Part shown: one piece after another, positions 1 to 64,000 of the stretch
Layout: each line of letters begins with the position of its first letter
How positions within the stretch are numbered: the stretch's first letter is position 1
Source: Heterodera schachtii
Taxonomy: Eukaryota > Nematoda > Chromadorea > Rhabditida > Heteroderidae
Assembly: GCA_023374025.1 (NCBI GenBank)
Contig: SIJG01000004.1
Coordinates: forward strand, 3,342,595 to 3,406,594
Reading direction: 5' to 3'
Length of the DNA stretch: 64,000 nucleotides
Made by a program: the position numbers and the translations under genes
The notes under the pieces: generated by a model
The model's input: only the letters and a program-made list of their open reading frames with translations
What the model was told of the DNA's origin: nothing
Databases searched by the model: none

Positions 1-1019
1 CAGCATCTCGTAAAATAGACGCTACATAAAAGTATTAGACATTTCCCATTCGTTTTCAGTTTCATCGACCAAAATGTGATCGCTTTTCTCCACCGATTGA
101 GTCCACTTTTCGCCTCCTGTCCGGTTAATTTGGCCTTCGGCACGAACAATGAGTGCATTTTGGCGTTGATTTTGAACAAAATTTGGCAAACGCTCGGAAA
201 AAACATTCATGGCATCGAATCGTACGCCAGTTTTTTACACCGTTTGCGACAAAGCGTCCCGTCACTGCTCAACGATTGTCCAGCGCTTCGTTTTGTCTCT
301 TTATATTATGACGGTTTCTTTGCCGAATTTCCTGCCGATGATAGTGCCATGGCATCGGAAGGACAAGCGATGGCCACACTTCAAAACGATGTGCCAAAGG
401 TGTTAATCTGCACGTTGGACGCGGATGATGGGAATTCGGCGTCGAGGATTGAAGCGTTCAAAGCGGTGATTTTCAATGATTTATTTGGCTTTTTTACGTT
501 TTTTTTTTGGGTTCGTTTAATGGCCACCTCTGCCATAAAAGTTGTAAATCTTTTGGTTTTTCGTGTCCCCCTCCCAACCGAAAAGTGGCATTCATTTCGT
601 ATTTCTTAACCAATTTTTTCCCACATTTTTAGGCATTTGCCTCGGCTTCATCTCCGGTCTGTTTCATTGTCGTCATTTGGGTTTTTCCTTCGTCTTTTGC
701 TGCCCCCATTGTGCCATTTGTGCTGACCAATGAATTGACCCGTGAACAATTGGCATTGAAAGAAACTGAGAAAAGCGACGACTGTTTTGTGTTGGTCCGT
801 TGTCCAATTGTGCGAGACGCGAGCAAATGGACAAAATGGGAAGAGGAAGCGATTGGATGGGAATGTTTTGATCAGTCGAATAAAATTGTATTTAATGTGG
901 ACGAAATCGGGGACGGGTCTGTGTAATGCTTAAACAAAAACCAAATTTATTGCTTTTCTTTTTCGATTTTTAGACTTCTCGACGCAATGCCCGGCCCGAG
1001 TGATCAGCAGCAGAAGTGA
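1..1019 (+). CDS. F-box-like family protein, TM-type subfamily, 5'-truncated by window edge
   Basis: Copy running in from the left edge. Exons read: 1-9 (tail of the FICxDCW exon, donor gtaaaa), 60-465 (FIDQNVIAFLH...), 633-916 (AFASASSP...PFVLTNELTREQLAL...LLVRCPI-like) and 974-1019 (LLDAMPGPSDQQQK, stop TGA). Junction phases (2,0,2) match the intact TM-type genes and all visible exons are open, so this may be a functional gene. The YID exon (FIDQNVIAFLHRL) is divergent from the other TM-type copies. Function unknown. The N-terminal half of this family looks F-box-like, which would suggest an SCF ubiquitin-ligase adaptor, but that is inference. Confidence 0.7.
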
Positions 1020-1944
1020 ATGAATGATTTGCTGAGAAGTGATCGACAAATTTGAATTGCGGCATTGGATAATGAATTTGACGTTTATAAAATTGTTCTT
1101 TTTGTTGCTTGATCAATTGTATTGTTAAAAAATGATCGATTTTATTGATTTATGGAAAATAATTGACGTACTCATAATTGATATTATTATTTTTAAATGG
1201 TTAACATATTTGTTTGTTAGTACAATTTACGAGACAATGATGGGGCAGGGGTGAGGGGTGGGGCTCGATCGCGGCCGAGGATTTTGGCCAAGCGGATTTA
1301 AGGAGCTAAACTCTGAAATTCACAATTTTTTGGGCAATTCGGCGAAGAAAAACAATTTTATAAAATCAGTAGCTCTCTCTCTCTCTTAAAAAAAATCAAA
1401 GAAAAGCAAGGAAATTCTTTGCGGAAGCAAAAAGGAATGAAAAAGTGATTGATGAATGAAAGAAAATGGAAAGGGAATGATGGCTTTTATACAGGGTTCC
1501 CAGATCTGAGGCTTTAGCCTCATTTTGTGGTTTTTTGATAGGTCAAAGAGGCTATATTTTCAAAATGAGGCTTTTTGTGGTTTTTTGAGAAATTTTGAGG
1601 TTTGGGTTATTTGACATTCATTTGGACCAATTTTGAATCCCGGACCCGAATTCGAACAAAAAGTCGAAAACTCAAAATTTTCAAAATTCAATTTATGTTC
1701 GTAGCGGTACAGAATGACCATTCTTTGATATCCCAAAGGTTTGTGACCAAATATAAAAGATATAATAATCAAGACAAAAGTTTCAGAATAAAAATGCCAT
1801 TTTACGTTTCTTTTTTACATTTTTTGTTGTCGCTTGATTTTCTTATTGTTTAGGAAAGAATTTTCAAACAATTATCTATTTATTCTGCTGATTGTGTCAC
1901 CAATTAATCGTAAAACGGCAAAAGTGTGCTAATTGCAGCAAAAA
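1020..1944. other. Intergenic: microsatellite and repeat fragments
   Basis: No gene seen. It holds a (CT)n tract at about 1372-1386. A repeat end beginning CAGGGTTCCC at 1492 is followed by 'gaggcttt' units (1505-1605); this end type recurs at 3494, 19741 and 34745. A copy of the dispersed 'CCCGGACCCGAATTCGAAC' repeat lies at about 1630-1700. Just upstream of the next gene is the motif AAAGTGTGCTAATTGCAGCA, which is conserved before the MNRR-type starts. Confidence 0.5.
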
Positions 1945-3213
1945 ATGAACAGACGGTAAGGAAATTTTTAAAAATTTAAAAATTTCCATTAATTGTTCCC
2001 GCATTTCAGTTGGATTTGTGCGGATGTTTGGATGGACATTCTTCCATCTTTTGAACGTGTTGAACTTGGTCTCACAATCGCATTACTTTCTGACCGTTTC
2101 GATGCTTTGGTGGACGCGCATTTCGGTGGAAAAAGCGAATTGACAATTTGGAGAACAATCGAAATTAGCAAGCACAAAGGACCAGCAGAACCGACACTGT
2201 CTGTTCTGATTGATGACGATGACAATTTTGTGGATTTTCCATTGCCGGACCATCCGTTGCCAAACAAAATTCGTTTTTGTTTCCTTCTGATTGAGTAATT
2301 TTAAATTTTTTGTTTGTAGCATTTTTTTATTTCTTCAGCTACATTGACCATTCCGTCATTGAATTTCTCCGTTCCAACAAGCACATTTGGGACAGAACTG
2401 GCACCAAATTGGGGTTGGATGTGCGTTCAAACAAAACCAAGGATGAACAGCGAATTTGGGATGTTTTGACGAGTGAAATTTGGCCCATTTTTGTGCCAAA
2501 CATTCGTCATTTGCGCATTAACAATGCCGATGCTTTGGACAATTTGCGTCGTCGCACTTCACCGACACTTCTCACTGATCTTGATCATCTGAATTCAATC
2601 GATACTGATATTCTGTTGCCCGATGCGATTGGTGATGATTTCGATAAACCAAATGCTTCTGCTGGCCAAGCGTTGTCCAAATGGTTGCACACTCCGAGCA
2701 AAAATGGTCAACCGAAGCGATTGCTTTGTGCGGATTATGACGAAGAAGTGAACTTAGATTGGGTCAACAGTTTCAAGGAGGTGGTTCTATTCATTAAACA
2801 CTTAATTGATTAATTGCCCTTTATTTATGACGTTTCCCTTTTGTTAAGGCATTTGCCCATGCCACCATTTCTTCTGTCAGCTACAAAATTGAGTTTGCAG
2901 TGTATAAAACTTCAATTGAGCCATTTGAATTGGTGAACGAACGAACCAAGGAAAAGCTGACATTGGAGAAAGTGGCACGTTTTAGTATTTATTGGCTGTT
3001 GAAGCGATGTCCAATTATGGCGACAATTCAATGGGAAAACGATGAAAATTGGGACAACAATTTGAACAATGTCAAATTTAATTTGTGGCCTGGAAATTCC
3101 ATTGGGTGAGAGCAGCAAAACGGGATTTGATTTTTTATACAATTCAAATGGCACTAAATTTTAGGCCATTGTCGCCACCAACGGAAGAAGAGAATGAAAA
3201 AGCGGACGAATGA
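1945..3213 (+). CDS. F-box-like family protein, MNRR-type, intact (347 aa model)
   Basis: Five exons: 1945-1955 (M-N-R-R start), 2010-2294 (WICADVWMDILPSFERVELG..., F-box-like), 2339-2780 (YIDHSVIEFLRSNKHIW...), 2849-3105 (PFELVNERTKEKLTLEKV...LLKRCPI) and 3165-3213 (PLSPPTEEENEKADE, stop). Intron phases are 2,2,0,2. Exon lengths sum to 1044 nt, i.e. 347 codons plus stop, with no internal stop, so this is a strong candidate for a live gene. It has no signal peptide or membrane segment. The start is the ATG after the conserved GTGTGCTAATTGCAGC motif. The tail is acidic and lysine-rich. Molecular role unknown; F-box-like adaptor is an inference from the DVWMDILP...LG...LLSDRFD pattern. Confidence 0.85.
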
Positions 3214-4290
3214 AAGCAACAAAAAATAATTATATTTGAGAAATGGCCGATCTCACATAATTGGAATTTGATGCTCTCATTTTCATTTGTTGATTCTTTC
3301 GTTCGAATACATATACTTTTGAATATCAATTGAAAAATTTAAGCTTATAGAATTGTTTTTGGCCCGGTTTAAAATGCGAAAAATGGGCAATTCTAAGCTT
3401 TTAGAACGGTCAACCGGAAAATAAATCTTAATACAAATAATAGAAAGATTGGGTAATTAATTAAGCAAACATTTTGCTCATCTAATGTTTAGGCAGGGCT
3501 CACAGGTCAAAATTTTCAAAAGCCTCATTTCGCAAATCAAAAAGCCTCATTTTTACAAAATTTGGTACTAGTGCAGTTGGTACGCCATTATTTGTTTAAG
3601 TCGTATAAAAAAATATTTTTTTTTTGGATTGGAAGCCAAAAATTAAATCATTGTGTTAATGTATTTTGCCAAATTTAAAATTGATAGTTTTGTCCAATTT
3701 TCTTTTCATTTCCCTTCATTAACTTGCAATCCCTTCCATTCCCAGCTCTTTGGTTAAAGGATTTGCATGACAATTTAATTTACCTTAGATATTCTGCATT
3801 TTGTGACACCAATCAATTGGAAAAAGGGCAAATTGTGCTAATTGCAGCTAAAATGAACAGACGGTAAGGAAATTTTCTTAAATAAAATTACAAATTTTTC
3901 CACCCCAACCGTTTGAATTTACGAATTTAATTTAGTTTTTTATATTGGAAGGACCTTTAAATTTAAAGTTTTTGCATATTCAACAATTGGAAAAAACATG
4001 AGAAAAATTGATGCAAAAAATTCACACAAAAAAAAACAAAAAAATAAAAAATAAATTTTTAATGGTTAATAAAGGCCTTAAGAAATAAAAATGCCTTTTT
4101 TTTGTTCTCATCCGCCTCATTCCATTCATTCATTCTCCCTATATTGAATGCCCTTTTACGTCTCTTTTTTACATTTTTTGTTTTCGGTCGATTTGCTTAT
4201 TGTTTAAGAAAGGCATTTTGATTATTTATTCTGAGTTTTGTGTAATCAACCAATTGGTAAACGACAAAAGTGTGCTAATTGCAGCAAAAA
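3214..4290. other. Intergenic with a solitary exon-1 relic
   Basis: Contains a CAGGG-type repeat end with AAGCCTCATTT units (3494-3560). A lone MNRR first exon with its conserved upstream motif lies at 3852-3862 (ATGAACAGACG followed by gtaagg) with no second exon behind it; it is the remnant of another copy. A relic of the TM-type promoter ('ataaaaatgcc' then CCTCATTCCATTCATTC) sits at 4085-4130, although an MNRR-type gene follows. No open gene here. Confidence 0.5.
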
Positions 4291-5442
4291 ATGAACCGAC
4301 GGTAAGGAAATTTTTAAAAATTACCAAATTTTCCATTTTTTCATAATTTACCATCTTTTTAAGTTGGATTTGTGGCGACGTATGGATGGACATTTTCCCT
4401 TTGTTTGACCGTCTTGAACTTGGCCTCAATTTGGCATTGCTTTCCGACCGTTTCGATGCGTTGGTGGACACGCATTTTGATGGCAGAGAATTGACAATTT
4501 AGAGAACAATCGAAATTCGCAAGGACAAAGGATCAACATCGAAACTATGTGCCGGTTGGAATGCTGTGCCATTTCCATTTCCCGACCGTCCGCTGCCCAT
4601 CAAAATTCGTTTTAAGAACCTTCGGATTGAGTAATTCAAAGGATTATTAATTGTGGTAAAACCATTCCCTTTTCAGCTACATTGACCATTCCGTCATTGA
4701 ATTTCTCCGTGCCAACAAGCACATTTGGGACAGAAGTGGCACCAATTTGAAAATGTGGTCATACAAAACCGAGGATGAACAGCCAATTTGGGATGTTTTA
4801 ACCAGTGAAATTTGGCCCATCTTTTCGGCAAGCATTCACCATCTTGGCATTGCCGATGTCGACCATTTGGACAATTTGCGTCGCCGCACTTCACCGACAA
4901 TTCTCACCGATCTTGATCAATTGAATTCAATCGAAACCACTGATTTGTTCCCCGACATAATCGCTGATGATGGGCCAAATGCAACTGCTTGCCAAATGTT
5001 GTCAAAATGGTTGCACACGCCGAACAAAAATGGTCAACCAAAGCGATTGCGTTGCCGTTATTATTTGAATCCACCAAATCTTGAATGGGTCAACTATTTT
5101 AAAGAGGTGGTCAGCCATATTTTGACCGATTGATTGCCTTTGATTTGCGTTTTTTCTTTTTGTTTAGGCATTTCTCCGTGCCATTTCTTCCGTCAGTTAC
5201 ATTATTCGAATTGATCATGTGGAAACAATGCCAACCGAGCTATTTGAATCGGTGAATGAATGGACCAAAGAAAAGCTTACGTTGGAGAAAGTGTCACGTT
5301 ATGATGATGTTGTTCATTGGCTGTTGAAGCGATGCCCAATTAGTGAAAAGGCGGCGGCGATTAAATGGGAAAACGACGAAAAATTGGACGGAAATTTGAA
5401 CTATGTCAAATTTGATTTTTGGCGTGGCAATCGTTCCAGTGG
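4291..5442 (+). pseudogene. F-box-like family, MNRR-type pseudogene (nonsense codon, last exon missing)
   Basis: Exons read: 4291-4301, 4364-4630, 4677-5106 and 5168-5442. Exon 2 has an in-frame TAG at 4500-4502 where relatives have TGG (the W of LTIWR). Exons 3 and 4 remain fully open (YIDHSVIEFLRANKHIW..., ELFESVNEWTKEKLTLEKV...LLKRCPI). After the exon-4 donor, intron 4 runs straight into what is 3' flank in other copies ('caaatgg' joined to 'atttgatgct'), so the PLSPP terminal exon has been deleted. A shorter protein starting downstream of the stop cannot be excluded. Confidence 0.8.
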
Positions 5443-6178
5443 GTGAGAGCAGCAACAACGGAATTTGATTTTGTTGAAAAACAAAACCGCATTTTTATTT
5501 CAAATGGATTTGATGCTTATTCTCTCTCAGAAATGCTTTGTTGCTTCTTACATTTATTTGTCTGATTGTTTTTGAGTTCTTGTTCAATATATTTTTGAAA
5601 AATGTCGATAATTTTTGAGATGGTCAATTGGACTTTGGATAAATTTTTATCGGAGGCCCCAAAACTCAAAATTGCTCAAACCCAATTTTATTGGTTTTCT
5701 TACTCGGGGATTCGATAATTGGCCGAAATAGCGACCCCAAAAACCTCTGGAAACTTGTTTTTAGGGCAAAAAATTTTTGGAAAATTTTTTTTCCAAGGGA
5801 CAATTTGGCGCGGACCGTTTTGGCGCCGCCAATTTTGAAATTCTATAATTTTCTTCTTTGTCAGTTAAACTTAGCAAATCTGGCATCATTTAAAAGCTCA
5901 ATGGATACTCTATATTTACATGTCAAAATAGAAATGAATGATTCGAAAATAAAAAAATTATGGCAGACGGCGCCAAAAAAGCCAAGAAAAAGTCAATTTT
6001 TGATGTTTTTGGCCATAACTTTTTTGTAAACCTAAGAAATTTTTTGAAATTTTTGCAGGCTAATAGAGAATATCAAGAGCTATCGAATGATAGTAACAAA
6101 ATTTCGCCGCAAACATTAAAAAAAACATCAAACTTGAAATAAGAAAAAATCTTAGAATTTTTTAAAAGAAAATTCAAG
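5443..6178. other. Intergenic, repeat-derived
   Basis: No gene. 5610-5760 is a diverged copy of a sequence present in opposite orientation near 10540-10640 and 31150-31260 (gccccaaaactcaaaattgctc, then ggccgaaatagcgacc). 6060-6110 carries the dispersed 'ctatcgaatgata' motif. Confidence 0.45.
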
Positions 6179-7138
6179 GGCGGTACAACAATTGCGGACC
6201 GGCAATTGCGGACCGGACAATTGCGGACGACAATTGCGGACGACAATTGCGGACGACAATTGCGGACTAGACATTTGCGGACGACAATTGCGGACTAGAC
6301 ATTTGCGGACGACAATTGCGGACGACAATTGCGGACCGTACTTTTGCCAAAAAATTAACTGGAAGGGTGGGCCTCGTCAGTACGATCCCTTCCGTATTAC
6401 AAATTCAAAAACCTAAGTGTGTTTCGGCCCTTCTGTAGACACATAGGTTAGGTATTTGTTTCAGACGACATGGATTTGATTGAGCCGCTTTTCCCAATTC
6501 TTTTCATTCTCGAAAAGAATGAATTTTTGCTAGAATCCAAAGACTTCAATTATTCACATTTTTTTTTTCAATGATTGAAGACATAACCGGACGGAGCCAT
6601 GTTAAGGAAATTTGCTTTTACAGTAAGAACTTTTGCAATAGGTAATTTAATTTAAATAAGTAATTTAGCTAAAGATGGTGGGGATAGAAAAATTGGACGA
6701 TCACGAAAAGCAATGGCTATAGTGCTTATGTATGGTTTGATGAATGGAAAAAGTCTTGAGTTATTTTTTTGTTCATAAGATGTATTTGTAGAAGCTGTTG
6801 TTGGGCCTTCAGCAAGCCAATAAAATAAACCATATTATAGCTTTATCATCCTATGCTTTGCTTTTTTCTCCTTAATTTGTGCTATCTATTTGTTATTAAT
6901 TTATTGCTGTGAGCTTTCTTATTTGGTGTCTACGGAAGGGCCGAAAAACACTTAGGTTTTTGAATTTGTAATACGGAAGGGATCGTACTGACGAGGCCCA
7001 CCCTTCCAGTTAATTTTTTGGCAAAAGTACGGTCCGCACATGTCCAGTCCGCAATTGTCGTCCGCAATTGTCCAGTCCGCAATTGTCGTCCGCAATTGTC
7101 CGGTCCGCAATTGCCGGTCCGCAATTGTCGTAGCACCG
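6179..7138. mobile_element. Foldback-type element with terminal tandem repeats of unit ~AATTGCGGACG
   Basis: The left end (6181-6345) and right end (about 7020-7136) are inverted arrays of the unit aattgcggacg. They are continued inward by a single-copy inverted repeat ending near 6450 and starting near 6925 (ccttccgtattacaaattca / its complement). Flanks are ATTCAAG at 6172-6178 and again at 7139-7145, a 7-8 bp candidate target duplication. The interior (6450-6925) has no recognisable transposase, so it is probably non-autonomous. It abuts the decayed F-box-like copy at 7192. Confidence 0.75.
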
Positions 7139-7191
7139 ATTCAAGATAAAAAAAATTATCGCAATTTTTTTTTGAAATTTATGATAAAGGA

Positions 7192-7799
7192 TGTTGTTAT
7201 CAGTGAAATTTGGCCCGTTTTTGCCACAAACATCCACCATCTTGGCATTGACGATGGCGATGATTTGGACAATTTGCATCGTCACACTTCATCAACAATT
7301 CTCACTGATCATGACCAATTGAATTCAATTGATTCCGATACTTTGCTGCCCGATGGAATTGCTGACGATGGGCAAAATTCAACTGCTGACCAGGCGTTGT
7401 CCAAATGGTTGCATATTCCGACAAAAAATGGCCAACCGAAGCGATTGAATTGTAATGATTATTTGGTTTCACCGTCTCTCGAATGGATCAACAATTTCAA
7501 AGAAGTGTGATCCCCATATTCCCTTAAATTGTTTTTTTTACCAATTTTGTTTAGGCATTTCTCCGTGCCACCACTTCGTCCTCCTACATTATTCAACTTA
7601 TTTTTGACACGATAACAACGCCAAATGGACCATTTGAAGTGGTGAATGAAAGGACCAATGAAACTGATACTGTGGAAAAAATCCGAGTATAATTGGCTGC
7701 TGATACGGTGTCCAATTGGGGATACGGTGACGGTTTAGCGGAAGAAAGAAGAAAATTGGGACGACAATTTGAACAATGTCAAATTTAAATTGTGGGATG
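7192..7799 (+). pseudogene. F-box-like family, MNRR-type relic (exons 3-4 only)
   Basis: Exon-3 fragment 7192-7504 (…SEIWPVFATNIHHLGI…KWLHIP..NGQPKRL…INNFKE) and exon 4 from 7555. Exon 4 shifts frame within NERTNE-KLIL near 7665. It then has a TAG near 7737 where relatives encode Q, and it loses its donor and the terminal exon. Exons 1-2 and the start of exon 3 are missing at the boundary near the foldback element. Clearly dead. Confidence 0.75.
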
Positions 7800-7854
7800 C
7801 CATCAATAATAAAAAAATATTTTTTGTTTTCAAAAGACATGAAAGCATTTTTCC

Positions 7855-8185
7855 TAGGGTTTTCTGGATCACTGATCACGAATCAAGCATCTATTCCGAC
7901 AAATTTCGAACCCCGGACCTGAATTCGAACAAAAGTTCGAAAATTCAAATTTTTCGAATTTCAGCTTTTTGATCCAAATGGTTTAAATAATTTTTTATTG
8001 AAGTATTAATGGGTTCCTGATTGATTCCGCGTATTTAGCCGGTTTTTAAGAAAAAATAGAAAATAAAAAAATTTGAATTTTCGAAATTTTTGTTCGAATT
8101 TAAGTCCAGTGTTCGAAATTGGTCGGAATAGATGCCGGATTCGTGATCAGCGATCCCGAACCCATAGAAAACATGCTATGACGTT
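7855..8185. repeat. Inverted-repeat (foldback) member of the 'CCCGGACCCGAATTCGAAC' family
   Basis: The left arm (~7860-7965: gatcacgaatc, attccgacaaatttcgaacc, ccggacctgaattcgaac) is mirrored by the right arm (~8065-8180: gttcgaatttaagtccag, cgaaattggtcggaatagat, gattcgtgatcagcg). The short centre is AT-rich. No coding content. Related single arms and pairs occur throughout the window. Confidence 0.6.
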
Positions 8186-8194
8186 GTATGCATT

Positions 8195-8315
8195 AATTCC
8201 GAATCCGGTCTCTCACAATCCGGTCAATCCGGTAATCCGGTCAATCCAGATTTTTCCCAAAATCGCCGGATCCAGAAAAATCCGGTACCGGATCCGGTCC
8301 GTTCTCTAGTAAAAA
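8195..8315. repeat. Short element rich in 'aatccggt' units, ending in ccggtccgttctctag
   Basis: Tandem aatccggtc units (8203-8250) and a mirrored ccggatccgg block (8268-8300), ending in ...GGTCCGTTCTCTAG. The end resembles the CTAGAGACCGGAC end of the small element at 35851-36003. No coding content. Confidence 0.4.
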
Positions 8316-8570
8316 CCTAAGAATCCTCGCCCTAGTACCTAATAAAAACCTTTAGATAAAATTCATTTTAATTGCGCCGCCCATTAAAAAAAAGAAAAAA
8401 CTTTCCTCCGCCGACCATTGCTTAATTTCTTCTGCAACAATTGGTGAAATCAACAATTAGGACGGCGAACTGTTAGCGTGGCCACGAAAGTGAAACGAAC
8501 TTTGATGAAAATGTCAGCCAAATTAGGCATTTTTCATGCATTAAACAATCGAAGTTTCCGTCCATTTCAG

Positions 8571-9050
8571 TTGGGTGTGCAACGATATGTTTGGGTGGAC
8601 ATTTGCCCATTTTTTGGCCTTGCTCAACTCGGCATAAAATTGGCATTGATTTCGCCGCGTTTCGCTTTAATGACCTTCGAATTGAGTAATTTAGAACTCA
8701 TTATTGGCCTTAAAAGCACCCATTTTCAGGTACATGGGTTGGTCTTTTCTTAATGCATTTCGTCCATTTCACTGTTTTAGTGCCATAAAATTGTTTTCGA
8801 GTTTTTGGGGTCACTCTAATCATGAAAACTGACACCAATTTGCACCAATTCCGATTTTAAAATTCAAAATCAAAATTGCGGATTTTTGTTTGAAAGACTG
8901 CTAATACTCGGAAAGAAACTGAAAGCCATTAATCCTGTAATATTAAATCATTTAAGCAATTTTAATATGATAAATCAGAAATTTGATTGCTTTTGATTTG
9001 ATCTTGGCATTTTGTTTAGGCATTTTTCCGTGCTGTTCACTTTACATTAG
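8571..9050 (+). pseudogene. F-box-like family relic (exon 2 with internal deletion, exon 4 stub)
   Basis: After an acceptor at 8570-8571, the text reads WVCND then, with a 1-nt shift, YVWVDICPFFGLAQLGIKLALISPRFA, then jumps directly to the exon-2 end (DLRIE plus gtaatt) near 8685-8697, so the middle of exon 2 is deleted. A degenerate exon-4 start (AFFRAVH...) follows an acceptor near 9018. It is interrupted at about 9048 by a GC-rich array. Non-functional. Confidence 0.6.
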
Positions 9051-9215
9051 GGTTGGGCCCCCGACCCCGCCCCCGACCCCGAACCCCGACATTTTTGGCC
9101 ATTTTCGGGGAAAACCCCGACCCCGAACCCCGACGCTTCCAACCCCGACAACCCCGAACCCCGACCCTTAACCCCGATCGGGGTCGGGGTTAAATATACA
9201 CCCCTAAGAATGGAA
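9049..9215. repeat. GC-rich minisatellite of 'ccccgaccccgaa' units
   Basis: Tandem cccgacccc / gaaccccgac units (9058-9195) between ends TTAGGGTTGGG and ACACCCCTAA. These inverted TTAGGG-type ends and the repeat-built interior suggest another small DNA element. No clear target duplication seen. Confidence 0.5.
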
Positions 9216-9805
9216 TTTTTGTGGGGGAAAAGGCAAAAAAGTTATAAGAAATTTGAATTTTGCCAAATTTTATTAAATAAAGTAAATTTGCTGATGCAAA
9301 TTGGTCATCATTGGCATATTTTGTGGTGAAAATCTGTTAGAAAATAAAGCTTAAATTTTAAAATTCGCCCGGCGGTGCCGATAAGCACCGCCGGACCCCT
9401 TTCTCCTAAAAGTCTTTAGAAAAAAGCACGCCGCGAAATTTTTTTTGAAATTAGAGAATTAGAATGCAATTTGTTAACTGGTTTTTCACCAAATAACCAA
9501 TTTTTTGACTTTGAGCCAAATTTATTTTAGAAAAAATAAGTTTTGGGGCCAGGCGCCGGAGGAAAAATTTGAAATTTTAACTATTTTTACAGATTTTCAC
9601 TGAAAATTGTTCATTTTAAAAATGCCTTATCTTTTTTAATTAATTCTATACAAAAATATTTATGATAAAAAGAAATAAAAAAGTACATAAAATTATTATT
9701 ATTGAGATAGAGAAGAAGAAGCTTCCCCGAGAGGAAGATTAATGGATCAATTGAGGCAACAATTGATCCTATATGATCGAGCAAAGTGGGGAGCTGGAGA
9801 GGGCA
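9216..9805. other. Intergenic, contains a GC palindrome
   Basis: No gene. 9367-9397 is a near-perfect palindrome (cggcggtgccgataagcaccgccgg). Variants of it recur at 19978-20001 and 34444-34470. The rest is AT-rich. Confidence 0.4.
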
Positions 9806-9877
9806 GGGTCGGTAGTTCAGCTGGTAGAACACTGGTCCGGAAAGCCAGAGACGCCGGTTCAAAGCCGGCCCGCCCCA
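9806..9877 (+). tRNA. tRNA-like gene, probably degenerate (anticodon unclear)
   Basis: A 72-nt cloverleaf can be drawn. Acceptor GGGTCGG pairs with CCGCCCC with one T-C mismatch. The D arm is GTTC-AGCTGGTA-GAAC. The anticodon stem is CTGGT/GCCAG. The T arm is GCCGG-TTCAAAG-CCGGC with GTTCAAA. The anticodon loop reads CCGGAAA, so position 33 is C instead of the near-universal T. Read strictly, the anticodon would be GGA, but there is no long variable arm as a serine tRNA would have. This points to a tRNA pseudogene or tRNA-derived repeat. Confidence 0.45.
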
Positions 9878-9969
9878 TAGTTTTTCCCTCAAAAGCTTCC
9901 CCGCTCGTTCATATATTTCATGGCGACCCTTGGCGGCTTCCAGTTCACCCAGCAGCAGCATTGAAATTT

Positions 9970-10100
9970 TACTATTTTTTTCCGTCGGGACCACAATTTT
10001 ACACCGTTGCCTATTTTTATAACAAAATTGATGAAAAATCCTAAAAACAATTTCCCGTCGGCCCTACCGGTACCGCCGGATTCCCCCCGTGGCATAAAAT
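9970..10100. repeat. Repeat shared with 30960-31060
   Basis: The stretch ttgatgaaaaatcctaaaaa...caatttcccgtcggccctac...ccgccggattcccccc (about 10028-10090) recurs nearly identically at 30990-31058. In both places it lies just before the sequence at 10450/31080, also shared. Confidence 0.5.
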
Positions 10101-10119
10101 CAAATTGGTGAGATCATCG

Positions 10120-10458
10120 GCCATTTCTCAAATATAATTAATTCACTTCCGCTCAATTAGACGACATTTTCCATGCTTTTATCCGCTTATTCTTCTTCCA
10201 CTGGTGGCGATAATGGTCTAAATTGAGTTTTTATTTTTCAACAAAATCAAATTCCGCTAGTTGCTGCTCTCACCCAATGGAACGAATGCCACGCCACAAA
10301 TCAAATTGGACATTGTTAATAATTATTGTCCAAATTTTCGTCGTTTTCCCACTGAATTGTCGCCGTAATTGGACATCGCTTTAGCAGCCAATTATCCTCT
10401 GATTTTTTCCACAGTGTCAGCTTCTCATTAGTCCCTTCGTTCACCAATTCAAATTAAA
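10120..10458 (-). pseudogene. F-box-like family relic (exons 5 and 4, minus strand)
   Basis: On the minus strand, exon 4 (from about 10458 to 10274) reads FELVNEGTNEKLTLWKKSEDNWLLKRCPI...QWENDENLDNN and is then shifted by an extra base near 10315, giving TAA. The terminal PLSPP exon follows (about 10217 downward). Everything upstream is replaced at about 10459 by a repeat also present at 31080-31260. Non-functional. Confidence 0.65.
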
Positions 10459-10640
10459 TTCAGCGTAAAATGTAATTTTAATACATACAACGTCATAACC
10501 CTACTGATCATGATTCTGGCTGGCACCTCTATTCTGGCTGCAATTATCGAATACGCGACTAAGAAAACCAACAAATTTGGTTTTGAGTTTTGGGGCCACC
10601 GATAAAAATTTATTCAAATTCCAATTGACCATCTTTCTCA
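10448..10640. repeat. Repeat shared with 31080-31260
   Basis: 'aaattcagcgtaaaatgtaa', 'cgcatacaacgtcataaccc'-like text and 'gttttggggccaccgataaa' recur at 31080-31260 and, in opposite orientation, near 5620-5740. No coding content seen. Confidence 0.5.
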
Positions 10641-10798
10641 AATACATACATATATTGAACAAAAATTATAATAAAACAAGCAAATAAATGTTTAAGAAGC
10701 AACAAAAGCATTTCTGAGAGAAAATAAGCATCAAATCAAATTCCAATTTGTAAGATCATCGGCGATTTCTCAAATATAATTAATTCACTTCCGCGCAC

Positions 10799-12072
10799 TC
10801 AGACGACATTTTTGTTGCTTTGATCCGCTTCTTCTTCCGTTGATGGTGGAGACAATGGCCTAAAATTAAGTGTTTATTTTTTCAAAATCAAATTCTGTTG
10901 GTTGCTGCTCACCCAATGGGACGATTGCCACGCCACAGCTCAAATTGGACATTGTTCAATTTGTCGTCCCAATTTTTGTCATTTTCCCATTGATCTGTCG
11001 CCGCCTTTTCACTAATTGGGCATCGCTTCAACAGCAAATCAAAATCATCATAACGTGACACTTTCTCCAATGTCAGCTTTTCTTTGGTCCGTTCATTCAT
11101 CGATTCAAATGACTCAGTTGGCATTGTTTTCACATGATCAATTCGAATAATGTAACTGACGGAAGAAGTGGCACGAGAAAATGCCTCAAATAAAAAGAAA
11201 TGCGCAAATCAAAGGCAATTAATCAGTCAAAATATAGCCGGCCACCTCCTTCAAATTGTTGACCCATTCAAGATTTGGTTGACCACGATAATCACAGCAA
11301 TGCAATCGCTTTGGCTGCCCATCTTTTATCGGAGTGTGCAACCATTTGGACAACACTTGGCCAGCAGTTGCATTTGGCCCATCATCAGCGATTACGTTGG
11401 GGCACAGATAATAGGAATCGATTAAATTCAGATGATCAAGATCGGTGAGAATTGTTGGTGAAATCAGACGACGCAAATTGTCCAAATGGATAGGACCGGC
11501 AAAGCTCAAATGGCGTAAGTTTGTCGCAAAAATTGGCCAAATTTCTCGGACAAAAATATCCCAAATTGGCTGGACATCTTCGGTTTCGTCACCATCAATA
11601 AACAAATCCAACTTGGTGCCCATTCTGTCCCAAATTTGCTTGTTGGAACGGAGAAATGCAATGACGAAATGGTCAATGTAGCTGAAGAAATATAAAAAAT
11701 AAGCCTTAAAATACATAAAAGTTTAAATTACAGAATATTAAGATGCTTAAAGCGAATTTTGTTTGGCAACGAATGGTCCGGCAGAGGAAATGCCATAAAT
11801 TTTCCATCGGCCAAAACAGATAATTTCGCTTTTGGTCCTTTGTCCTTATCAATATTGATAATTCTCCAAATTGCCAATTCCGTTGTTTTTCCATCAAAAT
11901 GTTTGTCCACTAAAAAGTCGAAACGGTCGGAAAGCAATGCCATTTTGAGTCCAAGTTGAGCATGATCAAAAGATGGAAGAATGTCCATCCACACGTCGCT
12001 ACAAATCCAACTGAAACATAGGAAAAAATAAAAAATATTAATTTTTCGGAAAATTCCTTACCGTCTGTTCAT
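10799..12072 (-). CDS. F-box-like family protein, MNRR-type, intact (352 aa model)
   Basis: Minus-strand exons: 12062-12072 (M-N-R-R), 11732-12010 ([20 protein letters not shown]...KTTELAIWR), 11246-11681 (YIDHFVIAFLRSNKQIWDRMG...), 10913-11184 (ESFESMNERTKEKLTLEKV...LLKRCPI) and 10799-10859 (PLSPPSTEEEADQSNKNVV). The lengths sum to 1059 nt and stay in frame, with intron phases 2,2,0,2. Upstream on this strand are the conserved GTGTGC(A/T)AATTGCAGC motif and a TATA-like ATATAAAAA (about 12131-12140). No membrane segment. Likely expressed; biochemical role unknown. Confidence 0.85.
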
Positions 12073-12229
12073 TTTTGCTGCAATTTGCACACTTTTGTCG
12101 TAATTTGTGATTTTGTTAACTAAGTAAAACTGTTTTTATATTCTAAAAATAAGGAGTTAAAATTTTTTGATTTGTTTGATTTATTCATCGCAAAAACGGG
12201 TGATGTGTAGTATTTTTTACAATAAAAGT

Positions 12230-12595
12230 CAATGGTAAAGAATTATGGTCCCGAATTTATTTTAAAAATTTTATTTTCTATTTTGGGCTCGAAATCAAAT
12301 TTAAGGGGTTTTAGAAGGTGCGGATTGCGAATCTGAACTTGGATTTATCCAATTCCGAACTCCGGACCCAAATTCGAACAAAAAATTGAATGATGTAAAA
12401 CAATGCTTCAATTGTTAATTGGATAAAAATACGTAATTTTTGCCAAAAATTTGACCGTTTATAATTTAGGGTCCGGGGTTCGGAATTGGGCAAACCCGAG
12501 TTCAGATTCATAATCAGGACCCTCGAAAATCCCCGGAAACTGTATTTGAGTCAAAATAAAAAAGTTAAATTAGGGACCATAATTCTTTACCATTG
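12230..12595. mobile_element. MITE/foldback, inverted ends CAATGGTAAAGAATTATGG
   Basis: The left end CAATGGTAAAGAATTATGGT is mirrored by ACCATAATTCTTTACCATTG at the right. The arms continue inward with 'aatctgaacttggatttatc' and the dispersed 'ccggacccaaattcgaac' / 'gggtccggggttcggaattg' pair. About 365 bp, no coding content. No target duplication could be assigned, because the flanks are themselves symmetrical. Confidence 0.65.
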
Positions 12596-13181
12596 CCCAA
12601 TAAAAATATTTTAAAATTTTTTTGAAAAAATGAGCAAATTGTATATACAAACTGCATTAGTACCCCAAATCCAACATTGTTGGTATCATTCGAACGCTCA
12701 TCTCATGCTCTATTAGCTTAACAAAAAAAAAAAACAAACAAATTTATCTTCCATATGAAAAAGTTATTAAGAAAAATTTTGACTTTTCGCAGTTTTCATG
12801 TATAACTTTTTAGTAATTATCTAATCGACAAGCAAATAAATAGAAAAAGCTTTTAAGCATATTAAGCTTTCGAATGATACAAAAAAAGTTGGCTTTGGTT
12901 GACAAATAAAAAAGTTAATTCAATTCTGTTGATATATCCATCATTTTGCTTCTTTTCACGGGACCAATGATGATTAGGGCGAGGATATTTAGTGGCAAAA
13001 AACCCCAAAATAATTAACTAATAGTGACCAAAAAATGCCAAAATAGTGGCAAAATAGTGGCGAAAAATTTCTAAATTTAGGGTGTGTAATTTTTTAAATA
13101 GCTGTTTTTAATTTGAAAATAATTTAAAATTAAGGCAAACAGTTTTTTATTCAATGATTGCAGTTACAAAATATTTTCTTA
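12596..13181. other. Intergenic with two dispersed 'TATCATTCGAA' motifs
   Basis: 12660-12720 (aatccaacattgttggtatc, attcgaacgctc, ctctattagc) and the inverted match at 12855-12910 (cgaatgatacaaaaaaagtt). Together they form an inverted pair found at many places in the window. No gene seen. Confidence 0.5.
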
Positions 13182-13973
13182 CAAAGGAAGGTCCCCAGGT
13201 GTCCGTGGGATTTCCGAATGAAACTTGGTCGGTGGATAGAGCACCTAAGGGTTCTTAAGAAAAATGTTTTTATTTTCTGCCAAATAAGCACGAGTGCCGA
13301 GTTATGACGTGCCAAACTTTTTTAATGAATAAGCAAATGGAATAATAGTTTTGGTTTAGTCACGTCGTCCAGTGGTGCAGAGGTAGTGTGCCAGGCACCG
13401 TTTTTTAAGCCCCAGGTTCGGTTCCCCTGCATGCAAATTCCTTTTTTTTTTGCTTTTTATGCAAAGTAAATTATCAAAAAGTTTTTTATAATACAAGACT
13501 TTATTTTTAATTTTTTTTTAAATTCATACTCAATAAAAATATTAGATAATTCAAATTGATATGATATTTAGTGCATCTATTGCATCTTTATGTGTAAGTT
13601 ATTTTTTTAATTTTAACTCAATAAAGTCAAAATAAAGATTTTGTTTCATAAAAAATATTTTTAATAATTAACTTTGCATAAAAAGCAAAAATAAAAATTG
13701 TAAAATGTATTAGCATGTAGAGGATTCGAACCTGAGACCCAAAAAAAAATTTGACTAACGCACTACCTCTACACCATTAGATGCTTGTAATGTAGCATAA
13801 CAATTATTTCTTTTCTTTAATTATAAAAAGCTAAAAAGTTTGGCACGTCATAACTCGGCACTCGTGCTTATTTGGCAGAAAATAAAAACATTTTTCTTAA
13901 GAACCCTTAGGTGCTCTATCCACCGACCAAGTTTCATTCGGAAATCCCACGGACACCTGGGGACCTTCCTTTG
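13182..13973. mobile_element. Foldback MITE with TTA target duplication and tRNA-like sequence in each arm
   Basis: Ends CAAAGGAAGGTCCCCAGG...CCTGGGGACCTTCCTTTG are flanked by TTA on both sides (13179-13181 and 13974-13976). This fits the PIF/Harbinger (Tourist-type) 3-bp TWA duplication. The arms match for about 140 bp (cgagtgccgagttatgacgt and its complement). Inside each arm is a tRNA-like block in opposite orientation: 13366-13436 (+) and 13711-13785 (-), with A-box-like TGGTGCAGAGG / TGGTGTAGAGG and B-box-like GGTTCGAATCC in the minus copy. No transposase. Confidence 0.8.
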
Positions 13974-14839
13974 TTAGCAAATATTGAAAAAAAGAAAAAA
14001 AATTTTCTGGGGAAGAATTTTTGTGAAATTTTTCCAACTCTTAGGGGTGTATTTTTTGTTTTTATTCCATTTTTTGGGAAATTTTCCAAAAATGTCAAAA
14101 TAGTGGCAAAAATAATGACAAAATGCCAAAATAGTGGCAAAAAATTATTTTAATGGCCAATTTCCAAAATAGTTTTTTAGTGGCGAAGGATGCTGATTTG
14201 GAAAAAATCCTCAAAATGCTCAATTTTTATGTAAAACTTTTATCAAAAACTCCCAAATATGGCAAAATGTAAATTTTCCTGTTTCTAACTTTTTTTTGAC
14301 AAAGTTTTTAGAGAAAGCGCTCCGCAAAAAAAAACATTTTTTATTTCAATTTCAGTCGGAAATGGGTAAAAACACTAATTCAAATTAAAGAATCAACAAA
14401 TGAAAGTGAGAGAGCATTTCTGAGCGGACCGGCTCAGTTGGGCGCCGGCACTTTTCTGACTATAATTTTTTTCTTTGCCAACCAAATCCAACTCTGTTGG
14501 TATCATTCGATAGCTCTAGATGTCCTCTATTAGTCTGCAAAATTTTGAAAAATCTCGTTGAGGTTAAAAAAAAGTTATGGCCAGAAGAATTCAAAAAGCC
14601 AAATTTTCTAACTTTTTTGGCCATAAATTTGTTCAGAATTGACAAAATTTTTTGGAATTTTGCAGGCTATTAGCGCATCTGAAGAGCTACCGAATGATAC
14701 CAAGATTGTTGGATTTGGATAACAAATAAAAAAAGTTACATTCCAAAAACATGCTGGTGCCCAACTGCGGTAAACCGTTTCTGAGATAAAATGAGCATCA
14801 AATCAAAATCCAATTGGTTCGACCATTTCTTAAACATAA
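13974..14839. other. Intergenic with dispersed repeat pair
   Basis: 14470-14535 (ccaaccaaatccaactctgt, tggtatcattcgatagctct) and the inverted 14675-14725 (gagctaccgaatgatacc, aagattgttggatttgg) form another pair of the dispersed motif. 14070-14160 has 'aaaatagtggcaaaa' units resembling those at 13020-13070, on the other side of the MITE. No gene. Confidence 0.45.
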
Positions 14840-16086
14840 TTAATTTTCATTGCTTTCATCCGCTTTTTCTTTTTCCGCTGCTGGTGGCGATAATGGCCTA
14901 AAATTTAGTGGCATTTGAATTGGATCAATTATCCTTTACTGCTCTGCTCACCCAATGTTATCACTGCCACGCCACAAATTAAATTGGACATTGTTCAAAT
15001 TGTCGTCCCAAATTTCGTATATCCATTGAATTGTCGCCGCTTTTTCACTAATTGGACATCGCTTCAACAGCAAATTATTCTCGGATTCTTCCCACATTAT
15101 CAGCTTCTCATTTGTCCCTTCGTTCACCAATTCAAATTGTTCATTTGGCGCTGGTATCGTATAAAAAGTAAGTTGAATAATGTATGAGGACGAAGTGGTG
15201 GCACAAAGAAATGACTAAACAAAATTTGGTAAAACAAAAACAATTTATTGGAATATGGCGGGCCACCTCTTTGAAATTGTTAATCCATTCTTTTCTTTGT
15301 GAACGACTCCAGCAAACCAATCGCTTCAAAAGTCCATTTTTGCTCGGCGTGTGCAGCCATTTGGACAACACTTGGCCAGCAGTTGCATTCGCTCCTTCGT
15401 CGGCAATTCCATCGGGGAATAGAAGTCCAGAATCGATTGAATTCAATTGATCAAGTTCAGTGAGAATTGTCGGCGAAGTGCGGCGACGCAAACTGTCCAA
15501 AGCATCGCCATCTCTGACAACGAAATGGCGCATGTTTGGCGCAAAAATTCGCCAAATTTCACGGACCAAAACATCCCAAATTGGTTGGACATTTTTAATA
15601 ACCAAATCCAAACTGGTGCCCATTCTGTCCCAAATTTGCTTGTTGGCACGGATAAATTCAATGACGGAGTGGTCAATATACCTGATAAAATATAAAATGC
15701 TTTAAAACATATATAGTAAAAGTTTAAAAATTACTCAATCTGAAGGTCCTTAAAGCGAATTTTATTTGGCAGCGCACGATCCGGCATCGGAAAATCCACC
15801 CATCTGCCATCGATAAAAACAGACAGTTTCGGTTCTGGTCCTTTGTCCTTGTCAATTCTGATACGTCTCCAAATTGTCAATTCCGTCGTTTTGCCATCAA
15901 AATGTGCGTCCACCAAAACATCGAAACGGTCGGAAAGCAATGCCATTTTGAGACCAAGTTGGGCATGGTCAAAGGATGGGAGAATGTCCATCCACACTTC
16001 GCTACAAATCCAACTGAAACATAGGAAAAAATTAGGAAAAAATAAAAAATATTAATTTTTCGGAAAATTCCTTACCGTCTGTTCAT
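14840..16086 (-). CDS. F-box-like family protein, MNRR-type, intact (341 aa model)
   Basis: Minus-strand exons: 16076-16086, 15735-16013 ([20 protein letters not shown]...), 15267-15681 (YIDHSVIEFIRANKQIWDRMG...LKRLVC), 14952-15214 (SFLCATTSSSY...FELVNEGTNEKL...LLKRCPI) and 14840-14897 (PLSPPAAEKEKADESNEN). The sum is 1026 nt, in frame. Exon 3 is about 21 nt shorter than in relatives, and exon 4 begins TCATTT instead of GCATTT. A TATA-like fwd tatttatattcc (16145-16156) lies upstream. It sits at the outer edge of the inverted duplication; its counterpart at the other edge is the chimera at 37056. Confidence 0.83.
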
Positions 16087-16628
16087 TTTTGCTACAATTA
16101 GCTCACTTTTGTCGTAAGTTGTGATTGTTAACTAAGTAAAACTGTATTTATATTCCAAAAATGCAGTAAAATTTTTGGCTCTATTGCAGTTCACACGACC
16201 ATAAATTTTTTTGCAACTTTAATGCACCATAACTTTTGTAAATGTAAACCAAAGTAAACATTCTTGGTATTTTTTTGAAACATAATGAATTTTCTTGAAA
16301 TTTAGCAGGTTAATAGAGGACTCGTTGGGCTATCGAATGATATAAAAGAATGTTTAATAAGGTTGTTTTTTGAAAAAAATAGAGCCTTAATTTGAATGGG
16401 TAGGAAAAAGCGAAAAAATATAATCGATTGTATGGAAGCGGGAGGAGGAAATGGGAAGTGTGGAACAAGAAGAGGAGAAGGAGGAGGATAAGTGAGGAAG
16501 GAAGAACAGCAGCAGAAGAGAAAGAGAATCCGACCATTGAATGAGAGAATTGGGAAAATAAATGTATAGAGAGAAAGAGATGGGAGAAAGATAGAGGGCA
16601 AAAGAAAAAGAGAGAAGGGCGGGGAGCG

Positions 16629-17529
16629 GAGTCGGGGGCGTTTGGGCCCCCGCGTTTGGGCCCCCGTTTTTGGGCCCTCGTTTTTGGGCCCCAGGCTCGT
16701 TTGGGCCCCAGGGTCGTTTGGGCCCCAAGTACAGAAAAATGAAAAATCACAGTAAAACAACTTTTTAAATTTCAGCATAAAAATGTAAAATAAACATTTT
16801 AAAAATAAATTCAACAATAATTTTAACAATAAAAAATGTAAAAATTAAAAGAAATTCACGGGTTCATAAGGTAATTTGGACAATAAAACAAAAATCACGG
16901 GTTCATTCGATAGTTGCGAGAAATTCTAGAGGTGTGCCGTGATTCACGGTCACGGTCACGGTTACCGTGAATTTCACGGGTTTTTTCACTCACGGTCACG
17001 ATTCACGGGACCAATTCACGGTCACGGTCACGATTCACGGGGTCAATTCACGGTCACGGTCACGATTCACGGTTCACGGGTTTTTTCAGTCACGGCACAC
17101 CTCTAAGAAATTCCCCGGAGAAACTCCAAAAAGACAATTTTACTTTTTGTTTTTGGTTGTAATTGGGTTAGCCATTTATGAAAAATGTCCAAATCAGAAT
17201 GTACATCAAATTGGTTAACTATTAAAAATAATAGGATTTGGAATAAGTAAAAGTAAAAAAATGAGCGAATGTTAATTAAACCTAACTTATGCCAAGTGGC
17301 GAGGGATCCCTCAGGCTTAGTTTTTAGAACCTTAATTTTTAAAAAAGCACATTTTTCTATTTTTAGGTTGGGGCCAAACGACCCTGGGGCCCAAACGACC
17401 CCGGGGCCCAAAAACGGGGGCCCAAACGACCCCGGGGCCCAAAAACGGGGGCCCAAACGACCCCGGGGCCCAAAAACGGGGGCCCAAACGCGGGGGCCCA
17501 AAAACGGGGGCCCAAACGCTCTGGTCCCC
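16629..17529. mobile_element. Element with terminal arrays of unit ~GTTTGGGCCCCC
   Basis: The left array (16637-16725) reads cgtttgggcccc / cgtttttgggcccc; the right array (about 17370-17520) is its inverse. GGGGAGCG stands on both sides (16621-16628 and 17530-17537; up to 10 bp if flanking C and GG are counted). It is absent from the matching place in arm B, so it inserted after the duplication. The interior holds a separate tcacggtcacgg satellite (16938-17100). Long proline/glycine-rich open frames here are artefacts of the repeat. Confidence 0.78.
16938..17102. repeat. Satellite of 'tcacggtcacgat' units
   Basis: Tandem and partly inverted tcacggtcacggt / cacgattcacgggg units, from 'gaggtgtgccgtgattcacg' to 'cacggcacacctct'. 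The ends GAGGTGTGCCGTGA and TCACGGCACACCTC are mutually inverted, so this is itself probably a small nested element. Confidence 0.6.
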
Positions 17530-17537
17530 GGGGAGCG

Positions 17538-18203
17538 GGCCAGGACGTTTTCGTACCGCCATTTTCGTACCGCCGTTTTCGTACCGGAGACGTTTTCGTA
17601 TCGCCGTTTTCGTACCAGTGGATATGCAAAAAAAATTGCATTTATATTATTTTTTTATCTAAGTAATTACTAGGGCTGGGAACTTAAGTCAAATGACTTT
17701 TTTTTTCGCAAAACTCTAAATGGATGAGTTTGACTTTTTGAGGCAAAATTTGATTTTAGTGAAGAACATGCCGAAAATACAAAGAAAATTCCGAAAAATA
17801 ATTTCGATCGATAAAAATGCAATGAAACCTGGCTGAATTTTTCTTAATTGTTGGAAGAATCTCTTAATGTTTTGACAAATTAGCTTTTATTAACTATAAA
17901 ATGAACCAGCCAATGTCAATCCCGAAAACATTGACAATTTTCTCGCCGGTATTTCCCGAAACTATGAGATGCGACCTTATTTTGTCCCGGAATTTTGTTA
18001 TTTTTGTTAAATTTATGAATTTTCTACATTATATTTTATGAATGGGATTCTTAAGTTATTCAAATCGAATCTGACGCTTGTACAAGAACTCGTACGAAAA
18101 CGTCCCCGGTACGAAAACGGCGGTACGAAAACGTCCACGGTACGAAAACGGCGGTACGAAAACGGCGGTACGAAAATGGCGGTACGAAAACGACCCTGAC
18201 CGG
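17538..18203. mobile_element. Element with terminal arrays of unit ~TTTTCGTACCGCCG
   Basis: The left end GGCCAGGACGTTTTCGTACC plus units (to 17612) is mirrored by the right array (18078-18198), which ends in CGAAAACGACCCTGACCGG. It lies beside the preceding element. Flanks GGGCGGGGAG (left, before that element) and GGGCAGGGAG (right) fit an original 9-10-bp duplication later split by the neighbouring insertion. The interior (17613-18077) is AT-rich with no gene. It is closely related in its ends, but not in its repeat unit, to the element at 35388-36292. Confidence 0.75.
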
Positions 18204-18292
18204 GCAGGGAGGGCAAAGGCTTGGCAGAGAGAAAAGAGAGTGAGCGTGAGTAGTTAAGGAAAACCAGTAGAGAGTAGTGCTTGATGTTCGAG

Positions 18293-18992
18293 CAGGGGTG
18301 TTATTTTACCTGGTAAACCCGGCATTTGCCGGGTTTTTGGGGTCCGTGCCGGGTTTTTGAAATTGCCTGGTTTTTGCCGTGTTTTGCTTTTTTTGCCGGG
18401 TTTCCTGTTCTATACTCATTTATTTGAATTTTATTAAACATTTCACCAAATTAAGAGCCAACTATAGCTAACGTTCATTATTCAGGTTTATTTTATCCGA
18501 TCTCTAGTCTCTAGCTTAGCAGGTGGATGAAAAATGGGCGGCTATTTTCAAAAAATCCTAATTTTGTCCTGCTCAAATCACTAGTCTCTGCAATTCTATC
18601 AATTTTCCCTTCCAATGCCTTTTGTGAATCTGTCTTTTCTGTTCTCAAGAACATCAAAAGGACGAGAGGAATAGTATTGGCATACCTTTGTTGAATTCTC
18701 TTATTTCACTCAAATTCAATTCAAAAATTTCGTGCCTAAATGTTCACAATTATTTTCTTTCATTGCCAAACTTGCTCAAACAGGTGAAAAGTGGTGATAA
18801 ATATATTGTTTAAATGTTTTTGACGTTTTTTACAGTGAACAATTGGCCTAAAAAATTGCCGGGTTTTTGCCGGGTTTTTGAAAATTTTTGCCGGGTTTTT
18901 GCCGGGTATTTCAACTGGTTTGCCGGGTTTTTAAGTTTTGGCGATAACACCCCTGTTTGCCGGGTTTTTAGGTTTTGGCGATAACACCCCTG
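18293..18992. mobile_element. hAT-superfamily element remnant (CAGGGGTGTTAT ends, 8-bp duplication TGTTCGAG)
   Basis: The ends CAGGGGTGTTAT...ATAACACCCCTG are flanked by TGTTCGAG at 18285-18292 and 18993-19000. Arm B has a single TGTTCGAG at the equivalent site (near 36423-36430), a clean empty site. Subterminal tandem gccgggttttt units lie at both ends (18322-18405, 18857-18970). Plus-strand text near 18612-18665 reads SNAFCESVFSVLKNIKRTRG, like the hAT C-terminal dimerisation segment, followed by stops. A decayed copy. Confidence 0.88.
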
Positions 18993-19123
18993 TGTTCGAG
19001 ACCGAACATCTCTCGAGACTCGAGACCGAGACGTCCCACAAGGATTCATTCGTCCAACGTCAAAAATGAGAAAACTGCTGCTCAATTCCCAACCTGCAAA
19101 AGCCATGCCCCGAAGGCCCATGC

Positions 19124-19309
19124 TCAAAAAAGCCAAATTGGAGAATCGAGTGAATGTCCCTGCTGTTCGATTTGGGACACACCAACAGTCAGAATTGTCG
19201 CCGGGCCATAAAAATTGTACCAATTAAATTTTCTCAACGAGAAAATCGGAAAATGTGTTTTAAAACCGAAATCAGCCAAATTCTTCAATGTTACCGAAAG
19301 CGACCCCAT
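19124..19309 (-). other. 61-codon open frame duplicated unchanged in both arms
   Basis: The minus-strand frame beginning MGSLSVTLKNLADFGFKTHF is translated identically at 35186-35371 (+). It lies just downstream of the truncated MNRR-type copy. I recognise no domain. Identity over 61 codons mainly shows that the arms are young; a coding role is unsupported. Confidence 0.3.
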
Positions 19310-19352
19310 CTAAATATGTATCTAGGTTTGTGTTTATAAATGTTCGAATTAC

Positions 19353-19706
19353 TAAATCAGAAGGTCATTAAAGCGAATTTTGTAGGGCAGCGGACGGTCC
19401 GGCAGCGGAAATTGCTCTTCGTCACACATAAATACACAAACCACAGCTTTTTCAGCTGTTTTGTCTTTTTGAATTGCGATACTCTCCAAATTGTCAATTC
19501 TGATTTGCCATCGATGCGCGTCAATTAAAGCATCGAAACGAGGCGAAATCGGTGCCAACATGAGGCCAAGTTCAACACGTTCAAAGAAAGGGACAATATC
19601 CATCCACACATCGCTACAAATCCAACTGAAAAGCGTGAAAATTAATTAAAATGAGAAATTTAATTATGTTGAAAATTTCTCACATTTTCTTTAAACGTCG
19701 CTTCAT
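19353..19706 (-). pseudogene. F-box-like family, MNRR-type truncated copy (exons 1-2), arm A
   Basis: Start ATG at 19706 (M-K-R...), where the usual CG/gtaagg donor has become cgacgtttaaag. Exon 2 19353-19625 is open (WICSDVWMDIVPFFERVELGLMLAPISPRFD...) but loses the FDGKTTTE segment. No exons 3-5 follow; unrelated duplicated sequence does. The same truncation is seen in arm B at 34781-35142, so it predates the duplication. Confidence 0.7.
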
Positions 19707-20557
19707 TTTGTGGCAATTAGCAGCACACTTTGGTCTTAATCAGGGATGGCAGATGAATATTTTCAAAAGCCTCATTTGGCATGCAAAAAAACCTCATTTT
19801 GGGTCAAAAAGCCTCATTTTTACAAATTTATTCAAAACTATTCAAATATTGTATTTTTGACTGTCCATGATCAATTTGAGCAATTTTTTGTTTGAAATAA
19901 GCATTTTGTGAAACTCTGAGCATGAAAAATCGAAATAATGACCAAATTTTGTGATTTTGAGCAAATTTTTATAGTCCGACGGTGCCGATAGGCGCCGCCG
20001 GGGGAAAAATTAAGAATTTTGACCATATTTTTTTTAGCATATTTTCATTAAAAAATTTGGGCCATTGTCTCTGCCAGCGGATAAAAGTGACTGAAATTTA
20101 TGCTTATTTTCTTTTTATGAATTTTTTAAATTAAAAAATTCGTTTATTTTGCAGTTAACGAGTGAGAGAGAGAGCTCCGTCATTTGAAAAAATTCCGGAA
20201 AGAATAAGAGAATTTTGACCAAGGTCCGGTTTTCAGGATTAACAAATCACTTTCTTCAGGGCTTCTGAGTTCTAAATCTTGACCATGACTATTATTTTTG
20301 CACAATTCTTGAGATCATCAAAAAGGAAAGAATGCTTCAATTCCCTTTTATTCATAAGCTATTATTATCAGCGATTACTCACACTGAATTTTACATAAAT
20401 AAATATATATATGTACAGTGGAAATGGGGACGCATTTGCGAGCAAACAAAGCTCAAATATATACAATATTGAAATGGCACAATGCCAATATCATTTCAAT
20501 CAGGGATTGCAATAATCGATCAATTAATTAATTCATTCATTTCCCCTGCTCTGCTGA
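19707..20557. other. Intergenic within arm A: repeat ends and exon-5 relic
   Basis: 19741 begins CAGGGATGGC with three AAGCCTCATTT-like units to about 19825 (arm B counterpart near 34670-34748). 19978-20001 is the GC palindrome. 20063-20080 keeps a stub of a PLSPP terminal exon (ggccattgtctctgccagcg). 20165-20180 has GAGAGA. 20385-20420 is similar to the 3' flank of TM-type genes. Confidence 0.45.
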
Positions 20558-22103
20558 TCAGTGATCACTTGGCCCTGGAGAAGCGGCGTCGAGGAGAAGA
20601 CTGAAAAAAAAATTGTTCATTTGTTAATTGGACTAAATAAAACAATAAAAACATTTAAAATTGCTCACCCTTCGTCGAATCCGCCGTCTCTGATCCGAAT
20701 GTCAATTGGGTTCGTTCGAGCATTAATTTCTTTGCACACATTTTCCCAATTTCGCTCATCCCATCCAATTGGACAACGAGTGAGCCAAAAGTCATTAGCA
20801 GATTGTTCAGCATTAATTTCTCCCCAGTCATTTCGTTGGACAGATCAAATGGCACAACAGAGAGAAGCGGAGAAGACGGCGGAAAGCGAAAGCGAATGGA
20901 AAAAGCAACCGGAGAAGAAGCATTGAAAAATGCCTGAAAATGGGACAAAAAATCATAGAAAAGCCAATTAAATAGGGATAATCACCGCTTTAAACTGTTC
21001 CATCATTGACGACCATTGTTCCTGCGTTGAATTAACAGAGAATTTGAGCAACTTGAGCCGACCATCCGGATTTGGCGTGAACAACCATTTGGCCACCGCT
21101 TGGCCATCCGACGCATTGGCACTGTCATCGGGAGGAAAAGCGGGGAGAATGACGTCAAAGAAAGAGACAAAGCGAAGTGTTGGACAATCATTGAGAAGCG
21201 ACGGGGCCAATTGGCGCAAACGGCGAAAAGTGATGGAGTTCAAATACATCACACAAATGGAGTGGCGAAATATGGGCCAAATGTTGAGCAAAACAAAGTC
21301 CAAAATCCGAACATTTTCAGTGAAAATGTACAAATCGATTTTACAAACGGCGAAAATACGACGGTGAAAACGGCGGAGAAATGCGACGACATTTTGATCG
21401 ATGTAACTGAAAAGTAGAAAGTTTAGACAAAAATTACAAATTAATCAGTTTTTACATGATATGAATGTCATAGAATCCGATGACTTTGTTTGGCAACGGA
21501 TTTTGCGGGATTGGCAATGGATTTCCATCGGAATTGACAATTTGCATTTTCTTCGTGCCATTTTCTTCAATGTCCCATTGGATAAGAAATTGTTTGTTCA
21601 ATTTCCATTTGCGTGTTTTGAAATGTTCATCCACATAGAAGTCAAAGCGGTGGCTAATCAGTGCAATTCCAAGGCCAAGCTGAGAAGGCGCAAGAAAATC
21701 GAACACCAAAAGCCAACAATCGGCGCAGATAAAGCTGAAAATTGAAGGATTTTATGAAATTCCAAATTTTTGTTTTTTACATTTCGTTTTTGTGAGGGCT
21801 TCGTCGTTTTTTGGCATGATCAGAAAAGAACCAAAGAATGGTGGCAAAATCGACCAGCAGAAGAATTACGGCAGACCAACTGAAAATTAACTTGGGGAAA
21901 TGAATTAATGGAAAGCGAGGGAATCCAAAAGTGATTTGTTTTAGCTTTTTTGAACTTGTTTGAGGCCGAATGAAGCTAAAACTTCAAAATAGATTTTGGG
22001 ATTTTTAAATTTTAATCTCGTAATTCTGGTCAATAGTCAAGCAAAAAAATACGAACTGTCAGAAGAAAGAAATATAACAAACGTACAGAGTTTCTGAAGA
22101 CAT
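20558..22103 (-). pseudogene. F-box-like family, TM-type, frameshifted copy in arm A
   Basis: Minus-strand exons: 22087-22103 (M-S-S-E-T), 21781-21879 (one TM segment, WSAVILLLVDFATILWFFSD, then KKRR), 21456-21734 (FICADCWLLVFDFLAPSQLGLGIALISHRFD...), 20986-21406 (YIDQNVVAFLRRF...), 20669-20933 and 20558-20600 (LLLDAASPGPSDH). Exon 5 is 265 nt, one frame off the 260 of its arm-B partner. After NEMTGEKLML the frame changes near 20810-20830, so the CPIGWD region is lost. All other exons are intact and a TATA box sits at 22175-22183. It has decayed recently or carries a sequencing error. Confidence 0.8.
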
Positions 22104-22174
22104 TTGCATAAGCAAAATGACCGGAAATGGACGAATGAATGAATGGAATGAGGCGGAGGAGGAGAAAATAAGGC

Positions 22175-22183
22175 ATTTTTATA
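22175..22183 (-). promoter_or_regulatory. TATA box of TM-type copy (TATAAAAAT)
   Basis: Minus strand AGTATAAAAATGCC about 72 bp upstream of the ATG at 22103. The same word stands before every TM-type start seen (25512, 32179, 53891, 62279). Confidence 0.55.
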
Positions 22184-22535
22184 CTAAAATATTAGCGTTA
22201 GCAATTTGGGGTGGGAAAAGTTTGGAATCGGCGTTTGTCGGGTATAAAAGGAATAGATCGTTTGAGGCGAATGCCATTCTAGGTAACTACAAATTGTGGA
22301 TTTTGAAATGCGAAATGAAAACGGATGGATGGATTACGAATGATAAAAGGATTTGATAAATCATCATTTGTATTGTTAATAATTGTATTTGTCCCTATGT
22401 ATATTATATGTATGTGAAATTGTTTTGTTATTGCATATTTCTGTCCATTTTAATTTATTGATGAGTGTAAAATGGTCTCTTATATCACATGGGCAACTTT
22501 TAACAGAGTTTCTGAGGTTTTATATTAATCTATCC

Positions 22536-23693
22536 AAATTAAATAAGCCTTAGTATGGTTTTAATAAAAGGCCCTATTAGCCTCCAAAATTTTAGCTGAG
22601 ATACAAAAAAGTTATGGCCAAAAAGCCTCAAAAATTGAATTTATCTGGCCATTTTTGAACCGTATCTTTTTTTGAAGTGAATATAATTTTATGAATTTTC
22701 CCAAAGGCTTTTCACTTTTGGTGTCCAATTAATGAGCATATATATCTTCAGTTTCTTAAATGGTTTTATACGAACGAAAGAAAATCAACAAAGCATTTTG
22801 GAGAGAAAAATTAAGAGCATCAAATCAAAAGTTCAATTAGTGAGATCATCGATCACTTCTCAAATATATTTGCAGGAAAATTGAGAGATTTTGAAAATTA
22901 CGATGATTCTATTGTCCATGTTCCGTAATGAATTTTATTGAATGTTTAATAAAATTATTTTCTTCAATGTGTGAAGCTAAGGGTGTGTCTATAGAGAGAA
23001 TTCGACTCACATAAGAGCATTAAAAATTTGTTCGAATTATGGTCGCCATTCGATTAGAAATTAAAAATTTATTTTCCTATTTCATGGTTATATTTGGGTT
23101 TAGAGTTAGGCAAGGGGCTATATAAATGTCGTATTCATACTCAGCGACCCCGAAAACCCTAAAATAGACCCGTTTTCCGGGTTTTTATGAGCTTTTTAGA
23201 CTTTTGGACAATTCGTGGGTTTTTACTCTTTTGGACAATTCGTGGCTTGGACAATTCGTGGCTTGGACACTTTGTGGGGGCGCCATCTGATCAATTTGGC
23301 TTTTTTGTGGTTATTGTTGTTGCATTTTGGTGATCAACCCACAATTATTGATAAATGATCTCTGATCAGCGGATAAAAATGTCATTTTGTTAATTGGTGA
23401 CTAAAAATATCGCTTGATGTGTTGGAGAAACAGATGCTGGTCAAAATTTAGGCCGGATAAGTTCTGCTGGAAAAAAGAAAGGGATTTGTTTAATCCCGAA
23501 AAACGGACCGGGATCAAAATTCTCTTATCCTTTTAGGAATTTTCCAAAAAGCCGAGCTCTCTCTCTCTCGTTAACTGCAAAAAAAAGTCCAAATCTTTCA
23601 TTTCACACAAATATAAATACACAAATAAATTATATTTCAATTATGAAATCCAAAAAAGGATCGGTCGATCTTTTTTTTCAAATAATAATCCAT
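22536..23693. other. Centre of the inverted duplication, gene-free part
   Basis: No gene. 22590-22740 has text similar to the dispersed repeats. 23190-23290 has tandem 'ttggacaattcgtggc' units. 23563-23577 is a CT tract. 23640-23693 resembles the 3' flank of TM-type genes (aataataatccattcattca). Confidence 0.4.
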
Positions 23694-25364
23694 TCATTCA
23701 TTGCGCTGATCACTGCTTGGCCCCGCGGCACTCGAGCACACATTTTCGTCACTTTTATCTGCTGGTGGAGACAATGGCCTAAAAATTAAATGCAATTTAA
23801 TTGGGTAAAAAAAGGAATTTAGCAATGGCAAATGCCATTGATCACTAAACAATGCTTACACTTACCCAATGGCATTTTGGAAGTCATTCAAATACAAAAG
23901 GACACTGTTCAAATTGGCATCCGAATTTTCATCTTTCTTCTCCCCATTAATTGGGCATCGCTTTAAAAGCCATTCACCACCACCATAATGTGACACTTTC
24001 TCCAATGTCATCTTTTCATTGGTCCGTTCATTCTCCAATTCAAATGGCACAATTGGCGATGTTTCCACGTGCAAATTGAAGTGAACGGTGTAACTGACAG
24101 AAGTGCTGGCATGGACAAAAACCTAAACAAAATCAAAATACGGTACTAATACAGTTTGACCCACATAAATTTTGTTTTTAATGATAAAAATGTGTTTCCA
24201 GGGGTTTTTGGGGCTGCTGATCATGAATTTTTGGACTCTATTTGACGAATTTCCGAACCCCTAACCCGAAATTCTAACATTTAGTTGAAATTTTTTTTTC
24301 AAAAATCGGTTTAAATGTGCCAAAATGCGTGCTCCATGATTCTCCGATGTGATGCCCATGTTATATTGACTCGGACCAAGCATTGATGCCATATAATTCA
24401 ACACATAACTTAAAAAAAACAAATTTAACAAAATTTCTTGGGTCAAACTGTATAAGTACCCAAAATACAATTTTAAAACCAAAAAAAAATAATTATGAAA
24501 ATGTGACGACGACCTGCTTGAAATTGTAGACCCATTCAGCATTTGTGGATGCCATTAATTCGTAGCAATTCAACCACTTCTGAAGACCATCTTTTCTCGG
24601 CATGTGTAACCATTTGGCCAATGCTTGGCCGGCAGAAATTATTGTATTTGGCTGATCAAAAGCATCACTAATTGTACCGGGGCACAGACTACCAGAAAGG
24701 ATTGAATTCAGACGATTGAGACCGGTGAGAATTGTTGGCGATGTGAGATGAAGCAAAGCGTTCAAATGGTTGGCATTGGGAAAGCCCAAATGGCGAATGT
24801 TTGTCGCAAAAGCGGGCCAAATTTGACGGACAAAAACATCCCAAATTGGCTGGACATCAGTTGGGTTGTCGGAAGGCACAAACAAATCCAATTTGGTGCC
24901 CATTCTCTCCCAAATTTGCTTGTTGGAACGGAAAAATGTGATGACGGAATGGTCAATGTAGCTGAAGAAACAAACACATAAAAAATGTTTTAATATACAA
25001 AAATGTATTTAAAATTACTCAATCCGAATGTCATTAAAGCGGATTTTGTTGGACAACGGACGGTCCGGCAATGGAAATTCCACAAATGTGCCATCGATCA
25101 GAACAGACAGTTTCGGTTTCGATGCTTTGTCCTTGCAAATTATGATTTGTCTCAAAATTGTAAATTCTGTTGTGCCATCAAAATGTTTGTCCAGCAAAAC
25201 ATCGAAACGATAAGAAAGCAATGCCATTTTGAGGCCGAGTTGGGCATAGTCAAAGAAGGGCAGAATGTTCAGCCAAACGTCGCTACAAATCCAACTGAAA
25301 CATGGAAAAAATTGGGTAAATGAAAATTTTGTAATTACAAAAAAATTCCTTACCGTCGGTTCAT
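23694..25364 (-). CDS. F-box-like family protein, MNRR-type, intact (358 aa model)
   Basis: Minus-strand exons: 25354-25364 (M-N-R-R), 25019-25294 (WICSDVWLNILPFFDYAQLG...), 24514-24961 (YIDHSVITFFRSNKQIWERMG...NFKQ), 23866-24122 (VFVHASTSVSYTVHF...PFELENERTNEKMTLEKV...LLKRCPI) and 23694-23778 (PLSPPADKSDENVCSSAAGP.., stop). Sum 1077 nt, in frame. Unusual: exon 4 starts VFVHA rather than AFLRA, intron 3 is long (~390 nt, repeat-bearing), and the tail is longer, ending in GPSSDQ like the TM-type PGPSDQ tail. Confidence 0.82.
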
Positions 25365-25601
25365 TTTGCGCCAATTAGCTGAGCACACTTATAATTATAA
25401 TAAGGTAGTCGTAATTATGATTACAGAAAATGACATTTTCTGTCAATTTTCTCTGCCTTTATATGTATGATTTTTCCTCATCGGTACTCAAATGTACGCT
25501 AATATTTTTAGTATAAAAATGCCCTTTTTTCCTGTTCTCCTCCTCATTCCATTCATTCATTCATTCTTCCCTATATTTCCCGGTCACTTTGTGCTGCAAA
25601 A

Positions 25602-26039
25602 ATGTCTTCAGAAATTTTGTACGTTTATTTTAAATTTTTCGCTTTTCCTTTTGTTCAATTTTTGACCAGCAGAATTGGGAGATAAAAATTCTTGAAACTA
25701 ATTTTAAGGCTTAGCTTAATCGGCTTCAAAAAAAAATTCAAAAAGAACTAAAATTTCACATTTTGCTGCGACTTTTCGCTTCACCTTTCATTTATTAATT
25801 TATCAAATTCATTTTTCAGTTTGTGTGCCGTGCTTCTTCTGTTGGTCGGCTGTGCCACTATTCTTTTTTGGTTCTTTTTGGACAATGCCAAAAAATGGCG
25901 ACGCCCCCACAAAAAAGAAATGTAAAATAAAGCAAAAAATTTGAAAATTTCATAAAAAATCTTCTCCGATGGAAATCCATTGCCAATCCCGCAAAATCCG
26001 TTGCCCAACAAAGTCATCGGATTCAAACGCATTCAGATC
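25602..26039 (+). pseudogene. F-box-like family, TM-type relic (exons 1-2 plus tail of exon 3)
   Basis: TATA 25512-25520; exon 1 25602-25618 (M-S-S-E-I); exon 2 25820-25921, encoding a clear TM segment (CAVLLLLVGCATILFWFFLD) then KKWRRPHKK. Most of the FICxDCW exon is deleted. Only its last part (SDGNPLPIPQNPLPNKVIGF) remains, at 25964-26039. No later exons. The TM exon has stayed open although the gene is dead. Confidence 0.7.
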
Positions 26040-26823
26040 CTTTCGCTTCATTTGCTGAGCATACCCTTATAATTAATTAGTCGTAAATTATGATTGCAAA
26101 AAATTACATTTTATATTCGGTAACATTTTGACGAAATTTTTGTTCAAACCAGTCGGTTTCGCCTTTTTCAATCGTTCCTTCTTTTCTATCCATCGCCAGA
26201 ATTTTATCCTAATACATATACATGTAATTTGCCCAAAATAAAGAGAAACCTATCTTTAATTAACCAGGGCCCGATAGGCCCTGTGAAAGCGCCGGGGCCG
26301 CTTTCAACACCGGGGCCAGCATGGCACAGATTTGTCTTATAATAGGATAAATAAACTTACGGTACTCGCTCGGCCGCTTCGCGGCCTCGTAGGGGCCTTC
26401 GGCCCCCTCTCCCCCCTCCCTCTGCTTCCTAAGTTTTCTGCGCTTAAGGTACTCGCTCGGCCGCTTCGCGGCCTCGTAGGGGGCCTTCGGCCCACTTCCC
26501 TCCTCCACCCTCTCCCCCCCCCCCTCCCTTATTGTGCTTTCGAATGCTACCAAAAAGATAGGTTTAGCTCGAAGATGAACAAAGTTATTGTATAAAAACC
26601 ATTGATTGGACTCATAAAAGTGAATTGGACTCATAAAGTGCACTAGAGCCAAAACATTTTGGGGTTGTAATTTTGTTTAATGAATTAACTAAATTTTTCA
26701 GAAAATTGTTGTATTCAAAATAAGTGACATTTGCAAAACAAAAAATAAAATGAGAGCATCAAATCTGAATCCAATTGATGAGATCGTCGACCATTTCTCA
26801 AATATAATTAATTTTAATTGCTT
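26040..26823. repeat. GC-rich hairpin repeat, two tandem copies, in otherwise AT-rich DNA
   Basis: The sequence ggtactcgctcggccgcttc...gcggcctcgtagggg...ccttcggcccc occurs twice (about 26361-26405 and 26448-26493), 87 bp apart, each followed by a pyrimidine tract. Each holds two perfect hairpins with TTC loops (GGCCGC/GCGGCC and GGGGCC/GGCCCC). 26530-26580 carries the dispersed 'tttcgaatgctaccaaaaag' motif. No gene. Confidence 0.6.
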
Positions 26824-28150
26824 TCATTCGTCCGCTTTTTCTTTCTCTTCTTCCGCTGGTGCCGACAATGGCCTAAAAAATGTTTTTTTCAACAAAATCA
26901 AAAATTCCGTTGGTGCTTCTCACCCAATGGATTTATTGATGTCACTATAAAAATTAAATCTGATACTGTTCAAATTTTCATCCAAATTTTCGTCGTTTTC
27001 CCATTGATCCGTCGCCGCCTTTTCACCAATTGGGCATCGCTTCAACAGCAAATAACCAGCAGAACGTGACACTTTTTCCAATGTCAGCTTTTCCTTGGTT
27101 CGTTCGTTCACCAATTCAAATGGCTCAATTGATGGTTTAGACACTGCAAATTGAATTTTGTAGATGACAGAAGAATTGGTGGCACGGGCAAATGCCTAAA
27201 TAAAAAGGAAGCGAAATTCAAAGACTGTCAATCAGTTTCCATCTCTTTGAATAGTTGATCCATAAAAGAGGGGTACCATCAGTAATTATTACCCAAATAT
27301 TATAAGAAATGACTAAACACACCTCCTTGAAACTGTTGACCCAGTCGATGTTTCCTTCTTCGTCAAAGTCTTCGCAAGACAATCGCTTCGGTTGTCCATT
27401 TTTGCTCGGCGTATGCACCCATTTTGACAACGCCTGGCCGGCAAAAGCATTTGGTCCATCAAAATCATCACCAATCGCATCGGGGAACAGATCACAAGAA
27501 TAGATTGAATTCAATTGATCAAGATTAGTGAGAAGTGTCGGCGAAATGAGACGACGCAAATTGTACAAATGATTGGCATTGATAAAGCTCAAATGGCGAA
27601 TGCTGGTCGCAAAAATTGGCAACATTTCTCGGGCCAAAACATCCCAAATCGGTTGGTCATCATCAATGAACAACTCCAATTCGGTACCCATTCTGTCCCA
27701 AATGTGCTTGTTGGAACGGACAAATTCAATGACGGAATAGTCAATGTACCTGAAGAAATAAAATATACAATGCCTTAAAATACACTAAGTTTCAAATTAC
27801 TCAATCCGAAGGTTCTTAAAACGAATTTTGGTGGGCAGCTGACGGTCCGGCAATGGAAAATCCATCCATTTGTCATCAATATGTACAGATACTTTCGCTT
27901 TTGATCCTTTGTCCTTTCGAATTGTTATCCATTTACAAATTGTCAATTCGCTTTTCCCATCAAAATGTTTGTCCACTAAAATGTCGAAACGGTCGGAAAG
28001 CAATGCCATTTTAAGACCAAGTTCAACACGTTCAAAAGATGGGAGAATGTCCATCCAAACGTCGCTACAAATCCATCTGAAACATGGAAAAACATTTGGG
28101 TAAGCAAAAAAATTTGTAATTTTTAAAAAATTTCCCTACCGTTGGTTCAT
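26824..28150 (-). CDS. F-box-like family protein, MNRR-type, intact (344 aa model)
   Basis: Minus-strand exons: 28140-28150 (M-N-Q-R), 27801-28076 (WICSDVWMDILPSFERVELG...), 27323-27749 (YIDYSVIEFVRSNKHIWDRMG...), 26924-27195 (AFARATNSSVIYKIQF...PFELVNERTKEKLTLEKV...LLKRCPI) and 26824-26872 (PLSAPAEEEKEKADE). Sum 1035 nt, in frame, phases 2,2,0,2. The first donor is gtaggg rather than gtaagg. It sits in the centre of the inverted duplication. Confidence 0.84.
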
Positions 28151-28204
28151 TTTTGCTGAAATTAGCACAATTTGCAGTTTTCCAATTGATTGATGCCAGA
28201 ATAA

Positions 28205-28460
28205 ATACCTAATTAGGTATTTGTTAGAACCCCGGACCCGAAATCGAACAAAAAGTCGAAAATCCAAATTTTCGAATTTTGCATTTTTGGTCCAAAATCG
28301 GTTTAAATACATGGAAATGGAATCAAATCATCATTGCTTAAATAATATCATTCAAACTATTTTTAGACTTAAAACGCGAAATTCGAACATTTGGATTTTC
28401 GACTTAGTTCGAATTCGGGTCCGGGGTTCTAAATTGGTCAAAACGGATGCCCGTCAGGGG
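28205..28460. repeat. Inverted-repeat member of the 'CCCGGACCCGAATTCGAAC' family
   Basis: The left arm (28225-28285: gaaccccggacccgaaatcg, aacaaaaagtcgaaaatcc) is mirrored at 28378-28432 (ggattttcgacttagttcga, attcgggtccggggttc). A 90-bp AT-rich centre separates them. No coding content. Confidence 0.6.
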
Positions 28461-29289
28461 TGGAGCGCGCACATAAAAATCCCGCGGTCGCGGATTCAAA
28501 AATTTTTTTCAAAAAAAGGGGAGGGGGACAAACTACACTATTAATTACCAAATAATTTATCTCAATACTGATTTGGTTTATTTTTGCAGATTTGAATTCT
28601 AATAAAATTTAGTCATTTTAAAATTTTAGGCTTTTTAGAAATCCAATCCCGGCTTTTTGTTGGTCCCCAATTTTTGGAGGAGAAATACTCGCTCCCGCGC
28701 AAAATAATTTCTCTTTTTTTTGAAAATGTAAGACATTGCTAAAAAGTTGCCAAAAATTGTAAAAAAAAATGTCAAATGTATGAATTTTCCAAAATTTCCT
28801 CATTTTTATACACCTTTGAAGATTTTCAAGCGTAAAAACTTCGTGCGACCGCCAAATCATGGCCAGAATTTTTGCTTTTTGAAAAGCCGATTCCTAGGGG
28901 GTGTATTTTTGAATTTTTTTTTTTTTAATTATATTTTTCATAATAATTTTTTTGATGAAAAGCATAAATAGTGAAAAAAGTTTTTTTTTTTAATTTTACA
29001 AGCAAAATAGTTGTTAAAAAGTTTCATAAGCAAAAATAGTTGCTAAAAAAATGCTATCCGCAAAAAAATCCGGGCCCTGTTTATCAATATATTTTAATTT
29101 GGGCCGGCACAGTTGGACCCCAGCATGTTTTTCCACTACAACTTTTTTCTTTGCCAACCAAATTCCACATTGATGGCATCATTCGAAAGCTCTTTATATG
29201 CTCTATTAGCTTTAAAAAACAAACAAATTTTTATGCCATATCAAAAAGTTATTAAGAAAAAATTTCGGCTTTTCATGTATAACTTTTTG
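28461..29289. other. Intergenic
   Basis: No gene recognised. AT-rich with scattered low-complexity A/T runs. 29140-29215 holds the dispersed motif (ccaaccaaattccacattga, tggcatcattcgaaagctct, ctctattagc). Confidence 0.4.
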
Positions 29290-30250
29290 GTAAATATTGA
29301 TCATAGTCACCAAACTCAAAATTGCTTAAAAACGGTCAGAATCGATGTAAAAAGGTTAGAAATGGGTCGGAAAAATAGATTTAGAGGCGCGCTTGCCCTT
29401 TTTCAGGCCGAAAAAGTGCCGGAATTGGAGTGCCAAACTCAGCTGGGACTCAATTGACCGCACAATAAAAACACTCAAAATACATTTTAAATAATTTTCT
29501 AGGGTAATTTTGTGGCGCTGATCACGATTATGACATTTGTTTTTCAAAATTTCGAATCCCGAACCCGGTTCGAACCGGTTCAAAACTCGAAAATTGAGAG
29601 ATTTGGCACTATAACTTTTTAAATGATCGAACACTGACAAATTTGGTATCATTCGAACTCTCGCAAAAGGGAGCATGCGAAGACGGAGCAAGTAGTGGGG
29701 CGAGACGGAGGGCGGAGGAAGCAGTCTGACGAGCGCCACAGGCGGTTGACTGCGGGGGCCCGAAGGGCCCCCGCCAATCAGTCAACCGCCTGCGGATCAC
29801 GCGCGGACTTCTTCCGTAGCCCGTAGTCTCGCCCCACCTACTGGCCGCCGTAGTCGAGTGTGCGGCGGTTTTTTAGCGCAATAAGCTAAATTCAATCTTT
29901 TATATTTGACGTTCTTTTAAAAACCCCTAAAAATTGTTTTTCTTTTAATTTATAAATTTTAAATTTTGTTCGAATTAGGGTTCGGGTTTCGGAATTTTGC
30001 AAAATAAAGGTCATATTCGTGATCAGCGCCACAAATTACCCTAGAAAATTATTTAAAATGTATTTTGAGTGCTTTTTATAGTGCGGTCATTTGAGACCCA
30101 GCTGAGTTTGGCACTCTAATTCCGGCACTTTTTCAGCCTGAAAAAGGGCAAGCGCGCCCCCAATTCTATTTTTCCGACCCATTTCTAACCTTTTTACATC
30201 GATTCTGACCGTTTTTAAGCAATTTTGAGTTTGGTGACTATGATCAATAT
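29290..30250. mobile_element. Large foldback hairpin with GC-rich core
   Basis: The left arm (29290-29405: gatcatagtcaccaaactca, gaatcgatgtaaaaaggtta, gcgcgcttgccctttttcag) is mirrored at 30125-30245, and 'cagctgggactcaattgacc' at 29440 matches its complement near 30090. The core at 29745-29795 is a GC hairpin (gcggttgactgcgggggccc / gggcccccgccaatcagtca). A pair of the dispersed FCGAACC repeats lies between. No transposase and no target duplication identified. Confidence 0.65.
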
Positions 30251-31566
30251 TTTCCCTTTTTTGACCTTTGTCTAACTGTCAAGCAATAGATTAGAAAAAG
30301 CTTCTAAACATGTTAAACTTTAGAATGATACAAAAAATGTTGGATTTGGTAGACATAAGAAAAAAGTTAATTCACTTCTGCTGATATATCCATCTTTTGC
30401 TTTTTTTCACGGGATCAATGATGAACTTTAGCTGTTAATAATGATGTGGACGCATAAAAATGCGATTGGTATGAAAAGAAAAATAAATGTTTTTGATTTG
30501 AATGGGAGCGAAGAAATGAGAAAGGAGCAATCGATTGTATGGGAGCGAAATTTAGGTCGGCAAATTATGTGCCGTCCCCAACCAAAGAAATATTGGAGAA
30601 AAGGGACAAAGAGAGAAAATCAAGAGACACATAAAAAACAAAAGACAACACAACAGTGGAGAGGAGAGAGAGAGAGAGACAAAGCGACTGAGAGAGAGAC
30701 AGAGAGAGAGAGACAAAGTGACTGAGAGAGAGAGACAAAGGGACTGAGAGAGAGACAGACAAAGAGAGAGACGGAGAGAGGAAAGGGCAATTGAAAATAG
30801 AGAAGGAAAGAGGTAGGGATGTGCAAGAGTCTCGGTTCCCGACTCGGAAAATTTATCGGGGTTTTCGCTTCCCGCTCTCGGGTTTTTAGTCTCGGAAACC
30901 GAGAAATTTTTACACTATTAAGGATGACAATTTCGGGGTGAGGGGGTCGCCAGCGAATTGGGAAAATTATTGAATTTTGAACATATTTTTTAACAAAATT
31001 GATGAAAAATCCTAAACAATTTCCCGTAGGCCCTACCCGTACCGCCGGATTCCCCCCGCCTAAAAAATAATTTTTTTTTTAAATTCGGCGTAAAATGTAA
31101 TTTTAACGCATACAACGTCATAACCCATCATGAATCTGGCTGGCATCTCTATTCCGGCCAATTATCGAATCACCGACTAAGAAAACCAATAAAATTGGTT
31201 TTGAGCAATTTTGAGTTTTGGGGCCTCCGATAAAAATTTATCCAAATTCCAATTCACCAACTCAAATGAACGACCATTTCAAGTATTGTATTGAACCAAA
31301 TTCTAAAACAATCAGACAAATAAATGTTTAAGCAACAAAAGCATTTCTGAGAGAGAATAAGCATCAAATCCATTTGAAATTTGTGCGATCATCGGCAATT
31401 TCTCAAATATAATTATTGTAATTAGCGATAAATTTTTTTATGGGGCGTAAACTGCACAAGTACCGAATCAACAAATGAAAGTGAAAGAGAGCATTTCTGA
31501 GATAAAAGGAGAGCACCAAATCAAATTCCAATTGGTCGACCATTTCTCAAATATAATTAATTAATT
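30251..31566. other. Intergenic with GA-rich microsatellite and shared repeat
   Basis: 30300-30370 carries the dispersed motif in inverse orientation. 30655-30785 is a long GA/GACA-rich microsatellite. 30816-30905 (tagggatgtgcaagagtctc, ctcggaaaccgag) looks like a small element end. 30990-31260 duplicates 10028-10640 in the same order, apart from the relic gene there. No gene. Confidence 0.45.
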
Positions 31567-31862
31567 TTCGTTGCTTTCATCCGCTTCTTCTTTTTCTTCC
31601 GCTGGTGGCGACAATGGACTAAAATTTAGTGTCATTTGAATTGGATGAACTATTTTTGTGCTCACCCAATGCTATGATTGTCACGCCACAATTCAAATTT
31701 GACATTGTTCAAATTGTTCTCCCAATTTTCGTCGTTTTCCCACCGAACCGTCGCCGTCTCCCCAACAATAATTGGACATCGCTTCAACAGGCAATTATAA
31801 TACGATGCTTTGCTCAGTGTCAGCTTTTCTTTGGTTCGTTCATTCAGTTAATTTGGATGACT
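31567..31862 (-). pseudogene. F-box-like family relic (exons 5 and 4), cut at the arm-B boundary
   Basis: Minus strand: exon-4 fragment (NERTKEKLTLSKASYYNCLLKRCPIIVGETATVRW..., 31672-31850) and terminal exon (31567-31617, PLSPPAEEKEEADESNEN). The exon is cut at about 31862, exactly where arm B starts, so the duplication breakpoint lies inside this copy. Confidence 0.65.
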
Positions 31863-32178
31863 AATAAAGTCTCAGAAACTCTTTTAAAATTTCCTATAAT
31901 ATGTATAAGAGACCATTTTACACTCATCAATAAAATTAAAATGCACAGAAATGTGCAATAACAAAACAAAATTCACATACATATAATATACATAGACAAA
32001 TACAATTATGTATTAGCAAGAAAAATGATTATGATTATCCAACACATACTATTATCATTTTATCATCCGACATAGGTACCTAGAATGGCATTCGCCTCAA
32101 ACGATCTATTCCTTTTATACCCGACAAACGCCGACTCCAAACTTTTCCCACCCCAAATTGCTAACGCTAATATTTTAG

Positions 32179-32187
32179 TATAAAAAT
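32179..32187 (+). promoter_or_regulatory. TATA box of intact TM-type gene
   Basis: AGTATAAAAATGCC followed by a CCTCATTCCATTCATTC-like leader, about 72 bp before the ATG. Confidence 0.55.
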
Positions 32188-32258
32188 GCCTTATTTTCTC
32201 CTCCTCCGCCTCATTCCATTCATTCATTCGTCCATTTCCGGTCATTTTGCTTATGCAA

Positions 32259-33805
32259 ATGTCTTCAGAAACTCTGTACGTTTGTTATATTTCTTTCTTC
32301 TGACAGTTCGTATTTTTTTGCTTGACTATTGACCAGAATTACGAGATTAAAATTTTAAAAATCCCAAAATCTATTTAGAAATTTTAGCTTCATTCGGCCT
32401 CAAAGAAATTCAAAAAAGCTAAAACAAATCACTTTTGGATTCTCTCGCTTTCATTCATTCATTTCCCCAAGTTAATTTTCAGTTGGTCTGCCGTGATTCT
32501 TCTGTTGGTCGATTTTGCCACCATTTTTTGGTTCTTTTCTGATCATGCCAAAAAACGACGAAGCCCTCACAAAAACGAAATGTAAAAAACAAAAAATTTG
32601 GAATTTCATAAAATTCTCCCCAATTTTTAGCTTTATCTGTGGCGACTGTTGGCTTTTGGTGTTCGATTTTCTTGCGCCTTCCCAACTCGGCCTCGAAATT
32701 GCACTGATCAATCGCCGCTTTGACCGCATCGTCGACGAACACTTCAAAACACGCAAATGGAAATTGAATAAACAATTTCTTATCCAATGGGACATTCAAG
32801 AAAATGGCACAAAGCAAATGCAAATTGTCAATTCCGATGGAAATCCATTGCCAATCCCACAAAATCCGTTGCCCAACAAAGTCATCGGATTCTATGACAT
32901 TCAGATCATGTAAAAATTGATTAATTTGCATTTTTTCGTCTAAATTTTCTGAATTTCAGTTACATCGATCAAAATGTCATCGCATTTCTCCGCCGTTTTC
33001 ACCGTCGTATTTTCGCCGTTTGTACAACCGATTTGTACATTATCACCGAAAATGTTCGCATTTTGGACTTTGTTATGCTCAACATTTGGCCCATGTTTCG
33101 CCATTCTATGCATGTGTTGTATTTGAACTCCATCGCTTTTCGCCGTTTGCGTCAATTGGCCCCGTCACTGCTCAGCGATTGTCCATCACTTCGCTTTGTC
33201 TGTTTCAAAGATGCCATTCTGCCCGAATTTCCACACGATGAAAGTGCCAATGCGTCGAATGGCCAAGCAGTGGCCAAATGGTTGTTTACGCCTCGTCCGA
33301 ATGGTGTGCCGAAATTGCTTCAATGCTCTGCTAATTCAACGGAGGAGCAATGGTCGTCAATGATGGAACAGCTCAAAGCGGTGATTATCCCTATTAAATT
33401 GGCTTTTCTATGCTTTTTTTTGTCCCATTTTTAGGCATTTTCCAATGCTTCTTCGCCGGTTACTTTTTGTATTCACTTTCGGTCCTCTTCTCCGATTGAC
33501 TTCATTTTACCATTTGATCTGATCAACGCAGTGACTGGAGAGAAATTGACACTTCAACAAGCAGCAAATAATTGTTGGCTCAGCCGTTGTCCAATTGGAT
33601 GGGATGAGATGAAATGGGGAAATGTGGCGGACGAATTCAAAGCTCGACCGAACCCAATTGACATTCGGATCAGAGACGGCGGATACGACGATGGGTGAGC
33701 AATTTTTTGAAAAATTTCATTTTGTTTATGAATCCAATCAACAATTTTAAATGTTTTTTCAGTCTTCTCCTCGACGCCGCTTCTCCTGGGCCGAGTGATC
33801 ACTGA
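32259..33805 (+). CDS. F-box-like family protein with N-terminal membrane anchor, TM-type, intact (372 aa model)
   Basis: Six exons: 32259-32275 (M-S-S-E-T), 32483-32581, 32631-32909, 32960-33380, 33435-33694 and 33763-33805. Sum 1119 nt, in frame. Residues ~7-28 (WSAVILLLVDFATIFWFFSD) form one transmembrane segment followed by AKKRRSPHK. This suggests a signal-anchor with the basic side and the F-box-like part facing the cytosol. Then come FICGDCWLLVFDFLAPSQLG..., YIDQNVIAFLRRFHRR..., AFSNASSPVTFCIHF...PFDLINAVTGEKLTL...CPIGWDE, and the tail LLLDAASPGPSDH. An in-frame ATG two codons upstream (32253) is possible, but other copies conserve only the later one. It is the intact partner of 20558-22103. 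Confidence 0.86.
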
Positions 33806-34780
33806 TCAGAAGCAGGAGAAATGAATTATTAATTGATCGAATGCAATCCATAATTGAAATGATATTGGCATTGTGCCATTTCAATATTGTATATAATTTG
33901 TTTGTATATATTTGGCCTTTGCTTGCTCGCAAATGCGTCCCCATTTCCACTGTACATATATATATATATTTATGTAAAATTCAGTGTGAGTAATCGTTGA
34001 TAATAATGGCTTATGAATAAAAGCGAGTTGAAGCATTCTTTCCTTTTTGATGAAAATAATAGTCCTGGTCAAAATTTTAGGACCCAGAAGCCCTGAAAAT
34101 CGGACCTTGGTCAAAATTCTCTTATTCTTTCCGGAATTTTTTCAAAAGTCCGAACTCTACCTCTCTCTCTCACTCGTTAACTGCAAAATAAACGAATTTT
34201 TTAATTTAAAAAATTCATAAAAAGAAAATAAGCATAAATTCCATCACAATTAGCAAATCCAAAAAAGGATCGATCGATCAGTTTTTTCAAATAATAATCC
34301 ATTCATTCATTCCGCTGATCACTGCTTGGCCCCGCGGCACTCGAGCACACATTTTCGTCACTTTTATCCGCTGGCAGAGACAATGGCCCAAATTTTTTAA
34401 TGAAAATATGCTAAAAAATATGGTCAAAATTCTTAATTTTTCCCCCGACGGCGCCTATCGGCACCGCCGGACTATAAAAATTTGCTCAAAATCACAAAAT
34501 TTGGTCATTTTTGTGGACAAATCTGTTAACAAATCGCATTATTTCGATTTTTCATGCTCAGATTTTCACAAAATGCTTATTTCAAACAAAAAATTGCTCA
34601 AATTGATCACGGACAGTCAAAAATACAATATTTGAACATTTAAACGTGTTTTGAATAAATTTGTAAAAATGAGGCTTTTTGACCCAACATGAGGTTTTTT
34701 TTGCATGCCAAATGAGGTTTTTGAAAATATTTATCTGCCATCCCTGATTAAGACCAAAGTGTGCTGCTAATTGCCACAAA
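33806..34780. other. 3' flank of TM-type gene and repeat ends (arm B)
   Basis: No gene. 34309-34390 preserves, in minus orientation, a terminal-exon relic (cgctgatcactgcttggccc...ctggcagagacaatggcc). 34444-34470 is the GC palindrome. 34670-34748 is the inverse of the CAGGGATGGC / AAGCCTCATTT repeat end. Confidence 0.45.
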
Positions 34781-35142
34781 ATGAAGCGATGTTTAAGGAA
34801 AATGTGAGAAATTTTCAACATAATTAAATTTCTCATTTTAATTAATTTTCACGCTTTTCAGTTGGATTTGTAGCGATGTGTGGATGGATATTGTCCCTTT
34901 CTTTGAACTTGTTGAACTTGGCCTCATGTTGGCACCGATTTCGCCTCGTTTCGATGCTTTAATTGACGCGCATTTCGATGGCAAAACGACGACGGAATTG
35001 ACAATTTGGAGACGTATCATAATTCAAAAAGACAAAACTGCTGAAAAAGCTGTGGTCGGTGCATTTTGTGTGACGAAGTGCAATTTCCGCTGCCGGACCG
35101 TCCGCTGCCCTACAAAATTCGCTTTAAGGACCTTCTGATTTA
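34781..35142 (+). pseudogene. F-box-like family, MNRR-type truncated copy (exons 1-2), arm B
   Basis: ATG at 34781 (M-K-R), exon 2 34862-35142 (WICSDVWMDIVPFFELVELGLMLAPISPRFDALIDAHFDGK...). Exon 2 shifts frame near 35060-35090 compared with the arm-A copy, so FPLPDRPLPYKIRF is read out of frame. Exons 3-5 absent, as in arm A. Confidence 0.72.
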
Positions 35143-35387
35143 GTAATTCGAACATTTATAAACACAAACCTAGATACATATTTAGATGGGGTCGCTTTCG
35201 GTAACATTGAAGAATTTGGCTGATTTCGGTTTTAAAACACATTTTCCGATTTTCTCGTTGAGAAAATTTAATTGGTACAATTTTTATGGCCCGGCGACAA
35301 TTCTGACTGTTGGTGTGTCCCAAATCGAACAGCAGGGACATTCACTCGATTCTCCAATTTGGCTTTTTTGAGCATGGGCCTTCGGGG

Positions 35388-36292
35388 GGGCCAGGACGTT
35401 TTCGCGTGGCCGTTTTCGCGTGGCCGTTTTCGCGTGGCCGTTTTCGCGTGAGGCCCGTTTTCGCGTGGCCGTTTTCGCGTGGGGTACGTTTTCGCGTGAG
35501 TGCCTGTTTAGGACTAAAATTGGTCGGGATGTGTGCCGAACATTCATTTTGACCTATTTCGAATCCCGAACCCGATTTCAAACAATTTTTTGCTTTTATT
35601 TACTCAAAAGCGTCCTCATTTTTATGCATGTAAAGATTAACAACTTCAAGTATTGACAACGTGAATGAGACACAGAATCCGACCATCGGCATCACGACAT
35701 TTCTTTTCTTTTTTTCTTTTTCGGGGGGCGGGGATAGAAAAAATTCTGTAATAGGGGTTGGAAATTTTTTAAATTTATGATAAATAAGCCTGCCAGAAAG
35801 AGAGAAAACAATTTTATACCAAATTGCATTTGGGATGGCAAGTCTACACTAGAGACCGGACGGGATCGGGATCCCGCGGGATTTATTCGGGATCCCGACC
35901 TCGGGATCCGTCCCGAGCGATTTTCCAAAATGTTCGGGATTGATCAGGATTCAGTCGGGATCCCGACTCGGGATCCCTCCGACCCCAGTTGTCCGGTCTC
36001 TAGTCTACACTAATACCAGCAAAGCATTAGACCGTGAAAAATTATTAGACTGTATAATAATTTGTCAGTATTAATTTATAAAATTCACTTAAATATAGAT
36101 TGAATTAAGCACCCGAAGTAAAACGGGAGTGAAAAATTTTTTCAAAATATAAAAAAAATAAAAAATTCGCTTATATGCAACCACGCGAAAACGGCCACGC
36201 GAAAATGGCCCTCACGCGAAAATGGCCCTCACGCGAAAATGGCCAAGCGAAAACGGCCACGCGAAAACGGCCACGCGAAAACGACCCCGACC
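35388..36292. mobile_element. Element with terminal arrays of unit ~TTTTCGCGTGGCCG
   Basis: The left end GGGCCAGGACGTTTTCGCGTGG plus units (to ~35490) is mirrored at 36180-36290 (ccacgcgaaaacggccacgc), ending CGAAAACGACCCCGACC. GGCCTTCGGGG flanks both sides (35377-35387 and 36293-36303); arm A has the single empty site (near 19098-19108). The interior contains a nested small element (35851-36003) and a fragment of the dispersed CCCGAACCCGATTTC repeat near 35565. No transposase. Confidence 0.85.
35851..36003. mobile_element. 153-bp MITE, ends AGAGACCGGAC, target duplication TCTACACT
   Basis: AGAGACCGGACGGGAT at the left is mirrored by GTCCGGTCTCT at the right. TCTACACT lies on both sides (35843-35850 and 36004-36011). 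The interior is made of cgggatcccgac units. Nested inside the larger element. The 8-bp duplication fits hAT-type. Confidence 0.78.
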
Positions 36293-37055
36293 GGCCTTCG
36301 GGGCATGGCTTTTGCAGGTTGGGAATTGAGCAGCAGTTTTCTCATTTTTGACGTTGGACGAATGAGTCCCCGTGGGATTTGAACACTTTAGTAGTCCGTC
36401 TCGGTCTCGAGTCTCGAGAAATGTTCGGTCTCGAACATCAAGCACTACTCTCTACTGGTTTTCCTTAACTACTCACGCTCACTCTCTTTTCTCTCTGCCA
36501 AGCCTTCTTTGTCCTCCCTGCCCTTCTCTCTTTTTCTTTTGCCCTCTATCTTTCTCCCATCTCTTTCTCTCTATACATTTATTTTCCCAATTCTCTCATT
36601 CAATGGTCGGATTCTCTTTCTCTTCTGCTGCTGTTCTTCCTTCCTCACTTATCCTCCTCCTTCTCCTCTTCTTGTTCCACACTTCCCATTTCCTCCTCCC
36701 GCTTCCATACAATCGATTATATTTTTTCGCTTTTTCCTACCCATTCAAATTAAGGCTCTATTTTTTTCAAAAAACAACCTTATTAAACATTCTTTTATAT
36801 CATTCGATAGCCCAACGAGTCCTCTATTAACCTGCTAAATTTCAAGAAAATTCATTATGTTTCAAAAAAATACCAAGAATGTTTACTTTGGTTTACATTT
36901 ACAAAAGTTATGGTGCATTAAAGTTGCAAAAAAATTTATGGTCGTGTGAACTGCAATAGAGCCAAAAATTTTACTGCATTTTTGGAATATAAATACAGTT
37001 TTACTTAGTTAACAATCAAAAATTACGACAAAAGTGTGCAAATTGTTCAGCAAAA

Positions 37056-38041
37056 ATGAACAGACGGTAAGGAATTTTTGAAAAAAATTAAAATTTTCGT
37101 TTACCCATTTTTTCCATGTTTCAGTTGGATTTGTAACGACGTTTGGATGGACATTTTCCCATCTTTTGACCATGCTCAACTCGGACTCAAAATGGCATTG
37201 CTTTCCGACCGTTTCGATGTTTTAGTGGACGCGCATTTTGATGGCAAAAGCGAATTGACAATTTGGAAATTTATCAGCATTGACAAGGACGAAGGATCAA
37301 AAGCGAAACTGTTTGTAAGGATCAATGGGACATTGTGGCATTTCCTCTGCCGGCCTTCCGCTGCCAAAAAAAAAAATTCGCGTGAAAGCATATTTTCTAA
37401 AAATTTGAAGCTTTTTTTATCCCATTTTTAGGCATTTTCGAATGCTTCTTCTCCAATTACTTTCCACATTTTCTTAACGCTTTCGTCCACTTTAATTGAC
37501 TCCGTTTTGCCATTTGATCTGTTCAACGAAGCGACTGGTGAACAATTGACACTGCAAAAAGAGGACAAAAATGTTTGATCAGACGTTGTCCAATTGGATG
37601 GGATTGGGGAAAATGGAAAAGTATGTGGAAGGAATTGTGTGCTGCTCGAGCGAGACGGATTTGCATTTGGATCAGAGACGGCCAATTTGACGAGGGGTGA
37701 ACAATTTAATTTAATAAAAATGATCAATGCTTTTTTACAGGAACACAAAAGTCATGATCAAAAATGCTCGAAAAAGCATGTTTTTTTTTTGTGATTCTCA
37801 GGCCATTAATCTTTTTTGGTAGTTAACGAAATTTTTAATTGTTTTTAACTAACGTTCCCCAACACCTTTGAAATGGACAGGGATATGTGGCACAAAAAAT
37901 AAGGGATTATTAGTTTGTTGGACTCATAAAATACCATTTGACCCATTAAAATTGAATCTGCTTAAAATGCAATTTAATAAATCTTTATTTTTCAGTCTTC
38001 TCGACGCCGCTTCTCCCGGTTCGAGTGGTCAGCAACAATAG
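37056..38041 (+). pseudogene. Chimeric F-box-like copy: MNRR-type front, TM-type back, YID exon missing
   Basis: Exon 1 37056-37066 (M-N-R-R) and exon 2 from 37125 ([20 protein letters not shown]...) are MNRR-type. Exon 2 shifts frame near 37330 and runs into an intron-like stretch at about 37390. The next exon, from 37433, is TM-type: AFSNASSPITFHIFLTLSST...PFDLFNEATGEQLTLQ, then TGA near 37576. The last exon 37996-38041 is also TM-type (LLDAASPGSSGQQQ). The whole YID exon is absent, so a recombination joined two subfamilies. A TATA-like ATATAAATA lies near 36988. Confidence 0.78.
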
Positions 38042-39487
38042 CAGCAGAAATGAATGAAGAATTAATTAATTGATGCGTTTTATGTGATCCAAATGATGGT
38101 TGCTGGCACTATGCCATTCCAACAATATTTTATTGTGTACAGAGTTAGCTTATTTATTTGTATATGTATTTGACCTTTGCTTGCTTGCCGTAAATTCGTC
38201 CATTTCCATTGTATTTTATGTGTATGTAATTAATTCATTGTGAATAATCGTTGATAAAAATGGCTAATGATAAAACTGACATGAAATTTCCCGACTTAAA
38301 ACAAAATGGATTTCATCCATATTTGGTGACATTGGGGAATTGGTGTCCCGGTGAAAAATAAATTAAAATTTTTTACTTATCTTAACGTCGTTAAAACATA
38401 TTTATGTTGGGTTTTCTGGGTTGCTAAATCACGAATCTGACATTAATTTTGACTAATTTCGAATCCCGGGCCCGAACTAGAACAAAAGTCGAAATTTTAA
38501 AATTCTCAAACATAAAAAACAATTTGAATCTTCGACTTTTGTCCGAGTTCGGGATTCGGCTTTATTTTTAAAAATCAATATTGGATGAAAAAACATAGAC
38601 AAAATAAATGATTTATCGGATTCTGGGCTCAGATCCGTGATCAGCATCTTTTTATCGCAATCATAACTTTTTCCTTTGTTGACCAAATCCAATAAAGTTG
38701 GCATCATTCGAAAGCTCTTAACAAGCTCTGTCGGCTTCCCAAAAAACATAAAGATATACCGAAAAAATCACCAAAATCCCACACCAATGCCTTGTCCATT
38801 CCGATCACTTCCAATTGCGGCCAAAATTTCCTCACTTTGTCCGGGTCGATTAAGTCGCTCATTTCCTCCACTTTTGCCAAAAGGAATCTCTCCCCTCCCT
38901 TTGTGCCAATTTTCCGGGTTTTATAACAATTTAACCGCAGATTTTGCCTTTTGCCCTTTCGATTTGGAGACCGATCATTTGGGCCTTTTCGCGTGAGTCA
39001 ATCAAAAAGGGATCGATCGGCGGAGGAGCATTTTGGGAGAGGGACAGAACAGCAGCAAAAATGGAAAGAAGTGCATTTTGGGGAAAATTTATTAACATTT
39101 TGGGAATTTGATTAAAGTGCAAAATTTGGGCAGAATTTGGAAAGAGTACGCAACCGCCGCCTAATTTAATTAGGCAATTTGCAGGACTTTTGACCAATCG
39201 AAGCGTACAAATTGGCGTAAGGCAATCAATCGTTTACCGCAGCATTTTCACTTCTGATCGATTGATCGCTTTAGGCAATTTTCTGATCACTTTTCCTTTT
39301 TTCAATTGTTTTCTTATGGAATTGTGCTCGCTAATCGATCAGCTGACCACGCGCTTTTGCTTTTCCCTTTTCATTTTTTTGTTTCTTTGCCATTCCGTCG
39401 TCGAATGTCGGCTTTTTTTCTTCATATTTCACATATGGCGCCTGCAACAATCAATGAAAGTCATAGCTAACAATAGGACAAATACAA
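38042..39487. other. Gene-poor stretch between array and phosphatase island
   Basis: 38395-38650 holds an inverted pair of the dispersed 'cgaatcccgggcccgaact' repeat. 38665-38735 has the 'ttggcatcattcgaaagctc' motif. An open + frame (38777-38993: MPCPFRSLPIAAKISSL...) ends at a gtgagt donor and could be a first exon, but no continuation was recognised. The A+T content falls in 38800-39000. Confidence 0.35.
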
Positions 39488-39673
39488 ATGCCATCAAAGC
39501 AACAAAAGGTGGTGCCAATGGAAAATGAAAAGACAAAAGTGAAGGGAATGAAAGTCGCCAATGAAATTGACGAAAGTGAAAGAGAAATTCAACAAAAATG
39601 GGGCCAAATCGTCGCGAGAGGAAAACATTCTGCCGAAAAAAGTGGACAATTTACTGGCATAAAAAAGCCTTGA
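39488..39673 (+). CDS. Possible small charged protein (61 aa), unrecognised
   Basis: An uninterrupted frame MPSKQQKVVPMENEKTKVKG... ending in KSGQFTGIKKP and TGA. It is rich in K and E with a plausible amphipathic stretch (NEIDESEREIQQKWGQIVAR). No domain recognised, no clear promoter. It may be the last exon of a longer gene or chance. Confidence 0.25.
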   Translation: MPSKQQKVVPMENEKTKVKGMKVANEIDESEREIQQKWGQIVARGKHSAEKSGQFTGIKKP

Positions 39674-40300
39674 GCCCATATTAAATTACAAAACTTTTAT
39701 AGACCCGGCTCGGACATTGCAGCCACAAACAAATTGACATTTAAATGTCAGGTTTTCGCAAATGTCTGAAAATGGCTAAGAAATGGACACAAATATCGGG
39801 ACATGCTTTAAAATAGGGACAACTTAAGCGGAAGATTCGAAAATAAGCTAAAACATCAGTCGGGATTTCAGTCCGCGAGACGAATGCTAAATTCTCAATA
39901 CCAACCCGTGGGGGAGGATTTAAAGGCAAAAACAGGTAGGTCATCTCGAAGAACATGGAATTAAACTCTACAATTGATACACAACCGATATGCCTGCCAT
40001 TTTATTAATATATCAAATATGTATATGTATATACAACGACAATGAATATGAATGAGATTTCACAAATATCGAACAAGCGAAGCACAATATATTAATGGGT
40101 ATACAATATATACATATTCAGATCACATAAGGAAGGATCACTCACTGTTCACAAGAGAACATTTAGGAAGCATTGGAACAGACAAAACACAGCAATCGGC
40201 GGACGGGAAGGGAATGATCGAAAGCAAGGGACGAGTGGGTTGGTGTCGCGAGACGTCGTCGTCGAACACTGTCATTTGCACGCAGCACGGCCTGGCTATG
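39674..40300. other. Gap between the small open frame and the Lys/Glu-rich gene
   Basis: No gene seen. From 39960 rightward it is A+T-rich and probably includes the 3' untranslated region of the minus-strand gene ending at 40301. Confidence 0.35.
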
Positions 40301-40805
40301 CTATTCCTCTGCTTGGCTCGTCTCCGCTGTGCTCTGTTCTCCCAGCGCTTCGTCCACGGTGGATGCATCGGCGGTGTCCTTCTTCTTGCCCTTCTTGTCC
40401 TTCTTCCCGTGCTTGTCCTTCTTGCCCGCTTTGCTGTCGTCGCTCTTCCCCGCCTCCTTCGGTCGGTGTTTGTCCTTGCGCTTCTCCTCCTTTTTGTCCG
40501 ACGCTGGTGGTGCTGCTGCTGCGCCTTCGGCCTTCTTGTCCTTCTTCTTGTGCTTGTCGCCCTTGCTGCCAGCCTTCTTCTCCTCCTTGTCGCCGGCGGT
40601 CGTCGCTTCTTCGCCTCCTCCTTCCGGCTTGGGCTTCTCCTCGTCGTCGCTCTTCGGTTGGTCGAGCATCGGGCCGAGGTACGCCTTCCAACAGTACTGA
40701 AAGGGACAAAAATTTATGAAATGCAATTTGAAAAAAATGAAGAAAGCGCAGCATTACAATTCCTGCTCCGAAGGCAGCAGCAGCGATGAATAGGTAAGTG
40801 GCCAT
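40301..40805 (-). CDS. Lysine/glutamate-rich protein with one N-terminal transmembrane segment (147 aa)
   Basis: Two minus-strand exons, 40758-40805 and 40301-40696, separated by a 61-nt GT-AG intron, phase 0, 444 nt in all. Residues 1-25 (MATYLFIAAAAFGAGIYCWK) make a hydrophobic N-terminal anchor. Then come YLGPMLDQPK and a ~110-residue tail of K, E, D, G, A and S, including KHKKKDKK and GKKDKHGKK runs, ending TSQAEE. The layout (short anchor, highly charged cytosolic tail) recalls triadin/junctate-like or mitochondrial/ER tail proteins, but I cannot name a family. Codon use in exon 2 is GC-rich compared with the array genes. It is divergent from, and 361 bp from, the phosphatase. Confidence 0.75.
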
Positions 40806-40890
40806 TGCGTTGCGTTGCGCACTGAAGCGGTTCGTTGGTTGGAGTGTGGTGAAGAAGAAGAAGAAATGTGAAGCGGAGGGAAAGACGACC

Positions 40891-40948
40891 CCTTTTATAC
40901 AGATCCAATTCTGCTGGAAGGAATTTGAAAAAAATTGAATATAAAAGG
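40891..40948. promoter_or_regulatory. Back-to-back TATA boxes of the divergent gene pair
   Basis: Minus-strand TATAAAAGG (fwd ccttttata, 40891-40899) lies about 86 bp before the ATG of the lysine-rich gene. Plus-strand TATAAAAGG (40940-40948) points to the phosphatase, leading to an acceptor-like ttttcccctttacag ending at 41112 that could take a 5' exon or trans-spliced leader. The two boxes are ~40 bp apart. Confidence 0.5.
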
Positions 40949-41166
40949 GCGGAAAATGCCCAAAATTCTCACTTATTCCATTTCCTTCAATTCACGCCTA
41001 TTATTTTCGACACGCCTTCGCCTAATTACTGAGGTGCGCCTTCTTCACCATCGCCCGTTTTCCCTTCACTTCCTCCATTTGCATATCATTAATTTTTTTT
41101 TCCCCTTTACAGTGATCAACAACGCTCTGCCGCGCATTTCAACCGCAACGCACACAGCAAACGCGG

Positions 41167-42485
41167 ATGTCCGGCGCTGGAAGTGGACGCCAAAAGAGGG
41201 GCCAGACGGAAGCACCGCGACGCCCAACCCGCCGCCAGTCAACGCAGCAGCCTCGTCAGGCCGGCACTCAGCAGCATCAAGGGCGTGCAGCAACACCACA
41301 GGAACAAAGTGTGCTCGCGCCGGCGCCAACTCTTCGCAGATGGGAGGACACGGCAGAATTCTTCTTCGCCCTGGAACGCTTCGTCAACGACACAACGCCG
41401 CGCACCGTGCAGGACCTGGTCAGCGAATTCACCGAACTCAACGCAGCGCCACGACCGGAGCCATCGCCTGAGTTTACACGGTGGGTTTTGGCGTCGTTTC
41501 AATTTATGTGCATGTCTAATCTTCCCAATTCCAATTGCAGGAACTTGGAGTGCAACCGCTACCGAGATGTGATCTGCACGGAAATCAATCGAGTGCGACT
41601 CCACAGCGGACGCTACATCCACGCCAACTGGATCAGCACGTTCGGCGAGAACCGCTTCATCTGCACTCAAGGCCCGCTCGAGACGACCTGCGACGACTTC
41701 TGGACAATGATCGTGCAGGAGAACATCGAAGGCATTGTGATGCTCTGCGACACCATCGAACAAAATCGGATCAAATGTCATCAGTACTGGCCGACCGCGG
41801 ACAACAAAGTGGGTTTTGAAATTTTACCCAATTTAACCAATTAATCATTTCCCCTTCCCTCCTAGCTCATGCGCTTCGCCAACAACCAGATCATGGTCAA
41901 ATTCTCGCGCGAACACCACGTGGAAGGCGCGCTCTACAGGACGGACCTCATCGTTGGAGCACCGCAAATGCGACAGGGCCACTTGCGCGTTCAACACTTC
42001 CACTGGCGACAATGGCCCGACCGCGGAGTGCCCCACAGCGACCTGGCCCCGCTGCGCCTGCTGTACCATGTGATCGGCGTCCCCCGAGCGGTTGTGCACT
42101 GTTCAGCTGGTGAGTTACGGAAACAAAAAGCATTGGGAAATTAATCAATCATTTTTTTTCCATTGCCAGGCATCGGACGCACTGGAACGCTCGTGGCGGT
42201 GTACTTGGCCAACCAAACGCTGCACCTCGGCCAGCCCCTCAACATCTTCGCTCTCATCCGTGACCTCCGGCGCCAACGATCTCAGAGCATACAGACGCTC
42301 GACCAATATCTCTACATTTACTTCGTGATACTTCGGTGGGTTTTTTTTCAAATTTTTTATCAAATAAAAAAGCAATTTTTAATTTTTTCAGTTATGCACA
42401 AAACAAGGCGTCAAAGCTGAACATCAACGTGAACGCGCTCAACGCCCTCGTGCAGGCACTGAACTCCACCATGCGACGGGGCTGA
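41167..42485 (+). CDS. Classical (non-receptor) protein tyrosine phosphatase, complete catalytic domain (361 aa)
   Basis: Five exons: 41167-41480, 41541-41808, 41866-42109, 42170-42335 and 42392-42485; 1086 nt, in frame. Residues 1-~65 are a basic, Q/R-rich linker (QKRGQTEAPRRPTRRQ). The PTP domain follows with the family landmarks: NRYRDV, YIHANWISTF, TQGPLETTCDDFW, QYWP, the WPDRGVP general-acid loop, the HCSAGIGRTGT P-loop with catalytic Cys and Arg, and QTLDQYLYIY with the Q-loop glutamines. All catalytic residues are present, so it should hydrolyse phosphotyrosine. No signal peptide or membrane segment is visible. Nematodes carry many such small PTPs, often germline-enriched; specific function is inference. 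The P-loop is split by an intron after HCSAG. Confidence 0.93.
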
Positions 42486-42574
42486 GCTGCTGCTGCTGCT
42501 GCTGACGTCGCCGGGCCGGCCGATGACGGAGGAATCGGCAGGATAGAATATGATCATTTGCGAATGTATTGCGT

Positions 42575-42780
42575 TGTCAACGTGTCCATAACTGTCATAA
42601 TGCCCCATATTGTAATTGTCAATACCCCGATCACTTGATTGTTTTGTCAGCGTGTCCATAAATGTCATAATGCCCCATATTGTAATTGTCAATACCCCGA
42701 TCACTTGATTGTTTTGTCTGCGTGTCCATAAACTGTCATAATGCCCCATATTGTAATTGTCAACACACCCGATCATTTGA
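42575..42780. repeat. Tandem repeat, ~69-bp unit, three copies, in the phosphatase 3' flank
   Basis: The unit gtgtccataactgtcataat...gccccatattgtaattgtca...ataccccgatcacttgattg...ttttgtcagc is repeated from about 42588, 42650 and 42719 with a few differences. It starts ~90 bp after the stop codon, so it could be transcribed in the 3' UTR. Confidence 0.8.
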
Positions 42781-43443
42781 ATTGTATGTATTATTTTTGA
42801 TGTGTGCGCATATAAACTAATCAAAATGAGAAATTTTCACTTTTTGGGTGTTTCGGCACTTCTGGCTTAGACGGGGGATTTATAAAAGAATCGAGCAATG
42901 ACTAATTTGGTATCATTTGAAAGCTCTAGATGAGATATAAAGGATAGATTTTTCCAGACCGTCAATTCGGAGCATAGGTAACCGAAAAACTTGAGAAAAA
43001 TGCTCAAAAAAGGTGTATTTTGAATTGACGGGAATATTCATGCGCTGGAGGTTCATTCATTGCTTTGGATTTTTAGACGAAAAATTTGAATTATGACTTT
43101 TTCGAAACCTGGTTCAGGGTTTGGAATTTGTCGAAATGGCTGCCGGATTCGTGATCAGCGAACCCGAAAACCCTTGGAAGCATGTTTTTATGATCTTTGA
43201 AAGGAAAGAATATTTTTTCCAAAAAAGGGGGCAACCATCGGCAGTATTACCTTATTTTCGTCTGTTGTTTTAACCAGAATAATAATTTTAAAAAATCTAA
43301 GGCTTTACGCTTTTCAATTGATGGTGAGAAATTCTCACACAATTAAAGTAAGCAAATAAATGTAAAAAACAACAAAAGCTTTTCTGATGAGAGAAAACGA
43401 GATAATCAAATTCAAATTCCAATTGGCGAGATCGACAATTTCA
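42781..43443. other. Intergenic with dispersed repeats
   Basis: No gene. 42895-42960 holds the 'tttggtatcatttgaaagctc' motif, and 43085-43190 one arm of the FCGAA-type repeat (ggtttggaatttgtcgaaat, attcgtgatcagcgaacccg). Confidence 0.45.
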
Positions 43444-44774
43444 TCAAACATAATTAATTTTTGATGCTTTGGTCCACTTCTTCTTCTTTTTTTCCACTGG
43501 TGGTGACAATGGACTAAAATGAATTAAGCATTTTTACGACAAATCAAATGCTTCTGTTGCTGCTCACCCAATGCAATTACTGCCGCCCACCAAATAAAAT
43601 TTGACATTGTTCAAATTGGCATCCGAATTTCCGTCGTCTTTCAATTGAACCGCCGTCGCCGTCTCCCCAACAAATGGACATCGCTTCAGCAGCCAATCAC
43701 GACCATAACGTGACATTTTCTCCAATGTCAGCATTTCTTTGGTCCGTTCATTCACCAATTCAAATGGCTCAACAATTTGCATTTGCACAACAAACGAAAT
43801 TTTAAGCCGAATACTGTAAGCGACCGAAGTGGTGGCACAGCGAAATGCCTAAACAATAAAAGGAAGCGTAAATCAAAGGCATCAATCAATTAGTCAGTCG
43901 TTTAATGAAAAAGTGGCCATCTCTTTGAAATAGTTGACCCATTCAAAATAATTTTCAAAAAGGGAATACCATTTATAAGCATTACCAAAATTTTATGAGA
44001 ATCTGACCAAACACACCTCCTTGAAACTGTTGACCCATTCAAGATTCACCGGACCCATATAATTATTGCAATACAATCGCTTCGGTTGGCCATCAATTGT
44101 CGGAGTGTGTAACCATTTGGCCAACGCTTGGCCAGCAGTTGCATTTGGCCCATCATCAGCAATTCCATCGGGGCACAGACAATGAGAACTGATTGAATTA
44201 ATGTTGAGATCAGTGAGAATTGTTGGTGAAGTGCGACTGCGCAAATTGTCCAAATCGTCGCCATCTTTTAAAATGAAGTGGCGAATGTTGGTCACAAAAG
44301 TTGGCCAAATTTCAAGAGCAAAAACTTCCCAAATCTGCTGTAAATATCTGGTTTTATGTAATGACACAAACAATTCCAATTTGGTGCCAGTTCTGTCCCA
44401 AATTTGTTTATTGGAACGAAGAAATGCGAGCACAGAATGGTCAATGTAGCTGAAGAAACATAAATGCTTTAATATACACAAAAGCTTAAAATTACTCAAT
44501 CCGAAGGAAATTAAAGCGGATATTGTTTGGCAACGGACGGTCCGGCAGCGGAAATCCCCAAGTATTTTTGCCATCGTACACAAGAAGTATCGGTTTTGAT
44601 GCTTTGTCCTTGCAAATTAAGATTTGTCTCAAAATTGTAAATTCCGTCGTTTTTCCATCAAAATGCGCGTCCACCAAAACATCGAAACGGTCGGAAAGCA
44701 ATGCCATTTTGAGACCAAGTTGAGGACGACGAAAAAATGGAAGAATGTCCATCCAAACGTCGCTGCAAATCCAA
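43444..44774 (-). CDS. F-box-like family protein, MNRR-type, first exon not found
   Basis: Minus-strand exons: 44496-44774 (WICSDVWMDILPFFRRPQLG...), 44017-44449 (YIDHSVLAFLRSNKQIWDRTG...), 43568-43848 (PFELVNERTKEMLTLEKM...LLKRCPF) and 43444-43513 (PLSPPVEKKKKKWTKASKIN.., stop). Exons 2-5 are open, with the usual phases. Upstream of exon 2 the M-N-R-R exon and its motif are missing; a stretch also seen near 51500-51540 (ggcattaatcaatcgaatg) stands there. The tail is lysine-rich after what looks like a 1-nt change compared with relatives. It may use an unknown 5' exon or be 5'-dead. Confidence 0.6.
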
Positions 44775-45916
44775 CTGAAATTCAGAACAAAACATTCGAT
44801 TGATTAATGCCATGATGAAAAAGTGCCAAATTTGGCTCACATTTTCCTCAACAATTGTTGTTGTCTTCCACAAAATTTTTTCTTTTTTTCGACGGGCGGC
44901 GCCATTAAAAATGAATTTTGTAACTTTTGTATTTTATAACATCAGCTTTAGAATCGGACGAGAAAATTTTATGAAACAAAAGTCCAAAATATGTAAAAAA
45001 ACAAAAACAAAGCCAGAGCTTCCTTAATTATTATTTTTTAGTTCGATGGAGCAAATGATTGATTGGTGGTAGATAAACCCACAGAAACTCCGCCAATTTT
45101 GACAAAGAACTCCCAAAAATAGTAATAATTATTCATATGAAGTGGGGTCAATGTACAAAAACATCCACCCCCCCCCCCCCCCCCTAAACCAATGTGTGGC
45201 GATGAAATGGTCCATGATGCATTCATTATTAATCAATTATTATTCATTAAACACGAACATTTGTATGGGAGAAGGTGTCGAAGGGAGGGTAAATTAACCG
45301 GGGAGGGGGGTAATTAGTAAGCCATTTACAATGTACCAGGGATGTGTGGGTATGTCGATTATCGAAATTTTTTGGGCCATCGAAATTCCGAAATTTTTTA
45401 AGCCGTAGGAATGCCGATTCCCAATCACCACACCATCCATCGCTGTTGATTGTTCCATTCCCTTTCATTTTATCTGTGCCGCCCGCGGCGTTCACTAACA
45501 AATAAGCAACCAACCCATTTCTCTGTTTTACCCACTATTTCTCTCATATTTTCATGGAGAATTTTTATTTTCCCAATCTGTGCCATTGATTAATTTAAAA
45601 AACGGACGCCTTCCCTCGTCCCGCTGACGCCGTTTTTCGGTGGTCGGCGGATCAATTGAACATTTTAGCGGGCGCGTACGCTCGCCGCGCCGTCCGCGAC
45701 AGCGGCGACCACCACTACGCACACAAAGTGCAAAGAGTACATGGACTTTTAACAAAACCAAATGTTTAAAAAAATGCCAATACAGTCATGGTCGTACAGT
45801 AATATTAAATGGGCTTTCAAATAAATGGTTTATATAATTGAAAGGAAACAATAACAAAGGAATTTCTGAGAGAAAAAAAGCACAACAAATTGAGACCGAT
45901 CATTTCTCAAATATAA
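44775..45916. other. Intergenic, with poly-C run and GC-rich patch
   Basis: 45167-45184 is an uninterrupted run of about 18 C. 45600-45735 is a GC-rich patch (gcgggcgcgtacgctcgccg) unlike its surroundings, with no recognisable protein. 45330-45440 begins CAGGGATGTGTGGG and contains 'tcgaaattttttgggcc' units, possibly another element end. No gene. Confidence 0.4.
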
Positions 45917-47201
45917 TTATTTTTGGTTGCTTTGATCCGCTTTTTCTTCTTCATCTTCCGCTGGTGGTGACAATGGCCTAAAATTAATTAAGTTTTCTTA
46001 TTTTTCGACGAATCAAAAATTGCTGTTGCTGCTCACCCAATGGATTTATCGAAATTCCACAGATCAAAACTGATATTGTTCAAATTGGCATTGGCACACG
46101 AATTTTCGCGGTCTTCCCAATTAAGTGCCGCCTTCGCCGTCTCCCCAATTGGGCACCGTTGCAACAGCCAATTATACACTACTTCGATATTCTGTTTCAG
46201 TGTCACCTTCTCATTCGTTACTTCGTTCACCAATTCAAATTGTTCAATTGGCATTGTTGTCGCGTAAAAATAAAGTTGAATTGTGTAACTGACAGAAGTG
46301 GTGGCACTGCGAAATTTCTAAACACAAAAATGGTAAAACAAAAACAATTTGACGAAAATTCTGGCGAGACGACCTCTTTGAAGTTGTTGATCCATTCGAG
46401 ATTTGGTGGACCCACATAACGATTACGATGCAATCGCTTCGGTTGTCCATTTTTGCTCGGTGGGTGCAGCCATTTTGACAAAACTTGGCCAGCAGTTGCA
46501 TTTGGCCCATCGTCAGCGATCACGTCGGGTAATAGACGACCGGAATCGATTGAATTCAATTGATCAAGATCAGTGAGAATTGTTGGCGAAGTGCGGCGAC
46601 GCAAATTGTCTAAATCATCGCCACTGGTAAAGCCCAAATGACGAATGCTTTTCGCAAAAATTGGCCAAATTTCAGGGACAAAAGCATTCCAAATCGGCTG
46701 GACATCTCTTTCGTCTGAATACACTTCCAACGCCAAATTGGTGCCCATTCTGTCCCAAATTGGCTTGTTCGAACGGAGAAATGTGAGCACAGAATGGTCA
46801 ATGTAGCTGAAAAGGGGAAAAATTGAAGAACATTAATTGGTTTTCTGTATAATTTTTGAAATTACTCAATCCGAAGGAAATGAAAACGAATTTTGTTGGG
46901 CAACGGATGGTCTGGCAAAGGAAATGCCACAAATGTGCCATCGATCTCCACAGACAGTTTCGCTCTTGGTCCTTTGTCCTTGTCAATTGTGATACGTCTC
47001 CAAATTGTCAATTCCGTTTTTCCATCAAAATGTGTGTCAACCAAAACATTGAAACGGTCGGAAAGCAATGCCATTTTGAGGCCAAGTTGGGCATGGTCAA
47101 AGATGGAAGAATGTCCATCCAAACGTCGTACAAATCCAGCTGAAATTCGTAAAAAAAACAGCATGGGTAAATGAAAATGAAATTCCTTACCGTCTGTTCA
47201 T
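45917..47201 (-). pseudogene. F-box-like family, MNRR-type, with two 1-nt deletions in exon 2
   Basis: Minus-strand exons: 47191-47201 (M-N-R-R), 46866-47139, 46374-46806 (YIDHSVLTFLRSNKPIWDRMG...), 46037-46317 (KFRSATTSVSY...FELVNEVTNEKVTLKQ...LLQRCPI) and 45917-45977 (PLSPPAEDEEEKADQSNQK). Exon 2 lacks one base in TGTA(G)CGAC and one T in CCATCTTT(T)GACC, so the WICxDVWMDILPSF segment is frame-shifted and then restored only to the third frame ([17 protein letters not shown]). Everything else, including a TATATAAAG promoter at 47237-47249, looks live. Homopolymer loss makes a sequencing error possible. Confidence 0.72.
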
Positions 47202-47490
47202 TTTGGGGTATTATGAATGAAAAAGTCTGTTTGACGTCTTTATATACCCATAAAACATCAAAGAACATTTTAAGCAGCAAAATTTAAAAAGAAAATCAAC
47301 AATAAAAGCGCACAAATTCACACAACCGAGGCACAATATTATTTAAGGGGCTCAAATGATCAATTAGGTACCCTTTCGGCCATTTTTATTGGTAAAAACA
47401 TAAAAAATTGACCAATTTAAAAGGGATGGAGGAGATTAAAAAGGTCTGCTGGCCAAATAATGGCCATAATTCGTTAATTTAATTGACAGT
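47202..47490. other. Intergenic
   Basis: Holds the TATA region of the preceding gene (TGGGTATATAAAGACG on the minus strand, 47236-47250); otherwise AT-rich, nothing recognised. Confidence 0.4.
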
Positions 47491-47609
47491 GTGATTTCGA
47501 CAATGATTGTCCATTCAAATTGCCAAATTTTCGTCTTTCTTCTTCTGCTGAACCGTCGCCGTCTCTCCAACAATTATTGGGCACCGTTTCAACAGCCAAT
47601 AAATATTTT
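47491..47609 (-). pseudogene. F-box-like family exon-4 relic split by a transposon (part 1)
   Basis: Minus strand reads NIYWLLKRCPIIVGETATVQQKK.., typical of exon 4. The exon continues beyond the inserted element at 49257-49290 (TLTLMKDEN on the minus strand). The duplicated AAATATTTT lies at both junctions. Confidence 0.65.
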
Positions 47610-49256
47610 GGACGACACCCAACTCGTACTAGGCCAACTCGTACTGCCCCAACTCGTACTGGTACCCCGACTCGTACTAAGATTCCCAACTCGTACTAAG
47701 TTTCCCAACTCGTACTAAGATTCCCAACTCGTACTGTGCAACAAAAAACGGAAAAAAAAACAACAAAAAATCGCTCAAATTTTTTTTAAATCACAAAAAT
47801 GCACGAAAATCGAAGAAATGATAAAAATTCAGCAAAAAATAAATAATAAAACCATAAAAATGCACAAAATTCGGTAAAATGAAAATAATTCATTAAAAAA
47901 ATTCAACAAGGATCGAGATTTTCATCATTTGGCACAACATAAATTCCGCTCTCATTGAGACTCGCTTCCGCTTCTTCCATTGCTGCTGCCTCCTCTATCT
48001 GTTCTTCTATTTCTAATCTTGGAGGCACATTGAACCCAATCAAATGACCAATACGACCATAGTAGCGCGACAATGTCTCCGTAAATTGCTCATCTTCGTA
48101 ATCGCTGCCCAGAAATGAAAAAAATAAATTCGTATTAACCTGGAAATTCACAAGCCAACGACCTAGTAATTGATGTGGTTGATAAAACCAACGTTGTCGG
48201 CCCTGATAAGTGAACGGTTGACGTGGTTTGGAGGTGCAAATTGTAGGGCGCCAATTTTGTGAAGAAGTGCTTGAATGCGCGGCCTTCTTGTTCACGTGAT
48301 GTGTAGAGGTTCGCCAAGCCCAAGCGTTGTATGCGCCTGTGCATCGCCTGTCTTACGTGGAAGCAGCACATTTTTGAAGCGCTTTGTTTGCGCGCGATAA
48401 AGCGCCTGTAATATGTAAAATGGTTTTTCGTTGTAATCTTTACGCTTACTTTTTTTGTTGCTTTCGCATTGCCGCATGCCTCGTTGCGAATTTTGTTTCT
48501 TTCTTCTTCGCTTATGTTCATGTAGTTTGGTACGACACGTACATCAATGCGGATTTTCGCTGAGGCCACGTTTTCTCGCGAGCCCATTGCTAACTCATTC
48601 TGAACTTTGCGCCTCTCTTAAAATTTAAAAATAAAAATTGTAGTTTAGAATTATGTAATTTGTTTTTTTTAATTTAAATGCGAAAACTCAAAAAACCTGT
48701 TCGCCTTGGACCTTCGCTCGCTCAAATGGCTGACAGAAGTGTGCGTGCGTAGGTCCATCATCCAACCACTGATCACCGATTGCTTTTCGCGTTGGCAATG
48801 GGGTTTCCTTCGGCACATGTTTGGCATCACGCAGTTTCCGGCACCCAGCACAGACATAACGAAGCCCCGGTAGCTGTTCCATTCCAGCACGTGTCCATTT
48901 GTAGCACAAATTTGAATTATCGGTGTGATCAGAAAGCATCACTGATTTTGAGCCAATCCGTTGACTAAAGCATGCCATATTGTAATCTGTTTGTAAAAAA
49001 ACGAAAAATATAATTATTAAGGTAATTCAATGAAAATAGTGAAAATTTGTGATAAAATTTCTCTTTGTTGCACAGTACGAGTTGGGTAATTTAGTACGAG
49101 TTGGGAAAAATAGTACGAGTTGGGTAATTTAGTACGAGTTGGGAATCTTAGTACGAGTTGGGAAACTTAGTACGAGTTGGGAATCTTAGTACGAGTCGGG
49201 GTACCAGTACGAGTTGGGGCAGTACGAGTTGGCCTAGTACGAGTTGGGTTTTTACC
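47610..49256. mobile_element. Element with terminal arrays of unit CAACTCGTACTA and an internal spliced gene
   Basis: The left array 47618-47735 (acccaactcgtactaggcca...) is mirrored by 49074-49247 (tagtacgagttggg). AAATATTTT (9 bp) stands at 47601-47609 and 49257-49265, where it interrupts an F-box-like exon. The interior (47903-48978) carries its own spliced minus-strand gene, so this may be an autonomous member. A 9-bp duplication and a C-C...H-x-H finger would fit a MULE-type element; that assignment is inference. Confidence 0.83.
47903..48978 (-). CDS. Element-borne protein with a possible FLYWCH-like zinc finger
   Basis: Minus-strand first exon 48978 to about 48703: MACFSQRIGSKSVMLSD... 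with C-A-G-C in LRYVCAGCRKLRDAKH and a later THAHFC, a C-x2-C...H-x-H spacing as in FLYWCH/WRKY-GCM1 fingers. After GEQ|gttttt comes RRKVQNELAMGSRENVASAK...EERNKIRNEACGNAKATKK. Then an intron (gtaagc...attacag) leads to ALYRAQTKRFKNVLLPRKTG. Further frames (REQEGRAFKHFFTKLAPYN, QPFTYQGRQRWFYQPHQLLG) lead, through a ~36-nt intron, to DYEDEQFTETLSRYYGRIGH...PPRLEIEEQIEEAAAMEEAE..., ending NLDPC. No DDE catalytic core was recognised, so it may be an accessory or truncated transposase. Internal junctions are uncertain. Confidence 0.5.
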
Positions 49257-49265
49257 AAATATTTT

Positions 49266-49678
49266 CGTCCTTCATCAGTGTCAAAGTCTTCTTCCTTCTC
49301 TACGATGACATTGGGTGAGCAGAAAGATTGGCCGTATTTTTGAATCCAAAACAGTGTTGGCATCATCTGCAAAGTCCCTTCACATGCTCTACTAGCCTTA
49401 AAAAAGCGAAAAGATTTTAGCCTTTAAAAAAATTTATGAAAAAAACCATCAAAATTTCGACCTTTTCGTTTTGTCCTCCATTCTGTTACACGGTTTATTT
49501 CGGAATCCCTATTGGTCCGGGTTTTTTCATTAATTACGGGCAATCCTTTTACAGAAAGTTGGTTCTAATCCATTTCAGATTTTTGTTTAATTTAGGCCGC
49601 TGTCTCCGCCAGGTCAAAACGATGAAAATGTGTTCTCTCTTCCCGGGCCCAGTGATCAGAGGAAGAATAAGAAGTGAT
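49266..49678 (+). pseudogene. F-box-like family relic: plus-strand exon-4 end and terminal exon, fused head-on to a minus relic
   Basis: 49290-49316 reads as an exon-4 end (SVKVFFLLYDDIG then gtgagcag) on the plus strand, and 49597-49678 as a terminal exon (PLSPPGQNDENVFSLPGPSD.., stop). 49266-49290 still belongs to the minus-strand exon 4 that the element interrupted. The tail combines PLSPP with PGPSDQ, linking both subfamilies. The intron contains the dispersed 'gttggcatcatctgcaaagt' motif. Confidence 0.55.
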
Positions 49679-49964
49679 CATTTGAGAAATGTCCGATCAA
49701 TGAAGAGCCTATGATGAATTGGATTGTTTTGATCATATTTTGTTTTTTCAGCAAATTATTGGGTAAATGCAAACTAAATATGTGATGATCGACGAAAAAT
49801 GCTAAAATAAAGCACTTGATTTTAATTTAATTAATTTGAGTTTTTAATTGATACATAAATGTATGTTTTATTCGGACGAAATAATCAACAAAAGCATTTC
49901 AAAAAGAAAATGATGGCATCAAATCAGCTTCCTATTGGTGAGACCGATCATTTCTCAAATTATA

Positions 49965-50235
49965 ATTATTTTTCATTGCTTTTGTCCGCTTCTTCTTCTT
50001 CCACTGATGGTAGTGACAATGGGCTAAAATTATTTTCATTTTTTATTTTCTGACAATCAAAAATTGCTGTTGCTGCTCACCCAATGCGATGATTTCCACG
50101 CCACAACTCAAACCGGATTTTGTTCAAATTGGCACCCAAATAATTGGCATGCCGTAGATCAAATCTGATATAGTTCAAATTGGCACCCGAATTCTCACGG
50201 TTTTCCCACTTAATTGGCGCCGTCTCTCCATGAAT
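49965..50235 (-). pseudogene. F-box-like family relic with internal tandem duplication
   Basis: Minus strand: terminal exon (about 49968-50026) and an exon-4 end in which the segment ending NLNN...IG occurs twice (around 50085-50145 and 50146-50215), each with 'gttcaaattggcacccaaa'-type text. It is truncated at about 50235, where TM-type 3' flank sequence begins. Confidence 0.5.
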
Positions 50236-50524
50236 TAATTAATTGGCTGATCTATGCGATTATATGACCGAAATGATGTTGGCACTTTGCCATTTCAAAA
50301 TTATGTATAATTTGTTTGTATGTACCAATTTGACGCGAATTTCGTCCATTTCTAAGTATGTGATGTACTAATCATTGTTAAAAAGGACTAGTGATTAAAT
50401 GGATTTGATTTTTGGTGCTTTTCAAGGCGTCAATGATAATTTTTTTATTTACATAAAGAAAAATAAGCATAAATTCAGTTTCAATTAAGAAAGGATCGAC
50501 GATCATTTCTCAAATAATAATCCA

Positions 50525-51500
50525 TTCATTCATTGCGCTGATCACTGCTTGGCCCCGCGGCATTCGAGCACACTTTTTCGTCACATGGCCTAAATTAATT
50601 ACAATTGAATTGAGTGACAAAGGAATTTTTCAATGGCAAATGCCATTGGATGACTCATTCAATTCTTACACTTACCCAATGCAATTTTGGAAGCCCAAAT
50701 AAAAAAAGACATGTTCAAATTGGCATCCGAATTTGCATATTTCTTCTCGCCAATAATTGGGCATCGCTTCAACAGCCAATTACGAAAAGGGCCATCAACG
50801 GATTCTTCCTTCAATGTCAGCTTTTCTTTAGTCCGTTCATTCTCCAATTCAAATGGCACAATTGGCGAGTCCACGTGCAAATAGAAGTGAACGGTGTAAA
50901 CTGACAGAAGTGCTGCCTGCACGGACAAAAACCTAAACAAAATCAAAACACAATGTCAAAATAAAAAAAAAGAAATTTATGAAAATGTGTGGCGCGACCT
51001 CATTGAACTTGTCGACCCATTCAAAGTTTGTGGATGCTCTTAATTCACAACGCAATCGCTTCTCTTGGCCATCCTTTCTCGGCACGTGCAACCATTTGGC
51101 CAATGCTTGGCCGGCAGAAATTGCATTAAGTCCGTCATCAACAAGCACATCGGGGAACAGATCACCAGAATCGATTGAATTCAGATGATCGATATCGGTG
51201 AGAATTGTCGGTGAAATGTGACGACGCAAACTGTCCAAAGCATCGGCATCGGCAATTCGCAAAATGGATGGTCCGGCAACGGAAAATGCACAAATTTGCC
51301 ATCGACCAGTACAGACAGTTTCGCTTTGGTCCAATGCCCATGCTAATTCCAATTGGTCGCCAAATTGTCAATTCCGTTTTGCCATTAAAATAGATGTCCA
51401 CTAAAATATCGAAACGTCAGAAAGCAATGCCAAATTGAAGCCGAGTTGAGGACGGTCAAAGAAGGGCCGAATGTCCATCCAAACGTCGCTGCAAATCCAA
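50525..51500 (-). pseudogene. F-box-like family, MNRR-type pseudogene with exon 2-exon 3 fusion
   Basis: Exon 2 starts at 51500 (WICSDVWMDIRPFFDRPQLG...) and loses one base in SDRF (TCTGACGTTTCG) near 51412. Its FPLPDHP end is then joined directly, near 51262, to the middle of exon 3 (LRIADADALDSLRRHISPTI...). So the end of exon 2, intron 2 and the YIDH start are deleted. Exon 4 (about 50683-50935) has small insertions in VFVRA...TSVSLH. The terminal exon is shortened. No first exon. Confidence 0.75.
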
Positions 51501-51548
51501 CTGAAATTCAGAACAAATAGATTCGATTCCTTAATGCCATGAAAAAAA

Positions 51549-51768
51549 GGTACTTTCCTGTTTTGTGACCGCAGAATTAATTTTTTTTTTTTAATTTACG
51601 GCATTTTTAAAAAATTTCTTACAAAAATGCAATAAAAAATTATTCAGGACCGACCTCTTTTTCAAAAGGTTGAAAAAAGTTAAGAATTTGGTAATTTCCT
51701 GTTCTGTGATTTTGTTTATTTAAAAAAAAAAAAAAATTAATTCTGCGGTCACAAAACAGGAAAGTACC
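51549..51768. mobile_element. 220-bp MITE, ends GGTACTTTCCTGTTTTGTGA, 8-bp duplication GAAAAAAA
   Basis: GGTACTTTCCTGTTTTGTGA...CCGCAGAATTAATT at the left is repeated inverted at the right (aattaattctgcggtcacaa...aacaggaaagtacc). GAAAAAAA lies at 51541-51548 and 51769-51776. The A-rich duplication is low-complexity, so the size is less certain. Confidence 0.8.
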
Positions 51769-51794
51769 GAAAAAAATGCCAAATTAATTTTATT

Positions 51795-51893
51795 TACATT
51801 TTTTTGCGAGGGCGTCGTCGTTTTTTGACATGGTCCAAAAAGAACCAAAGAATGGAGACACAATCGACCAATAGAAGAAACACGGCAGAACAA
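51795..51893 (-). pseudogene. Solitary TM-type exon 2 relic
   Basis: Minus strand: after a cag acceptor, CSAVFLLLVDCVSILWFFLD then VKKRRRPRKK, the membrane-anchor exon of a TM-type copy, open over its full length. No neighbouring exons of the same gene remain; 'gatcagcagaaggagtga' beside it resembles a PSDQQ terminal exon. Confidence 0.65.
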
Positions 51894-52344
51894 CTGAGAA
51901 TGATCAGCAGAAGGAGTGATAATTTGAGAGATGTCTGATCGTTTTATTGATATTTTTGTTTGTATTCGGACTTACCATTTTGCCGATATCAATGATGCAT
52001 TTTATTTAACATAGAGAAAAGCAAAGCACAAATTCTATTTTAATTAGAAAGGATCGTTCATTTCTCGCCGACCATTAATGATTTTTCATAATTGGGTTGA
52101 TTTGATGCTATTTGTTTGCTCTTTGAACTCAGATCACTTTTGTGGTGGACTTTTCATGGTTACTATAAATGAAGCTCTAGACAATCGTTTCAATTGATAC
52201 TAAAGAAATTGCCCAACAAAAAAATCAAGAAAAATGGTTTATATAATTAACGAAAGAATTAACAAAAGCATATCAGAGAAAATACCTAAGCATCAAAATG
52301 ATTTCTCAAATATAATTAATTAAATATTTCATTTCCGTACATCT
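51894..52344. other. Intergenic
   Basis: AT-rich; nothing recognised apart from 3' flank-like text (caaatataattaatt) of the following minus-strand gene. Confidence 0.4.
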
Positions 52345-53649
52345 TCAGACGACATTTTGGTTGTTTTGATCCGCTTCTTCTTCCGTTGATGGAGACAATG
52401 ACCTAAAATTAATAAAATTTGACAATCAAAAATTGCTGTTGCTGCTCACGCAATGCAATTATTGCCGCTCCAAAAAACAAATAGGATATTGTTCAAATTG
52501 GCATTGACAGTCCTCGAATTTTCGCGGTTTCTCCATTTAACTGGCGCCATCGCCGTATCCCCAATTGGGCACCGTTGCAACAGATAATTATACACTAAAA
52601 CATTGTGTTCTTCGATCAGTTTCAGTGTCAGCTTCTCATTCGTCCGTTCGTTGACCAATTCAAATTGTTCGTTTGGCGTTGGTTCCATACGAAAATAAAG
52701 TTGAATATGGTAACTGACAGAAGTGGTGGCACGGCGAAATGTCTAAACACAAAAATGTTAAAATAAAAACAATTTATAGAAAATATGGCGGGCGACCTCC
52801 TTGAAGTCGTTGACCCATTCGAGATTCAATGGACCCGAATAATCATTGCGATACAATTCCTTCGGTTGTCCATTTTTGCTCGGCGTGTGCAACCATTTGG
52901 TCAACGCTTGGCCAGCAGTAGCATTTGGCCCATCATCAGCAATTCCATCGGGTAACAAATGACCGGAATCGATTGAATTCAATTGGTCGCAATCGGTGAG
53001 AATCGTCGGTGAAATGTGACGGCGCAAATTGTCCAAATATTCGACATAGGGAAAGCTCAAATGGCGAACGTTAGAAGCAAAGATTGGCCAAATTTGACGG
53101 TCCAAAACATCCCAAATTTGCTGAACATCCATTTCGTATGAACGCACAATCAATTCCAACTTGGTGCCATTTCTGTCCCAAATTTGCTTGTTTGAACGGA
53201 GTAATGTGAGCACAGAATAGTCAATGTAGCTGAAAAGCGGAAAAATGAAGATTGGTTTTCTGTATAGTTTTTGAAATTACGAAATCTGAAGGTCCTTAAA
53301 ACGAATTTTGTTGGGCAACGGATGGTCGGGCAACGGAAATGACACCCTTTTGCCACCGATCAGTACAAACAGTTTCGCTTTTGGTCCATTATCGTTTGCA
53401 TTTCGTCCTTTGTCCTTGCGAATTGCGATTTCTCTCCAAATTAGCAATTCGCTTTTGCCATCAAAATGCGCGTCCACCAAAATGTCGAAACGGTCGGAAA
53501 GCAATGCCATTTTGAGTCCGAGTTGAGCATGGTCAAAAGATGGCAGAATGTCCATCCAAACGTCGCCACAAATCCAGCTGAAACATGAAAAAAATTTGGG
53601 TAAACGAAAATTTTATAATTTTCAAATGAATTGCTTACCGTTTGTTCAT
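52345..53649 (-). CDS. F-box-like family protein, MNRR-type, intact (363 aa model)
   Basis: Minus-strand exons: 53639-53649 (M-N-K-R), 53281-53577 ([20 protein letters not shown]..., with about 6 extra residues around KGRNANDNGPKAK), 52797-53229 (YIDYSVLTLLRSNKQIWDRNG...), 52450-52742 (TFRRATTSVSYHIQLYF...FELVNERTNEKLTLKL...LLQRCPI) and 52345-52402 (SLSPSTEEEADQNNQNVV). Sum 1092 nt, in frame. The exon-4 donor is GC|gtgag, changing the usual G to A at the junction. A TATATAAAG-type TATA box stands at about 53688-53699. Confidence 0.84.
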
Positions 53650-53801
53650 TTTTGCGGTATTGTGCATCCAAAAAGTCTTTTCGACCTCTTTATATACCCA
53701 TAAAAAGAAAACAATAAAGAAAAATCGAAATTTGATTTGATGCTCTCATTTAATGGAAAACAACAAATTGCGCTAATTACCACGCACTGTACGCTTTTTA
53801 G

Positions 53802-53882
53802 TAGATACCGGACAAGAAGGTCGGTCGGTTTTGGTTAAAAACCGAAAAAAAAAACTGAAAAAACCGACCGGTCCGATATCTA
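53802..53882. mobile_element. 81-bp hairpin MITE just upstream of a TM-type TATA box
   Basis: TAGATACCGGAC...GGTCGGTCGG is mirrored by CCGACCGGTCCGATATCTA. Flanks CTTTTTAG and TTTTTTAG (7 of 8 identical) fit an 8-bp duplication. It ends 8 bp before the TATAAAAAT of the next gene. Confidence 0.65.
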
Positions 53883-53979
53883 TTTTTTAGTATAAAAATG
53901 CCCTTTTTTCTTCTTTTCCTCCTCATTCCATTCTCTCATTCATTCTTCCCCATTTTTTCCTGTCATTTTGCTCCTGCAA

Positions 53980-55665
53980 ATGCCTTCAGAAATTTTGTAT
54001 GTTTATTGTTCCTTTTTTTTTTTTCTGATTTTCGGCATTTCTTTTGCTCAATTTTTGACCAGCGGAATTTGGAGATAAAAATTTAAAACCAATTTTGAAG
54101 ACTTTTTGAAAGATTAGCTTTTTAGAGGCTAAAACTTCACATTTACTTCCTCGTCTTTAACCTTTGACCATTTCATTGTTTTTTCCTTTCCTTCCATTAA
54201 TTCATTAATTTCCCAAATTCATTTCTTTCAGTTCGCATGCCCTGTCTCTTATTCTGTTGGTCGAATGTGCGATCATTCTTTGGATCATTTTTGGCTATGT
54301 CAAAAAACGACTACGCCCTCACAAAAAAGAAATGTAAAAAATTCAACAAAAAATTTTGAAAATTTCTTCAATTTTTCAGATTTATCTGCAGCGACTGTTG
54401 GCTTTTGGTGTTCGATTTTCTTGCGCCTTCTCAGCTCGGCCTCGAAATTGCACTGATCAACCGCCGCTTTGACTGCATTGTCGACGAACACTTCAAGACG
54501 CGCAAATGGAAATTGGGCGGAATACGAATTTGCCACAAAATTGGAGAGAATGGCACCAAGCAAATGCAAATTGTCAAATCCGATGGAAATCCATGGCCAA
54601 TCCCTCGAAATCCGTTGCCGAACAAAGTCATCGGATTCCGAGGCATTACAATCGCGTAAAAATTTGATTCGATTGGAAATGTTTTATCCAAATTTTCTGC
54701 TTTTCAGTTACATCGACCAAAATGTCATCGCATTTCTCCGCCTTTTCCACCGATTTTTTCGCCTTTTCTTCAATATACTTGGACATTATCACTGAAAATG
54801 TTCGCATTTTGGACTTTGTTTTGCTCAACATTTTGCCAATGTTCCGCCATTCAATGCGTGTGATGTATTTGAATACCATCGCTTTTCGCCGTATGCGTCA
54901 ATTTGCCCCGTCATTTCTCAGCGATTGTCCATCACTTCGCTTTGTCTGTTTCAAAGATGCCATTCTGCCCGAATTTCCACACGATGAAAGTGCCAATGCG
55001 TCGGATGGCCAAGCGGTGACCAAATGGCTGTTGACGCCCCGTCCGGACGGTGTGCCAAAGGTGTTGCATTGCTATGACTTTTCGGTTGCACAATGGTCGT
55101 CAACGATGGAACAGTTTAAAGCGGTGATTATCCCTATTTAATTATTTTTTCTATGATTTTTTGTCCCCTTTTTAGGCATTTTCCAATGCTTCTTCTCCGG
55201 TTACTTTTCGCATTCTCTTTCTGATGTCTTCTCCGATTGACTTCATTTTACCATTTGATCTGATCAACGAAGTGACTGGAGAGAAATTGGCACTTCAACA
55301 AAATGCTGCAAATGACTTTTGGCTCATCCGTTCTCCAATTGGATGGGATGAGCGAAATTGGAAAAATGTATGGGAAGAATTGAGTGTTCGACAGAACCCA
55401 ATTGACATTCGGATCAGCGATGGCGGATTCGACAACGGGTGAATAAAATATTAAATGCTTAATGATTTCTTTTTTTTTGTGTTTTATGAGTCCAATTGCT
55501 TAGACTTTGTGCTTTCAAATGGTACCAAAAATGTACGGTTATGGACAGAAATAGTTGATTGAACTCATAAAACGCCAATGACTTTTAATTGCAACCGAAT
55601 CATCGTTTTTTTTCAGTCTTCTCGACGACGCTTCTCCCGGGGCGAGTGATCAACAGAAGAAATGA
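53980..55665 (+). pseudogene. F-box-like family, TM-type, with frameshift in the YID exon
   Basis: Exons: 53980-53996 (M-P-S-E-I), 54232-54333 (TM segment ALSLILLVECAIILWIIFGY, then KKRLRPHKK), 54380-54655 (FICSDCWLLVFDFLAPSQLG...), 54708-55123, 55176-55438 (AFSNASSPVTFRILFLM...PFDLINEVTGEKLALQ...SPIGWDE) and 55617-55665 (LLDDASPGASDQQKK). Exon 4 is 416 nt instead of a length congruent with 421. YIDQNVIAFLRLFHRFF reads to a stop, while the other frame resumes at DIITENVRILDF, a 2-nt loss near 54750-54785. All other exons, the TATA box (53891) and the ends are intact, so the damage is recent or an error. Confidence 0.78.
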
Positions 55666-56538
55666 ATTAATTGATTGGTGACGAAATTGTCTGACCGAAA
55701 TGATGTTGGCAATTTGCCTTTTAAATATTGCCTAATTGTTTGTTTGTTTGTATTTGACCTTTGCTTGCACGCAAATGCGTCCATTTCCATTGTATTTTAT
55801 GTGTATATAAGTGAAATTCATTGTGAGTAATTAATCGTTGATAAAATGGCTAATAATAAAAACGGTAAAAGCTGCGCATATAAAGAATGATCAATAAGAA
55901 TGCTTACCGAAAACTTCCTAAGATTCGCGACTTACCCCCGAATCCGAAAACTCCGAGACACAAAGATTCAAAGACTTGATGAAAAATCGGGTCAATAGCA
56001 GCTCGTACAATAAATTTTGATGAAAAATCGGGTCAATAGCAGCTCGTACAATAAATTTTTTTACAAAATAAAGCCTAAGCTTAGGGCTAAGCCTAGGCTC
56101 AAGCGTAAGCTTAATCCAAAAGCTTATGCGTATTCTAAGCTTTTATAAAAAATGCCGATTGTACGAATTGCCATTAACCCGAAAAAATCATACATAGACA
56201 AAAGAAAAGACAAGAAAAAAAAATTTAAAATTTATTTTTCCTCGAGAGCGCAATTCTGCAGTATTACCCAATCAATGAACCAACTTTATTTTCTTCAATG
56301 GCTCAATTAGTATTTTTTGACACGCAAAACTTAAAAAAAGAATGCTTAGGCTTAAACTGTTCAATTAATATTAAATGTGTGTTTTATTCGAATGAAAGAA
56401 AATCAACAAAAGCATTTCGGAGAGAATAAATGAGGGAATCAAATCAAATCCGTTTCCAATTGGTGAGATGGGCCATTTCACAAATATAATTAATTAATTC
56501 ATTTCCACGCAATTAGGCGACTTTTTCGAAATAATCAT
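55666..56538. other. Intergenic with 42-bp tandem duplication
   Basis: 'tgatgaaaaatcgggtcaat...agcagctcgtacaataaatttt' occurs twice in tandem (55977-56018 and 56019-56060). Next to it, 56065-56145 is built of aagcttaggctaagcc-like, partly palindromic words. No gene; 56390-56530 is 3' flank text of the following minus copy. Confidence 0.5.
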
Positions 56539-57047
56539 TCATTCCGCTGCTGATCCACTTGGCCCGGGAGTCGTCGAGAACATTTCATTGTTGCATTGAC
56601 CTGCTTCTTTTTCTTGTTCGTCCGCTGGGGGCGACAATGGCCTAAAATTAAACATAATTTGAATTGGGTGAATGAATTAAATTAATCTTTTACACTTAGC
56701 CAATGAAATTAATACCGCCACTCCACAAATTAAATTTGACAGTGTTCAAATTGTCGTCCCAATTCTCGTCGTTTTCCCATTGATCCGTCGCCGCCTTTTC
56801 ACTAATTGGGCATCGCTTCAACAGCCAAACACCAAGCGATTCATCTTCGTCTTCTCCGACCTTCATCAGTGTCAGCCTTTCTTTGGTCCGTTCATTCACC
56901 AATTCAAACGGTTCAATTGGTGTTGAACAATAATGTTGAAGTCGAATTTTGAAGCTGACTGAAGCGGTGGCACGGCGAAATGTCTAAACAAAATAAAAGG
57001 AAGCGTAAATCAAAAGGCAATCAATCATTTATGTGACCAACACACAC

Positions 57048-59366
57048 GGCTACCCGACTTTTGGGGATTTGCAACTTGGGGACCCGACATTTGGGGACCC
57101 GACTTTTGGGGATTTGCAACTTGGGGACCCGACATTTGGGGACCCGACTTTTGGGGACCAGACACTTAGGGAACCCGACATTTGGGGATCCCGACATTTG
57201 GGGACCCGACAACACGCACACATTTTGTACATCGACGACCATCTGACTTCACTATTCTTAAAAATATTGTAATTATTTTCTAATAAGGCTGCTAAAACAC
57301 TGAAAAAGAACCTTAATAAGCACATTGTCGCTAATTCCCTCTGCTTTTTGTAATTCCGTCAAATATTCTCGCTGCAAAACTGACTTACGCACTTTGCGAA
57401 TCATCTTTTTTATTTTTTCAACAGTCTCGGAAGTTCTGTGTTCGAGAAAAAAGTCCGGCCTCTATAGACAATAAAATAATTAAATTATGCGCTTTATAAT
57501 CAAACTTTGGCTTATATTGCGGCGCTAAAAAATTGATAAGCCTTCGAAATCCTTCCTTTTCTGGAGTTTTTAGGGGGAGGAGGTCCCTTGCGATCATTTC
57601 CATTACCAACTGATCAACGTGTTTTGTCTTGGAACCATCAATTTTCCACTGAGCTGTAAATCAAAACAACCTTTTTTTAACCAATGCGTCAACTTCACTC
57701 ACAAAAATTCTCGACAATTGTTTGTTGTTTTTCGCCTGAACATATTCTTCCGCGCTTTAAGCTGGGTTGGCTGGATGATGATCCATCAATATCTTCGTCT
57801 TTTTATGTGCATTTGGTTGGATCAGAGCTGGCGAATTGTGTTATTTTTGGAATTGTTGCCAAGGCTTTTTCCATGGCTTCCAGCTTCTTATCTTTGGCCC
57901 TTTTCCGCTCTAATTCCAACTCTTTATGGAATTTTTCTAAGTGGCGAATCATGTTTTTGGTTGACTTCGTCTTGTCCTGCTGTTGATTCCAATCACAATT
58001 CTTACATTTGGCGTAATTATTCGGCAGATGATCAAAATATTGCCAAACAGAATCCATTCTTAAAACTAATGTAAATTTTAGCATATTGAGCACAAACGAC
58101 GAACGGTATGAAAGATAGTAATGGTAGAAAATTTAACACAAAAGCGTAATTCATAAAGCAAACTTTTATAAGAAGGGGTGTCAAATTTGGCGATATGATA
58201 GTGATTCAAATATGTTTCACATTGCAAAATTTTATCTTCTCAATATTTTACTCAGGTCCCCGTTCTTACCGGTGCATTTTTTTTGCCTATGCCGCGGGTT
58301 GAGAAAAATTTCGGGTTCGGGTTTCGGGTCGGGCACTCGAAAAATTTCGAGTTCGGGTTTCGGGTTTAGAAAAACTTCGGGTTTCGGGTCTCGGGTTTCG
58401 GGTTGGCATCACTGTTGGGGACCGAACGACATTTGAGCAAAAGGCATTTAGGGAAACCACAGACATTTGGCAACCCGACATTTAAGGACCCGACATTTGG
58501 GGATTTTAATAAAACAAAAAAATTATTAAAAAGTTTAATTTTAAGCCCAAAATTAGACAAAATTACGTCTGCTTTAGCCAGAGAAAAATGAAATAATATT
58601 TTTAAAATTAACTCTTTTTCCGGACTCACCGCGAGGATGTAGCAGAAGAGTTACAAAAAAAGTATTCGTTAAAAGATTAATTTTAAAGCACCGAACAGTC
58701 ACCCGAAAGATAAGAAACAGAAAATATGACCTCGGCATTTTGTTGCAGTGCAGTATGCAACTAGACCAAAGTCGTCTGGAACTTTTTGAATGCCCTTGAC
58801 GGATTTCTGTTCCCGTTGGCCCTTGGGAGGCACTTCTAATAAAAGTTGAAAAAGGGTGTACTGTACATAAAAGTGTATTGTGATTTGTCTATTGTTTGTG
58901 GTTAGTATGTGCTCAAAATTCTGCTACCTCCTCGCGGTGAGTCCGGAAAAAGAGTTAATTTTTAAAATATTATTTAATTTTTTCTTGCAATGGAATTAAC
59001 ATTGGCTAAAGCAAATGTAATTTTCTCTAATTATGGGCTTAAAATTAAATTTTTAATTAGCTTTTTTTGTTTTATTAAAATCCCCAAATGTCGGGTCCCT
59101 AAATGTCGGGTTGCCAAATGTCGGTGGTTTCCCTAAGTGCCTTTTGCTCAAATGTCGTTCGGTCCCCAAATGTCGGGTCCCCAAATGTCGGGTTCCCTAA
59201 GTGTCGGATCCCCAAAAGCCGTGTCCCCAAATGTCGGGATCCTCAAATGTCGGGTTCCCTAAGTGTCGGGTCCCCAAAAGTCGGGTCCCCAAATGTCGGG
59301 ATCCCCAAAAGTCGGGTCCCCAAATGTCGGGTCCCCAAGTTGCAAATCCTTAAAAGTCGCACCACG
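57048..59366. mobile_element. Element with terminal arrays of unit ~CCCGACATTTGGGGA, carrying hAT transposase remnants and a nested foldback
   Basis: The left array (57050-57215) and right array (59085-59355) are inverted. The outermost 'gacttttggggatttgcaac' is matched by the complement of 'gttgcaaatccttaaaagtc' at the right. ACACACAC flanks both sides (57040-57047, 59367-59374), though in an AC-rich setting. Inside, 58418-59167 is a second foldback with ~245-bp arms (gactcaccgcgaggatgtag and complement), itself ending in arrays of the same unit. 58300-58405 is a ttcgggtttcggg satellite. Confidence 0.8.
57300..58093 (-). pseudogene. Broken hAT-type transposase: BED zinc finger plus N-terminal core
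   Basis: Minus strand 58093-57803: SVWQYFDHLPNNYAKCKNCD...NMIRHLEKFH is a BED finger (W-x2-F, C-x2-C, H-x4-H), followed by a charged ELERKRAKDKKLEAMEKAL helix. After stops and shifts come QQTIVENF and, at 57609-57418, MVMEMIARDLLPLKTPEKEG.FRRLINFLAPQYKPK, the segment typical of hAT transposases. The catalytic part and C-terminus are absent here. Confidence 0.75.
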
Positions 59367-59748
59367 ACACACACACCTCCTTGAAACTGTTGACCCAATC
59401 CAAGTTTCCGTCTGCATCTACAAACAATCGCTTCGGTTGACCATTTTTTGTCGGCGTGTGTGCACCCATTTGGACAACGCTTGGCCAGTAGTTGCATTTG
59501 GTCCATCGTCAGCAATTCCATCGGGGAACAGAAAACTGGATTCGATTGAATGCAATTGGCAAAGATCAGTGAGAACTGTTGGCGAAGTGCGACGACGTAA
59601 ATTGTCCAAATCATTGGCATTGGTAAAGCGCAAATGGTGAATGCTTGTAGTAAAAATGTGCCAAATTTCACTGATAAAAATATCCCAAATCGGATGGATA
59701 TCTTCGGTTTCATATGAAGGCACAATCAACTCAATTTTGTGCCCATTT

Positions 59749-60182
59749 TTATGGTAATCGACGTTTCACCCTTCGGCGGGTATTAGTCGTAGACCAATCA
59801 TCCAAAAGGCAATTTGGTAGCGAATTTTGTGCTCTTTCTGGTAGGCATACCCAAAATTTTCTGGAAAATTTCCACAACCCGCTGGGAATTTTTTTCAGAA
59901 ATTTTCCCGATTTTCAGTGTATTTAGGGAACTTTCTTTTGCATAATATGGCATTTTTACATTAGAAATTTTTGAGAAAATCAAATTTTTTGATGCAATTT
60001 TTTCATTTATCCATATATAAAACATATACAATACAGCAATGGAAATGGACGAATTTGCGAGCAAGCAAACGTCAAATACTTAACACAACAATATTGAAAT
60101 GGCATAGTGCCAATATCATTTACGGTCATATAAACATCAATCAACTAATTAATTGGTTCATTCATTCTGCTTCTGTTGCTGA
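59749..60182. other. Intergenic
   Basis: No gene recognised. 60030-60180 resembles the 3' flank of TM-type genes (gaaatggcatagtgccaat, atcatttacggtcatataa). Confidence 0.4.
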
Positions 60183-62196
60183 TCAGTGATCACTCGGCCC
60201 GGGCGAAGCGGCGTCGAGAAGACTGAAAAAAACGATGATTTAATTGAATGACACACATTTCGGTCAATTTCGAACCCCGGACCCGAATACGAACAAAAAG
60301 TCGAAAGTTCAAATTTTGAATTTAATTTTTGAAAAAGATGTCATATCAAGCTGAACTATTACCAAAAAAAAAAAAGAATTGATCATTTTATTTAAATCGT
60401 TCACCCGCCGTCCCTGATCCGAATGCTAATCCGTTTCGGTCGAGCAGCACTCAATTCGTTCCACACATTGTCCCATTTCATCTTATCCCATCCAATTGGA
60501 CAACGGCTGAGCCGAAAATCGTTTGTGCCATATTGTTGAAGTTCCAATTGCTCCCCAGTCACTTCATTGATCAGATCAAATGGCATAACGGAGTCAATTA
60601 AAATGGACGAAAGCGTCAAGAAAATGCGGAAAGTCACTGGCGAAGAAGCATTGGAAAATGCCTAAAAATGGGACGGATAAAAAACAGAAAAAATTAATAA
60701 CTAAGTCGGTCTCCGCGCCCATTTTCAAAAATGTAAAAATAAATTAAAAGCTCCTTTTCCGGCCTTTTCTGGGTCGCTCGCTGACTACGAATCTGACACC
60801 TATTTCAACGGATTCAGAACCTCGGACCAGAATTGGAACCAAAAGCCGAAAATTCAATTTAGAATTTTATTTTTATGTTCGAATCTGCATAGAATGACTC
60901 ATTTTTGATGTTGCCAATTGTTTGTGACTAAATTTAGAACTTTTTTAATCAATTTGAAAACAAAATCAGTTTTTTTTGAAAATGTTGGGTTTTTGAATGA
61001 GTGGGGCCAGCCCCAGAAAACCCAATTAAATAGAGGGGGAGGAAGATAATCCACCGTTTGGAGTTGTTCAATCGTTGACGACCATTGATCCACCGGTGAA
61101 TTAACAGAGCATTTGAGCCACTTGGGCAGACCATCCGGACGAGGCGTGAACAGCCATTTGGCCAACACTTGGCCATCTGACGGATTGGCATTGTCATCGA
61201 TCGGAAATTCGGGCAGAATATCGTCGTCATTGAAAGAGACATAGTGAAGTGCTGTACAATCGCGAAGCATTGATGAGTCCAATTGACACATGCGGTGGAA
61301 AGTGGTGGCGTTCAAAAACAAGCGACGAATTGAATCGCGGAACACTGGCCAAATGTTGTGCAACACAAATTCCAAATTCCGATCATTTTCAGTGACAATG
61401 TCCAAATCCATTGCAGAAGTGGCGAAAAAACGGTGAAAATGGCCGAGAAAAGTGAGCACATTTTGATCGATGTAACTGAAAAGCATAGAAAATGATGGTC
61501 ACAAATCAATTTCAATCTAATCAGTTTTTACGTGATCTGAATGCATTTGCTGAATCCGATCACTTTGTTCGGCAACGGCTTTTGCGGGATTGGCAAAGCT
61601 TCCCCATCAGAATTGACAATTTGCATTTCCTTCGTGCCATTTTCTTTAATGTCCCATTGAATTTTCAATTGTTTGTTCAACATCCATTTGCGTGTCTTGA
61701 AATGTTCGTCCACTCGGAGGTCAAATCGACGGCTGATCAGTGCAATTCCGAGGCCAAGTTGGGAAGGCGCAAGGAAATCGAACACCAAAAGCCAACAATC
61801 GGCGCAGATAAAGCTGAAAAAAAGAAGAATTTAATGGAATTTTTGTTTATTTTTTTTTTACATTTTTTTGGGAGGGCTTAGTCGTTTTTTGACACGGTCA
61901 AAAAGGGACCAGACTTCGTCAAAAAGGATCCAAAGAATGAGGCCACAGTTGAACAACAGCTGAAAAACCACGGCATACCGACTGAAAAAAGAATTGGGGA
62001 AATGAATTTGCATTGAATGAATGAATGGAAAAAGAGGGAAAAGCATCAAAGCGAGGGAAGCCAAAAATGAAGTTTTATTTTAAATCCAATGAAGCTTAAG
62101 CCTCAAATTAAGTGAATTTTGAAAAATTTAAAACAAAAGAAATGTGAAAAGTCAGAAAAAAAAGAAATAATAAACGTACGGAATTTCGGAAGGCAT
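60183..62196 (-). CDS. F-box-like family protein with N-terminal membrane anchor, TM-type, intact (378 aa model)
   Basis: Minus-strand exons: 62180-62196 (M-P-S-E-I), 61862-61981 (RYAVVFQLLFNCGLILWILF, then DEVWSLFDRVKKRLSPPKK), 61532-61813 (FICADCWLLVFDFLAPSQLG...), 61055-61475 (YIDQNVLTFLGHFHRFF...), 60405-60661 (AFSNASSPVTFRIFLTLSSI...PFDLINEVTGEQLELQ...CPIGWDK) and 60183-60222 (LLDAASPGPSDH). Sum 1137 nt, in frame, all phases as in the arm-B gene. The anchor exon is 120 nt, longer than the usual ~100. Intron 4 is ~390 nt and holds a dispersed FCGAA-type repeat. A TATA box (62271-62279, minus TATAAAAAT) stands 75 bp before the start. Confidence 0.86.
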
Positions 62197-62772
62197 TTGC
62201 AGCAACAAAATGACAAGGGAAAATATTAGGGAGAATGAATATAATGAGGAGGAAACGAAGAAACAAGGGCATTTTTATACGAAAATATTAGCGTACATTT
62301 GAACCGGTGAAGAAAACCCAAACATATAAAAGGCAGAAAAAATTGACAGTTAATGCCATAGTTTTTACAATTATAATTTACGACTAATTAATTATAAGTT
62401 TGCTCATTTATCAGCTAACTGCCGCAGAATGAACCGACGCGTTCAAGGAAAATGTACTGAATTTTTAACAAAAAAATTCTAGTTACTAAATGGGCCCACA
62501 AATCGACAGTGTTACCGAAATGTGTGTTTTGTCATGGCATTTAATGTGTTGTTTTCTGAATACCCCACTTTTTTTTTTGTTGTCAAATCCATTTAATCGG
62601 TAGTCATTTTTAACAATGATTATCACAATGCATTTTACTACACATGCACATCAACAAGCAAAGGTCAAATACATTACATAAAATTGAAATGGCAAAGTGC
62701 CGATATCATTTGGTTTACATATCGCATCAATCAACCAATTAATTAATTCATTCATTCTACTTCTGTTGCTGA
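62197..62772. other. Intergenic with a solitary first-exon relic
   Basis: An MNRR-type first exon (ATGAACCGACG, about 62428-62438, plus strand) follows a degraded CTAACTGCCGCA motif, with donor gtaagg changed to cgttcaagg and no second exon after it. The rest is TM-type 3' flank text for the minus copy at 62773. Confidence 0.45.
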
Positions 62773-63798
62773 TCATTGATCACTCGTCCCGGGAGAAGCG
62801 GCGTCGAGAAGACTGAAACAACGATTGTTTGGTTGGACTCAAAAAGTCTAATTAAAAACAAAAAATGAAATTTTTAAAAGATTGTTCACCCGTCGTCGAA
62901 CCCGACGTCTCTGATCAAAAATTGAATTGGATTCGGCGGATTAAACAATTCATGCAGCACATTGTGCCATTCCCTCTCATTCCATCCAATTGGACAACGG
63001 GTGAGCAAAACATCGTTTGTGTCTTCTTGTTCCAGTGTCAATTGCTCCCCAGTCACTTCATTGATCAGATCAAATGGCACAACGGCGTCAATTAAAGTGG
63101 ACGAAAATCTCAAGAAAATGCGGAAAGTCACTGGTGAAGAAGCATTGGAAAATGCCTAAAATTTGGACGGATAAAAAACAGAGAAAGGTAATAGTTAAAC
63201 CTCGGGGGCAGAATTCGAAAAAAAAAATAAAAAATTTCGAATTTTACTTTTAAGTTCGAATTGGATAGAATGACTGACTCATTTTTGATGGTTTGTGACT
63301 AAATTTAGCCTTTTTTAATCAGTTAGAAAATAAAAATCAGAATTTTGAAAATTTTGGGTTTTGGACTTTTTGTTCGAATTCGGGATCCGGGGTTCGAAGT
63401 TGCTGGAATGGATGTAAGATTCGTGATCAGCGACACCGAAAAAGCCAAAAAATGCTTTGCACGACCTTTTTAAATTTTGTTTTTTCTAAAATTAGAGGGG
63501 AACAGCCACAGAAAAACCAATTAATTAGGGGGGGGGGCATAATCACCGCTTTGAATTGTTCAATCGTTGACGACCATTGATCCACCGATGAATTAACAGA
63601 GTTGAGCCACTTCGGCACACCGTCCGGACGGGGCGTGAACAACCATTTGGCTAGCGCTTGGCCATCCGACGCCATGGCACTGTCAGCGGGCGGAAAAGCG
63701 GGCACAATGTTGCCACTTAAAGCGACAGCGCAAAGGGATGGACAATTGCTGAGCATTGACGGCGCCAATTGACGGAAACGGCGAAAAGTGACGGCGCT
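62773..63798 (-). pseudogene. F-box-like family, TM-type, 5'-truncated copy
   Basis: Minus strand: exon-4 part 63547-63798 (SAVTFRRFRQLAPSMLSNCP...KWLFTPRPDGVPKWLNSVNS...IEQFKA), exon 5 62890-63155 (AFSNASSPVTFRIFLRFSST...PFDLINEVTGEQLTLEQ...CPIGWNE) and exon 6 62773-62812 (LLDAASPGTSDQ). These exons are open and correctly phased. Upstream of about 63798 the sequence becomes unrelated, so exons 1-3 and the YIDQN start are gone. Confidence 0.72.
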
Positions 63799-64000
63799 CA
63801 GTTTTTATAATATTATAAATAGTCCCACTTTCCTCGTTTGGGTTTGGTGAGTATAACTCAGAATTCAAAGAACTAAAATGTTCAAGCTTTTCCACTTTCG
63901 GTACTGAAATTATACTGCCTAAGCGTGGATACTGATTCAGTTTTACATTTGGATGAACTAATGCAAAATAGGGCCATTTGTCCTCCTTACCCAGCCGAAC
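63799..64000 (-). other. Open frame entering from the right edge, unrecognised
   Basis: On the minus strand a single frame is open from the window edge to the junction: VRLGKEDKWPYFALVHPNVK...LNQYPRLGSIISVPKVEKLE...SSLNSELYSPNPNEES. No family recognised. It could be an exon of a neighbouring gene or element that replaced the front of the truncated copy. Confidence 0.35.

What the first reader, a model, noticed from the sequence alone, without database searches (positions are those of the whole stretch)
6179..59366. A set of elements whose inverted ends are tandem arrays, each with a private repeat unit
Units: AATTGCGGACG (6179-7138), GTTTGGGCCCCC (16629-17529), TTTTCGTACCGCCG (17538-18203), GCCGGGTTTTT (18293-18992), TTTTCGCGTGGCCG (35388-36292), CAACTCGTACTA (47610-49256) and CCCGACATTTGGGGA (57048-59366). 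In each, both ends carry the same unit in opposite orientation, while units differ between elements. The 17538 and 35388 elements share nearly identical outer ~12 bp but have wholly different units, so the arrays are replaced in concert at both ends of an element. Foldback elements with subterminal repeats are known; the rapid, symmetric turnover of the unit looks unusual. It could reflect a transposase/finger protein co-evolving with its binding array, or end-to-end templated repair.
Basis: partly seen in the sequence, partly recalled or inferred. Interest (0 to 1): 0.88.

Follow-up and report, generated by a model that had tools for sequence, protein, structure and literature searches.

The report
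Transposons with self-matched binding-site arrays
Many related jumping genes in this animal genome end in two mirror-image arrays of one short word, each lineage has its own word, and between sister lineages the same letters of that word have changed in nearly every copy at both ends, which looks like a transposase and its docking sites evolving together.

Summary
The six fit a known kind: Mutator-like (MULE) transposons of the Phantom/Tm1/Muta type (FLYWCH finger plus MULE transposase, 9-bp duplications, tandem-repeat ends), mostly as non-autonomous copies. Of 43 MULE loci examined (of 95 matches) in the same genome, 30 show such arrays at both ends and 8 at one, with about 29 units. The two arrays of one element match (median similarity 0.86; between elements 0.07), and array similarity tracks transposase relationship (0 of 5000 permutations). 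New here: in four sister pairs the arrays still align unit by unit, yet the same one or two core letters differ in every aligned unit at both ends (57 of 57 positions in 44 units), while other core letters (3 of 311) and spacers (55 of 368) mostly agree. The 17538 and 35388 families share tips and differ by a 4-bp core block; no array mixing these two was found. Finger residues 53-56 change in all six switched pairs compared, though some other finger columns vary as often. Co-evolution of transposase and array is the best reading; binding is untested.

The parts
6179..7138 (.). Element E1, unit ACAATTGCGGACG; arrays 6188-6336 and 7032-7131; imperfect duplication ATTCAAG
   Evidence: related copies
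16630..17529 (.). Element E2, unit GTTTGGGCCCCCG; arrays 16638-16732 and 17367-17518; duplication GGGGAGCGG at 16621-16629 and 17530-17538 (placement ambiguous by one base)
   Evidence: related copies; unit close to MULE locus L068 (similarity 0.52)
17536..18202 (.). Element E3, unit GTTTTCGTACCGCC; arrays 17546-17616 and 18092-18192; A tip left, B tip right; carries a short match (86%) to a transposase 3' coding end
   Evidence: boundaries set by analogy with copies having perfect 9-bp duplications (its own is imperfect)
35387..36293 (.). Element E5, unit GTTTTCGCGTGGCC; arrays 35397-35498 and 36181-36283; duplication GCCTTCGGG; about 210 bp of each end match MULE locus C141 (87% and 81%)
47610..49256 (.). 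Element E6, unit CAACTCGTACTA; arrays 47618-47735 and 49074-49248; duplication AAATATTTT
48207..48386 (-). MULE transposase remnant inside E6
57048..59366 (.). Element E7, unit CCCGACATTTGGGGA; arrays 57055-57211 and 59081-59359; ambiguous (AC)n duplication; about 57425-58404 matches 98-99% copies elsewhere and is probably a nested insert
18293..18992 (+).

Best explanation
The elements are Phantom-type Mutator-like transposons and their internally deleted derivatives. Each end has a short, end-specific tip (presumably the cleavage site) followed by several copies of a core word that the element's own FLYWCH zinc finger presumably binds. Shown: FLYWCH plus MULE transposases lie between such arrays; duplications are 9 bp in the families tested; the two arrays of an element match; array words follow the transposase tree; in sister families one to four adjacent core letters differ in all or nearly all aligned units at both ends while spacer order and the rest of the core are kept; residues 53-56 of the finger differ in each of six switched pairs. 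Inferred: a change of finger specificity and a change of the core letters go together, and selection for binding, helped by exchange between units and between the two ends, brings all units to the new letter. A switched family would then no longer cross-mobilise its parent's non-autonomous copies.
For: FLYWCH found in 6 of 8 and MULE in 3 of 8 ORF fragments scanned; 504-aa model matches IS256-family ISCth4 and the FLYWCH NMR structure 2rpr. Arrays seen at both ends in 30 of 43 MULE loci, one end in 8. Within-element similarity 0.48-1.00, median 0.86, against between-element median 0.07 (31 elements). Mantel -0.366, 0 of 5000 (24 elements); all 20 pairs of arrays above 0.25 are within one major transposase clade, judged by eye on the printed tree. 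Core switches: L063/L068 14 of 14, L062/L067 11 of 11, C36a/C13 6 of 6, C122/C13 26 of 26 positions; other core 3 of 311, spacers 55 of 368; whole-element DNA identity 87, 89, 82 and 67-74%. Segregation of the two window units: 0 mixed of 88 arrays, 0 mixed neighbours, 61 CGTG and 82 TACC among 165 A tips. Residues 53-56: 12 of 24 differ in 6 switched pairs against 498 of 2757 elsewhere (Fisher p 4e-4); 0 of 15 in 4 unit-conserved pairs.
Against: No binding data. The switch letters and the strand 53-56 were picked after looking. The six pairs share members (L068 and L074 twice), and L068/L089 is only a partial switch (outer units). In a column scan of five pairs, columns 39, 42, 69 and 72 differ in 3 of 5 just like 54 and 55, so 53-56 is not unique. 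The finger as a whole does not diverge clearly faster than the rest (72 of 372 outside 53-56 against 426 of 2385); unit-conserved pairs are also younger (rest 76 of 1305), so 0 of 15 is weak. Part of the tree correlation is plain common descent. L089/L090 have mixed arrays (outer TTGGGCCG, inner TTGGGCCC). For 17538/35388 the switch is less clean (20 of 24 in window elements, 13 of 16 in C141/L088). In 13 of 43 MULE loci one or both arrays were not seen; in some the missing end may lie outside the stretch held or in withheld sequence.
Confidence: 0.6

Rival explanations
1. Neutral concerted evolution: arrays are homogenised by slippage, unequal exchange and gene conversion, and follow the transposase tree only because both are inherited together. 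No change of binding specificity is involved.
For: Own ends are more alike than orthologous ends in three pairs, L063/L068, L068/L089 and L062/L067, as homogenisation predicts. Two pairs (L088 vs C141, L090 vs L089) look flipped inside their tips, which exchange between the inverted arrays would produce. The finger is not clearly fast-evolving overall.
Against: Homogenisation by tracts longer than a unit would erase the unit-by-unit spacer order, which is kept. It would not limit change to one to four adjacent letters while other core letters stay at 3 of 311. Close copies show no homogenisation between ends.
Confidence: 0.24
2. A different protein, a host factor or an element-coded anti-silencing protein like VANC, reads the arrays, and the switches reflect escape from or recruitment of that protein rather than transposase docking.
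For: VANDAL elements of Arabidopsis carry tandem motif arrays that co-evolve with VANC (PMC5735166, passages). A second gene was not searched for here, so it is not excluded.
Against: The transposase itself has a DNA-binding type of finger. Arrays are symmetric and terminal, as expected of transposase sites.
Confidence: 0.1
3. Each new unit arises by replacing the array wholesale at both ends from a new founder unit.
For: Distant families have unrelated-looking units; in several elements the two arrays score 0.95 or more (L046, L053, L059, L063, L068, C31, E6).
Against: In four sister pairs the old array framework is retained and mainly core letters differ; tips stay end-specific.
Confidence: 0.06

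Closest known systems
Tm1, Mutator/Foldback family of root-knot nematodes (PMC3169594; abstract, passages, section 9 and part 1 of 2 of section 11 read)
   Same: FLYWCH plus MULE transposase (496 aa), 9-bp duplications, asymmetric 7-bp tips A1 and A2, 13-15 bp tandem motif C in both ends, many non-autonomous copies; consensus motif C differs by one letter between M. incognita and M. hapla
   Different: One family with one motif is described; in the parts read there is no set of sister families with private units, no unit-by-unit switch analysis and no finger comparison
Muta1 and other Aedes aegypti MULE families (PMC5225508; passages read)
   Same: FLYWCH in 13 of 14 families, 8-9 bp duplications, 10 of 12 long-TIR families with 9-15 bp subterminal tandem repeats; Muta1 has 9 copies of a 12-bp repeat with 3-4 bp spacers and a 504-aa transposase active in yeast
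   Different: No comparison of units between sister families in the passages read
VANDAL/VANC of Arabidopsis (PMC5735166; abstract and passages read)
   Same: An element-encoded DNA-binding protein whose short target motif forms tandem repeats and changes between related families
   Different: VANC is an anti-silencing protein, not the transposase; the motifs lie in non-coding regions and are not described there as mirror-image ends
Foldback elements such as Galileo (only as described in PMC3169594)
   Same: Long inverted ends with internal tandem repeats
   Different: P-element-type transposase in Galileo, MULE here

Membership tests
Phantom-type MULE (Tm1/Muta kind) | N-terminal FLYWCH finger plus MULE transposase domain | tested here: met
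   FLYWCH 6 of 8, MULE 3 of 8 fragments; both in L052 and L057; 95 MULE matches; fold. For the window elements themselves only remnants are present
Phantom-type MULE (Tm1/Muta kind) | 8-10 bp target-site duplication | tested here: met
   35 of 41 A-B tip pairs of the E3/E5 families have a perfect 9-bp duplication (32 of 38 distinct); E6 and E2 also 9 bp, E1 and E7 imperfect or ambiguous
Phantom-type MULE (Tm1/Muta kind) | Asymmetric tips outside 9-15 bp tandem repeats | tested here: met
   exceptions L075 and L076 have 26-bp periods
Phantom-type MULE (Tm1/Muta kind) | Placement in the Phantom clade of a MULE phylogeny | not tested
   Only homology to named nematode, insect and rotifer FLYWCH-MULE proteins; no reference Phantom, Tm1-A or Muta1 sequence was placed in the tree
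Phantom-type MULE (Tm1/Muta kind) | Mobilisation by the FLYWCH-MULE transposase | not testable with these tools
   needs an excision assay
VANDAL/VANC system | Separate anti-silencing VANC gene | not tested
   no search for a second gene was made
Galileo/FB (P superfamily) | P-element-type transposase | tested here: not met
   the transposase between such arrays is MULE
hAT (for 18293-18992 only) | 8-bp duplication and CAGGG-type ends | tested here: met
   the CAGGG rule is recalled
hAT (for 18293-18992 only) | hAT dimerisation domain | tested here: inconclusive
   PF05699 E 0.011, 16 bits against a cut-off of 21.4

The most novel reading that the evidence does not exclude
When an element changes its finger, the core letters of every docking site in both arrays are rewritten within a short time by tracts shorter than one unit (core-only templated repair between units and between the two ends during transposition), leaving spacers and tips untouched: a self-editing lock and key that founds new, mutually incompatible transposon families and frees them from their parent's non-autonomous copies.
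Probability: 0.15. Interest if true: 0.85.

Novelty: new member of a known kind. Interest (0 to 1): 0.6.

Why it matters
The elements themselves are a known kind, but this genome holds many sister families at different stages of divergence. That gives a natural series of matched finger and site changes, down to one letter. It makes two open questions testable: which residues of the FLYWCH finger read which base, and how a transposon can move about a dozen binding sites to a new specificity while staying mobile. If the switch blocks cross-mobilisation, it would also be a simple route by which one transposon family becomes two.

Tried and rejected
Rejected: that the seven form one set (18293-18992 has direct repeats and hAT-like ends). 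Rejected for the close pairs: whole-array replacement. Rejected: ongoing homogenisation of the two ends within each copy of the 35388 family (own A-B 0.901, A-B between different copies 0.902). Tested and not found: clearly faster evolution of the whole finger. Considered and set aside: CpG decay as the cause, because several switches are G/C or A/C changes. Not resolved: full-length transposase partners of E1 and E7; the 22 of 165 A tips followed by neither CGTG nor TACC (one, L018, is CTTG). A solved-structure sequence search with one finger found nothing, whereas the fold search listed 2rpr at rank 19, E 0.015. Paper searches showed no report of core switching in their listings, but they cover only openly licensed PMC papers and I read parts of five, so absence from print is not claimed. 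Rows left out: one search uses 25 of the 30 both-ended MULE loci (not L049, L052, L054, nor L089 and L090, which came later) plus 6 window elements; one search drops rows with fewer than 150 aligned residues (L048, E6 among them) and the duplicates L053/L054; one search drops units at gaps or whose core in the first sequence is imperfect; one search uses 6 of the 8 switched pairs in altered choice (L041/L063, L063/L089 and L046/L051 left out as more distant or overlapping, all three also differ within 53-56; L070/L088 added) and 4 of 5 conserved pairs (L042/L045 left out because L045 has a frame break; taken as it stands it differs at 53-55).
Full report
What is there. Six of the seven named stretches are elements whose two ends are mirror-image arrays of one 12-15 bp unit. 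The same detector gave no such pair in 395 first-order Markov resamples of the loci then held. The seventh, 18293-18992, has its repeats in direct orientation (9 on +, 1 on -), CAGGGGTGTTAT ends, an 8-bp duplication and a sub-threshold hAT match; it is a different kind of transposon.

Which transposon. The window lies in a 178.5-Mb, 356-contig genome, eukaryotic by its size. Pfam MULE gives 95 matches there. I examined 43 of these loci. Arrays were seen at both ends in 30 (L041-L043, L046-L049, L051-L063, L065-L068, L070, L074, L075, C141, L089, L090; L061 weak), at one end in 8 (L039, L045, L050, L064, L071, L076, L077, L088) and at none or unclearly in 5 (L040, L044, L072, L073, L078). L057 with its neighbour stretch is called C36a below, L060 C122, L074 C13, L075 C31, and L079 with L027 C141. 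The fully automatic detector alone finds a pair in 25 of 42 of these loci (137 kb), against 6 reports of other-unit pairs in 38 E3/E5 loci (138 kb), of which one is E2 itself, two are one place seen twice and one is a variant of the E5 unit. The transposase has a FLYWCH finger and a MULE domain. L052 carries an uninterrupted 504-aa frame, modelled at mean pLDDT 89, that matches the IS256-family ISCth4 transposase (E 4.7e-7) and, at rank 19, the FLYWCH NMR structure 2rpr (E 0.015, TM 0.68 by target). Named relatives are from Meloidogyne, Globodera, Aphelenchoides, aphids, fireflies, rotifers and others.

How the window elements fit. The 35388 element shares about 210 bp at each end with MULE locus C141 (87% and 81%), including tips and unit; L070 is a second such MULE (99.6% to C141). 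MULE locus L088 has the 17538 unit in one array, and the 17538 element carries a short match to the transposase 3' coding end of C141. Of 41 A-tip/B-tip pairs found among copies of these two families, 35 have a perfect 9-bp duplication, all at the same offset from the tips (32 of 38 when the copies shown twice in L016/L024 and L022/L026 are counted once). The 47610 element has a perfect 9-bp duplication and a MULE-like remnant by a session profile, not by Pfam. The MULE partners of the 6179 and 57048 elements were not found.

Symmetry and privacy of units. For 31 elements (25 MULE loci, 6 window elements) the two arrays of one element score 0.48-1.00 (median 0.86) against a median of 0.07 between elements; in 28 of 31 the own partner is best, and the exceptions are same-unit relatives. 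Array similarity falls with transposase distance (24 elements, Spearman -0.366, 0 of 5000 permutations), and all 20 pairs above 0.25 are within one major clade of the printed tree, judged by eye and without support values. About 29 distinct units occur among the 38 array-bearing loci (my tally).

The switch. In four sister pairs the arrays align unit by unit with their spacers in order over most of their length, with some units gained or lost. The differing core letters are: G or C in TTGGGC(G/C)C (L063/L068); A or C in TTCC(A/C)T (L062/L067); T or C in AAACGTCG(T/C)C (C36a/C13); TC or CG in AAA(TC/CG)TCGCC (C122/C13). Aligned units differ there at 57 of 57 positions (44 units), elsewhere in the core at 3 of 311, and in spacers and edges at 55 of 368, at whole-element DNA identities of 87, 89, 82 and 67-74%. 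Letters are pure within elements: 16 of 16 G and 14 of 14 C for L063/L068, 14 of 14 A for L062, 17 of 17 C, 10 of 10 T and 9 of 9 A for L046/L051/L058, 16 of 16 C for L067. In C122 17 of 18 units have TC. The 35388 and 17538 families differ by CGTG/TACC: 468 of 576 and 107 of 137 pattern matches, the rest including chance matches outside arrays and neighbouring elements. None of 88 arrays mixes the two types (nine listed 4-mers, overlapping loci counted twice). Genome-wide, 165 A tips are followed by CGTG in 61 and TACC in 82, and no mixed neighbours with the commonest spacer occur. For this pair the switch is less clean: 20 of 24 in the window elements and 13 of 16 in C141/L088. L089 and L090 carry two core types in one array. 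The switch positions were chosen after seeing the alignments, so the Fisher values are descriptive.

The finger. In six switched pairs, residues 53-56 of the finger differ at 12 of 24 positions, against 498 of 2757 elsewhere (p 4e-4); in four unit-conserved pairs at 0 of 15. This is suggestive only: the region was chosen after looking, two proteins are used twice, L068/L089 is a partial switch, the conserved pairs are younger, and in a scan of five pairs columns 39, 42, 69 and 72 differ as often (3 of 5) as 54 and 55. In the model these residues end the strand 49-56 just before the FWRC strand. By recalled analogy with WRKY domains that strand would face DNA; this is a lead, not a test. The rest of the finger is about as divergent as the rest of the protein (72 of 372 against 426 of 2385).

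How symmetry is kept. Tips are end-specific and conserved by descent in the closest pairs (L063 and L068 26 of 26, L042 and L043 25 of 26), so whole ends are not converted. Two cases look flipped inside their tips: L088 has the A tip on the 5' side where C141 has B (11 against 7 of 13), and L090 against L089 (23 of 26 swapped, 18 of 26 same-end); L046/L058 is a weak third (19 against 15), and other pairs favour the same ends or are undecided. Recombination between the inverted arrays would do this and would also carry units from end to end. With switch letters masked, own ends are more alike than orthologous ends in L063/L068, L068/L089 and L062/L067; the two C13 pairs and L089/L090 are mixed. 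Close copies with the same unit show the opposite: L070/C141 (own 0.92-0.94, orthologous 1.00), L042/L043 (0.96 against 0.97-0.99) and 24 copies of the 35388 family (0.90 against 0.97 and 0.96; overlapping loci may repeat a copy). Turnover therefore looks episodic.

Known or new. Tm1 of root-knot nematodes and Muta1 of mosquitoes have this anatomy; Tm1's motif even differs by one letter between two species. VANDAL/VANC shows co-evolution of tandem motifs with an element-coded protein. Membership in the Phantom kind is met on domains, duplication length and end anatomy; tree placement was not tested. What I did not find described in the parts of papers read or in the listings is the unit-by-unit core switch at both ends paired with finger changes.

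Noticed in passing
16927-17105: A small hAT-like element (TAGAGGTGTGCCG ends, apparent 8-bp duplication AGAAATTC) with TCACGG repeats appears nested inside E2; the E2 relatives listed mostly skip this stretch. Ends read by eye.
   Followed up: partly
about 35849-36003: A second short inverted element (AGAGACCGGAC ends, flanked by TCTACACT) appears nested in E5; many E5 copies listed skip it. Ends read by eye.
   Followed up: partly
L053/L054 (G000:C129, about 219055-223129): Two copies with the same 504-aa open MULE frame lie in tandem, separated by a few bases that look like a shared target duplication.
   Followed up: no
L089 and L090: Arrays with two core types in order: outer units TTGGGCCG, inner units TTGGGCCC, the same trend at both ends; possibly a switch in progress.
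   Followed up: partly
window, throughout (e.g. 2295-2813, 15141-15701, 27218-27784): Many ORFs sharing a motif like SYIDHSV-EF-RSNK-IWDR-GT; not annotated here.
   Followed up: no
G000:C39:634547: A TACC-type A tip lies about 1 kb from a MULE match (C39:635600): a possible second MULE of the 17538 family, not fetched.
   Followed up: no
proteins P0002, P0006, P0011: The named relative closest to L052 is from a firefly (Photinus pyralis, 56%), above the named Meloidogyne hapla hits (50-51%): a patchy distribution.
   Followed up: no
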